Of a stretch of DNA of 64,000 bases, positions 1-64,000 are shown piece after piece. The translations under genes were made by a program, and so were the position numbers. The notes beneath the pieces were generated by a model. That model was not told the origin of the DNA and searched no databases. It saw only the letters and a program-made list of their open reading frames with translations. Source of the stretch: Alkalihalobacillus sp. AL-G (GTDB lineage Bacteria > Bacillota > Bacilli > Bacillales > Fictibacillaceae); NCBI RefSeq assembly GCF_030643805.1, contig NZ_CP094656.1, positions 372,001-436,000 on the forward strand, written 5' to 3'. The stretch's first letter is position 1. Each line of letters begins with the position of its first letter.

Positions 1-1
1 T

Positions 2-367
2 GACAATGGGTATTTTATCCAGCCGACATTATTTGAAAATGTAACTTCTGATATGACAATTGCACAAGAAGAAATTTTTGGACCTGTGCTCGCTCTAATG
101 AAAGTAGAATCTATGGAAGAAGCATTGGAGCTAGCTAATGATGTGGAGTTTGGCTTAAGTGCGTCAATCTTTACTACTAACATACAAAAAATGCTATCTT
201 TCATTAATGAAATGGATGCCGGCCTTGTTCGAATTAATGCCGAGAGTGCTGGTGTTGAACTGCAAGCTCCATTTGGTGGCATGAAACAATCTAGTTCACA
301 TTCCCGTGAACAAGGTCAAGCTGCAATCGAGTTTTTCACATCTATTAAAACAGTTTTTGTTAAATAG
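2..367 (+). CDS. aldehyde dehydrogenase, C-terminal part (likely 2,5-dioxopentanoate dehydrogenase)
   Basis: Only the C-terminal 121 residues are present; the gene begins left of the window. The reading frame is open from base 2 and carries the aldehyde dehydrogenase segment [14 protein letters not shown], then [11 protein letters not shown] and the C-terminal PFGGMKQSS region, all typical of the NAD(P)-dependent superfamily. The catalytic cysteine lies outside the window. Because glucarate and galactarate dehydratase genes follow, the likely substrate is 2,5-dioxopentanoate (alpha-ketoglutarate semialdehyde), oxidised to 2-oxoglutarate as the last step of the pathway; this is inferred from context. 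A strong hairpin closes the gene directly downstream. Confidence 0.85.
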
Positions 368-379
368 AGAACTCTTTAA

Positions 380-410
380 AATAGATGGGAGTTTTTTTCT
401 CCCATCTATT
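380..410 (+). terminator. intrinsic terminator after aldehyde dehydrogenase
   Basis: A perfect 12-bp stem (AATAGATGGGAG with its complement) encloses a loop of seven T. It starts 12 bases after the stop codon and separates the dehydrogenase from the transporter operon. There is no T tract after the stem, so termination strength is uncertain. Confidence 0.65.
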
Positions 411-533
411 GTTAGATAAGTAAAGAGAGAAATCAAAAATCCTGTTATAAGTTAAAATATCTGAATATTTTGTATTTAATGCGATCATAAAGGTCAGTTA
501 TCGCAACTATCAAACTGCTAATCGTTTATTTTT

Positions 534-547
534 TGAAAGCGCTTATA
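534..547 (+). promoter_or_regulatory. cre-like CcpA site upstream of tctC
   Basis: TGAAAGCGCTTATA fits the Bacillus cre consensus (TGWAANCGNTNWCA) at all but one of the defined positions. It lies 74 bases before the tctC start, so CcpA could repress the sugar-acid operon when glucose is present. This is inferred from sequence match only. Confidence 0.5.
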
Positions 548-620
548 TTGGTAACCACGGGTCTTCGACTCGCTTATGAATAATAGTAGGTTGCAAAAAA
601 AAAATTGAGGGGTGTAAAGT

Positions 621-1667
621 ATGAAGAAATTGTTGCCTTTTTTAATGGTAATAATGCTGGCAGTTGTTCTGGCTGCGTGTAATCAAAGTGCTAATTCAAG
701 TGACGACTCTTCAGAAGCTGAGATTCCGGATAGAATTCGTGTTGTTATTGGTTCTTCATCAACAGGCGGGGATACATACCAAAACTCAAGTGCAGCAAGT
801 AGATATTTAGAAAAGGTTTTAGGTACTAATATGAAAGTAGATGCGGTTGGAGCGGTAAAAGCATTTACAGCACTAGACAAGGCAGACACTGATGGAAGTA
901 CGATTATGTTTTTCCATGACATGGCTTATTTAGGTGTTGAATATGGAAGTATTAGTGAAAAATATGCTTTAGAAAATTGGAAGGTTGGTCCAGTTGTTTC
1001 AACAAACCCTGGTAATGCATTTTTAACAAGTGCAGATGCACCATATAACACAATGGCTGAATCGGCAGAATGGTTAAAAAATAATCCGGATGAAACAGTC
1101 ACAGTTGCTATTGAAGCTGGTGGTGTATCAGAAATTTCTTTTGATGGTTATTATTTATGGGTAAAAGAGAAATATGGAACAGAAGTTTCCGATCGAATCA
1201 AAGTTTATCCAACAGGATCTCAAGAAGATAAAAACCAAGCATTATGGGATGGAAATGCTGATATTATCAACGGATCAATTGGAGGTAATTTCGAATATAC
1301 AAAAGATGACGTAGATTCTAAAATCAAGATGAAGTTTTTAGGCATTACAGCAGGGAAAAGAGTTGAAGGATATGAAATTCCTACATTTGCTGAACAAGGA
1401 ATTAAAGTAAACGGTAAAGATTTTGTTTTTGATAAGCAATTCTTCATTCTATTACCGAAGGATATTGATCCGAAATTTGCTAAGGCTTTGGATGAAGCGG
1501 TTGCACAAGTAGTAGAAAACCCAGATTATATAAAGGATTTAGCAAAAAATGCATATATCCCTAGTTATACTCCAGCTGAAGAAGCCGATGATTATTTACT
1601 AGAGAAGAGATCCACTTTCCAAAACATTATTAATAATGCACCAACTGTAGATGAGCTTACCGATTAA
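621..1667 (+). CDS. tctC: tripartite tricarboxylate transporter substrate-binding lipoprotein (TctC/Bug family)
   Basis: A 348-residue extracytoplasmic solute receptor. A lipoprotein signal peptide ends in the lipobox LAAC, with Cys20 as the lipidated residue, followed by a Ser/Asp-rich tether. The body (GSSSTGGDTYQNSS near residue 50, then the FFILLPKDIDPKFAKALD segment) matches the TctC/Bug family of periplasmic-type binding proteins. The start follows a GAGGGGTG ribosome site. TctB and TctA genes follow on the same strand, so all three TTT components are present. The neighbouring glucarate and galactarate dehydratases suggest an aldarate as ligand rather than citrate; that is inference. 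Confidence 0.88.
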   Translation: MKKLLPFLMVIMLAVVLAACNQSANSSDDSSEAEIPDRIRVVIGSSSTGGDTYQNSSAASRYLEKVLGTNMKVDAVGAVKAFTALDKADTDGSTIMFFHDMAYLGVEYGSISEKYALENWKVGPVVSTNPGNAFLTSADAPYNTMAESAEWLKNNPDETVTVAIEAGGVSEISFDGYYLWVKEKYGTEVSDRIKVYPTGSQEDKNQALWDGNADIINGSIGGNFEYTKDDVDSKIKMKFLGITAGKRVEGYEIPTFAEQGIKVNGKDFVFDKQFFILLPKDIDPKFAKALDEAVAQVVENPDYIKDLAKNAYIPSYTPAEEADDYLLEKRSTFQNIINNAPTVDELTD

Positions 1668-1688
1668 TTAAATAATGTAATTTTATGG

Positions 1689-1717
1689 GGTTGTCTGTAT
1701 ATATACGACAGACAGCC
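1689..1717 (+). other. intercistronic hairpin between tctC and tctB
   Basis: GGTTGTCTGT pairs with ACAGACAGCC around a nine-base loop. It has no proper T tract. Such stems after binding-protein genes often stabilise the upstream message or partly terminate, giving more binding protein than membrane subunits; that role here is inferred. Confidence 0.45.
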
Positions 1718-1763
1718 TCGTATTATCTGAAAATAGAAGAAAGATTTTAGGAGGAAGGTGAAG

Positions 1764-2171
1764 TTGTTGAGTGATTTCCTTACCCTTGAATATAAATTTA
1801 GTGAATCCCATACAGTATTCCCGAAAATAATTTTATCTGTACTCATTATCTTATTAATTCTTATCATGTTAAGTAATGTTATCCACAGAGCAAAGGCTGG
1901 AAAATTAAAAGAATTCAACTTTAAATTCTTTATTGACAATTATGATAAATATAAATTTTATGGAACAATTGCTTTACTTTTAGGATATGGATTTATTTTG
2001 GAACCTATTGGTTTTCTTCCGGCAAGTATACCCTTTATGTTTCTGATCATGCTTTTATATATCGGGAATTTAAAGAAAAAAGCTATTATTCTTTCCCTTG
2101 CTAATTCAATTATAACATCAGTTTTAATTTGGTTCTTATTCGGCAAATTGTTCGATATAACTTTACCGTAG
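1764..2171 (+). CDS. tctB: tripartite tricarboxylate transporter small membrane subunit TctB
   Basis: About 135 residues with four hydrophobic segments: one near the N terminus (FPKIILSVLIILLILIML) and three after residue 65, with a short charged loop GNLKKK between. This is the normal size and topology of TctB, the small membrane subunit that works with TctA. The AGGAGG ribosome site is 9 bases before a TTG at 1764 but only 3 bases before a GTG at 1758, so the TTG is preferred; two extra residues result if the GTG is used. The tctA ribosome site overlaps the stop codon, indicating translational coupling. Confidence 0.82.
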   Translation: MLSDFLTLEYKFSESHTVFPKIILSVLIILLILIMLSNVIHRAKAGKLKEFNFKFFIDNYDKYKFYGTIALLLGYGFILEPIGFLPASIPFMFLIMLLYIGNLKKKAIILSLANSIITSVLIWFLFGKLFDITLP

Positions 2172-2186
2172 GGAGGGTTGTCTTTT

Positions 2187-3701
2187 ATGGAGATCTTTGA
2201 AATTCTTACCCCATTGTCTGTTGTATTAGTATTTACAGGTGTGTTGATGGGAATAATTTTTGGGGCAATACCTGGGATGACAGCTACTATGGCCATTGCC
2301 CTCTTTCTTCCTCTCACCTATGCATTAGATATGGTTGAAGCACTTGCATTATTATTAGGTTTATACGTTGGTGGAATTAGCGGTGGTTTAGTACCTGCTA
2401 TTCTCTTAAACATACCTGGTACTCCTTCTTCGCTCTGTACAACATTTGACGGTTTCCCCATGACCCAAAAGGGACAAGGGGAAAAAGCGTTGAAAATCGG
2501 GATTACAGCATCATTGATTGGTGGCTTTTTTAGTTTAACAATTTTATATTTCTTTGCTCCATTACTTGCTTCGGTAGCAATTGAATTTTCATCAGTAGAA
2601 AAGTTTTTAATTATCCTTTTTGCACTGACGGTTATTGCTTCTATTTCAAAAGGAAGCTTACTTGTGGGGATATTCAGTGGTGTTTTAGGAATTTATTTAA
2701 GTCTTATTGGCATGTTTCCTGATAACAATAAGTTACGACTTGTTCCTTCAGGACTAGAAGAGCAATTGTATTACGGTTTTGCGCTTCTTCCCGTACTGAT
2801 CGGTTTATTTGCCATCGCCCAAATAATGCAAGAATCCGAAGAGGGAATGAAGCCAGCTGCCCATCAAAAATTTGATTTTAAAAAAAATAAAAAGAATAAG
2901 TTCACATTTAAAGTATTTAATGGTCAAATCGTCAATACTATTCGTTCCTCATTATTAGGTACTTTTATAGGGATTTTACCAGGTGTTGGTGGGAGTGCAG
3001 CTTCTATTACTGCTTACTCACAAGCAAAAAACTTTTCAAAAAAACCTGAAAAGCTTGGTACTGGAGAACCAGAAGGGGTAATTGCAAGTGAAGCATCTAA
3101 CAATGGTTTAACCGGTGGAGCTTTAATCCCATTACTTTCTTTAGGGATACCCGGCGATAGTACTACCGCAGTATTAATCGGTGCTTTCTTATTACAGGGG
3201 ATCCAAGTAGGTCCGTTATTTATTACAACACATCCTGAATTATGGGGCGGCATTGTATACGCGCTCATTATTGCAAACATTGCGATGTTCTTGCTTATGT
3301 TCTTTTTTATTAAGTATATGGCGAAAATCATATATGTCCCGAAGCATACGATTTATCCAATAATTATTGTGATGTGTGTTGTAGGTTCCTATGCGATTAA
3401 CGATGGTGTAATGTTTGATGTTTGGACTCTATTATTATTTGGTGTTCTTGGCTATATATTTATAAAAATCGGAATTCAAATTGCCCCATTTTTGATCGGC
3501 TTTATATTAGGAAAACCAGGTGAAAAATACTTTATTGATAGTTTAAAAGGAAGCGATGGAGATTTAACGATATTCTTTACAAAAGGCCCAATTGCGGTTG
3601 TGTTATGGCTCATGATTATCGCTTCTATTGTTTATTCGATTTACTCTAATAATAAATCAAAAAAGGATAAACAAGAAGAAACAATCACAACAGCAACATA
3701 A
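2187..3701 (+). CDS. tctA: tripartite tricarboxylate transporter large membrane subunit TctA
   Basis: A 504-residue polytopic protein, the translocating subunit of a TTT secondary transporter. It contains the two TctA repeats: GAIPGMTATMAIALFLPLTY near residue 25 and GTFIGILPGVGGSAASITAY near residue 255, then GEPEGVIASEASNNG and SLGIPGDSTTAVLIGAFLLQ, the family's signature. Length equals the usual 500 residues. The ATG at 2187 lies 9 bases after GGAGG; a TTG at 2178 directly on the ribosome site is unlikely. Expected to act with TctC and TctB in sodium- or proton-driven uptake of a carboxylated sugar acid. Confidence 0.92.
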   Translation: MEIFEILTPLSVVLVFTGVLMGIIFGAIPGMTATMAIALFLPLTYALDMVEALALLLGLYVGGISGGLVPAILLNIPGTPSSLCTTFDGFPMTQKGQGEKALKIGITASLIGGFFSLTILYFFAPLLASVAIEFSSVEKFLIILFALTVIASISKGSLLVGIFSGVLGIYLSLIGMFPDNNKLRLVPSGLEEQLYYGFALLPVLIGLFAIAQIMQESEEGMKPAAHQKFDFKKNKKNKFTFKVFNGQIVNTIRSSLLGTFIGILPGVGGSAASITAYSQAKNFSKKPEKLGTGEPEGVIASEASNNGLTGGALIPLLSLGIPGDSTTAVLIGAFLLQGIQVGPLFITTHPELWGGIVYALIIANIAMFLLMFFFIKYMAKIIYVPKHTIYPIIIVMCVVGSYAINDGVMFDVWTLLLFGVLGYIFIKIGIQIAPFLIGFILGKPGEKYFIDSLKGSDGDLTIFFTKGPIAVVLWLMIIASIVYSIYSNNKSKKDKQEETITTAT

Positions 3702-3737
3702 TTGTAAAAAATTCATAATAATTAAGGAGTTGTCAAT

Positions 3738-5087
3738 ATGGGGGTTATGACTACAAAACAAACTGCTCCAACTATCGTGGAAATTTCGGTAATTCCAGTT
3801 GCAGGTCATGATAGCATGCTATTAAATTTAAGTGGTGCACATGCTCCCTTTTTTACAAGAAATATAGTTATTCTTAAGGATAGCAGTGGAAATCAGGGAG
3901 TTGGGGAAGTTCCTGGTGGAGAAGAAATACGCAAAACTTTAGAGGATTCAAAATCATTATTAATAGGTAATTCCATTGGAAACTATAACAATATATTAAA
4001 TAAAGTAAAAGCGCATTTTGCTGATCGAGATGCTTCTGGTCGTGGAATGCAAACTTTTGATTTGCGTATTATGATTCATGCGGTCACAGCGTTAGAAGCT
4101 GCACTGTTAGATTTATTAGGAAAACATCTAGAAGTTCCAGTAGCAGCCTTATTAGGTGAAGGCCAGCAGCGGGACGAAGTAGAAATGCTCGGGTACCTAT
4201 TTTACATAAGTGATAGTTCTAAAACTGATTTGCCTTATATTAGTGAAAATCACTCTGATGATGAATGGTTCAGACTACGTCGAGAAAAGGCTTTGACGCC
4301 TGAAGCGATTGTTAGATTAGCAGAAGCAGCAAAGGAACGCTATGGATTTAATGACTTTAAATTAAAGGGTGGAGTTTTCCGAGGTGAGGAAGAAATTGAA
4401 GCTGTTACAGCATTGGCTGAACGTTTCCCAAAGGCGCGTATTACCCTAGACCCAAATGGTGGCTGGTATCTTGAAGATGCTATTAGACTTTGTAAAGATA
4501 TGCATCATGTGTTGGCATATGCGGAAGATCCATGTGGTGCTGAACAAGGTTTCTCTGCACGTGAAGTGATGGCAGAGTTTCGCCGTGAGACAGGACTGCC
4601 TACTGCAACGAATATGATCGCAACGGACTGGCGCCAAATGGGGCATGCACTGCAATTAAACGCTGTTGATATTCCACTTGCAGACCCCCATTTCTGGACT
4701 ATGCAAGGATCAGTACGTGTTGCACAAATTTGTCATGAATGGGGAAAAACATGGGGTTCTCACTCAAACAATCATTTTGACATCTCTTTAGCAATGTTTA
4801 CACATGTTGCTGCAGCTGCCCCTGGAAATATTACAGCAATTGATACTCACTGGATATGGCAGGATGGACAGCACCTAACGAAAAATCCTTTGCAAATAAG
4901 AGGGGGAAAAGTCAAAGTGTCAGATAAGCCAGGTCTCGGTGTTGAAATTGATATGAACAAAATCGAGAAAGCAAATAAGCTTTATAAAGAAGAAATTGGG
5001 CTAGGTGCTCGTGATGATTCTATTGCTATGCAATACCTAATTCCAGGTTGGAAATTTGATAATAAAAAGCCTTGTATGGTTCGGTAA
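3738..5087 (+). CDS. gudD: glucarate dehydratase
   Basis: Enolase-superfamily enzyme of 449 residues that dehydrates D-glucarate (and L-idarate) to 5-keto-4-deoxyglucarate. The expected active-site set is visible: K208-x-K210 in DFKLKGG, metal ligands D238 (LDPNGGW) and E263 (AEDPCG), an Asn in TNMIATDW, and the D311/H346 dyad ([10 protein letters not shown] and SNNHFDIS). N-terminal capping domain and barrel are full length (E. coli GudD has 446). AAGGAG lies 8 bases before the ATG. It sits between the transporter genes and an Ldh2-family gene, supporting an aldarate catabolic operon. L-talarate/galactarate dehydratase is less likely given the N-terminal match. Confidence 0.93.
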
Positions 5088-5196
5088 CTATCATATGAAT
5101 AAGTAAGCACAAACAGTAGGTGTATTGGTGCTTTCTTATTTTGTTAGATTAATAAAAACTTTTCACAAAAGGTCATTACTTTATGGAGGAATTATC

Positions 5197-6261
5197 TTGA
5201 ATTTTAAAAGCGAAAATCTAACTAATTTTGTATGTGATATTTTTAAAGTAGTAGGTATATCAGACGAAGATAGTTATACAGTGGCAGATAGTCTAGTTGC
5301 GGCAAATTTACGTGGAGTTGATTCCCATGGTGTAACTCGTGTACCCATTTATGTGAAACGATTAAAAGAAGGTGCCACAAACCCAAATCCAGATGTAAAA
5401 ATTGCAAAAGAAAGTGATGCAACATTATTGATTGATGGTGACGATGGAATGGGGCAAATCGTAAGTCGTGAAGCTATGAAGCTAGGGGTTGCAAAGGCAA
5501 AGAAAAGTGGGGGAGTCCATATCGGTGTAACCCGTTCCTCTCACTTTGGAGCAGGAGCATATTATGTAAAACGTGGCGTTGAAGAGGATATGATTACTTT
5601 TGCAATGTCTAATGCACCTTCAACAATGGCTCCATGGGGTGGTATTCAACCTTATTTTGGAACAAACCCATATGCTTATGGGGTTCCTGCAGGTAAATAT
5701 GACCCGATTATATTGGATATGGCTACTAGTGTAGTAGCACGAGGAAAGATTATTATGGCTGCACAAAATGGAAGTGATATTCCTGAAGGTTGGGCGATTG
5801 ATCAGGAAGGTAGGCCAACGACTGATTCACAGGCTGCATTAGATGGATCCGTTTTACCATTTGGTGGCCCAAAAGGTTACGGTATTTCACTTATGATCGA
5901 TATTATGAGTGGTGTGTTGACGGGAGCAGGTTTTGGCCCACATATTAATAATATCTATGGAGATTATGATAAGCCACAAAACGTAGGTCATTTCTTCCAA
6001 CTAATGGATATTAATCAGTTTATGCCTGCCAAAGAGTATAAACAGCGAATTGATCAAATGATTGAGGAGATTAAATCAACACCTGCAGCAGAAGGTGTTG
6101 AAGAGATATTCGTTCCAGGTGAGATTGAAAATAAAACAGAGCAGACAAGGTTAGAAAATGGAATCGATTTAGATAAAGAGGTTTATGAAGGATTAAAACA
6201 AGTAGGTAAAGAATGTGGTGTGAATATAGAAGATTATGAAAACGTCAACCAAAAAACATAA
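5197..6261 (+). CDS. Ldh2-family (malate/L-lactate dehydrogenase-like) oxidoreductase
   Basis: About 354 residues, the usual size of the NAD(P)-dependent Ldh2/YlbC/ComC family, which is unrelated to classical lactate dehydrogenases. Visible signatures are DSHGVTRVP near residue 45 (catalytic His region), RSSHFGAGAYY near residue 115 and FGGPKGYGISLMIDIMSG near residue 230. The best ribosome site (GGAGGA at 5185-5190) sets a TTG start at 5197; the longer open frame from 5125 lacks one. The substrate cannot be read from sequence. Position between gudD and garD suggests a hydroxy- or keto-acid derived from a sugar acid. Confidence 0.82.
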   Translation: MNFKSENLTNFVCDIFKVVGISDEDSYTVADSLVAANLRGVDSHGVTRVPIYVKRLKEGATNPNPDVKIAKESDATLLIDGDDGMGQIVSREAMKLGVAKAKKSGGVHIGVTRSSHFGAGAYYVKRGVEEDMITFAMSNAPSTMAPWGGIQPYFGTNPYAYGVPAGKYDPIILDMATSVVARGKIIMAAQNGSDIPEGWAIDQEGRPTTDSQAALDGSVLPFGGPKGYGISLMIDIMSGVLTGAGFGPHINNIYGDYDKPQNVGHFFQLMDINQFMPAKEYKQRIDQMIEEIKSTPAAEGVEEIFVPGEIENKTEQTRLENGIDLDKEVYEGLKQVGKECGVNIEDYENVNQKT

Positions 6262-6324
6262 GACCTCCTATAATAAATGTCCTAATCTTACTATATCAAT
6301 AGTTTTAGAGGGGAGAATTTTTAT

Positions 6325-7863
6325 ATGGCATCGGAAAAAACACAAAAAGAAATCCCACTTTATATAAAAGTAAATGAAGGGGATAATGTTGCAACAATTG
6401 TTAATTCTGGTGGACTAAAGGAAGCAACTGTATTTTCCTGTGGGTTGGAATTACAGGAATTTATTCCAGAAGGTCATAAAGTTACAATAACTGACTTGAA
6501 ACAGGGAGAAGAGATCATTCGATATGGTGAAGTTATAGGCTATGCAGAAGTTCCTATAAAAAAGGGGAGCTGGGTGAGAGAAAAGTATGTAAAGCTACCT
6601 ACTCCTCCATTATTGGATGAACTGCCAATTGCAACAAAGTCAGATGAAGAGCTTCCACCTCTTGACGGCTATACGTTTGAAGGCTATCGAAATGCAGATG
6701 GAAGTGCAGGAATTAAAAATATCTTAGGAATTACAACAAGCGTACAGTGTGTAGCTGGAGTTCTGAATTATACGGTTAATAAAATCAAAAAGGAACTATT
6801 GCCTAAATTTCCAAATGTCCATGATGTTGTTGCTTTGAACCATACATATGGATGTGGTGTAGCGATTAATGCACCTGAAGCAAAAATTCCTATTCGAACA
6901 ATTCAAAATTTGGCAACACACCCTAACTTTGGTGGAGAAGTAATGGTCGTTGGATTAGGCTGTGAGAAACTATTACCTGAACGGTTAATACCAGGTGATC
7001 ATGCAAAAGCAAATATTCTCTCACTTCAAGATCAACAGGGCTTCATGAAAATGGTTGATTCAATCATGAAAATGGCAGAAGAGCGTTTGGAAAAGTTAAG
7101 CAAGCGTGAAAGAGTTACTTGTCCTGTTTCTGATTTGGTAATTGGCTTACAATGTGGCGGGAGCGATGCGTTCTCTGGTGTAACTGCCAATCCAGCTGTA
7201 GGGTATGCTGCTGATTTATTGGTACGTGCAGGAGCAACAGTCTTGTTTTCAGAGGTAACGGAAGTTCGTGATGCTATTCATTTATTAACACCACGAGCTG
7301 TTAATGAAGAAGTTGGTCGTGTATTGATCAATGAAATGAAATGGTATGATAATTATTTACAAAAAGGAGATTCGGATCGAAGCGCAAACCCTTCACCTGG
7401 AAATAAAAAAGGTGGATTAGTCAATGTAGTAGAGAAATCACTTGGTTCAATCGCTAAATCTGGAAGTAGTCCAATCTCTGGTGTTTTGTCACCGGGAGAA
7501 AAGGCAATGGAAAAGGGCTTGATATTTGCAGCTACACCTGCAAGTGACTTTGTTTGTGGAACTTTACAATTAGCTTCTGGAATGCATATACAGGTCTTTA
7601 CTACAGGACGTGGAACACCATACGGTTTACAAATGGCACCCGTAGTTAAGGTTTCAAGTCGAAATTCGCTTAAGGATCAATGGAGTGATTTAATTGATAT
7701 CAATGCAGGACAAATAGCAACCGGTGAGGCGACTATAGAAGAGGTGGGTTGGAAAATATTCCATTTCATTTTAGATGTTGCTAGTGGGCATAAACAAACA
7801 TGGTCTGAGCATTGGGGACTTCATAATGACTTAAGCTTGTTCAATCCTGCACCAATAACATAA
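6325..7863 (+). CDS. garD: galactarate dehydratase
   Basis: A 512-residue member of the altronate/galactarate dehydratase (UxaA/GarD) family: a SAF-like N-terminal domain (residues 1-95, starting [17 protein letters not shown]) and a C-terminal lyase domain with [27 protein letters not shown] and [18 protein letters not shown], whose cysteines are likely iron ligands. It converts galactarate to the same 5-keto-4-deoxyglucarate that GudD makes, so the two enzymes feed one route. Length and domain order match B. subtilis GarD. The start follows AGAGGGGAG. A terminator follows 11 bases after the stop. Confidence 0.92.
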
Positions 7864-7874
7864 TTACTTTTGTT

Positions 7875-7910
7875 AGAGGCAAACCCTATACAAAGGTTTG
7901 TCTCTTTTGT
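7875..7910 (+). terminator. intrinsic terminator after garD
   Basis: AGAGGCAAACC pairs with GGTTTGTCTCT across a nine-base loop and is followed by TTTTGTG. It ends the catabolic operon, so the membrane-protein gene at 7982 probably has its own promoter. Confidence 0.7.
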
Positions 7911-7981
7911 GTAGATATTATTAATCTTTTTTCACTTAACCGAGAGATTATTGTTTATGTATATAAGGAGATGAGAGGTAA

Positions 7982-9313
7982 ATGCGAAGTTACCTCATTT
8001 TATCGATGTGTTTTCTGTTCTTATCGTACTATTTTTTTGATTTGGCATGGCTAGGATACCTCGTCATGTTTATGGCTTTACTTACATTTATTGCTTGCGC
8101 TATTCAAGGAAGTGGATTCCCCCGCATAATTGCACTCTTTATGATGGGCGTTGGAATTCTCTTAGAGTTTAATAAGGGATCAGGTATAGAGGGAATTAGC
8201 CAAGGTATATTATTAATTCTTCCCTTAATATGTTTAATCACCTTAACACCGCTTCTTTCCCTTCCACTAAAACTTGGTGGTTACATGGAAGCTGTTGGCG
8301 CTTTACTGCGGAACTTATTATATCAACCACGAAAACTTTTTGCGGGGATAACAACATCCCTATTTATTCTAAGTCCAGTATTAAGTTTGGGAACTGTTCG
8401 AATTATTGATGAATTTCTTACTGATTTAAAACTTCCTTCAATAATATATGCGAAAAGCTACCTTGTTGGATTCACTACTGCTATCATGTGGTCACCGTAC
8501 TTTGCTTCTGTTTCATTAGTTCTTTATTACCTTAATATGCCAGTTGGCAATTATATTTTATTTGGAATAGGAATATCAATCATAGCATTAATCGTAGGTA
8601 ATATTTTATTTGTAGTTTGGGAAAGGAATCATCCACTGTGGGAAAATACAGGTGAAAAACTTTCTTTGAAAAGACACCATCGAAATCAACTTATGAAGCT
8701 AGCTATCTTTGTTATTTTGGTTATGTTTATCTCTTTAACGATAGAGTATATTACTAAATGGTCGATGGTTGTTATTGTTTGTTTGATTTCTATTGCAATA
8801 CCATTAGCATCGGGAGCGATAACAAAAAATCGGAAAAGTCTTCAATCTGAAATCAAGGTATATCGGGACAAAACCATTATTATGATGAACAATGAAATTA
8901 TGTTATTCACAAGTGCTGGCTTGTTTGCCCATGCTATTCAAGGAACAAATTTTGCTAATATAATAAGTAACTTCTTATCGTCATTAGCATCAAAATCATT
9001 TTTATTGTTTGCGATAGCATTATTAGCACTTGTTTTAGTTGTAACTTTTATAGGTCTACATCAAATAGCCGTTATTGCGGCTTTGGCAATGCAATTAAAT
9101 GCACATGAACTAGGAATAAGCACTCTCTCTTTAGCAATTCTACTATTGATTGCTTGGGCGATCTCTTCCGCTATAAGTCCTTTTTCTGGTCTAAATATGA
9201 CGGTTAGCAGACTAGTGGGGATTTCAGGTGTTCATGTTGGACTTCGCGCAAATGGATTGCATTTATCAATACTTGCAGTTTTGGGTGTTAGCATAATTAT
9301 GTGGATTAGATAA
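7982..9313 (+). CDS. polytopic membrane protein, possible transporter, family not recognised
   Basis: A 443-residue protein made almost wholly of hydrophobic helices (roughly 11-12 segments), with a central polar loop near residues 220-235 (NTGEKLSLKRHHRNQL) and another near 285-300. Two halves each contain a Gly/Pro/Ser-rich re-entrant-like stretch (SPVLSLGTVRIIDEFL near 135 and SSAISPFSGLNMTVSRL near 400), a layout seen in ion-transporter superfamily permeases such as DctM or ArsB-like carriers. No family signature is clear enough to name it. AAGGAG lies 11 bases before the ATG. Composition matches the AT-rich catabolic block, and it may carry a pathway acid; that is inference. Confidence 0.8.
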   Translation: MRSYLILSMCFLFLSYYFFDLAWLGYLVMFMALLTFIACAIQGSGFPRIIALFMMGVGILLEFNKGSGIEGISQGILLILPLICLITLTPLLSLPLKLGGYMEAVGALLRNLLYQPRKLFAGITTSLFILSPVLSLGTVRIIDEFLTDLKLPSIIYAKSYLVGFTTAIMWSPYFASVSLVLYYLNMPVGNYILFGIGISIIALIVGNILFVVWERNHPLWENTGEKLSLKRHHRNQLMKLAIFVILVMFISLTIEYITKWSMVVIVCLISIAIPLASGAITKNRKSLQSEIKVYRDKTIIMMNNEIMLFTSAGLFAHAIQGTNFANIISNFLSSLASKSFLLFAIALLALVLVVTFIGLHQIAVIAALAMQLNAHELGISTLSLAILLLIAWAISSAISPFSGLNMTVSRLVGISGVHVGLRANGLHLSILAVLGVSIIMWIR

Positions 9314-9326
9314 GGGAGTTGTCTAA

Positions 9327-9632
9327 AAGGGTAAAAACATAGCTCGTGTAGCGGTAGAAGAAGGAATCGTATCTGGTGGTGGAACAAACAGCGCTTGTAA
9401 CCTATTAAAAGCGGTTCAAGCAATCGAAACTGAAGGTGACGAATCCACTGGTGTGAACATCGTTCTTCGTGCACTTGAAGAGCTGATCCGTCAAATCGCT
9501 CACAACGCTGGTCTTGAAGGATCCGTTGTTGTTGAACTCTTGAAAGGTGAAGGCGTTGGCATTGGATTCAATGCTTCCACTGGCGAGTGGGTAAACCTGA
9601 TCGACGCTGTGCCTGACATGGGCGGAATATAG
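9327..9632 (+). pseudogene. groL: decayed groL (GroEL chaperonin) 3' fragment
   Basis: The open frame has no start codon and a TAA just before it at 9324. Its translation ([18 protein letters not shown], then [37 protein letters not shown] and [16 protein letters not shown]) matches GroEL from about residue 400 to the end of the equatorial domain. About 60 residues that normally follow are missing, and the frame jumps straight to the chaperonin tail motif PDMGGI and a stop. It is a truncated, internally deleted copy and cannot fold as a chaperonin. It abuts the sugar-acid block, suggesting an integration scar next to groL. Confidence 0.88.
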
Positions 9633-9680
9633 GGGGCATGATGTAATCTGCCCCGAAAAACTCTTACAATATAAGGATTT

Positions 9681-9713
9681 AAAGGACAGAGGTCAAACCT
9701 GTGTCCTTTTTTT
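9681..9713 (+). terminator. intrinsic terminator behind the groL remnant
   Basis: AAAGGACA pairs with TGTCCTTT around GAGGTCAAACCTG, followed by a run of T. It is probably the original groL terminator. Confidence 0.75.
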
Positions 9714-9931
9714 AACATATTCAAAATCATTTTTCAGTTCGTAGTTTTATCAAAATCACCTTAACTTTTTTTGGTTGGATCAAAGGCAGTTTATTTGTAC
9801 GTCAAATATACCAATGGATATATACACATTTTATGTACAAGCAGTATGTTTGTCCAAACACTCCTCTTGTTTTTTCATATTTATAAATGAGTGATAGTTT
9901 TATTACTCACTAAAAAAAAAGGGGTGAAATC

Positions 9932-10135
9932 ATGGCCAGCACAAAATTGGTATATTTAAGAACTTTAATTGGTATTCCGTTGACAGAGCTCGTAATATGT
10001 GCAGAGGATCTTCTACTAACAAATGTAATTATCACTGCGGTAGGAAGAGATTGGGTTGAAGTCCGACAAGGTGGCTCGGGAGGAATTGGGACAGTTTGGA
10101 TTCCTACACGAAATATTGGAGGGGTCATCATATAA
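9932..10135 (+). CDS. small protein of 67 residues, function unknown
   Basis: The gene has a strong ribosome site (AAAGGGGTG) before its ATG and ends directly before a bidirectional terminator, so it stands alone as a monocistronic unit. The product is mostly beta-prone: ELVICAEDLLLTNVIITAVG, RDWVEVRQGG, GTVWIPTRNIGGVII. The alternation of short strands and the closing WIP...GGVI element recall small Sm/KOW-like barrels such as the DUF2642 spore-coat proteins of bacilli, but I do not recognise it firmly. There is no signal peptide or membrane segment. Confidence 0.7.
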   Translation: MASTKLVYLRTLIGIPLTELVICAEDLLLTNVIITAVGRDWVEVRQGGSGGIGTVWIPTRNIGGVII

Positions 10136-10141
10136 TTCAAA

Positions 10142-10170
10142 AAAATGAGACTCAGCAAGAGTCTCATTTT
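10142..10170 (+). terminator. bidirectional intrinsic terminator
   Basis: AAAATGAGACTC and GAGTCTCATTTT form a perfect 12-bp stem with loop AGCAA, and T tracts lie on both strands. It starts 6 bases after the 67-residue gene. Confidence 0.85.
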
Positions 10171-10278
10171 CAGTGATTTGGTCATAAAGCCTTTACCTTT
10201 AAAGAATTGGGAGCATATATTGTTTTTGAGACAACATTAAACTGTTTTCTCAAAGGTACTGGCTAAACTACTCCTATG

Positions 10279-10307
10279 AAAAGCGGGGATAACAATCCCT
10301 GCTTTTT
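10279..10307 (+). terminator. orphan terminator-like hairpin
   Basis: AAAAGCGGGGAT pairs with ATCCCTGCTTTTT around AACA. No gene ends just upstream, so it may be the remnant of a lost gene or insulate the yeaC operon. The rest of 10171-10420 shows nothing else I can call. Confidence 0.5.
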
Positions 10308-10423
10308 GCTGTGCATTTTAGTTTTGCTGAAGATATTTCATTTGTTAAAAGTTTTTGAAAAACAATCAGACTAACATTTACCCAATTCATTCCCTCAAAC
10401 GTAGAGCCAAAATTCTGGAAATA

Positions 10424-10432
10424 TGCTACAAT
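10424..10432 (+). promoter_or_regulatory. candidate extended -10 promoter for the yeaC operon
   Basis: TGCTACAAT has the extended TGn motif before a good -10 hexamer, while the -35 region (GAGCCA at 17 bp) is poor. It is the best promoter-like site before the MoxR gene, 245 bases upstream. Confidence 0.35.
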
Positions 10433-10452
10433 TAATTGTGAAAATTACAAAT

Positions 10453-10541
10453 AAAGAAAACTTGGCTATCGACAAGCTTCGCGCAGGCGATACCTTAGTT
10501 GCACTTATACTATAGAAAGTATTTATACTTTATTAACGTGC
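10453..10541 (-). repeat. dispersed ~90-bp repeat, copy 1 (inverted)
   Basis: Read on the minus strand it runs from CACGTTAATAAAGTATAAAT through ACTTTCTATAGTATAAGTGC and AACTAAGG to AGCCAAGTTTTCTTT. This order of blocks is shared with copies at 17307, 18765, 37641 and 63521. It lies in the leader of the yeaC operon. Confidence 0.75.
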
Positions 10542-10677
10542 TAACAAGGATTTTGTCAAGAAAGTTCGAATTTAATAGAATACAAGAAGAAATCGTTTGC
10601 ACCAAGCTTTACAATACAAAAACCAACTCGAGGTTCAATAATAATGCGGGATGATTTTTAAGGGGGAGAAAGATAGG

Positions 10678-11652
10678 ATGTCAGCTAACAAACTAAGATA
10701 CGAAAAATATCATGCACAATTAGAAAAAGTAGTAGATAACGTTGAAAAGGTAATGGTAGGGAAACGTGAAGCGACTGAACTAAGCATCGTCGCTTTACTT
10801 ACGAGTGGTCACATATTGCTTGAGGATGTTCCAGGTGTCGGAAAAACGATGATGGTTCGTTCCATTGCACAATCAATCGGCGCGAACTTCAATCGGATTC
10901 AATTTACACCAGATTTACTGCCATCAGATTTAACCGGTGTATCGATCTTCAATCAGAAAGAATCAGAATTTGAATTTCGTCCTGGCCCATTAATGGGGAA
11001 CATCGTGCTTGCGGATGAAATCAATCGAACGTCTCCGAAAACGCAGTCTGCTTTACTTGAAGCAATGGAAGAGCAAAGTATAACGGTTGACGGAATCACG
11101 CACAAATTACCAGACCCGTTTTTCGTCATGGCAACACAAAACCCGATCGAATACGAAGGGACATATCCACTTCCGGAAGCACAATTGGATCGTTTCCTTT
11201 TAAAAATAAACATGGGTTATCCGACAGCGAATGAAGAGTTGCAGGTTTTATCACGAAACGAGCGACAACACCCGATTCACGAGCTTTCTGCTGTGATTGA
11301 ATTAGAAGAGCTGCTAGATCTCCAAGAGCAAGTAAAGGATGTATATGTAGAGGAATCTGTTAAGCATTACATCATCGATCTCGTCAGCCGCACCCGAAAA
11401 CATAGCGGCATTTACTTAGGGGTAAGTCCTCGTGGCTCGCTTGCGTTAATGAAAACGGCACAGGCATATGCATTGTTACTGAACCGGGACTACGTCGTTC
11501 CAGATGATATTAAGTATCTTGCACCGTACGTGTTATGCCACCGGGTGATCCTCAAGCCGGAAGCACGCTTTGACGGCTACACACCGGAAAAAGTGATCAG
11601 TGAGATCTTGGAACGTGCTACCGTACCTGTTTTAAGGGAAGAAAAAGTATGA
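10678..11652 (+). CDS. yeaC: MoxR-family AAA+ ATPase
   Basis: A 324-residue MoxR ATPase. Walker A is PGVGKTMM (Lys56), Walker B is VLADEINR, the sensor is MATQNPIEYEGTYPLPEAQ, and the C-terminal lid holds ARFDGYTPEKVI. MoxR proteins usually act as chaperones that assemble or activate partner complexes and are encoded beside DUF58 proteins, as here. The ATG at 10678 lies 9 bases after AAGGGGGAG; the in-frame ATG at 10651 lacks a ribosome site. The gene overlaps the next by ATGA. The order MoxR-DUF58-transglutaminase-guaA equals B. subtilis yeaC-yeaD-yebA-guaA. Confidence 0.92.
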   Translation: MSANKLRYEKYHAQLEKVVDNVEKVMVGKREATELSIVALLTSGHILLEDVPGVGKTMMVRSIAQSIGANFNRIQFTPDLLPSDLTGVSIFNQKESEFEFRPGPLMGNIVLADEINRTSPKTQSALLEAMEEQSITVDGITHKLPDPFFVMATQNPIEYEGTYPLPEAQLDRFLLKINMGYPTANEELQVLSRNERQHPIHELSAVIELEELLDLQEQVKDVYVEESVKHYIIDLVSRTRKHSGIYLGVSPRGSLALMKTAQAYALLLNRDYVVPDDIKYLAPYVLCHRVILKPEARFDGYTPEKVISEILERATVPVLREEKV

Positions 11653-12914
11653 TCAAACAATGGATAGCTCGATATCGAACGATTTTTGGTATCGCTGGCA
11701 TCCTATTATTACTTGCCAGCTCTTTTTCCTATGCGATGTTTCAAGGTGGTTTTGTCAGCTGGTTTTTGCTTTACTCGGTCGTGCCTCTCGTAGTCTATAC
11801 ATTTTTTATCGTTGCCTTTCGTTTAACGGCCATTTCAGTCGAACGACATGTTCAAAAGGATCATTTTATTGCAGGGGATACGATGGAGGTTACGATTTCA
11901 CTCCATAGTAAAGTACCGCTTCCCCTCTTGTTTCTCGTTGTACAGGATGAACTTCCTACGTCTTTTATGAAGCAAGCGAAAGAATATGGAGACTACTACC
12001 AGTCTGAAACACGGGCACTACTGTTTCCGCTTTTTAAAAGGGACATTTCCTATAAATATATCGTAAAGCCAGTTCCGAGGGGTGTTTATCAATTTAACTC
12101 TATATCACTCGAGACGGGGGATTTGTTCGGGTTCATTTCAAAAAAAATCCACATTCCTAAAACAAAGACGATCCAGGTTTTTCCGAAGACACAGATGATT
12201 TCAGGGTGGAATATTTTCGAAACCCATCCATCTGGGATGAAGCGTGCAGGAAAGCAGGCACAGCAGGATTTCACCTCTGCGGTCAGTATTCGTGATTATA
12301 CTCCGGGAGATAAGCTTTCTTGGTTGAATTGGAAAGCATCAGCACGCTCGAACAAGCTGATTACAAAGGTATTTGAAACGCAACGGAATGATGATTTTGT
12401 CGTGTTCCTCGATGGTAGTCATCCGGGCTACCAACGGAACGGGGAGGATACTTTTGAACGGGCAGTATCACTTTGTGCATCGATTCTTAAGCATTCAGTG
12501 AGCAAGGGAACCTCAGTTGAATTCCATACGGTAGCGAAGGATCATACGGAATTTTCGTTTCATTCAGGACAGGACTTTGAATCAAAGGTTATGTATCACC
12601 TTGCACGAATACAGCCAAATACAAGAACAGCACTCACGAGTATTTTGAAAAAGGAAGTTCATGAAATGTCTCGCGGGGTCTCCGTCCTCATTATCAGTCC
12701 TGATCTTTCTGATGCATTTGTCCATACGCTTGAACGAATGGCAGGAAACCAGGTCAAGACGATGCTTTTTTATTTACCGAAAAAACAACAGTTATCGAAG
12801 GAAGAGAAGCAACTATTAACTCGATTGCGTAGTCGTGAAATTGTTGTTTATCCGGTTCTCTATGATGACTTTAACGAAATAATAAAGGCGGGTGTTACCA
12901 ATGCCTCGGGCTAA
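11649..12914 (+). CDS. yeaD: DUF58 domain protein
   Basis: 421 residues with two membrane segments near the N terminus (residues 12-55) and a DUF58 core: SIRDYTPGDKLSWLNWKASA near residue 215, with the conserved Arg-x-Tyr...Gly-Asp...Trp pattern. The remainder resembles a von Willebrand A-like fold (FVVFLDGSHPGYQ as the metal-site segment). It is the standard partner of MoxR ATPases. The start overlaps the moxR stop (ATGA), and its own end overlaps the next gene, so the three are translationally coupled. The exact cellular role in bacilli is not established. Confidence 0.88.
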   Translation: MIKQWIARYRTIFGIAGILLLLASSFSYAMFQGGFVSWFLLYSVVPLVVYTFFIVAFRLTAISVERHVQKDHFIAGDTMEVTISLHSKVPLPLLFLVVQDELPTSFMKQAKEYGDYYQSETRALLFPLFKRDISYKYIVKPVPRGVYQFNSISLETGDLFGFISKKIHIPKTKTIQVFPKTQMISGWNIFETHPSGMKRAGKQAQQDFTSAVSIRDYTPGDKLSWLNWKASARSNKLITKVFETQRNDDFVVFLDGSHPGYQRNGEDTFERAVSLCASILKHSVSKGTSVEFHTVAKDHTEFSFHSGQDFESKVMYHLARIQPNTRTALTSILKKEVHEMSRGVSVLIISPDLSDAFVHTLERMAGNQVKTMLFYLPKKQQLSKEEKQLLTRLRSREIVVYPVLYDDFNEIIKAGVTNASG

Positions 12915-15114
12915 TGAAGAACAAGGCTTTTCGATCGGATCCTTCTTGCTGTATATGCTCGGGTTCCTATTATTCTGGGAGTGGCTTCGCCCGCTTTCTA
13001 CATTTACGGATACGGATTACCTATCTATTTTCGTGCTGTTTTCAGCATTTCTATTTACGTTGTCTTATTTTCAGCTTTCGTTTTGGATTGCGTTCCCGAT
13101 CAAGCTGCTTGCACTCGGCTATGCCGTACATTCGATTTATTTTCCGGTTTCCTTTTTCGAGCTTGAATGGGTCGTTTATTTGGTTAAAGACCTTAAGGGA
13201 AGCCTCGTCCATGGACTGGATCGAGATTGGGAGGCAATGTCGGGACTAAGCCGAACCTTCTTATTTCTCGTGTTGTTATGGTTGATCAGTTATTTGATGC
13301 ATTACTGGCTCATCCAAGCGCGACGGATCTTTTTATTCTTTTTAATCACCGTTTTATACGTGACAGTTGTGGATACGTTTACCGCTTATGATGCATCCAT
13401 CGCGATTGTACGAACTGTGATCATCGGCTTTGTCCTGCTTGGGATTTTACGGTTTATTCGAATTATAGAATCGAAGGGCTTTAAGGTGTATCGCAGTCGA
13501 TTTCCGCTCATGTGGATTGTGCCGCTTGCCATCTTAATCTCGTTTTCATCGGTCCTTGGATATATAGCTCCAAAAGCGGCTCCTCAATGGCCGGATCCAG
13601 TTCCGTTTATTACAGCGGTAGGCAGTCAGGCTGGTGAAGGGGAAGGGCTCGGCGGTGGAAATGGGATTAAAAAGATTGGCTACGGAACAAATGACAATCG
13701 TCTCGGCGGACCGTTTGTGTTTGACGATTCACCTGTTTTCATGACAACTGTTGAAGAGCTTCACTATTGGAGAGTTGAATCGAAAGAGGTTTATACGGGC
13801 TTAGGTTGGGAGACAACTCCGGCCGATCCACCAAGCCAGGAGGTAAACTCGCAAAACATTACACAAAATTCACCGAACGCTGTCATCTATAATGAAAACG
13901 TTCGAACGGAAGAATTGACAGCAAATGTCCAAGTGTTGAAACAAGGCCTTTATCCATTTATCGTGTATCCAGGTCAGATTCAATCGGTTGAAAGTGAAGA
14001 GGATCGTATTCTGCAGTTGAACACCGTTACAGGAAAGCTGATGACCTTTGAAGAAGCGAGTCCATCGGGTATACCAAATTACACGGTGAATTATAAGTAT
14101 CCGGAATTTTCAGAAGCGATGCTAAGTTCAAGTGGTCAATCCTATCCAGAGGAAATCACTTCGCGCTATCTACAGCTTCCAGAGAATTTACCCGGTGAAA
14201 TCAAAAAGCTCACTGAAGAGATTGTTGCCGATAAAACGAATCCTTACGAAAAAGCAAAGGCTGTGGAGCGATATTTTTCTGATGAAGGCTTCGCTTATGA
14301 CACGAGAGAAGTAGCCGTCCCTGCGAGAGGTGAGGATTATGTAGCCCAGTTTCTCTTTGAAACGCAGCAAGGCTATTGTGATAACTTCTCCTCCTCAATG
14401 GCAGTCATGCTTCGTACGGTTGGCATCCCGACAAGGTGGGTAAAAGGCTTTACAAGGGGTGAGTACGCCGGAACCCTCGAGAACGGTGATCGGAAATATG
14501 AGATTACGAACTCGAATGCCCACTCCTGGGTAGAGGTTTACTTTGAAGGTGTAGGTTGGGTACCGTTCGAACCGACAAGAGGATTCAGAGATTTACCTAA
14601 CTTTATTGATGACTATGAAGAGGAAGAGACAAACATCGATACTCCCGTTGAAGAGGAGGAAAAGGAAACCCCTGAGAAGAATCTTGAAGAAGGTGGAACT
14701 TCAGGATTTAGTCTTCCGTTCGATGTGAAAATGCTGTTAACTTGGCTCAAGTGGACAGCGATCACGGTCGTTTCAATTTTATTGATTGCAGCAGTGATTG
14801 CATTCTTGACACGTAAAAAATGGCTGAACAAGTTTTTCCTATGGCGGTATCAAAAGCGTCATGCAGATGAACATACATTTAATGACGCCTATCAACGGTT
14901 GCTCTGGCTATTACATCAATATGGCGTGAAGAAGCACCCTCACCAAACGTTACGTGAATATGCGATAGAAGTGGATCGTTATTTAGATACTGGGGATATG
15001 AAGCTGTTGACAAGAAAGTATGAACGCACACGCTACGGAAAACAGCAAACCATTGTCAACTGGAGCGATACGAAAGAATTGTGGGAAAATTTAATTAAAA
15101 GGATACGTGCTTGA
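12901..15114 (+). CDS. yebA: membrane-anchored transglutaminase-like protein
   Basis: 737 residues: an N-terminal block of about six membrane helices (residues 10-210), an extracellular region, then a transglutaminase-like core with Cys493 in QGYCDNFSSSMAVML, His541 in NSNAHSWVEVYF and an acidic residue shortly after, the Cys-His-Asp layout. An acidic linker (DDYEEEETNIDTPVEEEEKE) follows, then a last membrane helix near 620 and a DUF4129-like cytoplasmic tail. It probably acts as a cell-surface protease or crosslinker; the substrate is unknown. The ATG at 12901 is preferred over GTG 12892 because of its AAGGCGGG ribosome site. Confidence 0.88.
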   Translation: MPRANEEQGFSIGSFLLYMLGFLLFWEWLRPLSTFTDTDYLSIFVLFSAFLFTLSYFQLSFWIAFPIKLLALGYAVHSIYFPVSFFELEWVVYLVKDLKGSLVHGLDRDWEAMSGLSRTFLFLVLLWLISYLMHYWLIQARRIFLFFLITVLYVTVVDTFTAYDASIAIVRTVIIGFVLLGILRFIRIIESKGFKVYRSRFPLMWIVPLAILISFSSVLGYIAPKAAPQWPDPVPFITAVGSQAGEGEGLGGGNGIKKIGYGTNDNRLGGPFVFDDSPVFMTTVEELHYWRVESKEVYTGLGWETTPADPPSQEVNSQNITQNSPNAVIYNENVRTEELTANVQVLKQGLYPFIVYPGQIQSVESEEDRILQLNTVTGKLMTFEEASPSGIPNYTVNYKYPEFSEAMLSSSGQSYPEEITSRYLQLPENLPGEIKKLTEEIVADKTNPYEKAKAVERYFSDEGFAYDTREVAVPARGEDYVAQFLFETQQGYCDNFSSSMAVMLRTVGIPTRWVKGFTRGEYAGTLENGDRKYEITNSNAHSWVEVYFEGVGWVPFEPTRGFRDLPNFIDDYEEEETNIDTPVEEEEKETPEKNLEEGGTSGFSLPFDVKMLLTWLKWTAITVVSILLIAAVIAFLTRKKWLNKFFLWRYQKRHADEHTFNDAYQRLLWLLHQYGVKKHPHQTLREYAIEVDRYLDTGDMKLLTRKYERTRYGKQQTIVNWSDTKELWENLIKRIRA

Positions 15115-15139
15115 CCGCATGACAGACGCCTGTTAGAAT
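15111..15139 (+). promoter_or_regulatory. sigma-A promoter of guaA
   Basis: TTGACC, a 17-bp spacer and TAGAAT. The -35 box overlaps the yebA stop codon. The predicted start lies about 95 bases before the riboswitch aptamer. Confidence 0.65.
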
Positions 15140-15240
15140 AAATCCATATTTTGCACGAAACGACAGTATAAATACGACTCGCACGAATCAATGCTTCATT
15201 AAAATCAGTGCGCAAAGTATTATATGGATGATTTTTACTT

Positions 15241-15311
15241 CCTTCATATATGTCTGGGAATAGGGCCCGGATGTTTCTACCAGATCACCGTAAATGATCT
15301 GACTATGAAGG
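15241..15311 (+). promoter_or_regulatory. guanine riboswitch (purine aptamer) of guaA
   Basis: P1 pairs CCTTCATA with TATGAAGG. The conserved junction and loops are present: TGTCTGGGAATAGGGCCCGG, TTTCTACCAG and ACCGTAAAT. The specificity base in TGACTATG is C, as in guanine-sensing members (adenine types have U). P1's 3' strand overlaps GAAGGCAGG (15307-15315), which can instead pair with CCTGCCTTC (15340-15348) inside the terminator. Guanine binding should therefore favour termination. Confidence 0.92.
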
Positions 15312-15331
15312 CAGGCTCTGTTATACATAAA

Positions 15332-15366
15332 AACGGGACCCTGCCTTCGTGCTGGTTCCGTTTTTT
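15332..15366 (+). terminator. riboswitch-controlled terminator before guaA
   Basis: AACGGGACC pairs with GGTTCCGTT (with G-U pairs) and is followed by TTTTTT. The stem and the antiterminator at 15307-15348 exclude each other. Confidence 0.8.
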
Positions 15367-15432
15367 GTTGTTTTTAAAAGTAGATGGAAGCACATGCTTA
15401 TACTAGGAAAGATCAATAGAGGGGTGGATTTT

Positions 15433-16971
15433 ATGAATACGACTGAGGAAATGATTCTCGTACTTGACTTTGGAGGACAATACAACCAATTGATCGCAAG
15501 ACGTATCCGTGACTTGGGTGTGTATAGTGAACTGCATTCGCACAAGATTACTGCAGAAAAGGTGAAAGAGCTTAATCCGAAGGGAATTATATTTTCCGGA
15601 GGACCGAACAGTGCCTACGCTTCGGATTCTCCTCGTTGTGATGAGGAGATTTTCGATCTCGGAATCCCGGTACTCGGTATTTGTTATGGGATGCAGCTTA
15701 TGACGCACCATTTCGGTGGTAAGGTTGAAAAAGCGAACCATCGTGAATATGGAAAAGCAATGCTAGCCGTTCGGAATACAAACGACCTGTACCAAGGACT
15801 CCCAGAAGAGCAAACGGTTTGGATGAGTCATGGGGATCTCGTCATTGCTCCGCCAGAAGGCTTCCAAACTGATGTAACGAGCCCGTCTTGTCCGGTCGCA
15901 GGAATGAGTGATCCTTCCCGTAACCTTTACGGCGTACAGTTCCATCCAGAGGTACGACACAGTGAGCACGGTATTGAGCTATTAAAGAATTTTGTCATCG
16001 ATATTTGTCAATGTGAAGCAATTTGGTCGATGGAGAATTTTATCGAAGACGAAATTGAGAAAATTCGCAGCACTGTTGGTGATCAGAAGGTGCTGTGTGC
16101 ATTAAGCGGTGGAGTCGATTCATCCGTCGTTGCGGCTTTGATCCATAAAGCGGTCGGTGATCAATTGATTTGTATGTTCGTCGATCACGGCTTACTTCGT
16201 AAGGGAGAAGCCGATAGTGTAATGAAGACGTTCGGAGACTCATTCAATATGAACGTGATTAAAATTGAAGCGAAGGACCGATTCCTAGGCAAGCTAGAAG
16301 GGGTAAGTGATCCTGAGCAGAAACGAAAGATCATCGGAAACGAATTCATTTATGTATTTGATGAAGAAGCCGCTAAGCTAGAAGGGATCGACTACCTTGC
16401 CCAAGGCACCCTTTATACGGATATTATTGAAAGTGGAACCGACACTGCTCAAACAATCAAATCCCACCACAATGTGGGTGGACTTCCTGAAGATATGCAG
16501 TTCAAGCTGATTGAGCCGCTTAACACGTTATTTAAGGATGAGGTTCGTAAAGTTGGAACTGAGCTAGGTTTACCGGATGAAATCGTATGGCGTCAGCCTT
16601 TCCCAGGTCCAGGTCTCGGTATTCGAGTGCTTGGAGAGATTACCGATGAAAAACTGAAAATTGTTCGTGATTCGGATGCGATTTTACGGGAAGAAATTAA
16701 AAATGCCGGACTCGATCGGGAAATCTGGCAATACTTCACGGCTCTACCGAACATGCGGAGTGTCGGTGTGATGGGGGATGCGAGGACGTACGATTATACC
16801 GTTGGAATCCGTGCAGTTACGTCCATAGATGGTATGACCTCCGATTGGGCGCGTATTCCTTGGGATGTTCTTGAACTGATCTCTACTCGGATTGTCAATG
16901 AGGTTGATCACGTCAATCGAATCGTGTATGACATTACTTCTAAGCCGCCTTCAACAATCGAATGGGAATAA
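15433..16971 (+). CDS. guaA: GMP synthase (glutamine-hydrolysing)
   Basis: 512 residues, matching the 513 of B. subtilis. It aminates XMP to GMP using glutamine and ATP. The class I amidotransferase domain (1-195) has nucleophile Cys84 in [10 protein letters not shown] and the His/Glu pair in [14 protein letters not shown]. The ATP-pyrophosphatase domain carries [15 protein letters not shown], and the dimerisation domain ends [20 protein letters not shown] precedes the ATG at 15433; the open frame extends to 15349 but through the riboswitch terminator, so that extension is not coding. Expression is limited by the guanine riboswitch upstream, which forms product feedback. Confidence 0.97.
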
Positions 16972-16972
16972 T

Positions 16973-17007
16973 CGAACGTTCGCATAAATTTCCAATATAA
17001 ATGTTCG
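16973..17007 (+). promoter_or_regulatory. PurBox (PurR operator) of pbuG
   Basis: CGAACGTT and AATGTTCG form an inverted pair spaced by 19 bases, one base after the guaA stop and just upstream of the -35 box. The Bacillus PurR operator has the same layout of inverted CGAA arms. A match in the same position occurs before purE. Confidence 0.7.
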
Positions 17008-17015
17008 TGTTTTCC

Positions 17016-17044
17016 TTGACGAACAGACAGAACACATTTACACT
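17016..17044 (+). promoter_or_regulatory. sigma-A promoter of pbuG
   Basis: TTGACG, a 17-bp spacer and TACACT, directly after the PurBox and about 55 bases before the aptamer. Confidence 0.65.
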
Positions 17045-17104
17045 GATGATGGATGTTCAGAACGTTACGTTTTGGGACATGTTTTTAAAAGAATACTGAT
17101 CAAT

Positions 17105-17173
17105 CCACGTATAAATTCGGGAATATGGCCCGAAAGTTTCTACCAGGCTACCTTAAATAGCTTGACTACGAAG
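17105..17173 (+). promoter_or_regulatory. guanine riboswitch of pbuG
   Basis: The purine aptamer is clear: CGTATAAATTCGGGAATATG, GCCCGAAAGTTTCTACC, then AGGCTACCTTAAATAGCTTG and ACTACG. The CGTA/TACG pairs close P1. The specificity base is C (TGACTACG), so guanine or hypoxanthine is expected. TGACTACGAAG can pair with CTTC..GTAG.TCA at 17248-17261, forming an antiterminator that competes with the terminator. Confidence 0.92.
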
Positions 17174-17246
17174 GATGAATAAAATGGATGGACCCCGTGT
17201 AAAGTATTAGTACCGGTCCCCTTATTATTTAACTTTGTTGTCTTAA

Positions 17247-17275
17247 GCTTCAGGTAGCTCACCTGAGGCTTTTTC
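17247..17275 (+). terminator. riboswitch-controlled terminator before pbuG
   Basis: GCTTCAGGT pairs with ACCTGAGGC around a five-base loop and runs into TTTTTC. A second hairpin (GGACC..GGTCC, about 17190-17219) lies between aptamer and terminator. Confidence 0.75.
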
Positions 17276-17306
17276 TTTTGTGGTGGATAAGAGAGAAATC
17301 ATTATT

Positions 17307-17393
17307 CACGTATAGAAAGTATAAAAATACTTTCTACAGTACAAGTGCACCTAAGGCTAGCCTACGCCAAGGCTTGGCCATACCAAGTTTACA
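17307..17393 (+). repeat. dispersed ~90-bp repeat, copy 2
   Basis: CACGTATAGAAAGTATAAAA, TACTTTCTACAGTACAAGTG, CACCTAAGGCTAGCCTACGC and CAAGGCTTGGCCATACCAAG follow in order. It lies in the pbuG leader between terminator and ribosome site. Confidence 0.75.
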
Positions 17394-17412
17394 TTAAAGG
17401 GGAGTGGGGAAA

Positions 17413-18708
17413 ATGAAACGTTTTTTTGGTTTCAACGAACATGGAACAACATACCGTAAAGAATTCATTGCTGGTTTGACTACATTTTTATCAATGGCCT
17501 ACATTTTATTTGTAAATCCGCAAATTCTTGGTGAGGCGGGGATGGATAAGGGGGCCGTTTTCGTTGCAACAGCATTGGCTGCTGCAATCGGAACGATACT
17601 CATGGGTGTAATAGCGAACTATCCGATCGCATTGGCACCTGGTATGGGATTAAATGCATTCTTTACGTATTCCGTCGTTATGGTGATGGGAATCCCTTGG
17701 CAAACAGCTCTTGCTGGTGTTCTCGTATCTGGACTTATCTTTGTTGCGATCACACTATTGAAAATACGTGAAGCGATCATCAATGCGATTCCACAGGATC
17801 TTAAATATGCAACTGCATCTGGTATCGGGTTGTTCATTGCATTTATCGGATTGAAAAATGCGGGAATTGTTACAAACAATGAAGCAACGCTCGTTCAATT
17901 GGGCGATTTGACAAAAGCTAGCACTCTTCTTGCAATCTTTGGATTAATTGCGGTTATCGTATTAATGGTGCGTGGCGTTAAAGGCGGTATCTTTTATGGA
18001 ATGGTATTGACTGCGATTGTTGGAGTCATTTTCCAGGTCATCCCTCTTCCAGGAGCGATTGTCAGTTCAGTACCGAGCCTTGATCCTATATTTGGACAAG
18101 CGATTATGCATGTTGATGAAATTGTCACACTTGATTTGATTGTCGTCGTCCTGACGTTCTTATTCGTTTCCTTTTTCGATACGGCTGGAACATTGATGGC
18201 AGTTGCGACTCAAGCAGGATTTGTTAAGGATAATAAGCTTCCTAGAGCAGGACGTGCTTTGTTGGCCGATTCCTCTGCGATTGTTTTTGGATCGATTTTA
18301 GGAACGTCAACGACTACAGCTTATATCGAATCGTCTTCAGGAGTTGCCGCTGGCGGCCGGACAGGCTTCACGTCAGTTGTAACAGCGGGATTCTTTGTAC
18401 TCGCCTTGTTGTTTTCTCCTTTACTGGCAGTCGTGACACCATCTGTTACGGCACCTGTATTGATCATTGTCGGCGTGTTGATGGCATCCGTTTTAGGGAA
18501 CATCGATTGGAAACGGTTTGAGATTGCGGTCCCAGCGTTTTTAACAATTGTATCAATGCCACTGACGTATAGCATTGCAACAGGTATTGCATTAGGGTTC
18601 ATTCTCTACCCAATCACTATGATCGTAAAAGGGAATGGGAAATCCGTACACCCGCTTATGTATTTCTTGTTCGGAATCTTTATTTTGTACTTCGCATTCT
18701 TAGCATAA
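17413..18708 (+). CDS. pbuG: hypoxanthine/guanine permease (AzgA/NCS2 type)
   Basis: 431 residues with about 12-13 membrane helices. It has the AzgA-type motifs: YRKEFIAGLTTFLSMAYILF at the N terminus, APGMGLNAFFTYSVV near residue 75, ATASGIGLFIAFIGL near 135 and the second-half motif SFFDTAGTLMAVATQAG near 255, then STTTAYIESSSGVAAGGRTG. Uptake of guanine and hypoxanthine fits its guanine riboswitch and PurBox. The ATG at 17413 lies 8 bases after AGGGGAG; a GTG at 17404 overlaps that site. Location after guaA is as in B. subtilis. Confidence 0.95.
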   Translation: MKRFFGFNEHGTTYRKEFIAGLTTFLSMAYILFVNPQILGEAGMDKGAVFVATALAAAIGTILMGVIANYPIALAPGMGLNAFFTYSVVMVMGIPWQTALAGVLVSGLIFVAITLLKIREAIINAIPQDLKYATASGIGLFIAFIGLKNAGIVTNNEATLVQLGDLTKASTLLAIFGLIAVIVLMVRGVKGGIFYGMVLTAIVGVIFQVIPLPGAIVSSVPSLDPIFGQAIMHVDEIVTLDLIVVVLTFLFVSFFDTAGTLMAVATQAGFVKDNKLPRAGRALLADSSAIVFGSILGTSTTTAYIESSSGVAAGGRTGFTSVVTAGFFVLALLFSPLLAVVTPSVTAPVLIIVGVLMASVLGNIDWKRFEIAVPAFLTIVSMPLTYSIATGIALGFILYPITMIVKGNGKSVHPLMYFLFGIFILYFAFLA

Positions 18709-18722
18709 GAGATAGTTTAGGA

Positions 18723-18760
18723 TTTCCGGCAGCCCTAAAAGAGGCTGTCGGAATTTTTTT
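18723..18760 (+). terminator. intrinsic terminator of pbuG
   Basis: TTCCGGCAGCC pairs with GGCTGTCGGAA around CTAAAAGA, followed by seven T. Confidence 0.85.
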
Positions 18761-18764
18761 GTTC

Positions 18765-18850
18765 CACGTTAAGAAATACGTTCTCAAGTAAAAAGGTAAT
18801 TGCGAATCTGCTTTAGCCTAAAGGCTCTGCAATCACCGAGTTTTCTTTTA
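18765..18850 (+). repeat. dispersed ~90-bp repeat, copy 5 (diverged)
   Basis: Begins CACGTTAAGAAATACGTTCT and ends ATCACCGAGTTTTCTTTT, with AGCCTAAAGGCT in the middle. The ends match the family, while the central part has diverged. Confidence 0.5.
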
Positions 18851-18877
18851 AAAAAGTAGTGTTAGTAAAAAAGTGCC

Positions 18878-18975
18878 ATGCGTGGTCGATATATCGTACT
18901 CCGTGGTTGATATAACAAATTTCGTGGTCGATATATCGGGTTCCGTGGTTGATATATCGAGTCAAATGGTTGAAT
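18878..18975 (+). repeat. tandem array, 21-bp period (CGTGGTYGATATATCG)
   Basis: CGTGG starts at 18881, 18902, 18923 and 18944, exactly 21 bases apart, with a decayed fifth unit (ATGGTTGAA) in phase at 18965. The leader ATGCGTGG is shared with the arrays at 41411 and 49759. No open frame crosses it. Confidence 0.85.
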
Positions 18976-19115
18976 TACTGTTTATGAACTGTAATATTCA
19001 CGTTTAAACGTATAAAAACCTTCGATTGGTCGTAGGTTTCATCTCCTAATTTAAGCAAAAATGACTTTAGGGAAGGTTTTACTCACAAAATTGAATGTTT
19101 TAAGTAGTCAAACTG

Positions 19116-19144
19116 AAAAGCAGCCTGATTTTCAGGCTACCTTT
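19116..19144 (-). terminator. terminator of the 65-residue membrane gene
   Basis: On the minus strand AGCCTGA and TCAGGCT enclose AAA and are followed by GCTTTTC. The stem begins at the end of the minus-strand gene. Confidence 0.6.
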
Positions 19145-19334
19145 TCAGCTTCATGGGAGTGAGTCTTCCCGCTACAAAAGAAGCAAATGGAACCCCCATT
19201 ACTATCGCAAAACAAATATGTACAAGGTCAGACATGATGCTCCATGGTACAAACAGGGTAAATACCAACTTAATCAGTTGAAGGAACCCGTAAAAGGAGA
19301 GTAGGAATATTAGAAAATATAAGATACGATACAT
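19137..19334 (-). CDS. small membrane protein, 65 residues
   Basis: Starts MYRILYFLIFLLSFYGFLQL and has two hydrophobic helices (about 3-27 and 33-55), ending in a basic tail (RLTPMKLKR). The ATG at 19334 is chosen because GGATGGGGGA lies before it; an in-frame ATG seven codons upstream is possible. It lies between pbuG and the rRNA unit, on the opposite strand to both, and has a terminator. I do not recognise the family. Size and topology are like several uncharacterised bacillar membrane proteins. Confidence 0.65.
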   Translation of the reverse strand: MYRILYFLIFLLSFYGFLQLIKLVFTLFVPWSIMSDLVHICFAIVMGVPFASFVAGRLTPMKLKR

Positions 19335-19463
19335 AGGTTGTCCCCCATCCTTCATGCAACTATATTACTATGAAACTATTCATCAAAAATCTACAAAATC
19401 CTTTCTATTATGTTAAGAAGGTAGAAAAATCCTGCCTTTCTATATATTTTTTGAAAGATAGTG

Positions 19464-19492
19464 TTGACCGATATTTTATAAGGTGTTATATT
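19464..19492 (+). promoter_or_regulatory. rRNA promoter
   Basis: TTGACC, a 17-bp spacer and TATATT lie 140 bases before the 16S gene. A second TTGACA at 19506-19511 has no good -10 partner. The leader then holds the typical CTTTGAAAACTGAACAAA segment. Confidence 0.7.
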
Positions 19493-19537
19493 AATAAACG
19501 TCGCTGTTGACAAAACAGTTGCACATGAAGCTCTTTG

Positions 19538-19553
19538 AAAACTGAACAAAAGC
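19538..19553 (+). other. 16S processing stem, 5' arm
   Basis: AAAACTGAACAAAAGC is the exact complement of GCTTTTGTTCAGTTTT at 21217-21232. The pair would bracket the 16S gene in a long RNA stem of the kind cut by RNase III. Confidence 0.65.
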
Positions 19554-19631
19554 CAAGCGTGAAAATGGGTCTTTTTATTAAGAACCCTAATCAATTTCGA
19601 TTTACATTTAATGAGCAAATCAAACTTCAAC

Positions 19632-21189
<1,558 letters not shown>

Positions 21190-21381
21190 AGTCCTTTTAG
21201 GACATACACGTCTTGAGCTTTTGTTCAGTTTTGAATGAGCTTTATTCAATAGAAGTGCTTTTGCACCTGCGTCTGTAAGCAATGCTTTGAAGGGGGCTTC
21301 CTCGGCGCATGGCAGCAAGGAGTTTTTCGAGTAGTTGCCATGTTCAGTTTTGAATGAGCTTTTTATTAAAAAGATTTGTTT

Positions 21382-21458
<77 letters not shown>

Positions 21459-21481
21459 TTTACATTACAACCAAATATTTC

Positions 21482-21557
21482 GGGGCCTTAGCTCAGCTGG
21501 GAGAGCGCCTGCCTTGCACGCAGGAGGTCAGCGGTTCGATCCCGCTAGGCTCCACCA
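21482..21557 (+). tRNA. tRNA-Ala (TGC)
   Basis: 76 nt with encoded CCA. The acceptor GGGGCCT pairs with AGGCTCC (one G-U), the anticodon loop is TTTGCAC-like with anticodon TGC (CCTTGCACG), and the T arm is GGTTCGATCCC. It follows tRNA-Ile by 23 bases. Confidence 0.95.
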
Positions 21558-21559
21558 TT

Positions 21560-21590
21560 AACCTATTAACATCTGTTGGTAGGCTTTTTT
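21560..21590 (+). terminator. terminator directly after tRNA-Ala
   Basis: AACCTATTAACA pairs with TGTTGGTAGGCT (11 of 12 positions, with G-U pairs) around a TC..-type loop and runs into TTTTTT. It ends the rRNA transcription unit three bases after the tRNA. Confidence 0.75.
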
Positions 21591-21651
21591 GTGTTCAAAC
21601 ACATTGTTTTTTAAAGTGGAAGTCCCACCACACGGATAACAGTTTTTGGCA

Positions 21652-21682
21652 TAAAAATGAAGAAACGAGATTAACTCGTTTC
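21652..21682 (-). terminator. terminator of the 58-residue gene
   Basis: On the minus strand GAAACGAG and CTCGTTTC enclose TTAAT and are followed by TTCATTTTTA. Confidence 0.55.
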
Positions 21683-21688
21683 CTCGTA

Positions 21689-21865
21689 TTAGAAATTGGT
21701 ATGGTCGCCGCCGCCGTGTTGGCTATTGTAGTAATCGCTTTTATCTTGTGTGGGTTGGTTTTGTCCTTGATTGACATCGGGTGCCTTCGCTCCATTCTTT
21801 TTATCAAAGTACAAGGCGATCCCAATCACAATACATAATGGAACGAGTAATAGTAACCAAATCAT
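21689..21865 (-). CDS. small single-helix membrane protein, 58 residues
   Basis: Begins MIWLLLLVPLCIVIGIALYF, one membrane helix, followed by a polar Gln/Asn/Gly-rich tail with QHGGGDHTNF at the end. The ribosome site GAGAGGGG lies before the ATG and a terminator follows the stop. I recognise no family. It is divergent from the rRNA unit and runs after the lipoprotein gene at 21898-22344 on the same strand, 32 bases downstream of it, so the two may be co-transcribed. It is shorter than usual gene-calling limits. Confidence 0.65.
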   Translation of the reverse strand: MIWLLLLVPLCIVIGIALYFDKKNGAKAPDVNQGQNQPTQDKSDYYNSQHGGGDHTNF

Positions 21866-21897
21866 AATGGTAACCCCTCTCTTTAATGTGACCTTTT

Positions 21898-22344
21898 TTA
21901 ATCAAATCTGAAGGATTGTGCTAATCTCATGATTTCTTCTTTTTCAAGTGTCGGGGTGTGGAGGGTAAGCATGTAGGAGTGTGTTTCGTCAACTGGATAG
22001 ATGAAGTAAAAGCGTTGGATGACGTCCATGGATTTAATATGCTCGATAACAAATCGTGTTTGCTCATTATGCCAGTCACTCATGATTTGGTCTTGATGCA
22101 GGCCACCTTCAAAATTCGGTATGACATGTTCATTGAAATAGTCTGTACCGATATACGTGAGTGTTCCGACATTTTCCCCATCTTCAATAATTGTCCATTC
22201 ATCCGAATGTTCACCTGCAACGGTCTCATAAGCTTGGTCTCCGATATCCTCAAAAGTAAAAGAACTCGATTGTTGTGAACTTCCACAGGCAGTTAAAATG
22301 AATAGCAACAACACTGAAACTCCTGTTAAGAACGAAGCTTTCAT
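21898..22344 (-). CDS. lipoprotein of unknown function, 148 residues
   Basis: The signal peptide MKASFLTGVSVLLLFILTAC ends in lipobox LTAC (Cys20), followed by a Ser/Gln linker (GSSQQSSS) and a globular region of about 120 residues with alternating strands (NVGTLTYIGTDYF, RFYFIYPVDETHSYMLTLH). GGAGGTG precedes the ATG. It is likely anchored to the outer face of the membrane. I recognise no domain. The 58-residue gene follows it closely. Confidence 0.8.
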   Translation of the reverse strand: MKASFLTGVSVLLLFILTACGSSQQSSSFTFEDIGDQAYETVAGEHSDEWTIIEDGENVGTLTYIGTDYFNEHVIPNFEGGLHQDQIMSDWHNEQTRFVIEHIKSMDVIQRFYFIYPVDETHSYMLTLHTPTLEKEEIMRLAQSFRFD

Positions 22345-22546
22345 TGCACACCTCCAAAACGTTTTCTTCTACTATATATTTTATTATACCAAATATCGGT
22401 AATTCATGGTGTTGAGAATGAAATTCCTCTTTAAAATTGGGAATTTACCCCCTTGAAAATTCTTAATATTTCCATTCTTTTTCTTTCGATTAGTTTCGTG
22501 CTATGCTAGGAACAATCAAAATTTAAAAGCAGCCTTGGAGGGTTGG

Positions 22547-23080
22547 ATGGCCATGCTTGAAAACAGTTTTTCATTAATTGCAATCATACTGATCATCAAT
22601 GTTGTTTATGTATCGTTTTTTACGGTCCGAATGATCTTAACACTGAAAGGACAACGCTATCTTGCAGCGATTACCAGTGTCTTTGAGGTTGTTGTTTATG
22701 TTATCGGATTGGGCATTGTATTGGATAACCTGAATGAGATCCAGAACTTGATTGCCTATGCGATTGGTTATGGTCTTGGTGTTATCGTTGGAATGAAAAT
22801 TGAGGAAAAGCTTGCTTTAGGCTATATTACCGTTAATGTAATCACGAAGGAGTTTGAATCCGATATTCCAAATTCATTGCGGAATCGTGGTTACGGTGTT
22901 ACACATTGGCTTGCAGACGGCCGTGAAGGTCCGCGATTGATGATGGAAATCTTAACCTCTAGAAAATCTGAACATGATCTATACAATAATGTAAAAGCAC
23001 TTGATCCAAAAGCGTTCATGATTTCCCATGAACCAAAAGCCTTTTACGGCGGGTTCTGGGTCAAAGCTATTCGGAGGTAG
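22547..23080 (+). CDS. yebE: DUF2179/UPF0316 membrane protein YebE
   Basis: About 177 residues. Three N-terminal membrane helices (to about residue 85: [55 protein letters not shown]) are followed by a cytoplasmic DUF2179 domain ([20 protein letters not shown], ending [19 protein letters not shown]). B. subtilis YebE has the same layout and position before yebG and purE. TTGGAGGG lies 5 bases before ATG 22547 and 11 before ATG 22553, so either may be used. The function is unknown. Confidence 0.88.
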
Positions 23081-23086
23081 GGCTAG

Positions 23087-23287
23087 ATGGACAAGAAGCC
23101 GAAGAAAAAGAAATTTGAAGTATTGGAAAACGAAGAGATTGGCGATTGCCTCAAGCGAATGAGGCAGGAAGGATATGTGCCTGTCCGAAGAATGGAAGAG
23201 CCAGTCTTTCAGGAAGTGAAGCAAAATGGTAAGAAAGAGGTAGAACATCTACGGCAAAGGATCATATTTGAAGGCGAATTACAGTAA
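23087..23287 (+). CDS. yebG: NETI-motif protein YebG
   Basis: A 66-residue, highly charged protein: Lys-rich start (MDKKPKKKKFEVLENEEIGD) and CLKRMRQEGYVPVRRMEEPV, typical of the NETI family found before purE in bacilli. GGAGGTAG lies before the ATG, which is only 6 bases after the yebE stop, so the two are one unit. The function is unknown. Its end is 4 bases before the PurBox of the purine operon. Confidence 0.88.
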   Translation: MDKKPKKKKFEVLENEEIGDCLKRMRQEGYVPVRRMEEPVFQEVKQNGKKEVEHLRQRIIFEGELQ

Positions 23288-23291
23288 AACA

Positions 23292-23325
23292 CGAACATTA
23301 GTAACGAAAATATTTACAATGTTCG
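23292..23325 (+). promoter_or_regulatory. PurBox (PurR operator) of the purine operon
   Basis: Perfect inverted arms CGAACATT and AATGTTCG are spaced by 18 bases. The site sits upstream of the -35 box, as at the B. subtilis pur operon, where PurR represses when PRPP is low. Confidence 0.8.
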
Positions 23326-23333
23326 ATTTTTCG

Positions 23334-23363
23334 TTGACACAGGCGTTTTTCCGTTGTTACAAT
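23334..23363 (+). promoter_or_regulatory. sigma-A promoter of the purine operon
   Basis: Consensus TTGACA, an 18-bp spacer and TACAAT, followed by the riboswitch leader. Confidence 0.75.
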
Positions 23364-23380
23364 ATAAAAGAAACAGCAAT

Positions 23381-23450
23381 CCTCATATAATCTTGGGAAT
23401 ATGGCCCATAAGTTTCTACCTGACAACCGTAAAATTGTCGGACTATGAGG
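23381..23450 (+). promoter_or_regulatory. guanine riboswitch of the purine operon
   Basis: P1 pairs CCTCATA with TATGAGG. The core segments are TAATCTTGGGAATATGGCCC, AAGTTTCTACC and ACCGTAAA, and the specificity base is C in GGACTATG. An antiterminator can form between GGACTATGAGGGAAAG (3' part of the aptamer) and CTTTCTCATGTCC at 23515-23527 in the terminator loop, with small bulges. Ligand binding should free the terminator. Confidence 0.93.
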
Positions 23451-23497
23451 GAAAGCGATCGGTTTGCTCACTTAAGAAAGTATTTGATTGGAGCGAT

Positions 23498-23562
23498 GCC
23501 CGGGATTTATTGTGCTTTCTCATGTCCAAGGAGAGAGGTATATATAAATCCTGGGCTATTTT
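23498..23562 (+). terminator. riboswitch-controlled terminator before purE
   Basis: GCCCGGGATTTAT pairs with ATAAATCCTGGGC (one G-U) and is followed by TATTTTTAT. The 33-base loop contains the antiterminator arm. Confidence 0.85.
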
Positions 23563-23625
23563 TATGAAGTAAATTAAATAAAAAATGGAATTTAACACAT
23601 AAACGACGAAAGGCTTGGTGGAGAG

Positions 23626-24114
23626 ATGGAACCGTTAGTTGGCGTAATCATGGGAAGTACGTCGGACTGGGAGACGATGAGACATACGTGTGATGTGTTG
23701 GATGAGTTAGAAATCCCGTATGAAAAAAAGGTTGTATCCGCACACCGTACTCCAGATCTTATGTTTGAATATGCAGAACAAGCAAGAGGACGAGGCATAA
23801 TGGTGATTGTTGCCGGAGCGGGAGGAGCAGCGCACTTACCTGGAATGGTAGCTGCTAAGACGACATTGCCTGTCATCGGTGTTCCGGTTCAATCGAAAGC
23901 GTTAAACGGACTAGACTCCTTACTTTCAATCGTGCAAATGCCTGGCGGAGTTCCGGTGGCGACGGTTGCGATCGGAAAAGCAGGAGCAACGAACGCGGGA
24001 TTACTCGCAGCACAAATTTTGGGAACGACTATGGAAAAGGTTGCCTCCGCTCTCCAAAAACGTCAAGAAGAACGTCGACAAAAAGTAATCGAAAGCAGTG
24101 GTGACTTGAAATGA
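23626..24114 (+). CDS. purE: N5-carboxyaminoimidazole ribonucleotide mutase
   Basis: 162 residues, class I Pur[10 protein letters not shown] (phosphate loop), SAHRTPD with the catalytic His, [16 protein letters not shown] and the C-terminal [10 protein letters not shown]. It moves the carboxyl group of N5-CAIR to give CAIR, the sixth step of purine synthesis. It is first in the operon; its end overlaps purK by ATGA, so the mutase and synthetase are coupled. GGTGGAGAG precedes the ATG. Full length for the family. Confidence 0.96.
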
Positions 24115-25262
24115 CGAAACCAATTGTACCCCCTCAAACGATCGGAATTTTAGGAGGCGGACAGCTTGGGCGGATGATGGCGATTGCGGCCAAAGAAATG
24201 GGCTTTAAAATTGCAACCGTGGATCCAACGAAAGGCTCACCTTGTGGATTGCTGGCGGACATTGAAATTGTTGGCGATTATGCGAGTGAGGAAGCGCGAA
24301 ATAAACTTGCTGAAGTAAGCGACGTCATCACGTATGAGTTTGAAAATGTCGATCTTGATACAGCACGCTGGCTTGAAGAAAACCACCACCTTCCACAAGG
24401 GAGCAACTTGTTGAAAGTGACACAGAACCGTGCAGAGGAAAAGGCGACGCTTGAGGCGATTGGCGTGAAAGTGGCACCTTATGAACTCGTTTCAAACGAG
24501 GCACAACTCAATACGGCACTTAGGAAAATCGGTTATCCGTCGATTTTAAAAACAATAAGAGGTGGCTATGATGGGAAAGGACAAGTCGTCCTTGATACTC
24601 CGGAACATATCGAACTCGCTCATCAATTGATTGAAGGCGGGACACCATGTGTTTTAGAGGAAAAGATTTCGTTTATCAAAGAAATCTCAGTCATTGTTGC
24701 ACGGAATGTATATGGAGACGTCGAGACCTTCCCTGTCGCAGAGAACATTCACCGCGATAGCATTTTATATGAATCGGTTGTACCGGCTAGAATTTCAGAT
24801 GAAAGTATTGAAAAGGCACGATCCCTTGCGATCCAAATTGCTGATGGATTAGATCTGGTTGGGACGTTAGCCGTGGAAATGTTCTTAACGGACGACTCGG
24901 GTATTTACATTAACGAACTTGCGCCGAGGCCGCACAATTCAGGACATTATACGATTGAAGGCTGCGTATTCTCTCAATTCCAACAACACATTCGAGCGAT
25001 TTGCGGGTGGAAGCTTGGAAAACCGACTTTAGTAAAGCCGAGCGTAATGGTCAACCTATTGGGAGAAGAAGCGCATCACATATTAAACGTTGCACCACTG
25101 TTCGATAATGTCCATCTCCACCTTTACGAAAAAAAAGAAGCGAAGAAAAAGCGGAAGATGGGGCATTTTACGATCATCGACGATTCATTGAATGCTGCAG
25201 TGGAAAAGGCTGAAACCATCGCGAAGAACCTACAAAAACATATCCTGGAGGAAGTTAAATGA
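24111..25262 (+). CDS. purK: N5-carboxyaminoimidazole ribonucleotide synthetase
   Basis: 383-residue ATP-grasp enzyme that carboxylates AIR with ATP and bicarbonate to N5-CAIR for PurE. The N-terminal Rossmann-like loop reads [13 protein letters not shown]. The grasp domain holds [15 protein letters not shown], and [17 protein letters not shown] and [18 protein letters not shown] carry metal and substrate contacts. The protein ends with a basic stretch ([16 protein letters not shown]). The end overlaps purB by ATGA. Confidence 0.96.
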
Positions 25263-26554
25263 TTGAACGTTATACACGACCTGAAATGCGAGAAATTTGG
25301 ACTGAGGAAAACAAATTCAAAGCTTGGCTTGAGGTAGAAATCCTTGCTTGTGAAGCGTGGGCTGAGCTTGGGGACATTCCGAAACAGGATGTCGTGAAGC
25401 TCCGTGAAAAGGCTTCGTTTGACGTAAATCGGATCCATGAAATCGAAGAACAAACTCGCCATGATGTCGTTGCTTTTACAAGAGCAGTGTCGGAAACGTT
25501 AGGTGAGGAACGAAAATGGGTCCATTACGGGCTGACGTCCACAGATGTCGTGGATACGGCTCTTTCACATTTGATCCATCAAGCGAACGATATTTTACTA
25601 GAGGACATTGAACGGTTTGTAGAGGTTTTAAAGGAAAAAGCACAGGAGCATAAATATACGGTGATGATGGGACGTACGCACGGTGTTCATGCCGAGCCGA
25701 CGACCTTCGGATTGAAGATTGCCCTCTGGTATGAGGAAATGAAGCGAAATCTTGAGCGATTTAAACAGGCGGCAGAAGGAATACGTTACGGAAAGCTTTC
25801 GGGAGCTGTCGGTACGTTCGCGAACATCCCGCCGTTTGTCGAGCAATATGTATGTGAACAGCTTGGCCTTAACCGTGCACCGATCTCAACACAAACGTTA
25901 CAGCGTGATCGCCATGCACATTACATGTCGACGTTGGCCTTGATCGCAACTTCAATTGAAAAGTTCGCAACGGAAATTCGCGGACTTCAGAAAAGCGAAA
26001 CACGTGAGGTCGAAGAGTTTTTCGCAAAGGGTCAAAAAGGTTCATCCGCTATGCCGCATAAGCGTAATCCGGTCGGATCGGAAAACATGACAGGGTTAGC
26101 ACGAGTCATTCGTGGACATATGGTGACATCGATGGAAAACGTAGCGCTATGGCATGAGCGTGATATTTCACACTCTTCAGCAGAACGGATCATCATTCCA
26201 GACAGCACGAGCCTACTGAATTACATGCTGAACAGGTTCTCGAACATCGTGAAAAATTTGACGGTCTATCCGGAAAACATGAAGCGGAACATGTCCCGCA
26301 CATACGGGTTGATTTACTCGCAGCGCGTGCTGTTATCACTTGTTGATAAAGGCTTAAGTCGTGAGGAAGCATATGACCTCGTCCAGCCGAAAACCATGGA
26401 AGCATGGGAAAAGGGCATCCAGTTCAGAGAATTAGTCGAAGCGGAGCCACGCATCACAGAAATGCTGACAGCAGATGAAATCGATGATTGCTTTGATTAC
26501 AACCATCACATGAAGGAAGTTGACAACCTTTTTAAACGTGTTGGATTAGAATAA
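25259..26554 (+). CDS. purB: adenylosuccinate lyase
   Basis: 431 residues of the fumarase/aspartase superfamily. It splits SAICAR to AICAR plus fumarate, and adenylosuccinate to AMP. Visible residues are [11 protein letters not shown], the His in [14 protein letters not shown], and the flexible signature loop [17 protein letters not shown] with the catalytic Ser. Length is the same as in B. subtilis (431). The start overlaps the purK stop. It is placed within the purine operon, as is usual for bacilli. Confidence 0.97.
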
Positions 26555-26584
26555 CGACTTGATCGATCTGAAGGAGGAGCATAA

Positions 26585-27289
26585 ATGGAGAAACGAGCAC
26601 TGCTTTATGAGGGGAAGGCGAAACACATATACGAAACGTCTGATCCGGAGGTTGTTTGGATCGAATACAAGGATGAAGCAACCGCATTCAACGGTGAGAA
26701 GAAGTCAACCATCGATGGCAAAGGGAAGCTGAATAACGTCATTTCATCCCTATTGTTTGAAGTGCTTCACGATAAAGGGATTGAGTCACATTTTATAAAA
26801 AAGCTTTCGGACACTGAGCAGCTGGTGAAAAATGTTCAGATCATTCCGCTTGAAGTGGTCGTCCGGAACGTCGCAGCAGGCTCACTCGCCAAACGCCTTG
26901 GCATGGAAGAAGGGGAAGTGCTTCCGGAGCCAATCGTTGAGTTTTACTACAAAAATGATGATCTCGGCGATCCACTGTTGACGAAGGACCACATCCGTAT
27001 CCTTGGACTCGTCGAGGAGACAGAACTTTCCTTGCTGCGACAGAAGGGATTAGCTGTGAATGACGTATTGGTGCCTTATTTTAAAGCACTCAATATCGAT
27101 CTGATCGACTTTAAGCTCGAATTCGGAATTGATTCGGATGGTGAAGTCCTTCTGGCTGATGAAATTTCACCAGATACATGCCGCCTGTGGGATTCTGAAA
27201 CGAAGCAAAAGCTTGATAAAGACGTCTTTCGAAGGAATCTTGGAAGTTTGACTGAGACGTACGGGCAGTTGTTAGAGAGATTGACGTAA
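26585..27289 (+). CDS. purC: SAICAR synthetase
   Basis: 234 residues. It joins CAIR and aspartate using ATP. The N-terminal ATP-binding part reads LLYEGKAKHIYETSD with FNGEKKSTIDGKG; the two PurC signatures are LEVVVRNVAAGSLAKRLG and LIDFKLEFG, then DEISPDTCRLWD near the C terminus. GAAGGAGGA lies 6 bases before the ATG. After this gene the operon has a 309-bp gap with a short repeat array before purS, whereas B. subtilis has no such gap. Confidence 0.96.
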   Translation: MEKRALLYEGKAKHIYETSDPEVVWIEYKDEATAFNGEKKSTIDGKGKLNNVISSLLFEVLHDKGIESHFIKKLSDTEQLVKNVQIIPLEVVVRNVAAGSLAKRLGMEEGEVLPEPIVEFYYKNDDLGDPLLTKDHIRILGLVEETELSLLRQKGLAVNDVLVPYFKALNIDLIDFKLEFGIDSDGEVLLADEISPDTCRLWDSETKQKLDKDVFRRNLGSLTETYGQLLERLT

Positions 27290-27338
27290 AGCAGTCTCGA
27301 AGAAGCGTTTCTGGCAAGATCGATTGGTAGATTTAACA

Positions 27339-27395
27339 GTTTCGCAGTTAATTTTTGATCTTCGCAGATAATTTCTGAATTTCGCAATTTTTGCT
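27339..27395 (+). repeat. tandem array, 20-bp period (TTCGCAGWTAAT), between purC and purS
   Basis: TTCGCAGTTA, TTCGCAGATA and TTCGCAATTT begin at 27341, 27361 and 27381, exactly 20 apart. Three units are visible. The surrounding gap 27290-27598 holds no open frame or terminator I can support; the purS ribosome site GGGGAGGA lies at its end. Confidence 0.7.
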
Positions 27396-27598
27396 ATCGA
27401 ATGAAGTCTCATTTTACACGGAAAGCAGTGATGTTGACGCGACAATTGGAAGATTTGATGTGGAAATCGATTTTTTCACTCGAAACGGAACACATTTGAC
27501 CGGGATTTGAAAAAAGAACCAAGCTGGCGCGAGATTGAGGCGGCTAACGAAAACAGCCTTTACAAAAAAACGATTATTTCGGGGAGGACATATCGATT

Positions 27599-27853
27599 AT
27601 GTATAACGTAAAAGTGTTTGTCACATTAAAGGAAAGCGTGTTGGATCCACAGGGGGGAGCGGTTAAAGACTCACTCCACCGCCTGTCTTATCAATCCGTT
27701 GAAGATGTTCGAATCGGAAAATATATCGAGCTGACGATCAAAAAAGAAGACGGAGATATCGAGCAGCAGGTTCGTGAAATTTGCGAAAAACTGTTGGCGA
27801 ACACGGTCATCGAAGATTTTACGTATCAAATCGAGGAGGTCGTCTCCCAGTGA
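27599..27853 (+). CDS. purS: FGAM synthase small subunit PurS
   Basis: 84 residues, full length. PurS bridges PurL and PurQ and channels ammonia in the three-part FGAM synthase of Gram-positive bacteria. It has the typical start [18 protein letters not shown] and [15 protein letters not shown], ending [11 protein letters not shown]. The stop overlaps the purQ GTG start by two bases (GTGA). Confidence 0.94.
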
Positions 27854-28533
27854 AATTTGCAGTCGTCGTTTTTCCAGGATCGAACTGTGACGTAGATATG
27901 TATCACGCGATCAAGGATGAGCTTGGTGAAGGAGTCGAATATGTGTGGCACAACGATTCCGATTTAAGCGGATTTGATGGGATTCTGATTCCAGGCGGAT
28001 TTTCTTACGGAGATTATTTACGAAGCGGTTCAATCGCTCGTTTTTCCAACATCATGGACTCAATCTATGAAGCTAATAAACAAGGGAAACCGATTCTCGG
28101 AGTTTGTAACGGATTTCAGATTTTGCTCGAAGCAGGATTGTTACCGGGTGCGATGCAACGGAACGAAAAACTTAAGTTCATCTGTCGCCACGTGGATCTT
28201 GTCGTTGAAAATAAGGATTCGATGTTCACGAGTGCGTATGAAATCGGTGAGGTCATCTCAGTACCGGTGGCACATGGTGAAGGAAACTATTATTGCGATG
28301 AAGCAACGTATGAAAAGCTGCTAGAAAACAATCAAGTCGCATTCCGTTACAAGCAAAACCTGAATGGCTCAAGTCACCAGATTGCGGGTATTACAAATGA
28401 GAGAGGTAACGTATTAGGGATGATGCCTCACCCGGAACGTGCTGTTGATGCGTTACTCGGAAGTGCGGATGGACTTAAACTTTTTAAATCGATCGTCAAA
28501 AGCTGGAGGGAAGCACATGTTGTATCCTCATGA
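27850..28533 (+). CDS. purQ: FGAM synthase glutaminase subunit PurQ
   Basis: 227 residues, same as B. subtilis PurQ. A class I glutamine amidotransferase that supplies ammonia to PurL. The start motif is [17 protein letters not shown], the nucleophile Cys is in [14 protein letters not shown], and the His/Glu pair is in MPHPERAVD. The GTG at 27850 overlaps the purS stop; the longer frame from 27781 runs inside purS and is not used. It ends 17 bases into purL. Confidence 0.95.
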
Positions 28534-30745
28534 ACCTACAGAGCAATTAATTAAAGAACAGAAGCTGTATCAAGAAATGGGTTTGAACGATGAAGAATTC
28601 GCGATGGTCGAATCGATTCTCGGTCGTCTTCCGAACTATACGGAAACAGGGTTGTTTTCAGTCATGTGGTCAGAGCATTGCAGCTATAAAAATTCCAAGC
28701 CTGTCCTTCGGAAGTTTCCTGTCGATGGTCCGTGTGTCCTTCAAGGACCTGGTGAAGGCGCTGGAATCGTAGACATCGGTGATGAACAGGCCGTCGTTTT
28801 TAAAATCGAAAGCCACAACCATCCTTCGGCAATCGAGCCGTATCAAGGTGCTGCAACAGGTGTCGGCGGGATCATTCGTGATGTATTTTCAATGGGTGCG
28901 CGTCCCGTTGCCTTATTGAATTCACTTCGTTTCGGTGAGCTGACTTCGGATCGAGTGAAGTACTTGTTCGAAGAGGTTGTCGCCGGAATCGCAGGCTATG
29001 GAAACTGCATCGGGATCCCGACAGTCGGCGGTGAAGTCCAGTTCGACAAATCATATGATGGAAACCCGCTCGTTAATGCGATGTGTGTCGGCTTGATCGA
29101 ACATAAAGACATCCAGAAGGGCCAGGCGAAAGGGATCGGGAACTCGGTCATGTATGTCGGTGCCCGTACGGGTCGTGACGGTATCCATGGCGCGACCTTC
29201 GCATCCGAAGAATTGAACGATGCGTCTGATGAAAAGCGTCCAGCGGTTCAGGTCGGTGATCCGTTCATGGAAAAGCTTTTACTTGAAGCGTGCCTTGAGC
29301 TTGTTCAATGTGATGCACTTGTCGGAATTCAAGATATGGGAGCGGCAGGATTGACGTCATCCTCAAGTGAGATGGCAAGTAAATCTGGCACCGGAATCGA
29401 GATGAACCTTGACCTCGTGCCACAGCGTGAAACGAACATGACACCATATGAAATGATGCTTTCTGAATCACAGGAACGGATGTTGATCGTCGTTGAAAAA
29501 GGTCGAGAAAACGAAATCGAAGCGATTGTTGAAAAGTGGGGTCTTGATGCCATTACGATTGGTGAAGTTATTGAAGAGAAAGTGCTCCGTCTTACTCATA
29601 AAGGTGAAGTCGTTTCAAATGTGCCGGTTGATGCTTTAGCAGAAGAAGCACCGGTTTACAATAAGCCGAGTACTGTTCCGGCCTATTATGAACAATTCCA
29701 GCAACAAGCTTCCTATGTTCCGAATGTAGTAGATTACAAGGATACATTGCTGAAATTACTAGCCCAGCCTACGATTGCAAGCAAATCATGGGTGTTCGAT
29801 CAGTATGACCATATGGTAAGAACGAGCACGGTCGTTTCCCCTGGCTCGGATGCAGCTGTTGTGCGAATCCGTGGTACGCGTAAAGCACTTGCGATGACGA
29901 CAGACTGTAATTCCCGCTATTTATATCTCGATCCGGAGGTCGGCGGAAAAATCGCTGTAGCGGAAGCAGCACGTAACATCGTATGTTCAGGTGGTGAACC
30001 ACTAGCGATCACGGATTGTTTGAACTTTGGGAATCCTGAAAAACCTGAAATCTTCTGGCAGTTGGAGAAGGCAGTCGAAGGGATGAGCGATGCGTGTCGT
30101 ACGCTCTCAACACCAGTCATCAGCGGAAATGTTTCCCTTTACAACGAAACGAACGGTGAAGCGGTTTACCCAACACCGGTTGTCGGAATGGTTGGCTTGG
30201 TGCATGACATCGACCACGTGACAACACAATCGTTTAAAGAAGCGGGAGACGTCATCTATATGATCGGTGAAACGAAGCCGGAATTTTCCGGAAGTGAATT
30301 ACAGAAGCTGCTTGAGGGGTCGATTTCGGGTAAAGCTCCAGAGCTTGACTTGGAAAAAGAGCTAGCTTACCAGTCTCAGCTTTTAAAAGCGATTCAAGCG
30401 GGTGTCGTCCAGTCGGCGCATGACATTGCAGAAGGAGGATTAGCAGTAGCGGCAGCAGAAAGCATGATCGATACAAAACTTGGTGCTTCATTTACCGTTT
30501 CAGGAGACGAATTGGCTGCCTTGTTCAGTGAATCGCAATCACGATTCCTCGTTTCGGTGAACCCAGAAAACGTTGAGGAATTTGAAAGATTTGTAGAAGA
30601 AGCAACGGCAATCGGTGTCGTTCTCGACCGGCCGGTATTACGAATCGAAACTTCAGAAGGGAAAGAGCTCGTTTCAGCTTCTCACGAGGAGCTAGAAACA
30701 GCCTGGAAAGGAGCTATTCCATGCTTGCTGACATCAAAGGTTTAA
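28517..30745 (+). CDS. purL: FGAM synthase large subunit PurL
   Basis: 742 residues, equal to B. subtilis: the small-type PurL that needs PurS and PurQ. It converts FGAR to FGAM with ATP. Motifs include [13 protein letters not shown] (active-site His), [40 protein letters not shown] and the second-half [18 protein letters not shown]. The ATG at 28517 follows GGAGGG within purQ; the frame upstream to 28439 is a shadow. Its end overlaps purF by 25 bases. Confidence 0.97.
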
Positions 30746-32145
30746 ACGAAGAATGTGGTGTTTTTGCAGTTTGGGGTCATCCCGAAGCTGCTCAGCTCAC
30801 TTATTACGGATTGCACAGTCTTCAGCATCGCGGGCAAGAAGGTGCTGGAATAGCGGTAACAGACGGGGAACAGGTTCGTTTTCATAAATCGAATGGCCTT
30901 GTTACAGAGGTTTTTAACCAGGGTGAATTATCGACTTTGACAGGAGAATCCGCAATTGGCCACGTCAGATATTCAACTGCTGGGGGTAATGAGCATGCGA
31001 ATGTTCAACCGCTCGTCTTTCAATCCCAGCGTGGTGGTCTTGCACTCGCTCATAACGGAAATCTTGTCAACGCGAACGGGCTTAAGCATCAGCTGGAGGC
31101 ACAGGGAAGTATTTTTCAAACGACATCCGATACCGAAGTGCTCGCCCATCTCATTAAGCGCAGTGGTTTCATCGATCTCCGTGACCAGGTGAAAAATGCA
31201 CTGACGATGATCAAAGGTGCTTACGCGTTTGTGATCATGACGGAAAATGGAATTATGGCAGCACTTGACCCGAATGGAATGCGACCGCTTTCTATCGGTA
31301 AAATCGGTGACGCGTACGTGATCGCTTCTGAAACATGTGCATTCGATGTTATCGGTGCTGAATTCATTCGTGACGTTGAGCCTGGCGAACTGCTGATCAT
31401 CGACGATTCAGGGATCGAAAGTGATTCGTTCACGACGTCGACGAATCGAGCGATGTGCAGCATGGAGTACATTTATTTTTCGAGGCCTGACAGCAGCATC
31501 GATGAGATCAATATTCATGCCGCTCGTAAAAATCTTGGGAAACGTCTTGCAGATGAAGCATATGTTGAAGCGGATGTTGTGACAGGTGTGCCAGATTCGA
31601 GTATTTCTGCTGCGATCGGGTATGCAGAAGCAGCGGGAATTCCATACGAGCTCGGATTGATCAAAAACCGTTATGTCGGACGCACGTTCATCCAGCCGTC
31701 TCAAGCGTTACGGGAGCAAGGTGTGAAAATGAAGCTTTCTCCAGTACGCGGGATTGTGGAAGGTAAGCGTGTCGTGATGGTCGATGATTCGATCGTACGT
31801 GGAACAACAAGCCGCCGAATCGTACAAATGCTGCGTGATGCTGGTGCGAAAGAGGTCCATGTCCGAATCAGCTCACCGCCGATTGCACATCCTTGTTTTT
31901 ACGGAATCGACATTTCTTCCAAGGATGAATTGATCGCATCGAATCGATCAGTCGAGGAAATCCGTGAGATTATCGGAGCCGATTCGCTTGAATACTTGAG
32001 CATCGATGGCATGATGGGGTCCATCGGCAGAAATCCGAATGAGCAGAACTGTGGACAATGCCTCGGTTGCTTTACAGGAAAATATCCGACGGAAATCTAC
32101 CCAGATACCGTTTTACCACATGAAAAAGAACTCGTTTATAAATAA
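30721..32145 (+). CDS. purF: amidophosphoribosyltransferase
   Basis: 474 residues. It catalyses the committed step, PRPP plus glutamine to phosphoribosylamine. An 11-residue propeptide ([11 protein letters not shown]) precedes Cys12, which becomes the N-terminal nucleophile after self-cleavage, as in B. subtilis. The PRPP loop is [14 protein letters not shown]. The C-terminal [14 protein letters not shown] and an upstream Cys supply ligands for the iron-sulfur cluster of this PurF type. Start lies inside the purL end; GGAAAGGAG precedes it. A 278-bp gap with a repeat array follows. Confidence 0.96.
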
Positions 32146-32154
32146 AGAGAGGTC

Positions 32155-32172
32155 GATTTACGTCCGTAAATC
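32155..32172. repeat. palindrome, left flank of the purF-purM array
   Basis: GATTTACG-tc-CGTAAATC, followed by ATC. The same palindrome recurs at 32356 in direct orientation. Confidence 0.7.
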
Positions 32173-32190
32173 ATCCGAATGAGCTTTACT

Positions 32191-32300
32191 GGGAGTTAGA
32201 CACGTATTTCGGGAGTTAGACATGTATTTTCGAAGTTAGACACGTATTTCGGGAGTTAGACATGTATTTTTAGAGTTAGACATGTATTTCGGGAATTAGC
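32191..32300 (+). repeat. tandem array, 20-bp period (GGGAGTTAGACAYGTATTTC), between purF and purM
   Basis: Units start at 32191, 32211, 32231, 32251, 32271 and 32291, exactly 20 bases apart; the last is diverged (GGGAATTAGC). Units alternate CACGTATTTC and CATGTATTTT. Part of the transcribed purine operon. Confidence 0.9.
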
Positions 32301-32355
32301 CTCGGTCTTTTCCGATATCATCTTCAGAAATAAACAAAAAATGTTCAATCGAATC

Positions 32356-32374
32356 GATTTACGACTCGTAAATC
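32356..32374. repeat. palindrome, right flank of the purF-purM array
   Basis: GATTTACG-act-CGTAAATC, followed by ATC. Near-copy of the palindrome at 32155, with the array between. Confidence 0.7.
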
Positions 32375-32423
32375 ATCATTTCAATAAAAAACGTCCGAAT
32401 TTTTAATCAAAGGAGGGGTTCGA

Positions 32424-33464
32424 ATGGCACAAGCATACAAAAGTGCAGGAGTCGATGTTGAGGCGGGGTACGAAGCGGTCAACCGAATGAAAAAGCACGT
32501 AAAGGAAACGATGCGTCCAGAGGTACTCGGAGGAATCGGTGCATTCGGCGGGATGTTTGACCTGTCAAAGATCAATGTAAAAGAGCCTGTCCTCGTTTCC
32601 GGAACTGATGGCGTCGGGACGAAGCTGATGCTTGCGATCCAGATGGATAAACATGACACGATCGGTATCGACGCGGTTGCTATGTGCGTGAACGACATTG
32701 TGGCGCAAGGGGCTGAGCCGCTTTACTTTTTAGATTACATTGCCTGCGGAAAGCTTGAGCCTGAAAAAGTAGAGCAGATCGTCAAAGGGATTGCTGACGG
32801 GTGTAAGCAGGCTGGAGCAGCATTGATCGGTGGGGAAACCGCTGAAATGCCAGGGATGTACGACGCGAAGGATTACGATCTCGCTGGTTTTACAGTCGGT
32901 ATTGCAGAGAAATCCAAGCTGATCAATCCGGAAAACGTCCAAGAAGGCGATGCGTTGATCGGAATCGCATCAAGCGGTATTCACAGCAACGGCTATTCTC
33001 TAGTGCGAAAAGTGCTTTTTGAACAGGCGGACTATGCGTTCGGTCAAACGTTTGAACAGCTTGATAAACCGCTCGGTGAAGAGGTGTTAACCCCGACGAA
33101 AATCTATGTGAAACCAGTGCTCAATGTTTTAAAATCATACGAGGTTTCTGGAATCGCTCATATTACAGGCGGCGGTTTTAACGAAAATATTCCTCGTATG
33201 CTTCCTGAAGGTCTATCGGCTGACATCGACTTCGGGTCCTGGCCGATTCCGGCAATTTTCTCGATCATCCAAACGGCAGGCGACCTTTCGATGAAGGATA
33301 TGCTTGGGACGTTCAACATGGGGATCGGTATGGTTCTTGCGGTCAAAAATGAACTGGTCGTCGACGTGATTCGTTCTCTTGAGGATAGTGGAGAGAAAGC
33401 GTATACTATCGGCCGAGTAAAGGAAGGCGAAGGGATCACATTTGGCGGAGGAACAGTGGAATGA
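32424..33464 (+). CDS. purM: phosphoribosylaminoimidazole synthetase (AIRS)
   Basis: 346 residues, as in B. subtilis. It closes the imidazole ring of FGAM with ATP to give AIR. Motifs: [54 protein letters not shown] and the C-terminal [26 protein letters not shown] lies before the ATG. Its stop overlaps purN by ATGA. Confidence 0.96.
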
Positions 33465-34045
33465 CGAAGATCGCTGTCTTTGCATCAGGTTCTGGAACGA
33501 ACTTTCAAGCGATTCTTGACGCAATCGACAACGGTGCCCTACATGCGAATGTGGCTCTCCTTGTTTGCGACAAGCCCGGTGCCGCGGTCATCGAACGTGC
33601 TGAGAAGAAGAACATCCCGACCTTTGCGTTTTATCCAAAGGAATTCCCGAGTAAGCAAGCGTTTGAATCACTCATTTTAGAAGAGCTAAAGCAAGCTGAG
33701 GTTCAACTGGTGGTTTTAGCTGGATATATGAGATTGATCGGCGAAACGCTGCTTTCAGAGCTAGAAGGAAAAATCATCAACCTCCATCCGTCGATGTTAC
33801 CTGCTTTTCCGGGTAAGGATGCAATCGGACAAGCTCTCGATTCAGGTGTAAGCGAGACCGGGGTGACTGTCCATTTTGTCGATAGAGGAATGGACACTGG
33901 ACCGATTATCGAGCAAAAAACCGTTCCAATTTATGAATCGGATACGAAGGAAGACCTTGAGCAACGGATTCACAAGGTTGAACATGAACTTTACCCACAA
34001 GTGATTCAGAAACTCATTCAATCCAAAGTAACACACAACATATAG
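33461..34045 (+). CDS. purN: phosphoribosylglycinamide formyltransferase
   Basis: 194 residues. It formylates GAR using 10-formyl-tetrahydrofolate. The N-terminal [15 protein letters not shown] binds phosphate; [11 protein letters not shown] and [20 protein letters not shown] contain the catalytic His, and [17 protein letters not shown] completes the signature with the catalytic Asp. The start overlaps the purM stop; purH follows after 18 bases with its own AGGAAGGGG site. Confidence 0.96.
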
Positions 34046-34063
34046 GAAGGGGCGAGTCGAACT

Positions 34064-35599
34064 ATGAAGCGTGCACTCATCAGTGTTTCGAACAAGCAAG
34101 GATTGATCCCGTTTGTCGAGGGGCTAATCGAACAAGGAGTCGAAATCGTATCAACAGGCGGTACGAAAAAGACGATTGAAGACGAGGGGCTGAATGTTAC
34201 GGGAATTTCAGACGTAACTGGATTCCCTGAAATTATGGATGGACGTGTCAAAACGTTGCACCCGATGATCCATGGCGGTCTATTAGCAATGCGGGACAAT
34301 GAATCTCACCTATCCCAAATGCGTGAACATGGAATTGAAATGATCGATCTCGTCGTCGTGAACCTTTATCCGTTCAAGGAGACGATCTCGCGCTTAGACG
34401 TCAGCTATGAGGAAGCAATCGAGAACATTGATATTGGCGGCCCGAGCATGCTGCGCGCTGCTGCCAAAAACCACAAGTATGTTACCGTAGCAACCGATCC
34501 TGCTGATTATGGGTTGATCCTTGGCGAGTTGAAGCTAAATGGCGCTGTCGAGCTTGAAACACGTAAGCGTCTCGCGGCAAAGGTGTTCCGTCATACAGCC
34601 GCATACGATGCACTGATCGCACAATACTTAACGGAGTCGGTCGGCGAGGAATACCCTGAATCCTATACGGCTACCTATACGAAAAAGCAAGCGCTCCGAT
34701 ACGGGGAGAACCCTCATCAACAGGCAGCTTTTTATGAGGAACCGATCGGCGCGTCTTCTTCAATTGCTAAGGCCGTTCAATTGCACGGAAAAGAACTATC
34801 GTACAACAATATTAATGATGCAGATGCCGCATTAGAGATGATCCGCGAATTTTCGGAACCAGCTGTTGTGGCCGTAAAGCATACGAATCCATGTGGTGTC
34901 GGTGTTGGCAACGTGTTGAGTGAAGCTTACGACCAAGCCTATAAAGCGGATCCTGTTTCGATATTTGGCGGGATCGTTGCGACGAATCAAGCGGTCGATG
35001 CGGAAACGGCTCAGAAAATGCGAGAAATTTTCCTTGAGATCATTATCGCACCATCATATACGGAAGAAGCGTTAGCGATTTTAAAAGAAAAGAAAAACCT
35101 GCGTCTCTTAGAGGTTCCAATCGTTGCAAACTCTGATCAAGCCTCAAGTCGGATTCGCACTGTTTCAGGTGGAGCACTTGTTCAACAAGAGGATCGATTC
35201 GGATTCGACCAAGCTGACTTAAAGATAGCAACAAAGCGTGAACCGACAGAGAAAGAGTGGGCTGACCTTAAGCTTGCATGGAAAATCGTAAAGCATGTCA
35301 AATCGAATGCCATCATTCTCGCTAAGGAAAATCGTACGATCGGCGTTGGTGCTGGACAAATGAACCGGGTCGGTGCTGCGAAAATCGCCATCGAACAAGC
35401 TGGGGATCAAATCGAAGGGTCTGCCCTTGCATCCGATGCATTTTTCCCGATGAATGACACAGTCGAGGCTGCTGCTAAAGCAGGTGTAACAGCGATCATC
35501 CAGCCTGGTGGATCAATACGCGACCAAGAATCAATCGATAAAGCGGACGAATACGGAATCGCGATGGTTTTAACAGGCATTCGCCACTTCAAACATTAA
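34064..35599 (+). CDS. purH: bifunctional AICAR transformylase / IMP cyclohydrolase
   Basis: 511 residues (B. subtilis 512). The N-terminal methylglyoxal-synthase-like domain (to about 200; [30 protein letters not shown]) is the cyclohydrolase, and the C-terminal domain holds the transformylase residues ([42 protein letters not shown]). It makes IMP. It is followed by a 190-bp gap containing a GC-rich hairpin before purD. Confidence 0.97.
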
Positions 35600-35620
35600 A
35601 AGAGGTAGTATCTCATTGCC

Positions 35621-35662
35621 AAGGGCACGTTGAGGGCAACGTAGAGGTCCAGTCGTGCCCTT
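35621..35662 (+). other. hairpin between purH and purD
   Basis: AAGGGCACG pairs perfectly with CGTGCCCTT around a 24-base loop with no T tract. It could partly terminate, set an RNA processing point or protect the 3' end of the upstream message. The rest of the 190-bp gap holds nothing else except the purD ribosome site GGGAGG. Confidence 0.55.
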
Positions 35663-35723
35663 CATGTGCATAAACTGCGGTTCAGGGTCAAGAAAGAGCA
35701 TGAATCGTTCTATTAATGAGTAG

Positions 35724-37146
<1,423 letters not shown>

Positions 37147-37175
37147 GAAAAACATCACCTTTTATTAAAATGGTT

Positions 37176-37206
37176 AAGGGGCTGACGCTGATCATCCCCT
37201 TTTTTA
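37176..37206 (+). terminator. terminator of the purine operon
   Basis: AAGGGG pairs with CCCCTT around a 14-base loop, followed by TTTTT. It lies 118 bases after purD. Confidence 0.7.
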
Positions 37207-37351
37207 CGTTAAACCGAATCGAAAAACTCCGATTTATACGGCAAAATCCCGACCTTCGAAGTGAATTGCATAATCCCTGGTGAAATGCCAAGTCGAGACT
37301 GCTACAGATGCTCTTAAAATACGATTTTCCATATTTTTTCACCTTTTTAAC

Positions 37352-37615
37352 TTAAGTTGATGGATTAATCGGTGAACCCTCTTGTGTTAACGATGCAATA
37401 TCCATGTCATTCAATTTTTGTCCGCGTTCGTACAATTCTGTAACAGGGCAGTATTTTGTGATCCCTTCGCCTACCTTCATTGCACCACAAACCATCCAGA
37501 ACAGATTTCCTTGACTATTGGGTCGGCGGCCGAGACGTGCTGCAGACCAAGCGACCATTGTCAGTCCAATAGTAATTCGGATCAATGCATTTACAGTACC
37601 GATGTTTGACTTCAT
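37352..37615 (-). CDS. DUF2892 (YgaP-like) membrane protein
   Basis: 87 residues. The start MKSNIGTVNALIRITIGLTM is the DUF2892 signature (N-V/I-G-T...R-I-x-x-G), followed by a second hydrophobic stretch (NLFWMVCGAMKVGEGIT) and the expected KYCPVTELYE, as in the membrane part of rhodanese YgaP. The C-terminal 20 residues are polar. AAAGGAGGAG precedes the ATG. It is on the opposite strand to purD and yerA. The function is unknown. Confidence 0.85.
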   Translation of the reverse strand: MKSNIGTVNALIRITIGLTMVAWSAARLGRRPNSQGNLFWMVCGAMKVGEGITKYCPVTELYERGQKLNDMDIASLTQEGSPINPST

Positions 37616-37640
37616 AATAATCTCCTCCTTTTATTTGTTC

Positions 37641-37734
37641 CACGTTTAGAAATTCTAAACATACTTTCTAGTACAATTAAGGCTCAGCCTTCGCCAAAGC
37701 TTGGCAAGGGCCTTTAGGGACCAAGGTTTCTTTG
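37641..37734 (+). repeat. dispersed ~90-bp repeat, copy 3
   Basis: CACGTTTAGAAATTCTAAAC, ATACTTTCTAGTACAATTAA, GGCTCAGCCTTCGCC, AAAGCTTGGCAAGGGCC and TTTAGGGACCAAGGTTTCTT follow in order. It lies in the divergent region between the DUF2892 gene and yerA and may overlap both promoters. Confidence 0.8.
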
Positions 37735-37799
37735 CTGTTGGTATAAATCGGATTATGGTAATATGAAACAAAAAGACGCAACGTACTTGGGGTGACGAA

Positions 37800-39524
37800 A
37801 TGACACAACACATCACACATTGGACAAAGCAACAGCTCCGCACACACCTGCAGGTCATTCAAGGTGATGCAGCTCCTACTCTTGTCCTGAAAAACGCTAC
37901 ATATTTGAATCATGGTTTAAAACAATGGTTGACGGCGAATATTTGGATCTACGAGGATCGCATCGTATATGTCGGCAGTAAAATGCCCCGGAACAATGAA
38001 GGATGCGAATTCGTGGATTGCGAGAATCAATTCGTTGTCCCGGGTTACATAGAACCACATGCTCATCCTTTTCAGTTATATAATCCCCATACCTTTGCGC
38101 GTTATTCAGCAAAACGGGGAACGATGACCTTTGTGAATGACAATTTAATGCTTTTGCCATTGTCGAATGAGAAAGCGCTTTCGTTCATGACGGAAATCAA
38201 TCAACTGCCGTATAGCTTCTTCTGGTGGTGCCGATACGATTCCCAGACCAAACTGCAAAACGAGTCTGAAGTGTTTTCAGACGAAATGTTCAACTCTTTC
38301 CTCAATCATCCATATGTCGTTCAGGGCGGTGAATTAACGAGCTGGCCGGCCGTATTAAAGGGTGATGATCAAACACTCCACTGGATGCAGGAGACAAAAC
38401 GTAGAGGATTGAAAGTGGAAGGGCATTTACCAGGAGCATCGGAACGGACTCTGACGAAAATGGCGGTTCTCGGAATCGATTGCGACCATGAAGCGATGAC
38501 CGGGGAAGAAGCTGTTAGGAGAATGACGCTCGGCTACACAACCTCCCTTCGTTACTCGTCGATTCGACCGGATCTTCCGGAAATTCTTGAGGAGATGCTG
38601 AGTCTTGGTGTTCGGAACTTCGAGCGTGTATTGATGACGTCTGACGGGTCAACCCCGAACTTTTATAAGGATGGAGTCACTGATGCAATGATTCGGATCG
38701 CCATTGAAAAAGGTGTGCCGATCGAGGACGCTTATGCGATGGCTTCCTACAATGTGGCTCGGCATTACGGAATGGACCACTTATACGGAATGATTGCACC
38801 AGGCAGGCTGGCGAACCTGAATATCCTCGAAGACCAGTCGAATCCAACACCGACCGCTGTTCTCTCAAAAGGAATTTGGATTAGCGATGAACCTGAAGAA
38901 ACGTTCGATTGGGACCGGTTTGATATTAAGCCGTATGATATCGACTGGAATCTTTCTGTAAAGGATTTGCACGTGACTTCACCGGTCGGAATCAATATGG
39001 TAAACGCGGTTATTACGAAACCGTACCGATCAGAGCTCGACAATACAGGGGAAGAGCTATCAGCCCAACACGATGAATGCTTTTTCTCGCTCATCGATAA
39101 AAATGGATCCTGGCACGTCAACACGATGTTAAAAGGCTTTGCAACAGGAGTATCAGGATTTGTAAGTTCGTATTCCAACAGCGGTGACATTATTCTTATC
39201 GGAAAACGAAAGAAGGATATGATAACTGCATTTGAACGTATGAAAGAGCTTGGTGGGGGTATCGTTCTCGTTGAAAGCGGTGAGATTGTTTGTGAGGTTC
39301 CGTTAACACTAAACGGCGGATCGTCTATTGAACCGATGGAAGAGATTATGAAACAACAGTCCCATCTGGTCTCGTCGTTAAAGGAAAGAGGATATGCATT
39401 CGTCGATCCAATTTATAGTCTTCTATTTTTCTCGTCAACCCATCTTCCATATATTCGAATTACACCAAGCGGAATGGTGGATGTGATGAAAAATGAGGTA
39501 TTGTTTCCTGTCGTAATGCGTTAA
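37800..39524 (+). CDS. yerA: adenine deaminase-family amidohydrolase YerA
   Basis: 574 residues of the adenine deaminase branch of the metallo-amidohydrolases. The barrel metal site begins at [12 protein letters not shown]; further ligands are likely in [20 protein letters not shown] and LMTSDGSTP. The C-terminal domain ([25 protein letters not shown]-type segment near the end) fits the family. B. subtilis has yerA after purD in the same order. Adenine deamination to hypoxanthine would fit the purine setting, but B. subtilis has another adenine deaminase and YerA's substrate is not proven. GGGGTG lies before the ATG. Confidence 0.85.
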
Positions 39525-39536
39525 ACTATAAAAGAG

Positions 39537-39850
39537 AGAGGAAGTTCAAAAAGGCAACCAAGAGCCCATGTACCTGCGTCTACAAGTTTATTCCAGGATA
39601 TAAGCTTCCTCGGTACAACTCGTAGCTTATGTGAAAGTACCGCTCGTTGCTATCGAAGAAAGCATTCTCGGTGCAAGGCAACTAAGATGTCTTATAAGTT
39701 AGTAGCCTTCCTCAAAACTGTCGTGCCTTGGGCTCACAGGATGTGAGTCAGTTCGACGTTGTTACAAGAATTAGTACTTGCATAACTTCATTGGGGTTTT
39801 GCGCCGAGTAACCGCTGGCGCAGGTTGTTCCTCTTCGTTGACTATTTGGT
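39537..39850 (+). repeat. MITE-like interspersed repeat, copy A
   Basis: Opens with GAGAGGAAGTTCAAAAAGGC and contains GGCTCACAGGATGTGAGTCA followed by GTTCGACGTTGTTACAAG, shared with the copy at 44786. It is longer than that copy by about 190 bp of extra internal sequence. No open frame of note. It fills the gap between yerA and yerB (39525-39933). Confidence 0.65.
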
Positions 39851-39933
39851 TATAGATTTATGGAATTGTATCATAGGGTTGTTTGAGGGGAAGTTACAAC
39901 ATGAATTTTAGGGAAACTAGGGGTGTAAACAAT

Positions 39934-40983
39934 ATGAAAAAAGGGTTGTTTGTTACAGTTATCATAGCGCTATTTCTTATGCTTGCTGCTTGTGGGCCGA
40001 AGGAAACGACGAAAGACATTGATAAGCCCGATTCGGATGAGCCAAAAACGGAAGTACCGAAAGAAGAAGATGAAGCACCTAAGGAGCCTGAATTTGCTTA
40101 CACGTTCCCGCTGACAGGAAAGGGAACGAATGATGCATTGAATGACCGTGTTGTCGGAGTAATGGTCAACAACGCTCCAAAGGCTCGACCTCAATCTGGT
40201 TTGCATAAAGCCGATGTCGTTTACGAAGTACTTGCAGAAGGCCGGATTACGAGATTCCTTGCCTTATTTCAAAGTGAAAAGCCTGAAATCATCGGTCCAG
40301 TCCGTAGTGCACGTGACTACTATATTCGTCTAAGCAATGGGTTTGATGCAATTTATGTTCATCACGGCTGGAGTCCTTCAGCAAAGAATATGCTCGTCGG
40401 GGGCAATATTGATTCATTGAATGGTCTTTATTATGATGGAACTCTGTTTAAGCGTGCATCGTTTCGACGGGCTCCGCATAATTCCTATATAACTTATGAA
40501 AATATTATAAAAGAATCGAAGAAACAGAAGTATGAGCTTAAGCAGGAGATTCCTTCACTGCCTTTTTTAACAGAGGAAGAAGTGAAAGCGGTCGAAGGTG
40601 ACCCTGCGAATACGATCACGATTACGTATGGTAAGTATTATGAGGTACAATATAAATATCAGCCTGAAAAAGGAATGTACATCCGATTTTCCGACGATAT
40701 ACAAACGATCGATCGTGAAACAGAGATACCGATTGAATTATCCAATATATTCATCGCAGAAGCGACTCATCAGGTGATCGATAGTGCCGGTCGTCGACGA
40801 GTTGACCTCGAAAGCGGCGGGAAGGCTTTGTTATTCCAGCAAGGAAAAGTTCAGGTGGTCAAATGGGTCAATGAAAACGGACGCATTGTTCCTGCTGCAG
40901 AAGGAAAGAAAGCTGCTTTTGCGCCAGGTAAAACGTGGATAAATATAGTCCCTGCAATTGATCAGGATGTTAAATATAATTAA
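39934..40983 (+). CDS. yerB: DUF3048 lipoprotein YerB
   Basis: 349 residues. The signal peptide MKKGLFVTVIIALFLMLAAC ends in lipobox LAAC, followed by a charged linker (KPDSDEPKTEVPKEEDEAPK) and a DUF3048 region: VMVNNAPKARPQSGLHKADV, RITRFLALFQSEKPEIIGPV, RSARDYYIRLSNGFDAIYVH. B. subtilis YerB has the same place and build. The ATG at 39934 is preferred because it begins the signal peptide and follows TAGGGGTG; the frame is open to 39883. The function is unknown; it is expected at the outer membrane face. Confidence 0.9.
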   Translation: MKKGLFVTVIIALFLMLAACGPKETTKDIDKPDSDEPKTEVPKEEDEAPKEPEFAYTFPLTGKGTNDALNDRVVGVMVNNAPKARPQSGLHKADVVYEVLAEGRITRFLALFQSEKPEIIGPVRSARDYYIRLSNGFDAIYVHHGWSPSAKNMLVGGNIDSLNGLYYDGTLFKRASFRRAPHNSYITYENIIKESKKQKYELKQEIPSLPFLTEEEVKAVEGDPANTITITYGKYYEVQYKYQPEKGMYIRFSDDIQTIDRETEIPIELSNIFIAEATHQVIDSAGRRRVDLESGGKALLFQQGKVQVVKWVNENGRIVPAAEGKKAAFAPGKTWINIVPAIDQDVKYN

Positions 40984-41008
40984 TCGCAATTGAAGAGGAG
41001 GGAAAACG

Positions 41009-41302
41009 ATGCAAATCGATAAGCTAAGAGGAAGAACACTGGATCAACTATTTGACGCAATATTATCGTTGAAAGATCGCGAAGAATGCTACCAGTTTTT
41101 TGATGACCTCGCTACGATCAACGAAATACAATCTCTTGCCCAGCGTTTAGAGGTTGCCCGAATGCTTCAGGAAGGCTTTACGTATCATAAAATTGAAGAT
41201 GAAACAGGTGCAAGCACGGCTACGATTTCACGAGTGAAGCGCTGCTTGAACTATGGAAACGATAGCTATCAAATGACATTAGACCGCGTTCATAAAGAGT
41301 AA
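41009..41302 (+). CDS. yerC: TrpR-like DNA-binding protein YerC
   Basis: 97 residues of the YerC/YecD family related to the Trp repressor. The helix-turn-helix is ARMLQEGFTYHKIEDETGAS followed by TATISRVKRCLNYG. GAGGAGGG precedes the ATG, 25 bases after yerB, so the two form a unit. It is likely a small dimeric regulator; its targets are not known. A strong terminator follows the stop. Confidence 0.92.
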   Translation: MQIDKLRGRTLDQLFDAILSLKDREECYQFFDDLATINEIQSLAQRLEVARMLQEGFTYHKIEDETGASTATISRVKRCLNYGNDSYQMTLDRVHKE

Positions 41303-41317
41303 TTACCCAAATGACGA

Positions 41318-41356
41318 AACGCCCACAGCCAGAGATGGCTGCTGGGCGTTTTTTTA
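41318..41356 (+). terminator. intrinsic terminator after yerC
   Basis: AACGCCCACAGCC pairs with GGCTGCTGGGCGTT (one unpaired base) around AGAGAT, followed by seven T. Confidence 0.9.
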
Positions 41357-41410
41357 ATTGGTGAAAAGATTGAAACGCGCTGTCTGACGCAGATCAATGA
41401 CCTTTTTACT

Positions 41411-41490
41411 ATGCGTGGCCGAAATATAAGATTTCGTGGCCGAATTAATCCAATCCGTGGCCGAAATATCATATTCTGTGATTGATTTAA
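41411..41490 (+). repeat. tandem array, 21-bp period (CGTGGCCGAAWTAW)
   Basis: CGTGGCCGAA starts at 41414, 41435 and 41456, exactly 21 apart, with a decayed unit (TGTGATTGAT) in phase at 41477. The preceding GACCTTTTTACTATG is nearly identical to the flank of the array at 49759. Confidence 0.85.
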
Positions 41491-41513
41491 CGTTTGAGGT
41501 TAAGGAGAAGTAA

Positions 41514-41570
41514 ATGAAATCCCCCCAAATGGCGCCCCAATTCTTCTATAAATGGATTTTTCCACCTTAA
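41514..41570 (+). CDS. possible 18-residue peptide
   Basis: MKSPQMAPQFFYKWIFPP is preceded by TAAGGAGA with ideal spacing and lies just after the repeat array, in a 300-bp region before pcrB that is otherwise empty. A start with such a ribosome site can occur by chance. No homology is known to me. Confidence 0.25.
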   Translation: MKSPQMAPQFFYKWIFPP

Positions 41571-41737
41571 TTGCTCTCTATTGATGTGTTTTTATCCGAA
41601 AATAGGACTTATCCCTGTCGTTTTTATTGCAGCAGTTATCTGATTTTAGCATCGAATAACTTTCTATCTTGAATTGATTCCAACCTGCTCCCCAGAATGT
41701 TCCATCAATTTTTCTCATAGGGATAGTCGGGAGTTTG

Positions 41738-41766
41738 TTTTTACCGCCTGCCATTTCTGTTATAAT
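41738..41766 (+). promoter_or_regulatory. candidate promoter of pcrB-pcrA
   Basis: Extended -10 TGTTATAAT with consensus hexamer at 41761-41766. The -35 is weak (TTTTTA at 17 bp). Confidence 0.55.
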
Positions 41767-41798
41767 CCATAAAGGAAGTGTTAATTAGGAGGATTACC

Positions 41799-42485
41799 AT
41801 GTTTGAATATAGAGAATGGAAGCATGTATTCAAGCTTGACCCGAATAAAGAGATCACACCAGAGATGCTTGAAGCGATTTGCGAGTCAGGGACAGATGCC
41901 GTCATCGTTGGAGGAAGTGATGGTGTGACCTTAGAAAATACAATTGACTTACTTTCGAGAATTCGAAAGTATACCGTTCCGTGTGTACTTGAGGTTTCGA
42001 ATACGGAATCGATTACACCGGGATTTGACTATTACTTTGTGCCAAGTGTCTTGAACAGCACGAACCCGGATTGGATAGTCGGACTTCATCATGAAGCAAT
42101 CAAGGAATACGGTGAGCTGATCAACTGGAACGAGCTTGTCGCGGAGGGCTATTGCATCGTCAACAAGGAATCGAAGGCAGCCCAGATTTCCGAGGCCGAT
42201 ACAAATCTTGATAATGAGGATATTCTTGCCTATGCCAGAATGTCGGAGCATATGTTTCGACTGCCGATCTTTTACCTGGAATACAGCGGTACATATGGGG
42301 ATGTGGAGATTGTGAAGGACATCAGCACAGTCTTAGATAAAACCCACTTCTTCTACGGTGGTGGAATTAAAGACGATACGCAAGCACGTGAAATGGCGCA
42401 ATTCGCAGATACGATCGTCGTCGGAAACGTTATCTACGAGGATCTGAACGCCGCAATTCGCACCGTCCGTGTCGTAAAAGGTTAG
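41799..42485 (+). CDS. pcrB: heptaprenylglyceryl phosphate synthase
   Basis: 228 residues, as B. subtilis PcrB. TIM-barrel prenyltransferase that joins heptaprenyl diphosphate to glycerol-1-phosphate, giving an archaeal-type ether lipid precursor. Motifs: [48 protein letters not shown] and [20 protein letters not shown] with the phosphate-binding loop. AGGAGG lies 6 bases before the ATG at 41799. pcrA follows, as in B. subtilis. Confidence 0.95.
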
Positions 42486-42552
42486 ATTGTTTTTTGGGAC
42501 AAATTAAGATAGACTCAACACAAGAACATACGTTTGCTTAGGTGGTGGAAAC

Positions 42553-44784
42553 ATGCAACAAATTGTAGATCGATTAATGAACGGATTGAACCCCGAACAG
42601 AAAAAGGCCGTCAAACATACGGAAGGACCACTCTTGATCATGGCCGGTGCCGGAAGTGGGAAGACTCGCGTTCTAACACACAGGATTGCCTATCTTCTCG
42701 TCGAAAAAGGAGTTGCCCCGTGGAACATCCTTGCGATCACTTTTACGAACAAGGCCTCAAGAGAAATGCAATCAAGAGTAGCAGCAATTACCGGTCCTGC
42801 TGCAGATAACATTTGGATTTCAACGTTCCACTCAATGTGTGTAAGGATTTTACGTCGGGATTCGGACAGGATTGGAATCAACCGGAACTTCACGATTCTT
42901 GATGCCACGGACCAACTATCAGTAATTAAACAGGCGCTGAAGGATTTGAACCTCGACACGAAAAAATTCGATCCGAGAAGCATACTTGGAATCATCAGCT
43001 CAGCCAAAAACGAATTGAAAACAGCCGCCCAGTTTCAAAAAACAGCTTCTGGTTTATTTGAAGAGGTTGCAGCCGATGTGTACGAGATTTACGAAAAACA
43101 GCTTCGTAAAAACCATGCACTCGATTTTGATGACCTGATCATGTCGACGATCAAGTTGTTTGAGCGGGTGCCGGAAGTTCTTGAACATTACCAGCGAAAA
43201 TTTCAATACATTCATGTCGATGAGTACCAAGATACGAACCGAGCTCAATACGTGCTCGTCAATCTGTTAGCCGATCGATTCCGCAACCTCTGTGTTGTCG
43301 GGGATTCGGACCAGTCCATCTACAAATGGCGTGGTGCAGATATCGCAAATATTCTATCGTTTGAACAAGACTATTCTGACGCTGAAGTGATTTTACTTGA
43401 GCAAAATTATCGTTCCACAAAACGGATTCTTCAGGCGGCAAATGAAGTGATTCAGAACAACACAGGCCGCAAGCCGAAGAACCTTTGGACAGAAAATACC
43501 GACGGACAGAACATCCATTACTATCAGGGTGATAATGAGCATTCAGAAAGCTATTTTGTCGTCGGAAAAATCAAGGATATGATCCAAAGCGGTTCCCGAA
43601 AGCCGTCTCAAATTGCAATTCTTTACCGAACGAACGCCCAGTCTCGTGTCATGGAGGAAGCGCTCGTCAAATCGAACATTACGTACACGATCGTTGGAGG
43701 CACAAAGTTCTATGACCGTAAAGAGATCAAGGACATTCTCGCGTATCTTCGCTTGATTGCGAACCCGGATGACGATATTAGCTTAAGTCGGATAATCAAC
43801 GTTCCAAGGCGAGGAATTGGCGCCTCTACTTTAGATAAAATTGTCCAGTACGCCGCAGATCATGACCTGTCGTTAATGGATGCCATTGGTGAGATTGAAC
43901 AAATTGGATTAAGTGCCCGGTTTGTCAACTCACTATCTGAATTCCGGAACCTGCTCATGAACTGGGCGAAAATGCAGGAATACCTTTCTGTGACTGAGCT
44001 TACCGAGGAGGTTCTCGATAAGACCGGCTATAAGGATATGTTGAAAAATGAAAAATCGATTGAAGCACAGAGCCGTCTCGAAAACCTAGATGAATTTTTA
44101 ACCGTTACACAGGAATTTGAAAAACGTAATGACGATAAGAGCCTCGTCGCCTTTTTGACCGACCTCGCATTGGTTGCAGATATCGATAAGATGGATGAGG
44201 ATGAAGAGGAAAACAAGAAAAAAGACGGTGTCGTATTGATGACGCTCCATTCCGCAAAAGGGCTTGAATTTCCTGTCGTCTTTCTAATGGGGCTTGAAGA
44301 GGGAATCTTTCCGCACAGTCGCTCCCTTTTTGAAGAGGATGAAATGGAAGAGGAACGCCGCCTCGCATACGTTGGAATCACGCGAGCGGAGGAAGAGCTT
44401 TATTTGACGAATGCAAGAATGCGAACATTATATGGTAAAACAAATACGAACGCACCATCACGATTCATTAATGAGATTCCAGATGAGCTTGTGGAATCAC
44501 TTAGTGAAGAACAAAAAACCGTGCCATGGATGAAAACATCAGGGGCAGGGAACCCAACGAGCCCACAACAACGTCGAACTTCACACAGAATTACCCCTGC
44601 AAAACCGGGTAGTGAAACACTGGATTGGCGTGTTGGAGATAAAGCGAAGCACGGGAAATGGGGCGTCGGAACTGTTGTCAGCACAAAAGGCGAGGGTGAC
44701 TCGCTAGAGCTTGATATCGCCTTTCCACAACCGACTGGCATCAAACGGTTGTTGGCGAAGTTCGCCCCGATTGAAAAAGCTTAA
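42553..44784 (+). CDS. pcrA: ATP-dependent DNA helicase PcrA
   Basis: 743-residue UvrD/Rep-type superfamily 1A helicase, essential in bacilli for replication, repair and conflict resolution. Walker A is [20 protein letters not shown] (Lys37), motif II is VDEYQDTN, motif [20 protein letters not shown], motif [14 protein letters not shown], and motif [20 protein letters not shown]. The C-terminal Tudor-like segment ([20 protein letters not shown]) that binds RNA polymerase is intact. It begins 67 bases after pcrB. Confidence 0.97.
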
Positions 44785-44785
44785 A

Positions 44786-44913
44786 AGAGAGGTTGTTTAA
44801 AAAGACCGGAGGCTCACAGGATGTGCAGTCAGTTCGACGTTATCACAGGACGTGATGGGTTTAGTCGAACTTCATTTTTGGCGGCTGTTTTGATCCTCCT
44901 TTTTGAACTCGTA
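44786..44913 (+). repeat. MITE-like interspersed repeat, copy B
   Basis: GAGAGGTTGTTTAAAAAGAC at the left and CCTCCTTTTTGAACTCGTAC at the right form imperfect terminal inverted repeats. The interior GGCTCACAGGATGTGCAGTC followed by AGTTCGACGTT matches copy A at about 39731-39765. It lies between pcrA and ligA. Confidence 0.7.
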
Positions 44914-44924
44914 CTAAAATGTAA

Positions 44925-46952
<2,028 letters not shown>

Positions 46953-46970
46953 GGAGTGTGCGTTAAGGGG

Positions 46971-48170
46971 ATGTATAAAAAGCTATTAGCCATTGTTTGT
47001 TCATCGCTGATCCTGTTGTCTGGTTGTCTTCCGTTAGACAATCTGAAGCGGAACGAGGTTGAGAAGGAAGATAGTAGTGAAAATAAAAATGAAAAAGCAA
47101 TACCAATTCCGAATGTCAATTCTCAAGAGGATTACTATAAATCATTAAAAAACTATGAACCAGGGGTTGCCCGTGGTGAAATTAGTTATGGAGTCGATAA
47201 CCGGATCGATGTCGATGAAGTCGTAACCGGCCTGATGCGTTTATCAAAGGACACGTTTTCAATAGATGATTATTACTTCCAGGAAGGGCAATACATTCAA
47301 AAGGACACCATTCGCAACTGGCTTGGTCGATCTAGCGAAAAGGACGGAGAATCCAGTTCAGCGTTTCTGCAAAAAGGGCTGAACCCCGCCATAAATGAAA
47401 AAGCATATAAGAACGCTGATGTTGATAAAAGGAAAGAAATGCTGAAGAACAACCCGAAAATGCTCTCCTATATTGTCGAGCAGAACTACTTGAAGGATAG
47501 CGGAGACAACAGCGTAAAGCTCGGTGGAATCTCAATCGCTCTTTCGTTTAACTCAACGTATTATTACACGGTAACGGATAAGCAAGGGTTGCTTCATAGA
47601 GGAGAAAAGAACCTTGATAACAGCAAGGTGAAGGAATTTGCCTATAAGACCGGTCAGGAAGTTGTAAATCGGCTGCGGCAACACCCTGAGCTACAGGATG
47701 TACCGATTGTTGTTGGATTGTTCATGGAAGAGGAGCATGGTGCGGTCGTACCAGGGAACTACTTTGCCACGTCAGTCGTTAAAGCTGGGCAAACTTCCGT
47801 TGATTGGGAAAAGGTGAACGAAGACTATTACTTTTTCCCATCGGATCGGGCAGAGGAGGATCACAGAGAGGATCATGCTGTGTTCACCCAGTTCCAAGCG
47901 GAAATTACAGAGTACTTCCCGAACTACATCGGGGTCATCGGAAAAGCATTGTACCGAAACGATAAGATTGCGAAAATGACGATCGAAATTCCAATGCAAT
48001 TCAAAGGAAAAGCAGAGGTCATCTCATTTACGCAATATGTAAACTACCTTGTGAAGCAATACTATCCAGACGAGACCGTCGAAGTAAACATCAAGTCCTC
48101 GATTGATAAAATTGAAAGTCTGATCATCTCAGACCCGACCAAGGAAGACTCGATGGTTCATATTTATTAA
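46971..48170 (+). CDS. camS: CamS-family sex pheromone lipoprotein (YerH)
   Basis: 399 residues. Signal peptide MYKKLLAIVCSSLILLSGC with lipobox LSGC (Cys19), then a charged linker and the CamS domain (GLMRLSKDTFSIDDYYFQEG, NYLKDSGDNSVKLGGISIAL, VVGLFMEEEHGAVVPGNYFA). In enterococci the signal peptide of CamS is the source of a peptide pheromone; whether that happens here is unknown. The ATG at 46971 begins a proper signal peptide, 18 bases after ligA; the AAGGAG site overlaps the ligA end. Same order as B. subtilis ligA-yerH. Confidence 0.9.
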   Translation: MYKKLLAIVCSSLILLSGCLPLDNLKRNEVEKEDSSENKNEKAIPIPNVNSQEDYYKSLKNYEPGVARGEISYGVDNRIDVDEVVTGLMRLSKDTFSIDDYYFQEGQYIQKDTIRNWLGRSSEKDGESSSAFLQKGLNPAINEKAYKNADVDKRKEMLKNNPKMLSYIVEQNYLKDSGDNSVKLGGISIALSFNSTYYYTVTDKQGLLHRGEKNLDNSKVKEFAYKTGQEVVNRLRQHPELQDVPIVVGLFMEEEHGAVVPGNYFATSVVKAGQTSVDWEKVNEDYYFFPSDRAEEDHREDHAVFTQFQAEITEYFPNYIGVIGKALYRNDKIAKMTIEIPMQFKGKAEVISFTQYVNYLVKQYYPDETVEVNIKSSIDKIESLIISDPTKEDSMVHIY

Positions 48171-48240
48171 TTGATTTGTAAAATCAGGGGGTGGCTCCGT
48201 TCTAATCTGTACCCCTTGTAAAGGACAATTTTAAAAAAGG

Positions 48241-49171
48241 CTAGGCTGCGTTAAGAAGATGATCTCTGTATTGAACGGGGGTCATCTTTTTCATATTCCA
48301 TTGGTATCTATAGGAGTTGTAGTATTTAATGGCAGTTTTTACTTCCCGTTTAAGATCTTTCAGTGTTTTACAGGATTTTATTTCAGCTAAATCTTTGAAA
48401 TGACCAAAAAAGGATTCCTGTGGGGCGTTGTCCCAACAATTCCCCCTTCTGGACATGGACTGGCCCAGTCGATGTTTCTTCACCAACTTTTGATATACAG
48501 GGCTGGTATAATGACTCCCTTGATCAGAATGGATGTAGGCTCCTTTAGCCAGTTTAACCTTCCTATTCTTCTTTAACTTCTTAAGCGTGTCCATAGCGAT
48601 GTCGAGCGTAATTCGATCCGAAACATTATGGGCCAATACTTCATTGGTAGAGGCATCTATAATGGTTGATAAATAAGCCCTTTCCCTTTCCCGAAGTAGA
48701 GATATGTGATGTCTGTAAGCAGCACCTTATAAGGTACTTCCTGTTTGAACTCTCTGTTAAGCTGGTTCGAAACGACTTTGTGCTCCTGGGTGGCTTTCAT
48801 AATACGCTTGTAAGGATTCGCTCTCCGGATAGGACATACAATGCCATACTTGTTCATGACTCTCCCGATTCTTTTAAGGTTATAGACAATATTAAATTGA
48901 CCTGCCAGTATCATTTTAATTTGGCGGGCTCCTTTTTTACGGTTCTTAAAGTGAAAGGCTTTGAGAATAACATCCCGGACAACTTCATCCTTTTTCTCTT
49001 TTTCCCTTCTTCGCTTTACTTGTTTCGCTGAAAAATAGTTATAGTAGCCTTGACGAGATACGCCTGCAGATTTACAAAGGTAAGTGATCATGTTTTTTAA
49101 CTTATATTTCTCAATGATGTATCGAATGAGGACGAACTTCTGATCAGCTGATAAGATCAGTTCTTTTTCTT
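48241..49171 (-). pseudogene. IS3-family transposase OrfB, frameshifted
   Basis: OrfB carries the DDE integrase domain. The upstream part (to about 48657) has the HTH_21 region (KSAGVSRQGYYNYFSAKQ) and the first catalytic Asp in KVLLTDITYLYFGKGKG. It then stops (IYQPL), while the next frame continues without gap (AYLSTIIDASTNEVLAHN) with the second Asp in HSDQGSHYTS and the Glu in NCWDNAPQESFFGHFKDL. One indel in the run GGGAAAGGGAAAGGG explains the break. Coding likely starts in the -1 frame of orfA around AAAGAAAAAGA, the usual IS3 programmed shift. Confidence 0.85.
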
Positions 49172-49576
49172 TAGCCCCCTTTCGGCGAACTTTATCTTTT
49201 TTAGCAATTCGTTCTCTGCTTTCAATAAATTATTTTCCGCCTCTAACCTTGCATATTTTTCTTCATTGGAAAGTTCTCTTTTCCTTGGTCTTCCTGATTG
49301 TCCTCTTCTTGCATCCTGAAGTCCCAGTGCTCCATTTTTACGATAGGCTTTCCCCCACCTTTCAGCAGAACATTTAATACGTCTAGTTCCAATAATCTCT
49401 GTATCAAACCCGTACTCTTCAAAAATCTCTCTAGAGAATTTCCCACGTTCCTTTTGAACAATAAACAGCTGCTTGAATTCATCAGTATAGGTGATGGCTT
49501 TTGAAGTAACGGACTTAACATAAGGATTTTTTGATAATAGTTCGATCTCTTTTTTTGTGAAGCATTTTTTACTCAT
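49157..49576 (-). CDS. IS3-family transposase OrfA
   Basis: 139 residues. Helix-turn-helix DNA-binding region (YTDEFKQLFIVQKERGKFSR, then REIFEEYGFDTEIIGTRRIK), a basic linker (RRGQSGRPRKRELSNEEKY) and a C-terminal leucine zipper (LEAENNLLKAENELLKKI), as in IS150-type OrfA. The stop is shortly after an A-rich stretch where ribosomes usually slip into orfB. AACACACATG start context is poor for ribosome binding, as often in IS elements. Confidence 0.88.
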   Translation of the reverse strand: MSKKCFTKKEIELLSKNPYVKSVTSKAITYTDEFKQLFIVQKERGKFSREIFEEYGFDTEIIGTRRIKCSAERWGKAYRKNGALGLQDARRGQSGRPRKRELSNEEKYARLEAENNLLKAENELLKKIKFAERGLKKKN

Positions 49577-49758
49577 GTGTGTTCTCCCATCCCATTTTTC
49601 ACTCTAATTGTACACAAAAAGACCCTGCAGAGTAGACCTTTTTTTAATGTGTCTACTCTACAGGGTACAGTTTATTCAGGAGGCACTTCCTTTTTTTGTT
49701 TTACAACGAAAATCAAATTTTTAGTACGATTGCAATGATTATTCAGGACCTTTATACT

Positions 49759-49875
49759 ATGCGTGGCCGAAATATTACGTTCTGTGGCCGAATTAATTCA
49801 ATTCGCGGCCGAAAAATCGGATTCCGTGGCCGAATTAATTCGATTCGTGGCCGAAATAATTTGATTCGGGCTTAA
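49759..49875 (+). repeat. tandem array, 21-bp period (CGTGGCCGAAWTAWT)
   Basis: Units start at 49762, 49783, 49804, 49825 and 49846, exactly 21 bases apart, with a sixth decayed unit (CGGGCTTAAATA) at 49867. Units alternate between CGAAATAT and CGAATTAATT forms. The flank GACCTTTATACTATG matches the array at 41411. Confidence 0.9.
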
Positions 49876-50391
49876 ATATTGAATTCCTTGACATCAATTA
49901 ACGTCTTTTGAAGGGCTTAACACCATAAAAATGCCAAAATGTCATCTCAACTCACACAAAATTAGGGTTTTCCATTAAAATTGGCACTCAGCAGAAGGAT
50001 TTTAGATAAAAAACAGACATGATTCCTCAATAATTACACTCAATTACCTCTACATCGCAAGTGAGTTGCAGTTTACTAGAGATACTCCTTTGAATTTATC
50101 GAATGATCGGGATACCGGTGCCAAAATCAAACCGTAACAGCAATCTTTGTCCATCGAATGACAATATCCCCCATAGAAATTCCGTCATAACTCGGGTGCA
50201 TACAGACTATAGTCCGCTTACAATTTTCGCATTATGATCCGGCTTGGCAGTTGTTCTCGATAGGAAGATTTACAGGTGTAAATCCATCCGATTAATCCTT
50301 TGAAACTAGTAAAGGAAACCCTTGATAATGCAACAAAACTAGCCAAAATCAAACCTTTTTTCAATACAATATTCTGACTATTGTAGAATGA
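49876..50391. other. intergenic region between IS/array and rocA
   Basis: No open frame with a ribosome site is visible on either strand. It contains the 35-nt repeat at 50198 and otherwise AT-rich sequence before the rocA promoter. Confidence 0.5.
50198..50232 (+). repeat. exact 35-nt repeat, copy 1
   Basis: GCATACAGACTATAGTCCGC followed by TTACAATTTTCGCAT is identical at 63777-63811, and the six preceding bases (TCGGGT versus TCGGGG) differ only once. Confidence 0.9.
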
Positions 50392-50420
50392 TTGAAAGCA
50401 GCTAAATCTTCATGTAGAAT
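50392..50420 (+). promoter_or_regulatory. sigma-A promoter of rocA
   Basis: TTGAAA, a 17-bp spacer and TAGAAT. The predicted start lies about 7 bases later, at the edge of an inverted repeat. Confidence 0.65.
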
Positions 50421-50427
50421 GAGTGTG

Positions 50428-50455
50428 ATGAAAACGAATATGTATGCGTTTTCAT
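50428..50455. promoter_or_regulatory. operator-like inverted repeat at the rocA start site
   Basis: Perfect 9-bp arms ATGAAAACG and CGTTTTCAT are separated by 10 bases. Its placement at +1 of the promoter suggests a repressor site, though TGAAAACG also resembles half a cre site. Confidence 0.5.
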
Positions 50456-50489
50456 TACTACTCTATTGGGAATTAGGAGGGTTCATCTT

Positions 50490-52037
50490 ATGGTAGTACC
50501 ATACAAACACGAGCCATTTACTGATTTTTCCATTAAGGAAAATCGTGAAGCTTTTGAAGAAGCTTTGAAAAAAGTTGAGAAAGAATTAGGTAAAGACTAT
50601 GACCTGATCATCAACGGTGAGTATATTTCCACCGAAGAGAAGATCGTCTCAATCAATCCAGCCAACAAAAAAGAGGTCATCGGTCGTGTTTCCAAAGCGA
50701 ACCAAGAACTCGCTGAAAAGGCGATGCAAGCTGCGGACAAAGCATTTGACACCTGGCGCAAGGTTGATCCAGTAGAACGTGCCAATATTTTATTCCGTGC
50801 TGCTGCAGAAATTCGCCGCCGTAAGCATGAATTCTCGGCTTTAATGGTAAAAGAAGCCGGTAAGCCTTGGAAGGAAGCGGATGCTGATACAGCGGAAGCG
50901 ATCGACTTCCTAGAGTATTATGGACGCCAAATGATTGAAATCAAAGAAGGCAAGGCAATCCAAAGCCGTCCGAACGAGCATAACCAATACAACTACATTC
51001 CACTTGGTGTAGGCATTACAATTTCACCATGGAACTTCCCGTTTGCGATCATGGCAGGAACAACAGTTGCGCCAATCGTTTCCGGAAATACAGTTATTTT
51101 AAAGCCAGCTAGTGCAACACCTGTTATTGCAGCATGGTTTGCAGACATCATGCTACAAGCTGGTGTCCCAGCAGGCGTAATGAACTTCTTACCAGGAAGC
51201 GGTTCAGAAGTCGGGGATTATCTTGTTGACCACCCACGTACTCGTTTCATCAGCTTCACAGGTTCACGTGATATTGGAACGCGCATTTGGGAACGCGCAG
51301 CCAAAATCCAAGACGGCCAGAAATGGTTGAAGCGTGTTATCGTTGAAATGGGCGGAAAAGATACAGTCCTCGTCGACAAAGATGCTGACTTGGATGTCGC
51401 TGCTCAATCCATCGTATTCTCTGCATACGGATTTGCTGGACAAAAATGTTCCGCAGGTTCCCGTGCAGTAGTCCATCAGGATGTTTATGATGAAGTTCTT
51501 GAAAAGGCTGTTAAAATCACAACAGAGCTGAACATTGGTGAGCCAACTGACCACAACACGTATATGGGTCCTGTTATCGATCAAGGTGCTTATGACAAGA
51601 TCATGAGCTACATCGAAATCGGTAAAGAAGAAGGACGCTTGGTTGCAGGTGGTGAAGGAGACGATTCTAAAGGCTACTTCATCCAACCAACAATGTTTGC
51701 GGATCTTGATCCAAAAGCTCGCCTTATGCAGGAAGAAATCTTCGGTCCAGTTGTTGGGTTCAGTAAAGCTCGTGACTTCGATCACATGCTTGAAATTGCT
51801 AACAACACTGAATACGGTCTTACAGGAGCTCTTCTTACAAACAACCGTGACCATATTGCACGTGCGAAGGAAGACTACCAAGTTGGTAACCTTTACTTTA
51901 ACCGCGGATGTACTGGTGCAATCGTTGGATACCACCCATTCGGAGGATTCAACATGTCCGGAACCGACTCAAAAGCAGGCGGACCAGATTACCTCATCCA
52001 GCACATGCAACCAAAAACAACATCAGAAGAACTATAA
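50490..52037 (+). CDS. rocA: L-glutamate gamma-semialdehyde (pyrroline-5-carboxylate) dehydrogenase
   Basis: 515 residues, same as B. subtilis RocA. It oxidises glutamate semialdehyde, formed from proline or arginine, to glutamate with NAD+. Catalytic Cys320 is in [14 protein letters not shown], the Glu in [13 protein letters not shown], and NAD contacts in [13 protein letters not shown]; the C terminus reads [26 protein letters not shown] lies 9 bases before the ATG at 50490. It is monocistronic, with promoter, operator-like repeat and terminator. The proline symporter gene lies 1.5 kb downstream. Confidence 0.95.
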
Positions 52038-52055
52038 GAATCACCATATATACAG

Positions 52056-52092
52056 AAACCACCTACCGCCGCGAGCAGTAGGTGGTTTTTTC
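52056..52092 (+). terminator. intrinsic terminator after rocA
   Basis: AAACCACCTAC pairs with GTAGGTGGTTT around CGCCGCGAGCA, followed by TTTTTC. Confidence 0.9.
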
Positions 52093-52103
52093 AATCTTTC
52101 GAG

Positions 52104-52190
52104 GTTTCGTAGTAAGCATATCTGTATTTCGTAATGTCTTTTTTGCAGTAAAATCGTTGTTCCGCAGTAAACTTCCGGATTTCATAGTAT
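52104..52190 (+). repeat. degenerate array (TTCGYAGTAA), about 20-bp spacing
   Basis: TTTCGTAGTAA, ATTTCGTAATG, TTTTGCAGTAAAA, TTCCGCAGTAAA and TTTCATAGTA recur with spacings between 14 and 22. The motif resembles the array between purC and purS but phase has decayed. Confidence 0.5.
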
Positions 52191-52268
52191 CTTGACTCCG
52201 CCCATCATTCTTGAAACGGATGATAAGTGGCTTCCGTCTAATGAATTAAACAACGTGGGGGAATTTTC

Positions 52269-52895
52269 TTGAAAAAAATCATGTTTCCATTACTTTTAAC
52301 TACAATTTGTCTATGTTTATGGTCTTATACAACCGTTTTGGCTACCAGCTGGGTGGATGTAGAGCCGGAGGAAGTCGAGAAAAGAGCAGATGTCATCGTA
52401 ACAGGTGTTTACGATTTTACAGGTGAACCGAAGCCGGGTGATTTCATTTTTAGTGGTTATACATTTAAGGTAAATCAGGTTTTTAGAGGAGAGATAGAGG
52501 GCGACATAGTTGCTGGGATTGATCCATTTGACACTGGCTGGGTTAAGGATCATCAAGAGCGGGGTGGAGAATTTCTGCTTTTCCTTGAAGAGAGCGAACA
52601 TACAGACTTTCTGATTCCAGTTGGTGGTCCTAACGGAATGATCCGAACAAAAAAAGGTATTGTGGAGCACTCTATTGAATATAAAAAGGATTATTATGAA
52701 AAATTTTTAAAACAACCGTCTGAAAAAGAAGCACCTGCCAATACGACAGACACTCCCGTTGAGGATAACGCGAAATCAAAAGATTCTATGGAAGATACAA
52801 AGGATATGAATTTTTCAATGTTTGGCATTGGTGGAGCGGTATTCGCTATTGGAATAATGGTTTATGCATTCGTTAAACGCATGAAGTCAATTTAA
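52269..52895 (+). CDS. secreted, C-terminally membrane-anchored protein of unknown function
   Basis: 208 residues. Signal peptide KKIMFPLLLTTICLCLWSYT with a likely cleavage after VLATS, a globular region (ADVIVTGVYDFTGEPKPGDF, YTFKVNQVFRGEIEGDIVAG, GGEFLLFLEESEHTDFLIPV), a polar linker and one C-terminal helix (FGIGGAVFAIGIMVYAFVKR). The middle resembles NTF2-free beta modules used in bacillar surface proteins, but I do not name a domain. The TTG start at 52269 follows GTGGGGGA. It stands alone between rocA and the proline symporter. Confidence 0.75.
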   Translation: MKKIMFPLLLTTICLCLWSYTTVLATSWVDVEPEEVEKRADVIVTGVYDFTGEPKPGDFIFSGYTFKVNQVFRGEIEGDIVAGIDPFDTGWVKDHQERGGEFLLFLEESEHTDFLIPVGGPNGMIRTKKGIVEHSIEYKKDYYEKFLKQPSEKEAPANTTDTPVEDNAKSKDSMEDTKDMNFSMFGIGGAVFAIGIMVYAFVKRMKSI

Positions 52896-53419
52896 TAAGT
52901 CGAGATAACGGGGTGTGGAGCAAATTAGTATCCTTGAGATGCAAGAGGTAAAAATGTATCCATACCCAATTTTTTTGAAGTGGTTAAATACTCACAAGTA
53001 GTCTTTTAAAAAACGTATCATTTGTCGAAAGTATCAGAACTATCTAAATCAAAAAAGGAATAAATAGTAAATTTTACCCAATCGTTCTTTCTCCCTCTTA
53101 ATATGCATGATATCAGTATGTATAGGGGAAAATACGAATTAATAAGCAAATTGAACAGGAAAAATGGTAAAATAATCCTTAAATTTATCTTCATAAATTT
53201 TAATGAATAGTTATTACTTTATTGTTAGGAAAAGGCTTACATTCCCAAAAATAATGTATAAAAATACATATTCCTTATGGTATTATTATTTTTTAAATGT
53301 TCAAACTATTATATTATGTTATCGTTTTTAGTGGTGTCAGTATTTTCGGATATTGGTTATATACCATATGAAATTGGTATTGCATATTGATTGTATAAAT
53401 ACATTAAGGGGGTGTTCGC
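52896..53419. other. AT-rich intergenic region before the proline symporter
   Basis: About 520 bp without a supportable gene on either strand. It is strongly AT-rich toward 53200-53400 and presumably contains the promoter of the symporter unit; several -10-like hexamers occur but no convincing pair. No terminator is seen after the gene at 52895. Confidence 0.45.
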
Positions 53420-53527
53420 GTGGAAGAATTCAGTTTATCCGCAGCAACATGGTTTTGGTTACTAGTACCTATGCCTTTAGTCTTTGTATTGTCGATAATA
53501 TCGTATTTTGTTGAAGGGAGAGAATAA
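53420..53527 (+). CDS. 35-residue membrane peptide, possible symporter accessory protein
   Basis: The GTG start follows AAGGGGGTG and the frame MEEFSLSAATWFWLLVPMPL then VFVLSIISYFVEGRE has a single helix with an acidic N terminus. The stop is 4 bases before the symporter ATG, whose ribosome site (GAAGGGAG) lies within this frame, so the two are coupled. Small subunits encoded just before sodium-solute symporters are known for several families (for example MetS types). Role here is inferred from position. Confidence 0.7.
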   Translation: MEEFSLSAATWFWLLVPMPLVFVLSIISYFVEGRE

Positions 53528-53531
53528 GTAA

Positions 53532-55037
53532 ATGGGCATTGAAACACCAACGTTAGTTACTTTTATAATTTACCTTGTCGTTATGCTTGGGATCGGTGTA
53601 GTATCCTATAGGCTTACGAATGATTTATCAGATTATGTATTAGGTGGAAGAAACCTGACTCCAGGAGTGGCTGCCTTAAGTGCAGGAGCTTCGGATATGA
53701 GTGGGTGGCTGTTACTCGGATTGCCAGGAGCGATCTATGCATCAGGTATGAACGGGGTTTGGATCGGAATCGGTCTTTCAGTCGGTGCATATCTTAACTG
53801 GCAATTCATTGCAAAGCGTTTGCGTAAATATACAGAAGTTGCAAAAGACTCGATCACGATTCCAGATTATTTTGAAAACCGTTTTCGTGATAACTCTAAA
53901 ATCCTTCGAGTGATTTCTGCAATTGTTATTTTATTTTTCTTTACTGTGTATACAGCTTCCGGACTAGTTGGGGGAGCAAAGCTTTTCCAAGCATCATTCG
54001 GTATGTCTTATAGTTGGGCACTATGGATTGGTGCTGGAGTGATCATTTCTTATACGTTCCTTGGTGGTTTCCTCGCCGTAAGTTGGACGGACTTTATTCA
54101 AGGGATTTTAATGTTCTTAGCACTTATTGTTGTACCAATTGTAGCAATGCAAAAACTTGGTGGCTGGAGCTCAACGGTCAATCAAGTTGGAAGCATGGAT
54201 GCATCCTATGTTGATATAATGAGTGGACTCGGCATATTGGCGATCATATCTTCACTTGCATGGGGTCTTGGTTATTTCGGACAACCACATATTCTTGTGC
54301 GCTTTATGGGAATTCGCTCATCAAAAGATATTCCAAAAGCACGCTTGATCGGAATGGGATGGATGGTCATATCATTATTTGGTGCCATCTTCACAGGATT
54401 CGCTGCAATAGCTTACTTTGCGGATAACCCACTTCAAGGGCCAGAAGCAGAGACAGCGTTCATCTTATTTTCTCAAGTATTGTTCGATCCTTGGGTAGCT
54501 GGAATTCTACTGGCGGCTATTCTAGCGGCAATCATGAGTACTGTTGACTCCCAATTGCTTGTATCATCCAGTGCATTAGCAGAGGATTTTTACAAAGCGA
54601 TTTTACGAAAAACAGCAAGCGATAAAGAACTCGTATGGGTTGGACGTTTTGCAGTAGTATTAATCGCGTTGATTGCAATAACCATTGCGTCAGATGAAAA
54701 TAGTAAAGTCCTAACATTAGTAAGTTACGCATGGGCAGGTTTCGGTGCATCATTCGGACCGGTTATCATTCTTTCACTATTCTGGAAACGAATCACTCGG
54801 AATGGTGCACTAGCCGGGATGATCATCGGTGCGGTTACAGTCGTTGCTTGGTCGTTGCTGTCAACTCCTCCAAAAGGGGCAGAACAATCAGCAGCAGTCA
54901 TTCCATTCAGCCTTTATGAAATCGTTCCTGGATTTATTCTTGCGTTCCTTGCAATCATCATCGTTAGTTTGATGGGCAAAGAGCCTTCAGAGGAAGTCCA
55001 AACTGAATTCGATTCAGTAAACGGATCTGAATATTAA
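53532..55037 (+). CDS. opuE: sodium/proline symporter (PutP/OpuE type)
   Basis: 501 residues of the sodium:solute symporter family with about 13 helices. Family motifs: DYVLGGRNLTPGVAALSAGA near residue 33, ASDMSGWLLLGLPGAIYASG, WGLGYFGQPHILVRFMGIRS near 240, and AAIMSTVDSQLLVSSSALAE near 335, which contains the sodium-site Ser residues. B. subtilis has opuE in the same place, before gatCAB, for osmoprotective proline uptake; with rocA nearby it could also serve catabolism. Proline is assigned by homology. The 35-residue peptide gene is directly upstream. Confidence 0.92.
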   Translation: MGIETPTLVTFIIYLVVMLGIGVVSYRLTNDLSDYVLGGRNLTPGVAALSAGASDMSGWLLLGLPGAIYASGMNGVWIGIGLSVGAYLNWQFIAKRLRKYTEVAKDSITIPDYFENRFRDNSKILRVISAIVILFFFTVYTASGLVGGAKLFQASFGMSYSWALWIGAGVIISYTFLGGFLAVSWTDFIQGILMFLALIVVPIVAMQKLGGWSSTVNQVGSMDASYVDIMSGLGILAIISSLAWGLGYFGQPHILVRFMGIRSSKDIPKARLIGMGWMVISLFGAIFTGFAAIAYFADNPLQGPEAETAFILFSQVLFDPWVAGILLAAILAAIMSTVDSQLLVSSSALAEDFYKAILRKTASDKELVWVGRFAVVLIALIAITIASDENSKVLTLVSYAWAGFGASFGPVIILSLFWKRITRNGALAGMIIGAVTVVAWSLLSTPPKGAEQSAAVIPFSLYEIVPGFILAFLAIIIVSLMGKEPSEEVQTEFDSVNGSEY

Positions 55038-55047
55038 TTTTTAAAAG

Positions 55048-55084
55048 AAGACTGTCTCGAAGTTTTACTTCGGGCAGTCTTTTC
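55048..55084 (+). terminator. bidirectional terminator between opuE and DUF3231 gene
   Basis: AAGACTGTCTCGAAG pairs with CTTCGGGCAGTCTT (with a G-U pair) around TTTTA, followed by TTTCTT; A-rich flank serves the opposite strand. Confidence 0.85.
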
Positions 55085-55133
55085 TTATTGGACATTTCAA
55101 TTTCAATATTTCTTTATATAGTGAGTAAACTGT

Positions 55134-56150
55134 TCATTGTGTACCATCTATATTTCTGAACAATTGTTCCCGATTTGCTGCTTGCGGAGGTTGTTCATGC
55201 CAGCCATTTTTGATCATGATGTTCATTCCATCTTCAGATAATTTGGAATCTCGTGCGATTGAAGTAGCATAATGAACTGCTAGATCACGACGCATGTTGG
55301 TAGCCAATCCTGTTCCATAATAAGTCATTGCAGCTGAAATGATAAATCCACCATGAACCATCATCAGTTTGTCTGAAAACGGGGCAACTCGTGAACTGGT
55401 CACATGAGTGTCCCAGTAAACGGCAGAATTGATAAAGTCATCATGTAGAACAGAACTAAACAATTCAATATGTTTCTCAGCCAACTTGACGACTCTCATC
55501 ATAAACGCTCGAATTTCTTTTGATTGAGCTGTTTGGCTAAATCCAATGGCTAAAGCTTTAGCCATTATGCTTTTTTTCAAGTTAGAGAATATACTTGTAA
55601 TCTCAATAACATTTAATGGTCGATGTTCTCCAAACCAGCCTGCCAGATATGCCTGTTTCTCTGCAATTTCAGGTCTTTCAGGTGTTGGGATTTTTGGAAA
55701 ATCATCATAAAGACCTTTCGATTGAAGGAGTTTTAATGTTTTGCTATAAAGTTCTGAAGTTGAATTCATAGCATCTACGTTAAATTGACGAACATCAGGG
55801 GATACAGACGTTGTTAATGCAAGTGAATAACCGGATAAACCATGAACTGACAATTCGTGAAGGTAAAAAAGATGAAATTGATCTGAAAATAAACGGGGTG
55901 CCTTCAAATTGATATCTTTATTAGTAAATGCGTAAGGGATGGGAAAATGGATTCGATTAAATATCCGTGTTAGTTGCTTTATGTTTTTTTGTGATAATTT
56001 TAATGCAAACTCATAGATATCTCGAATATTAGAATCCTCAATAACCTGAAGAGCATATTGGTTCATACATATCCCCATACTATTGTTCATATAGGAAGTC
56101 CACAAATTGGCAACCTCTCCAGTCGACAAAAATTCTTTATTCCCTTTCAT
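55134..56150 (-). CDS. DUF3231 family protein
   Basis: About 338 residues made of two homologous halves of about 165, each an alpha-helical, ferritin-like bundle (LSTGEVANLWTSYMNNSMGI in the first, NVIEITSIFSNLKKSIMAKA in the second; HELSVHGLSGYSLALTTSVS and MMVHGGFIISAAMTYYGTGL as matching later helices). This is the DUF3231 family, common in spore formers; some members are found in spores, but function is unproven. ATG at 56150 is favoured by a GAGTAGG site; a GTG at 56159 would add three residues. It runs opposite to opuE and gatC. Confidence 0.88.
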   Translation of the reverse strand: MKGNKEFLSTGEVANLWTSYMNNSMGICMNQYALQVIEDSNIRDIYEFALKLSQKNIKQLTRIFNRIHFPIPYAFTNKDINLKAPRLFSDQFHLFYLHELSVHGLSGYSLALTTSVSPDVRQFNVDAMNSTSELYSKTLKLLQSKGLYDDFPKIPTPERPEIAEKQAYLAGWFGEHRPLNVIEITSIFSNLKKSIMAKALAIGFSQTAQSKEIRAFMMRVVKLAEKHIELFSSVLHDDFINSAVYWDTHVTSSRVAPFSDKLMMVHGGFIISAAMTYYGTGLATNMRRDLAVHYATSIARDSKLSEDGMNIMIKNGWHEQPPQAANREQLFRNIDGTQ

Positions 56151-56396
56151 TCCATTCACACCTACTCATTCATCGTGTATTGTTTACCGATCAATTCTGC
56201 TAATAGCTATTCTTTGTTAGGAGTTTGATATGTATTCTAATTTATCTTCAGGAAGGGTTTGTGGATTTATTTTTCCCTGACAAAAAAGAAATCGATTCAA
56301 CTTTGCCGTTATGTCGGCTTGATTATTGATTCTAGCGGGTTCTTTTTGGTATCATCAGTATATTGCAATACGTACGATTTTATGGAGGTGGAATGC

Positions 56397-56687
56397 GTGT
56401 CCCGAATAACGAAAGAGGAAGTAAAGCACGTTGCAAAGCTAGCTCGTCTTGCCGTAACTGAAGAAGAGGCGGAAATGTTTACGAAGCAGCTTGACGATAT
56501 TATCGGTTACGCCGAGCAATTGAATGAATTGAATACAGACGATGTCGAACCGACGACTCACGTATTGGATTTGAAAAATGTTTTGAGAGAAGACAAGGTG
56601 AAGGACTGGCTCACGCGTGATGAAGCGCTTAAAAACACACCAGATCAACAAAACGGACTAATTAAGGTTCCGGCTGTTTTAGAGTAG
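56397..56687 (+). CDS. gatC: Asp/Glu-tRNA amidotransferase subunit C
   Basis: 96 residues, as in B. subtilis. GatC stabilises the GatAB complex that converts Glu-tRNA(Gln) and Asp-tRNA(Asn) to Gln- and Asn-tRNA. It has [20 protein letters not shown] and [20 protein letters not shown] with REDKV. The GTG at 56397 lies 6 bases after GGAGGTG; the frame is open far upstream but without a ribosome site. The gene is first of the gatCAB operon. Confidence 0.95.
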
Positions 56688-56705
56688 GGAGGGAGAAGGA
56701 ATACG

Positions 56706-58163
56706 ATGTCGTTATACGATAAAAAGATCTCAGAATTACATGAGCTTTTACATAAAAAAGAAATGAAGGTAAGTGAGCTCATTGATGCTTCGTTTTCAAG
56801 GATTCACGAAGTCGACGACAAGGTGAAGGCATTCCTGACATTGAACGAAGAGGCTGCTAAACAACAAGCGACGCTTCTCGATGAAAAAATGGGAACCGAT
56901 GAAGCACGAGGACTTTTATTTGGACTCCCGATCGGTGTTAAGGACAACATCTCGACTAAGGATTTACGCACGACGGCTGGAAGTCAATTGCTTGCGAACT
57001 TTGACCCAGTTTATGATGCAACCGTTGTTGAAAAGCTGAATGAGGCAGAAACGATTGCGGTCGGAAAATTGAACATGGACGAGTTCGCTATGGGGTCATC
57101 AAATGAAAACTCGGGCTTTTTCCAAACCCGTAACCCTTGGAACACCGACTATGTACCAGGTGGATCAAGCGGTGGTTCAGCAGCATCGGTCGCTACCGGA
57201 GAAGTCTTTTTCTCACTCGGATCAGACACGGGCGGATCAATTCGTCAGCCTGCCGCTTTTTGTGGAGTTGTCGGGTTAAAACCAACCTACGGACGCGTTT
57301 CCCGTTTCGGACTCGTCGCGTTTGCATCCTCACTCGATCAGATCGGACCGATTACAAATACCGTTGAAGACAACGCATTCCTGCTACAGGCAATCGCAGG
57401 ACACGACAAGATGGACTCAACTTCAGCCGATGTGGCAAAGGATGATTATACTGCAGCACTTACGGGTGATGTAAAAGGTTTAAAAATTGCCGTACCAAAG
57501 GAATACATCGGCGAAGGTGTCGATGAAGACGTCAAAAACAAAGTCATGGATGCTTTGAAAGTACTAGAAGGAATGGGCGCAGAATGGGAAGAAGTATCCC
57601 TGCCACACTCCAAATACGGTGTCGCAACCTATTACCTATTAGCTTCGTCTGAAGCGTCCTCGAACCTCGCTCGATTTGACGGTGTCAGGTATGGTGTTCG
57701 CACAGAAAACCCTGAGAACCTGCTGGAGCTTTACAACAAAACACGTAGTGAAGGATTTGGCGATGAGGTGAAGCGCCGGATCATGCTCGGAACGTTCGCG
57801 TTAAGCTCTGGATTTTACGATGCGTATTATAAAAAAGCTCAGCGTGTCCGGACGCTAATCAAGAATGACTTTGACAAGGTGTTCGAAAAGTACGATGTCA
57901 TTCTCGGGCCGACAACACCGACTCCCGCTTTTAAAATTGGAGCGAAGGTGAACGACCCGCTTACGATGTATGCGAACGATATTTTGACGATACCAGTCAA
58001 CCTTGCAGGTGTACCAGCAATTTCGGTACCATGCGGATTATCGAATGGACTGCCAGTTGGACTACAAATCATCGGAAAAGCGTTTGATGAAAGCACGGTT
58101 TATCGTGTTGCTCACGCATACGAGCAAGCGACCGACCATCATCATGCGAAACCGGAACTTTAA
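56706..58163 (+). CDS. gatA: Asp/Glu-tRNA amidotransferase subunit A
   Basis: 485 residues, the glutaminase subunit of the amidase-signature family. The Ser-cisSer-Lys triad is visible: Lys in [14 protein letters not shown], cis-Ser in [15 protein letters not shown] and the nucleophile Ser in [16 protein letters not shown]. It supplies ammonia to GatB through a channel. GGGAGGGAGAAGG precedes the ATG; gatB follows after 15 bases. Confidence 0.97.
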
Positions 58164-58178
58164 GGGGGGAGACAGACA

Positions 58179-59612
58179 ATGCATTTTGAAACGATCATTG
58201 GACTTGAGGTCCACGCAGAACTGAAAACGAACTCAAAGATTTTTTGCAGCTGTTCAACTGAATTTGGTGCACCGCCGAATACAAATGTTTGCCCGATCTG
58301 TCTCGGCCATCCTGGGGTTTTACCGGTCGTTAACGAGCAAGCCGTCGATTTTGCGATGCGTGCTGCGATGGCACTGAACTGTGACATTACACGCGAAACA
58401 AAGTTTGATCGGAAGAACTATTTTTACCCGGATAACCCGAAAGCGTACCAGATTTCCCAGTTTGACAAGCCAATTGGTGAGAACGGCTGGATTGAAATCG
58501 AAGTAGACGGTTACAAGAAACGCATCGGAATCACCCGCCTTCATATGGAGGAGGACGCAGGGAAATCGATGCACGCAGAAGACGGAACGCATTCATTGGT
58601 TGACTTGAACCGTCAAGGAACACCGCTTGTTGAAATCGTTTCTGAGCCGGATTTGAGAACGCCGGAAGAAGCGTATGCGTACCTTGAAAAACTGAAAGCG
58701 ATTTTACAATATACGGACGTTTCCGACTGTAAAATGGAAGAAGGCTCGTTGCGTTGCGACGCGAACATCTCACTCCGTCCAGTCGGCCAGGAGAAGTTCG
58801 GAACAAAGGCAGAGCTGAAGAACTTGAACTCATTCGCGAACGTGCAAAAGGGTCTTGCGTTTGAAGAAGTTCGCCAGGAAAAAGAACTGCTGACAGGCGG
58901 CGAAATTTTGCAGGAAACACGCCGGTACGATGAGACGTCTAAGCAAACGATCCTCATGCGTGTAAAAGAAGGATCGGACGACTATCGCTACTTCCCTGAG
59001 CCGGATCTTGTCGGACTCTCGATTGACGAGACATGGATTGAACGGGTCAAGTCGGAAATTCCAGAGCTTCCAGACGCAAGGAAGAAGCGTTACATGGACG
59101 ATCTTGGACTGCCGGCATATGATGCGATGGTGCTGACCCAGTCGAAAAAAATGTCCGATTTCTTTGAAGTTGTGCTCGCGAACGGAGCTGATGCGAAAGC
59201 CGCTTCCAACTGGATGATGGGTGAAGTTTCAGCCTACTTGAACGCAGAATATAAAGAAATTGATGAAGTCGCATTAACGCCAGAAGGTCTTGCAAAAATG
59301 ATCGAGCTTATTGAAAAGGGAACGATCTCATCTAAAATTGCAAAAAAGGTTTTTAGAGAGCTGATTGAAAAGGGCGGTGACCCTGAAGTTATCGTTAAGG
59401 AAAAGGGACTCGTGCAAATTTCCGATGAAGGTGAGCTTCGAGGCATCGTTTCTGGAATCCTTGATGAAAACGAACAATCGATTGTTGATTTTAAAAACGG
59501 TAAGGACCGGGCACTCGGATTCCTCGTCGGCCAGGTTATGAAGGCGACAAGAGGGAAAGCGAACCCGCCGATGGTCAACAAACTCATCCTTGAAGAAATC
59601 GAAAAACGATAA
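58179..59612 (+). CDS. gatB: Asp/Glu-tRNA amidotransferase subunit B
   Basis: 477 residues. GatB phosphorylates and amidates the mischarged tRNA. N-terminal catalytic part begins [20 protein letters not shown] with the Cys pairs CSC and CPIC of its zinc site, then [18 protein letters not shown] and [12 protein letters not shown]. The C-terminal YqeY-like tail ([20 protein letters not shown] then [15 protein letters not shown]) binds tRNA. Full length (B. subtilis 476). A strong terminator ends the operon. Confidence 0.97.
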
Positions 59613-59618
59613 TCAGAG

Positions 59619-59646
59619 AAAAGCCCTCCGTCTGAGGGCTTTTTTC
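59619..59646 (+). terminator. terminator of gatCAB
   Basis: AAAAGCCCTC pairs with GAGGGCTTTT around CGTCT, followed by TTTTC. Confidence 0.92.
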
Positions 59647-59852
59647 AATTCTGATTGGTTATTATTGATGATTTGCATACGTAAATATTCGTTGTAAACG
59701 AGTGTTGAGGTCTTATATGCCCGCGAGCTACATTTTGTGCACGAAACGGGAGCGCAACCTTTTAAAGATCTTACACTGAAACTTCTATGCTTAATCTGTT
59801 TGATGGTGTGTTAAAACCTTTATATACAGCCTAATTTTTCGAATTTTTAGTT
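59647..59852. other. intergenic region before dgkB
   Basis: No gene or repeat seen on either strand in this part of the 397-bp gap. The dgkB promoter and a 130-base leader follow. Confidence 0.4.
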
Positions 59853-59881
59853 TTGCTTTTTGACGTGAAGGTCACTATAAT
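59853..59881 (+). promoter_or_regulatory. candidate sigma-A promoter of dgkB
   Basis: TTGCTT, a 17-bp spacer and consensus TATAAT. The leader before the start codon is about 120 bases. Confidence 0.6.
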
Positions 59882-60009
59882 AAGATGGACTGGAATATAG
59901 TAGAAGTGAGTTCGGAATTTTGCTAGTCCGAATTGACTGGTAGACCGAACCGCTGTGAACTCCGGTAAATTAAACGTTATTTTAGAAATGTGGAAAAATA
60001 GGTGATTTT

Positions 60010-60945
60010 ATGAAACGAGCAAGATTAATATATAATCCAACGTCAGGTCGTGAGCAGGTAAAGCGACAACTGCCTTATATTTTAGGAAAACTTGAAAAAG
60101 CAGGCTACGAAACGTCGACGCATGCCACATGTAAGGATGAAGGCGATGCGACACGTGCCGCCCATCTAGCCGTTGAGCGAGAGTTTGACCTCGTGATTGC
60201 AGCTGGTGGAGATGGAACGATCTACGAAGTGATCAATGGGATGGCTGAGCTCCCGAACCGCCCGAAATTCGGAATCATTCCTGCTGGTACAACGAATGAT
60301 TTCGCCCGTGCGCTCGGTATTCCGCGTACAATCGAACGTGCAGTCGATGTATTATGTGAAGGCATCGAAATCCCTGTGGACATCGGACGCGTCAACGATA
60401 AATACTTCGTAAACATTGCCGGGGGCGGGAAGCTGACAGAGCTTACCTATCAAGTGCCTAGCCAGATGAAGACGATGATCGGACAGCTTGCCTATTATTT
60501 AAAAGGAATGGAAATGCTCCCGTCAATTCGCCCGACAAACGTTAAAATCGAGTATGATGACAAAGTGTTCGAAGGTGAAATCATGCTCTTTTTAGTTGCA
60601 AATACGAACTCAGTAGGCGGATTTGAAAAACTTGCGCCATTGTCAGAGTTCAATGATGGATTGTTTGACCTTGTCATTCTAAAAAAAGCGAACCTAGCCG
60701 AATTCATTCGAATTGCAACGCTTGCACTTAAAGGTGATCATATCCGAGATTCGCACGTCATATATGAAAAAGCTCGCCGCATCAAGATTCATACCGACGA
60801 AAAGATGCAGCTCAACCTCGACGGAGAATTTGGAGGACTGCTGCCGGGAGAATTCGTCAACTTGAGACATCACTTCCAAATGCTCGTCTCAAAAGAACGG
60901 TATGAAGGCACACAACAGGTGCCAGAACCCGAGGACCTTGACTAA
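60010..60945 (+). CDS. dgkB: diacylglycerol kinase DgkB
   Basis: 311 residues of the soluble lipid-kinase family. It phosphorylates diacylglycerol left from lipoteichoic acid synthesis back to phosphatidic acid. Motifs: ARLIYNPTSGREQVK at the start, VIAAGGDGTIYEVINGM (ATP site GGDGT), FGIIPAGTTNDFARALGIPR and the C-terminal LNLDGEFGGLLPGEFVNLRH. B. subtilis DgkB (YerQ) has 303 residues and the same location downstream of gatB. Start after AATAGGTGA. Confidence 0.95.
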   Translation: MKRARLIYNPTSGREQVKRQLPYILGKLEKAGYETSTHATCKDEGDATRAAHLAVEREFDLVIAAGGDGTIYEVINGMAELPNRPKFGIIPAGTTNDFARALGIPRTIERAVDVLCEGIEIPVDIGRVNDKYFVNIAGGGKLTELTYQVPSQMKTMIGQLAYYLKGMEMLPSIRPTNVKIEYDDKVFEGEIMLFLVANTNSVGGFEKLAPLSEFNDGLFDLVILKKANLAEFIRIATLALKGDHIRDSHVIYEKARRIKIHTDEKMQLNLDGEFGGLLPGEFVNLRHHFQMLVSKERYEGTQQVPEPEDLD

Positions 60946-60954
60946 CGACAAATT

Positions 60955-60998
60955 AGACTGACCGGCTGCGATAGAGTGCAAAGGGTCAGTCTTTTGAT
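60955..60998 (+). terminator. intrinsic terminator after dgkB
   Basis: AGACTGACC pairs with GGTCAGTCT around a 19-base loop, followed by TTTGATTT. Confidence 0.75.
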
Positions 60999-61093
60999 TT
61001 ATGTAACCGATCGTTTTGCTCTCTAGATTTATAATTAGGCTAAGAGTGTAAGGTCTACCAAAAGCAATTAGATCAAAGGGGTGAACCGAACCT

Positions 61094-61654
61094 ATGATAC
61101 ATAAATCCGAAAAAGAAAAAATGCTGGAGGGCGAACTGTACGTTCCATGGGAGGAAGAGCTGGTCAAAGACCGGGAGCGTGCCAGACGACTGACCCGCAC
61201 GTTCAATGAGACGCTTGAGACAGGGTACGGCCGCCGGACAGAACTTTTACAAGAGCTGTTCGGTTCAACTGGGGAAGAGGTCAACATCGAACCGAGCTTC
61301 AAATGCGACTACGGCTATAATATCCATACCGGTGAAAACTTTTTCGCGAACTTTGATTGTGTCATTTTGGATGTATGTGAAGTACGGTTCGGCAACAATT
61401 GCATGCTCGGTCCAGGCGTTCATATTTACACCGCAACACACCCATTGAATGCAGCCGAACGAAACACCGGAAAAGAATACGGAAAAACGGTCACAATCGG
61501 TAACAATGTTTGGATCGGTGGGAAAGCGGTCATCAACCCAGGCGTTAAAATTGGAGACAATGTGGTAATCGCAGCCGGGGCAGTCGTCACAAAGGATATT
61601 CCGGCCAATGTCGTCGTCGGCGGAAACCCAGCGAAGGTCATCAAAAACTTATGA
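61094..61654 (+). CDS. maa: maltose/galactoside O-acetyltransferase-type enzyme
   Basis: 186 residues with an N-terminal Mac domain ([20 protein letters not shown] with [14 protein letters not shown]) and a left-handed beta-helix of hexapeptide repeats ([18 protein letters not shown] with the catalytic His, then [54 protein letters not shown]). It acetylates sugars from acetyl-CoA; the in vivo substrate in bacilli is uncertain (B. subtilis Maa acts on maltose and glucose in vitro). AAGGGGTGAACC precedes the ATG. Confidence 0.92.
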
Positions 61655-61692
61655 TTTTTTCCGTTAATGGCCATAATGTTCATAATAGGCTC

Positions 61693-61721
61693 TTGAAAAA
61701 ATGGCGAGAATCCAGTATAGT
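61693..61721 (+). promoter_or_regulatory. sigma-A promoter of proS leader
   Basis: TTGAAA, a 17-bp spacer and TATAGT, shortly before the T-box leader. Confidence 0.7.
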
Positions 61722-61740
61722 ACTTAAAAATGCATACAAA

Positions 61741-61979
61741 AGCGATGAAGAGGATTAGTAAAGTGTTTACTTCTTTTTAAGAGAGGGAGCCAGTGGTGAG
61801 AGGCTTCTAAAGAATGGCATTTGAACCTGTCTCAGAGCTCTGGATCGGATCGTACGTAATGTGAAGATTCAGCGGTTGTTACCGTTACATAGTTGAGAGT
61901 ACAAAGCACGTATTTTTGCTTTGTGAATTAGGGTGGTACCGCCAGGCCTTGGTCCCTTATGTGGGATTAAGGTCTTTTT
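61741..61979 (+). promoter_or_regulatory. T-box leader of proS (proline-specific)
   Basis: The antiterminator bulge sequence AGGGTGGTACCGC is present at about 61930, with TGGT able to pair with the tRNA acceptor end of discriminator A. In stem I the segment TTGAACCTGTCTCAGAG places CCT (61826-61828), a proline codon, at the specifier site. The terminator GCCTTGGTCCC/GGGATTAAGG with TTTTTG follows at 61945-61979. Uncharged tRNA-Pro should allow read-through into proS. Confidence 0.9.
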
Positions 61980-62036
61980 GCTGTCTAAAAAAGAAACTCG
62001 AACGAAAGATACACTAAATACGAGAGGTGATGAACC

Positions 62037-63470
62037 ATGTCAAAAAAAGTGTTTGTTAAAGATGTTACCGCGATGGAGGATGATTTTGCACAGTGGTATA
62101 CCGATGTCGTCAAAAAGGCGGATCTTATCGACTATTCCACGGTCCGTGGGTCAATGATCATCCGTCCTTACGGATACGCAATTTGGGAAAACATCAAGAA
62201 TGAACTCGATCATAGCATCAAGGAAACCGGGCATAAGAACGTCTATATGCCACTGTTCATACCGGAAAGTCTTCTTCAAAAGGAAAAGGATCACGTCGAA
62301 GGCTTTGCACCCGAAGTAGCCTGGGTCACCCACGGAGGAGATGAAGAATTGCAAGAACGCCTCTGTGTTCGCCCGACGTCAGAAGTTCTTTTTTGCGAAC
62401 ATTATAAAAATATCATTCACTCGTACCGGGACCTCCCGAAGCTTTATAACCAATGGTCAAACGTCGTGCGATGGGAAAAAACGACTCGTCCGTTCCTCCG
62501 TACTCTCGAGTTTCTCTGGCAGGAAGGTCATACGTGTCATGCGACGAGTGAAGACGCACATGAAGAAACGACGAAAATGATCAACGTCTATGCCGACATC
62601 TGTGAAAATGTGCTTGCAATCCCTGTCGTTAAAGGCCAGAAGACCGAAAAAGAAAAATTTGCAGGCGCGAAATTCACATATACGATTGAAAGCCTCATGC
62701 ATGACGGAAAAGCGCTCCAGTCTGGAACATCGCACCATCTTGGAGACGGGTTCGCCCGTTCATTCGGCATCCAATACAGCGACCAGAACGGAGATCTTCA
62801 GTACGTTCATCAGACGTCTTGGGGCTTCACAACCCGGATCATTGGAGCGATGATCATGGTTCATGGCGATAACCGAGGTCTTGTCATTCCGCCAAGAGTC
62901 GCACCAACGCAAGTGATGATCCTCCCTATCGCTCAGCATAAAGAAGGCGTTCTTGATTTTGCCTATGATTTAAAAGAAAAGCTTGCACACGTAGCCCGTA
63001 TCGATATTGATGCGAGTGATAAAAAACCAGGCTGGAAGTTCAATGAGTATGAAATGAAAGGAATTCCGCTCCGCTTAGAGGTAGGACCAAAGGATATTGA
63101 AAAAGGTCAGGTCGTTCTGGCCAGACGTGATACCGGTGAAAAGCTGTTCGTTCCACTTGATGAAGTCGAAGTGAAAATCAGCGAACTGCTCGAGGACATC
63201 CAAATCAATCTCTACAATAAAGCGAAGCAACTTCGTGAAGATAAAACAACAACTGCCCAAACGATGGAGGAATTCGCGGACACGCTCACCAACAAGCCTG
63301 GTTTTATCAAAGCAATGTGGTGTGGTTCCGACGAATGCGAAGACAAAATTAAAGAAGATACCGGAGCGACATCCCGATGTATGCCATTTGAACAGGAAGA
63401 GCTGTCCGACAAATGCGTTTGCTGCGGGGAAAAAGCCCAGTACATGGTTTACTGGGGAAAAGCGTATTGA
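62037..63470 (+). CDS. proS: prolyl-tRNA synthetase, short archaeal/eukaryote-like type
   Basis: 477 residues, class II synthetase. B. subtilis ProS has 564 residues with an editing insertion; this protein lacks that domain and has the C-terminal zinc-binding tail of the archaeal-eukaryotic form ([47 protein letters not shown]). Motif 2 is [20 protein letters not shown] with GHTCHA; motif 3 is in [20 protein letters not shown]. The leader's proline T-box supports the assignment. GAGAGGTGA precedes the ATG. A second, long-form proS may exist elsewhere in the genome. Confidence 0.95.
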
Positions 63471-63483
63471 TTCACCCACTTTC

Positions 63484-63519
63484 AGAAGCTGTAACCTTAA
63501 AAGGTGCAGCTTCTTTTTT
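63484..63519 (+). terminator. intrinsic terminator after proS
   Basis: AGAAGCTG pairs with CAGCTTCT, with an inner ACC/GGT pair, followed by TTTTT. It lies 14 bases after the stop. Confidence 0.85.
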
Positions 63520-63520
63520 A

Positions 63521-63656
63521 CACGTTAGGAAAGTAGAACTTTTCAGCAACAAGAATGACCGACGCTGGAGAAAAGTTTTCGTCCCAAGTATAAGCGAACA
63601 GAGGCTTAGCCTACGCAAGGCTTGGCGAGAGACCTTTAGGGACCAAGTTTTCTTTA
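63521..63656 (+). repeat. dispersed ~90-bp repeat, copy 4 (with insertion)
   Basis: Begins CACGTTAGGAAAGTAGAACT and ends TTTAGGGACCAAGTTTTCTT, with CTTAGCCTACGCAAGGCTTG before it. About 45 extra bases sit between the left block and AAGTATAAGCGAACA. The right half is almost identical to copy 3. Confidence 0.75.
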
Positions 63657-63989
63657 TCCAAAAAGTACGAAACAGGGTCGAATTAACGTATTTAGAATTA
63701 CCCCTTCTAACAAGGTACGCAAATACACACCGTATTCCCGCAATATTCAACAACGTTATTCTGACGTTCTTCGGGGGCATACAGACTATAGTCCGCTTAC
63801 AATTTTCGCATCCTAAATCGATCGGATTACCCAAAAGTCATTTTTATGGCCGTAAATCGATTCTGATTTTTATATAAGTGACTAGCACCTTTCGTTCAAT
63901 ATAACGAGCTTACAAGTATATTTTCAAATGAACAAGTAAAAGAAAGTAAAGTGACATCTTCCAAATTGTTTGTATAAGGGGTCTAACGT
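63657..63989. other. intergenic region at the right edge
   Basis: No supportable gene. It holds the second 35-nt repeat (63777-63811). A long open frame crossing from proS (63413-63877) runs through the terminator and repeat and is not coding. Confidence 0.45.
63777..63811 (+). repeat. exact 35-nt repeat, copy 2
   Basis: Identical to 50198-50232 (GCATACAGACTATAGTCCGC plus the next 15 bases), same orientation. Confidence 0.9.
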
Positions 63990-64000
63990 ATGGTGGATTT
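63990..64000 (+). CDS. start of a possible next gene
   Basis: ATGGTGGATTT follows ATAAGGGG with 8-9 bases spacing. Only four codons are inside the window, so the product is unknown. Confidence 0.35.

Follow-up and report, generated by a model that had tools for sequence, protein, structure and literature searches.

Phased 21-bp intergenic arrays in a Pseudalkalibacillus genome: a modular dispersed element that may carry rows of protein-binding sites

Three intergenic arrays with a 21-bp period lie in the window, the whole 64,000-nucleotide stretch that was analysed (NZ_CP094656.1, positions 372,001 to 436,000), and they belong to a family dispersed through the 4.16-Mb host genome, of the genus Pseudalkalibacillus. 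In our view it is about as likely as not that the arrays are series of sites recognised by a sequence-specific DNA-binding protein. The period, the dispersal and the modular structure are established, and so is the difference in divergence between core, spacer and flank; neither coding nor conserved RNA structure accompanies them. From these patterns we infer that protein binding causes the unequal divergence, that it is cooperative and that it acts on the DNA.

Direct reading and Tandem Repeats Finder confirmed the three arrays of a preliminary description of this DNA, which had given them 4-6 units (5, 4 and 6 by our own count). Their common start, ATGCGTGG, was recovered by direct reading, as was the flank GACCTTTnTACTATG, common to 41397-41413 and 49745-49761 and absent from the array at 18881. 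Tandem Repeats Finder bounds the arrays at 18881-18973, 41414-41469 and 49762-49868, and degenerate last units extend them to about 18985, 41497 and 49887. The features, in window positions, are as follows:

18881..18985, + strand: T-type 21-bp array of 5 units with a degenerate last one, in the permease gene–16S rRNA gene interval
32191..32299, + strand: array with a 20-bp period from a different family, GGGAGTTAGACATGTATTTC, in the purF-like/purM-like interval
41394..41413, + strand: A-box of the second array, TCAATGACCTTTTTACTATG
41414..41497, + strand: C-type 21-bp array of 4 units with a degenerate last one; lies upstream of pcrB-pcrA
41498..41650 (end approximate), + strand: 3' (C) region of the second element
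49742..49761, + strand: A-box of the third array, TTCAGGACCTTTATACTATG
49762..49887, + strand: C-type 21-bp array of 6 units with a degenerate last one; lies upstream of an aldehyde dehydrogenase gene
49888..50060 (end approximate), + strand: 3' (C) region of the third element

The array at 18881 has no recognisable A-box (9/20 positions matched) or 3' region. Single cores in the window number 26, slightly more than the mean of 17 expected by chance (4 of 100 shuffles reach 26); it is the phasing, not the core count, that stands out. The 20-bp array at 32191..32299 is of the same class and lies outside the 21-bp family.

The preliminary description had proposed a whole-genome search at 21-bp spacing. 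Two cores at exactly this spacing, with at most two mismatches, gave 40 + 34 matches, whereas the reversed control pattern gave 1 + 1 (about one chance match per strand), and the genome holds at least 32 arrays of the family. The isolated matches 232388 (+) and 498124 (-) were dropped from the matches of this core-pair search; the former sits within a 1031-codon open frame. Units number from 2 to 7 across the family, with four or more in 16/32 arrays. In a phase-free core scan, distances below 30 bp between successive cores were 21 bp in 69/71 cases and 20 bp in two, although about 37/39 is the fairer figure because at least one 21-bp pair had served to find every one of the 32 arrays. A profile, R1, drew on 22 arrays of this genome (out of the 32) and on three P. 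decolorationis arrays. Further array families with 20-, 21- and 52-bp periods are also present in this genome.

The element combines a 20-bp A-box with 2-7 units; about 14/32 copies also have a 3' region of ~170 bp. An A-box match of 14 or more of the 20 positions is found in 28 of the 32 arrays, the other four being without an A-box. Divergence was compared within the same 12 elements, those among 14 picked by eye in which the 3' region is still alignable (3624144 and 969697 being omitted from the A-box alignment). It was 0.050 at core positions, where collection of the arrays by the core pattern biases positions 1-9 toward conservation, 0.202 in the A-box, 0.322 in the first two units, 0.456 in the 3' region and 0.704 in the upstream flank; the value of 0.597 at spacer positions 15-19 is inflated, since unit 1 in different arrays is not necessarily a counterpart. 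Gap events numbered none in A-box and units against 223 pairwise in the 3' region (6.0 per 100 substitutions), which bears out the earlier claim that phase is kept while the letters drift.

Within the units, leaving aside the last ones (91 units), diversity is nil at positions 2, 8 and 13 and 0.68-0.72 at 16-17; the invariant position 13 was free in the core search pattern. With the last units included (123 units), diversity at positions 2, 8, 9 and 13 is only 0.06-0.09, and that at position 20 rises from 0.04 to 0.33. The word kept in all repeats is GTGG..GA...A. Such constraint at fixed unit positions is as expected of the phased protein sites proposed earlier, and this part of the proposal stands; the binding itself we infer. 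Mutual information between unit positions is strong for the pairs 10-11, 6-10 and 6-11, which mark C- and T-subtypes. The position pairs 16-19 and 14-16 also appear in the mutual information, with 73% and 71% standard pairs.

These patterns must be weighed against a passive origin, namely a MITE-like selfish element with an internal minisatellite, whose period and core would reflect a few master copies and slippage with no host function. Whole elements are indeed dispersed in P. decolorationis: among 12 loci aligned (20 fetched), both sides are shared over several hundred bp in eight and in part in four, and at locus L132 the relative has about 548 bp against about 10 bp in this genome. The range of 2 to 7 units among arrays, and array families that are not the same between species, point the same way. 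However, slippage would copy spacer and core together, yet old copies diverge by 60% and 5%, respectively; divergence in the non-tandem A-box is half that in the 3' region; and 20- and 21-bp periods turn up again in unrelated families. At the element boundaries, which are not clean, neither a terminal inverted repeat nor a target duplication was recognised. We regard a purely selfish repeat as rather unlikely; judged from sequence comparison, selection on phased sites is a better explanation than passive slippage for the contrast between core, spacer and gaps.

According to the protein-binding explanation, the exact 21-bp step, equal to two helical turns, would hold the sites on one face of the helix, and the arrays would form the central part of a dispersed element without coding function, consisting of A-box, n units and 3' region, whose copies multiplied in the lineage leading to this species and P. 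decolorationis. Slippage or recombination would change the unit number, and the element would move to new intergenic sites. After this spread the 3' region would decay, with G2, T3, G4, G5, G8, A9, A13 and the spacing being kept; the A-box would be kept too, less strictly than the unit core and spacing. As to the putative binding role, we incline towards chromosome structuring or a boundary between transcription units, because 23 of the 25 arrays with a same-strand upstream ORF begin no more than about 200 bp from the stop codon of that ORF. In P. decolorationis, recent copies lie in both orientations relative to genes, which counts against a fixed role after the gene end.

The orientation of the arrays raises the prospect that they are polar sites with a part in chromosome segregation or nucleoid occlusion and are excluded from the terminus. 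Arrays lie on the leading strand in 30/32 cases (35/38 with six added sites, or 35/39 counting the weak match 3146546), the 38-site set leaving out 3146546 (+) and including 50403 on its A-box match alone. Only 1/38 sites falls in 1.86-3.02 Mb, an interval chosen after the fact, against 10.6 expected, and 3/38 fall in 1.56-2.60 Mb against 9.5 expected. Rarity, random orientation and variable spacing, named in the preliminary description as grounds for abandoning its reading, are thus not features of the 21-bp family, which has at least 32 arrays, this strong polarity and an exact spacing. Nevertheless, 25/32 arrays also share the direction of the upstream ORF, so gene direction explains much of the polarity, and the terminus of this genome was looked for and not located. 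A second family in this genome is mixed, with three arrays leading, five lagging and one near the terminus by our own grouping, which omits one isolated match, 848768. In one family of the relative G003, 15/28 arrays are leading among the matches listed; 7/28, again among the matches listed, lie in the middle 28% against 7.8 expected, with the origin assumed at base 1. These 28 arrays were hand-grouped among the matches listed (103; control 18), with single weak matches dropped and three kept. Mapping by strand, as suggested in the preliminary description, hence reveals leading-strand polarity and terminus avoidance as a trait of the 21-bp family and not of the class; an origin-terminus signal was rejected as a class rule and is highly improbable here. 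That the polarity is not common to the two other families counts against the protein-binding explanation as well.

The same-strand gene upstream of 25/32 arrays would also suit an RNA element, with a transcript of the array working as a structured or sponge RNA, a role suggested for 20-21-nt repeats (PMC8161180); moreover, 52-nt repeats of B. coagulans are transcribed in published RNA-seq (PMC8161180; PMC8625621). The consensus fold of A-box and three units, conversely, contains six pairs, none changed on both sides (-1.5 kcal/mol), that of the 3' region contains no pair, and Rfam gave no match at the arrays. RNA structure was set aside on these unconvincing folds, and we hold an RNA element to be very unlikely; the lack of an RNA helix counts for binding sites. 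Twenty-one base pairs also equal seven codons, and an ATG stands just upstream of unit 1 in 21/32 arrays, six of these 21 being open through the array, as if short heptad-repeat peptides (MRGRNI...) were encoded. An in-frame stop nevertheless occurs within the counted units in 15/21 ATG arrays (for some of them no earlier than the degenerate last unit), often as TGA in place of CGA, and conserved unit positions do not track codon positions. Coding was rejected on these grounds and deserves almost no credence. The earlier statement that none of the arrays is coding therefore holds for the family but needs qualifying in the window, where both arrays with the shared flank open short frames, of 24 and 38 codons.

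The 21-bp family is common to this genome and P. decolorationis and absent from six other genomes of the genus; among the eight genus genomes, strong matches occur only in this one and G001, and the one weak match in G002 is an array of other sequence. Other families with the same period are present in relatives, which counts for the binding-site explanation. A wider search gave nine loci, six of them outside Pseudalkalibacillus: three in a Sporosarcina MAG, with similar 21-bp units, and three in distant organisms that resemble chance matches.

In 6/7 Pseudalkalibacillus species with a pcrB match, the intergenic site upstream of this gene holds 20-, 21- or 52-bp arrays that differ in their species-specific sequence; a weak 21-bp match of G001 there was not counted, being within a 582-codon ORF about 1.2 kb away. 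In a modest sample, arrays of different sequence occupy the same intergenic sites across species more often than length-matched chance (P 0.002-0.0075). A summed pairwise test, whose pairs are not independent, gave 16 against 9.45 expected (P 0.001), and joint permutation 16 against 6.45 (P 0.002), or 12 against 4.90 (P 0.0075) without G002-G007. Among 15/21 testable genome pairs, only G002-G007, which share a family, was significant alone (P 0.0034). The result leans on the pcrB site and on our own length strata, and the tests miss one array that other scans show, the 52-bp one at pcrB in G003. It is tempting to speculate, doubtful as the idea is, that array sites are an inherited chromosome feature with replaceable sequence, in which a conserved machinery would depend on phased arrays at particular places and the binding word and its putative reader protein would co-evolve and turn over. 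Centromere satellites in eukaryotes turn over likewise. If upheld in a larger sample, re-use of sites by arrays of different sequence would pose a new question relative to the literature examined.

Among known systems, CRISPR arrays consist of near-identical repeats with unique spacers of similar length, whereas the 21-bp units contain their variable stretch of only about 7 bp, in agreement with the earlier judgement that they are not CRISPR-like. MITEs are similarly short, non-coding and dispersed, but the terminal inverted repeat and target duplication were not recognised in the 21-bp elements. The B module of BOX elements, boxB, is 45 bp long. BOX elements of Streptococcus pneumoniae are intergenic, dispersed and modular, A-(B)n-C, with variable tandem middle modules, and the layout of A, tandem B and C, compared by description, is matched here (A-box 28/32, 3' region about 14/32); BOX is described as forming a stem-loop if transcribed, whereas the 21-bp elements have no conserved structure (for BOX, PMC3049150). 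STAR elements of Staphylococcus are likewise intergenic direct repeats at species-specific loci, with varying copy number and unexplained function, but are defined by GC-rich 14-bp repeats with at least 40 bp between them (PMC3532100), a definition that excludes head-to-tail 21-bp units.

The closest system contradicts the earlier statement that none of this kind had been described: 20-21-nt intergenic tandem repeats of constant size, species-specific sequence and unexplained function are reported in Bacillus (Subirana and Messeguer 2021, PMC8161180), with guesses already offered of two helix turns and a nucleoid protein. The 21-bp arrays belong to this class. Common to both are the intergenic, non-coding location, the 20-21-nt period (here 69/71 core distances of 21 and two of 20), families that are species-specific and number several in a genome, a short word in all repeats (here GTGG..GA...A) and 52-nt arrays in the same bacterial group. 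The window arrays, with 5, 4 and 6 repeats by our own count rather than by their SATFIND, also lie within the published cut-off, which asks for four or more repeats in 800 nt. The main text of PMC8161180 does not mention flanking modules, orientation, indel rates, orthologous sites or a constraint on core versus spacer, all addressed here. Repeats of 20-21 and 52 nt are common in Bacillaceae and still unexplained, and the 21-bp family offers a tractable case, with a defined core word, a fixed step, an A-box and few loci common to two species. Taken together, our findings add to the class a modular dispersed element, core-versus-spacer constraint and site co-occupancy, free of RNA structure or coding, and they open the protein-polymerisation idea put forward by Subirana and Messeguer to direct test, the question being which protein would bind GTGGYYGAWWWA every 21 bp.

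Arrays with an exact 21-bp period are a genuine, non-chance feature of the Alkalihalobacillus sp. AL-G genome (one contig of 4,155,898 bases, with dnaA at base 343), as the preliminary description had held from three of them: core pairs at 21-bp spacing occur 74 times genome-wide against 2 with the reversed pattern. Sorting these matches by hand gave 32 arrays, with two isolated matches, one of them coding, left out; a sequence-only profile search added five sites and one weak one. Arrays contain 2 to 7 units, which are either C-type (GGCCGA, then AWTA) or T-type (GGTCGA or GGTTGA, then TATA, frequently alternating). Two-unit arrays are mainly C-type, and those of at least five units mainly T-type. 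The window spans positions 372001-436000 of this genome and has the following features.

15224-15325, 17087-17188 and 23363-23465: purine riboswitches, all three lying in a stretch of about 8 kb
18881: 21-bp array between a permease gene and a 16S rRNA gene
19633-21183: 16S rRNA gene, between the second and third purine riboswitches
32191-32299: 20-bp array GGGAGTTAGACATGTATTTC lying between genes like purF and purM, about five copies with a super-period of 40 bp
41414: 21-bp array between a DUF3048 gene, with short ORFs behind it, and pcrB-pcrA
44813-44880, minus strand: Bacillaceae-1 RNA, directly past pcrA
49157-49576, minus strand: small ORF adjoining the third 21-bp array, with a transposon-related HTH match (PF20310)
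49762: 21-bp array flanked by small minus-strand ORFs, the closest of which matches HTH_Tnp_2, and by an aldehyde dehydrogenase gene

The family of the 20-bp array has 44 unit matches genome-wide against 2 in the control.

Position-specific constraint within the unit is the strongest new evidence. In one set of 12 AL-G elements, used for all regions, divergence was lowest at core positions (2-5, 8, 9, 12, 13), at 0.050, and rose through the A-box that precedes the units (0.202), the first two units (0.322), the 3' region (0.456) and spacer positions 15-19 (0.597) to the upstream flank (0.704). Pairwise comparison showed no gap events in the A-box and units; the 3' region had 223, a rate of 6.0 per 100 substitutions. 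Among 91 units, without the last ones, diversity was zero at positions 2, 8 and 13 (position 13 being unconstrained by the core search pattern), 0.04 at positions 4, 5, 9 and 20, and 0.68-0.72 at positions 16-17. With the last units added (n=123), positions 2, 4, 8, 9 and 13 remain at 0.06-0.09, and positions 20 and 5 reach 0.33 and 0.21, respectively. In a minisatellite homogenised by slippage the spacer would travel with the core. Subject to biases of collection and alignment, we take the unequal divergence of the two to reflect selection on the core word and the 21-bp step.

Neither an RNA-element nor a protein-coding reading of the 21-bp arrays was supported, as far as tested. Phased protein-binding arrays borne by a dispersed non-coding element are the best reading, to which we assign a probability of about one half; the double-stranded DNA of the arrays would be read by a putative protein.

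The element itself has a recognizable anatomy. The A-box TTCAGGDCYTTTTTACTATG is matched at 14 or more of its 20 positions by 28 of the 32 arrays, and a common 3' region of about 170 bp follows approximately 14 of them. An alternative left flank, TCTAAAGTAGGRTK, replaces the A-box before the first unit at AL-G position 3624144 and at L089/L135. In the relative G001, Pseudalkalibacillus decolorationis DSM 14890, which places AL-G in the genus Pseudalkalibacillus, 20 arrays were fetched and 12 of these aligned. The aligned arrays look like recent copies. Eight of the 12 are alike on both sides across several hundred bp; L141 and L130 have most of the common flanks, L126 the right part only and L142 the left part only. 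A terminator-like inverted repeat lies within the left part. For P. decolorationis sites, the AL-G sequence compared comprised the surroundings of its own arrays and a region near 93.5 kb, where AL-G has about 10 bp and L132 about 548 bp. Two of the 20 arrays lie at AL-G array sites (3918066 and 3931313), as judged by a match of the genes on either side or of the gene next to the array. Additionally, AL-G site 3436827 corresponds to L138 or L139, an apparent pair of paralogues. A Sporosarcina MAG (L085, L087, L093) carries 21-bp units TGTGGCCGATT with a similar core, within larger 195-bp tandem repeats.

With the terminus taken at mid-chromosome, 30 of the 32 AL-G arrays are co-directional with replication. 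Co-directionality with the upstream ORF holds for 25; of the seven opposed to it, five are nonetheless leading. The interval 1.86-3.02 Mb, picked post hoc, holds one of 38 sites. The second AL-G family, that of the 20-bp array (GAGTTAGACAYGTATTT, the 44 matches given above), has mixed strands. In another Pseudalkalibacillus genome (G003), with the origin assumed at base 1, a family of at least 28 arrays shows, among the matches listed, neither polarity (15/28 leading) nor terminus avoidance (7 against 7.8 expected), and 13 of the 20 P. decolorationis arrays have an upstream ORF of opposite direction. Polarity therefore characterises the 21-bp family within the AL-G genome.

The re-use of identical sites by arrays of differing sequence is our most novel but least secure evidence. 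A pcrB match was found in seven of eight genomes, with an array upstream in six: AL-G, G002, G004 and G007 carry 21-bp units of four distinct sequences, G005 a weak 41-bp array, and G003 (L147) a 52-bp array where other species carry 21-bp ones. In P. decolorationis the region upstream of pcrB is array-free. Over 126 common sites, co-occupied species pairs numbered 16 against 6.45 expected (P 0.002, length-stratified permutation), or 12 against 4.90 without the family-sharing pair (P 0.0075, same permutation), the majority of individual species pairs being non-significant.

Across the genus, blocks from seven genomes (1.2 Mb in total) yielded 87 non-redundant intergenic TRF arrays after filtering by length, score and copies. 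Period 21 accounted for 34, 20 for 17, 52 for eight and 48 for five; the remaining periods were scattered, with none from 7 to 19. Intergenic 52-bp arrays, the other size class known from Bacillus, lie near 553734 and 298892 of G000:C1. Of 1059 cross-species unit pairs, family-sharing pairs included, 4.2% reached at least 65% identity, against 0.9% for shuffled units, and several units of different species appear to share a T-rich start followed by GNNGATAWAT. In a sister genus (g4), weak profile matches proved to be 20-bp arrays of different sequence at two sites, one present in three genomes and the other in five.

A literature search, with most subscription papers outside it, returned nothing on the 21-bp family or on a demonstrated function of the class, and a word search of the main text of PMC8161180 found no mention of orientation and flanks of the repeats. 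The preliminary description knew of no described system of this kind; constant-size intergenic repeats of 20-21 nt have, in fact, been described in 176 Bacillus genomes (PMC8161180). That study noted that they span two helix turns and suggested a polymerising nucleoid protein or a small RNA. Taken together, the 21-bp arrays are real rather than chance, and new within a kind already described but unexplained.
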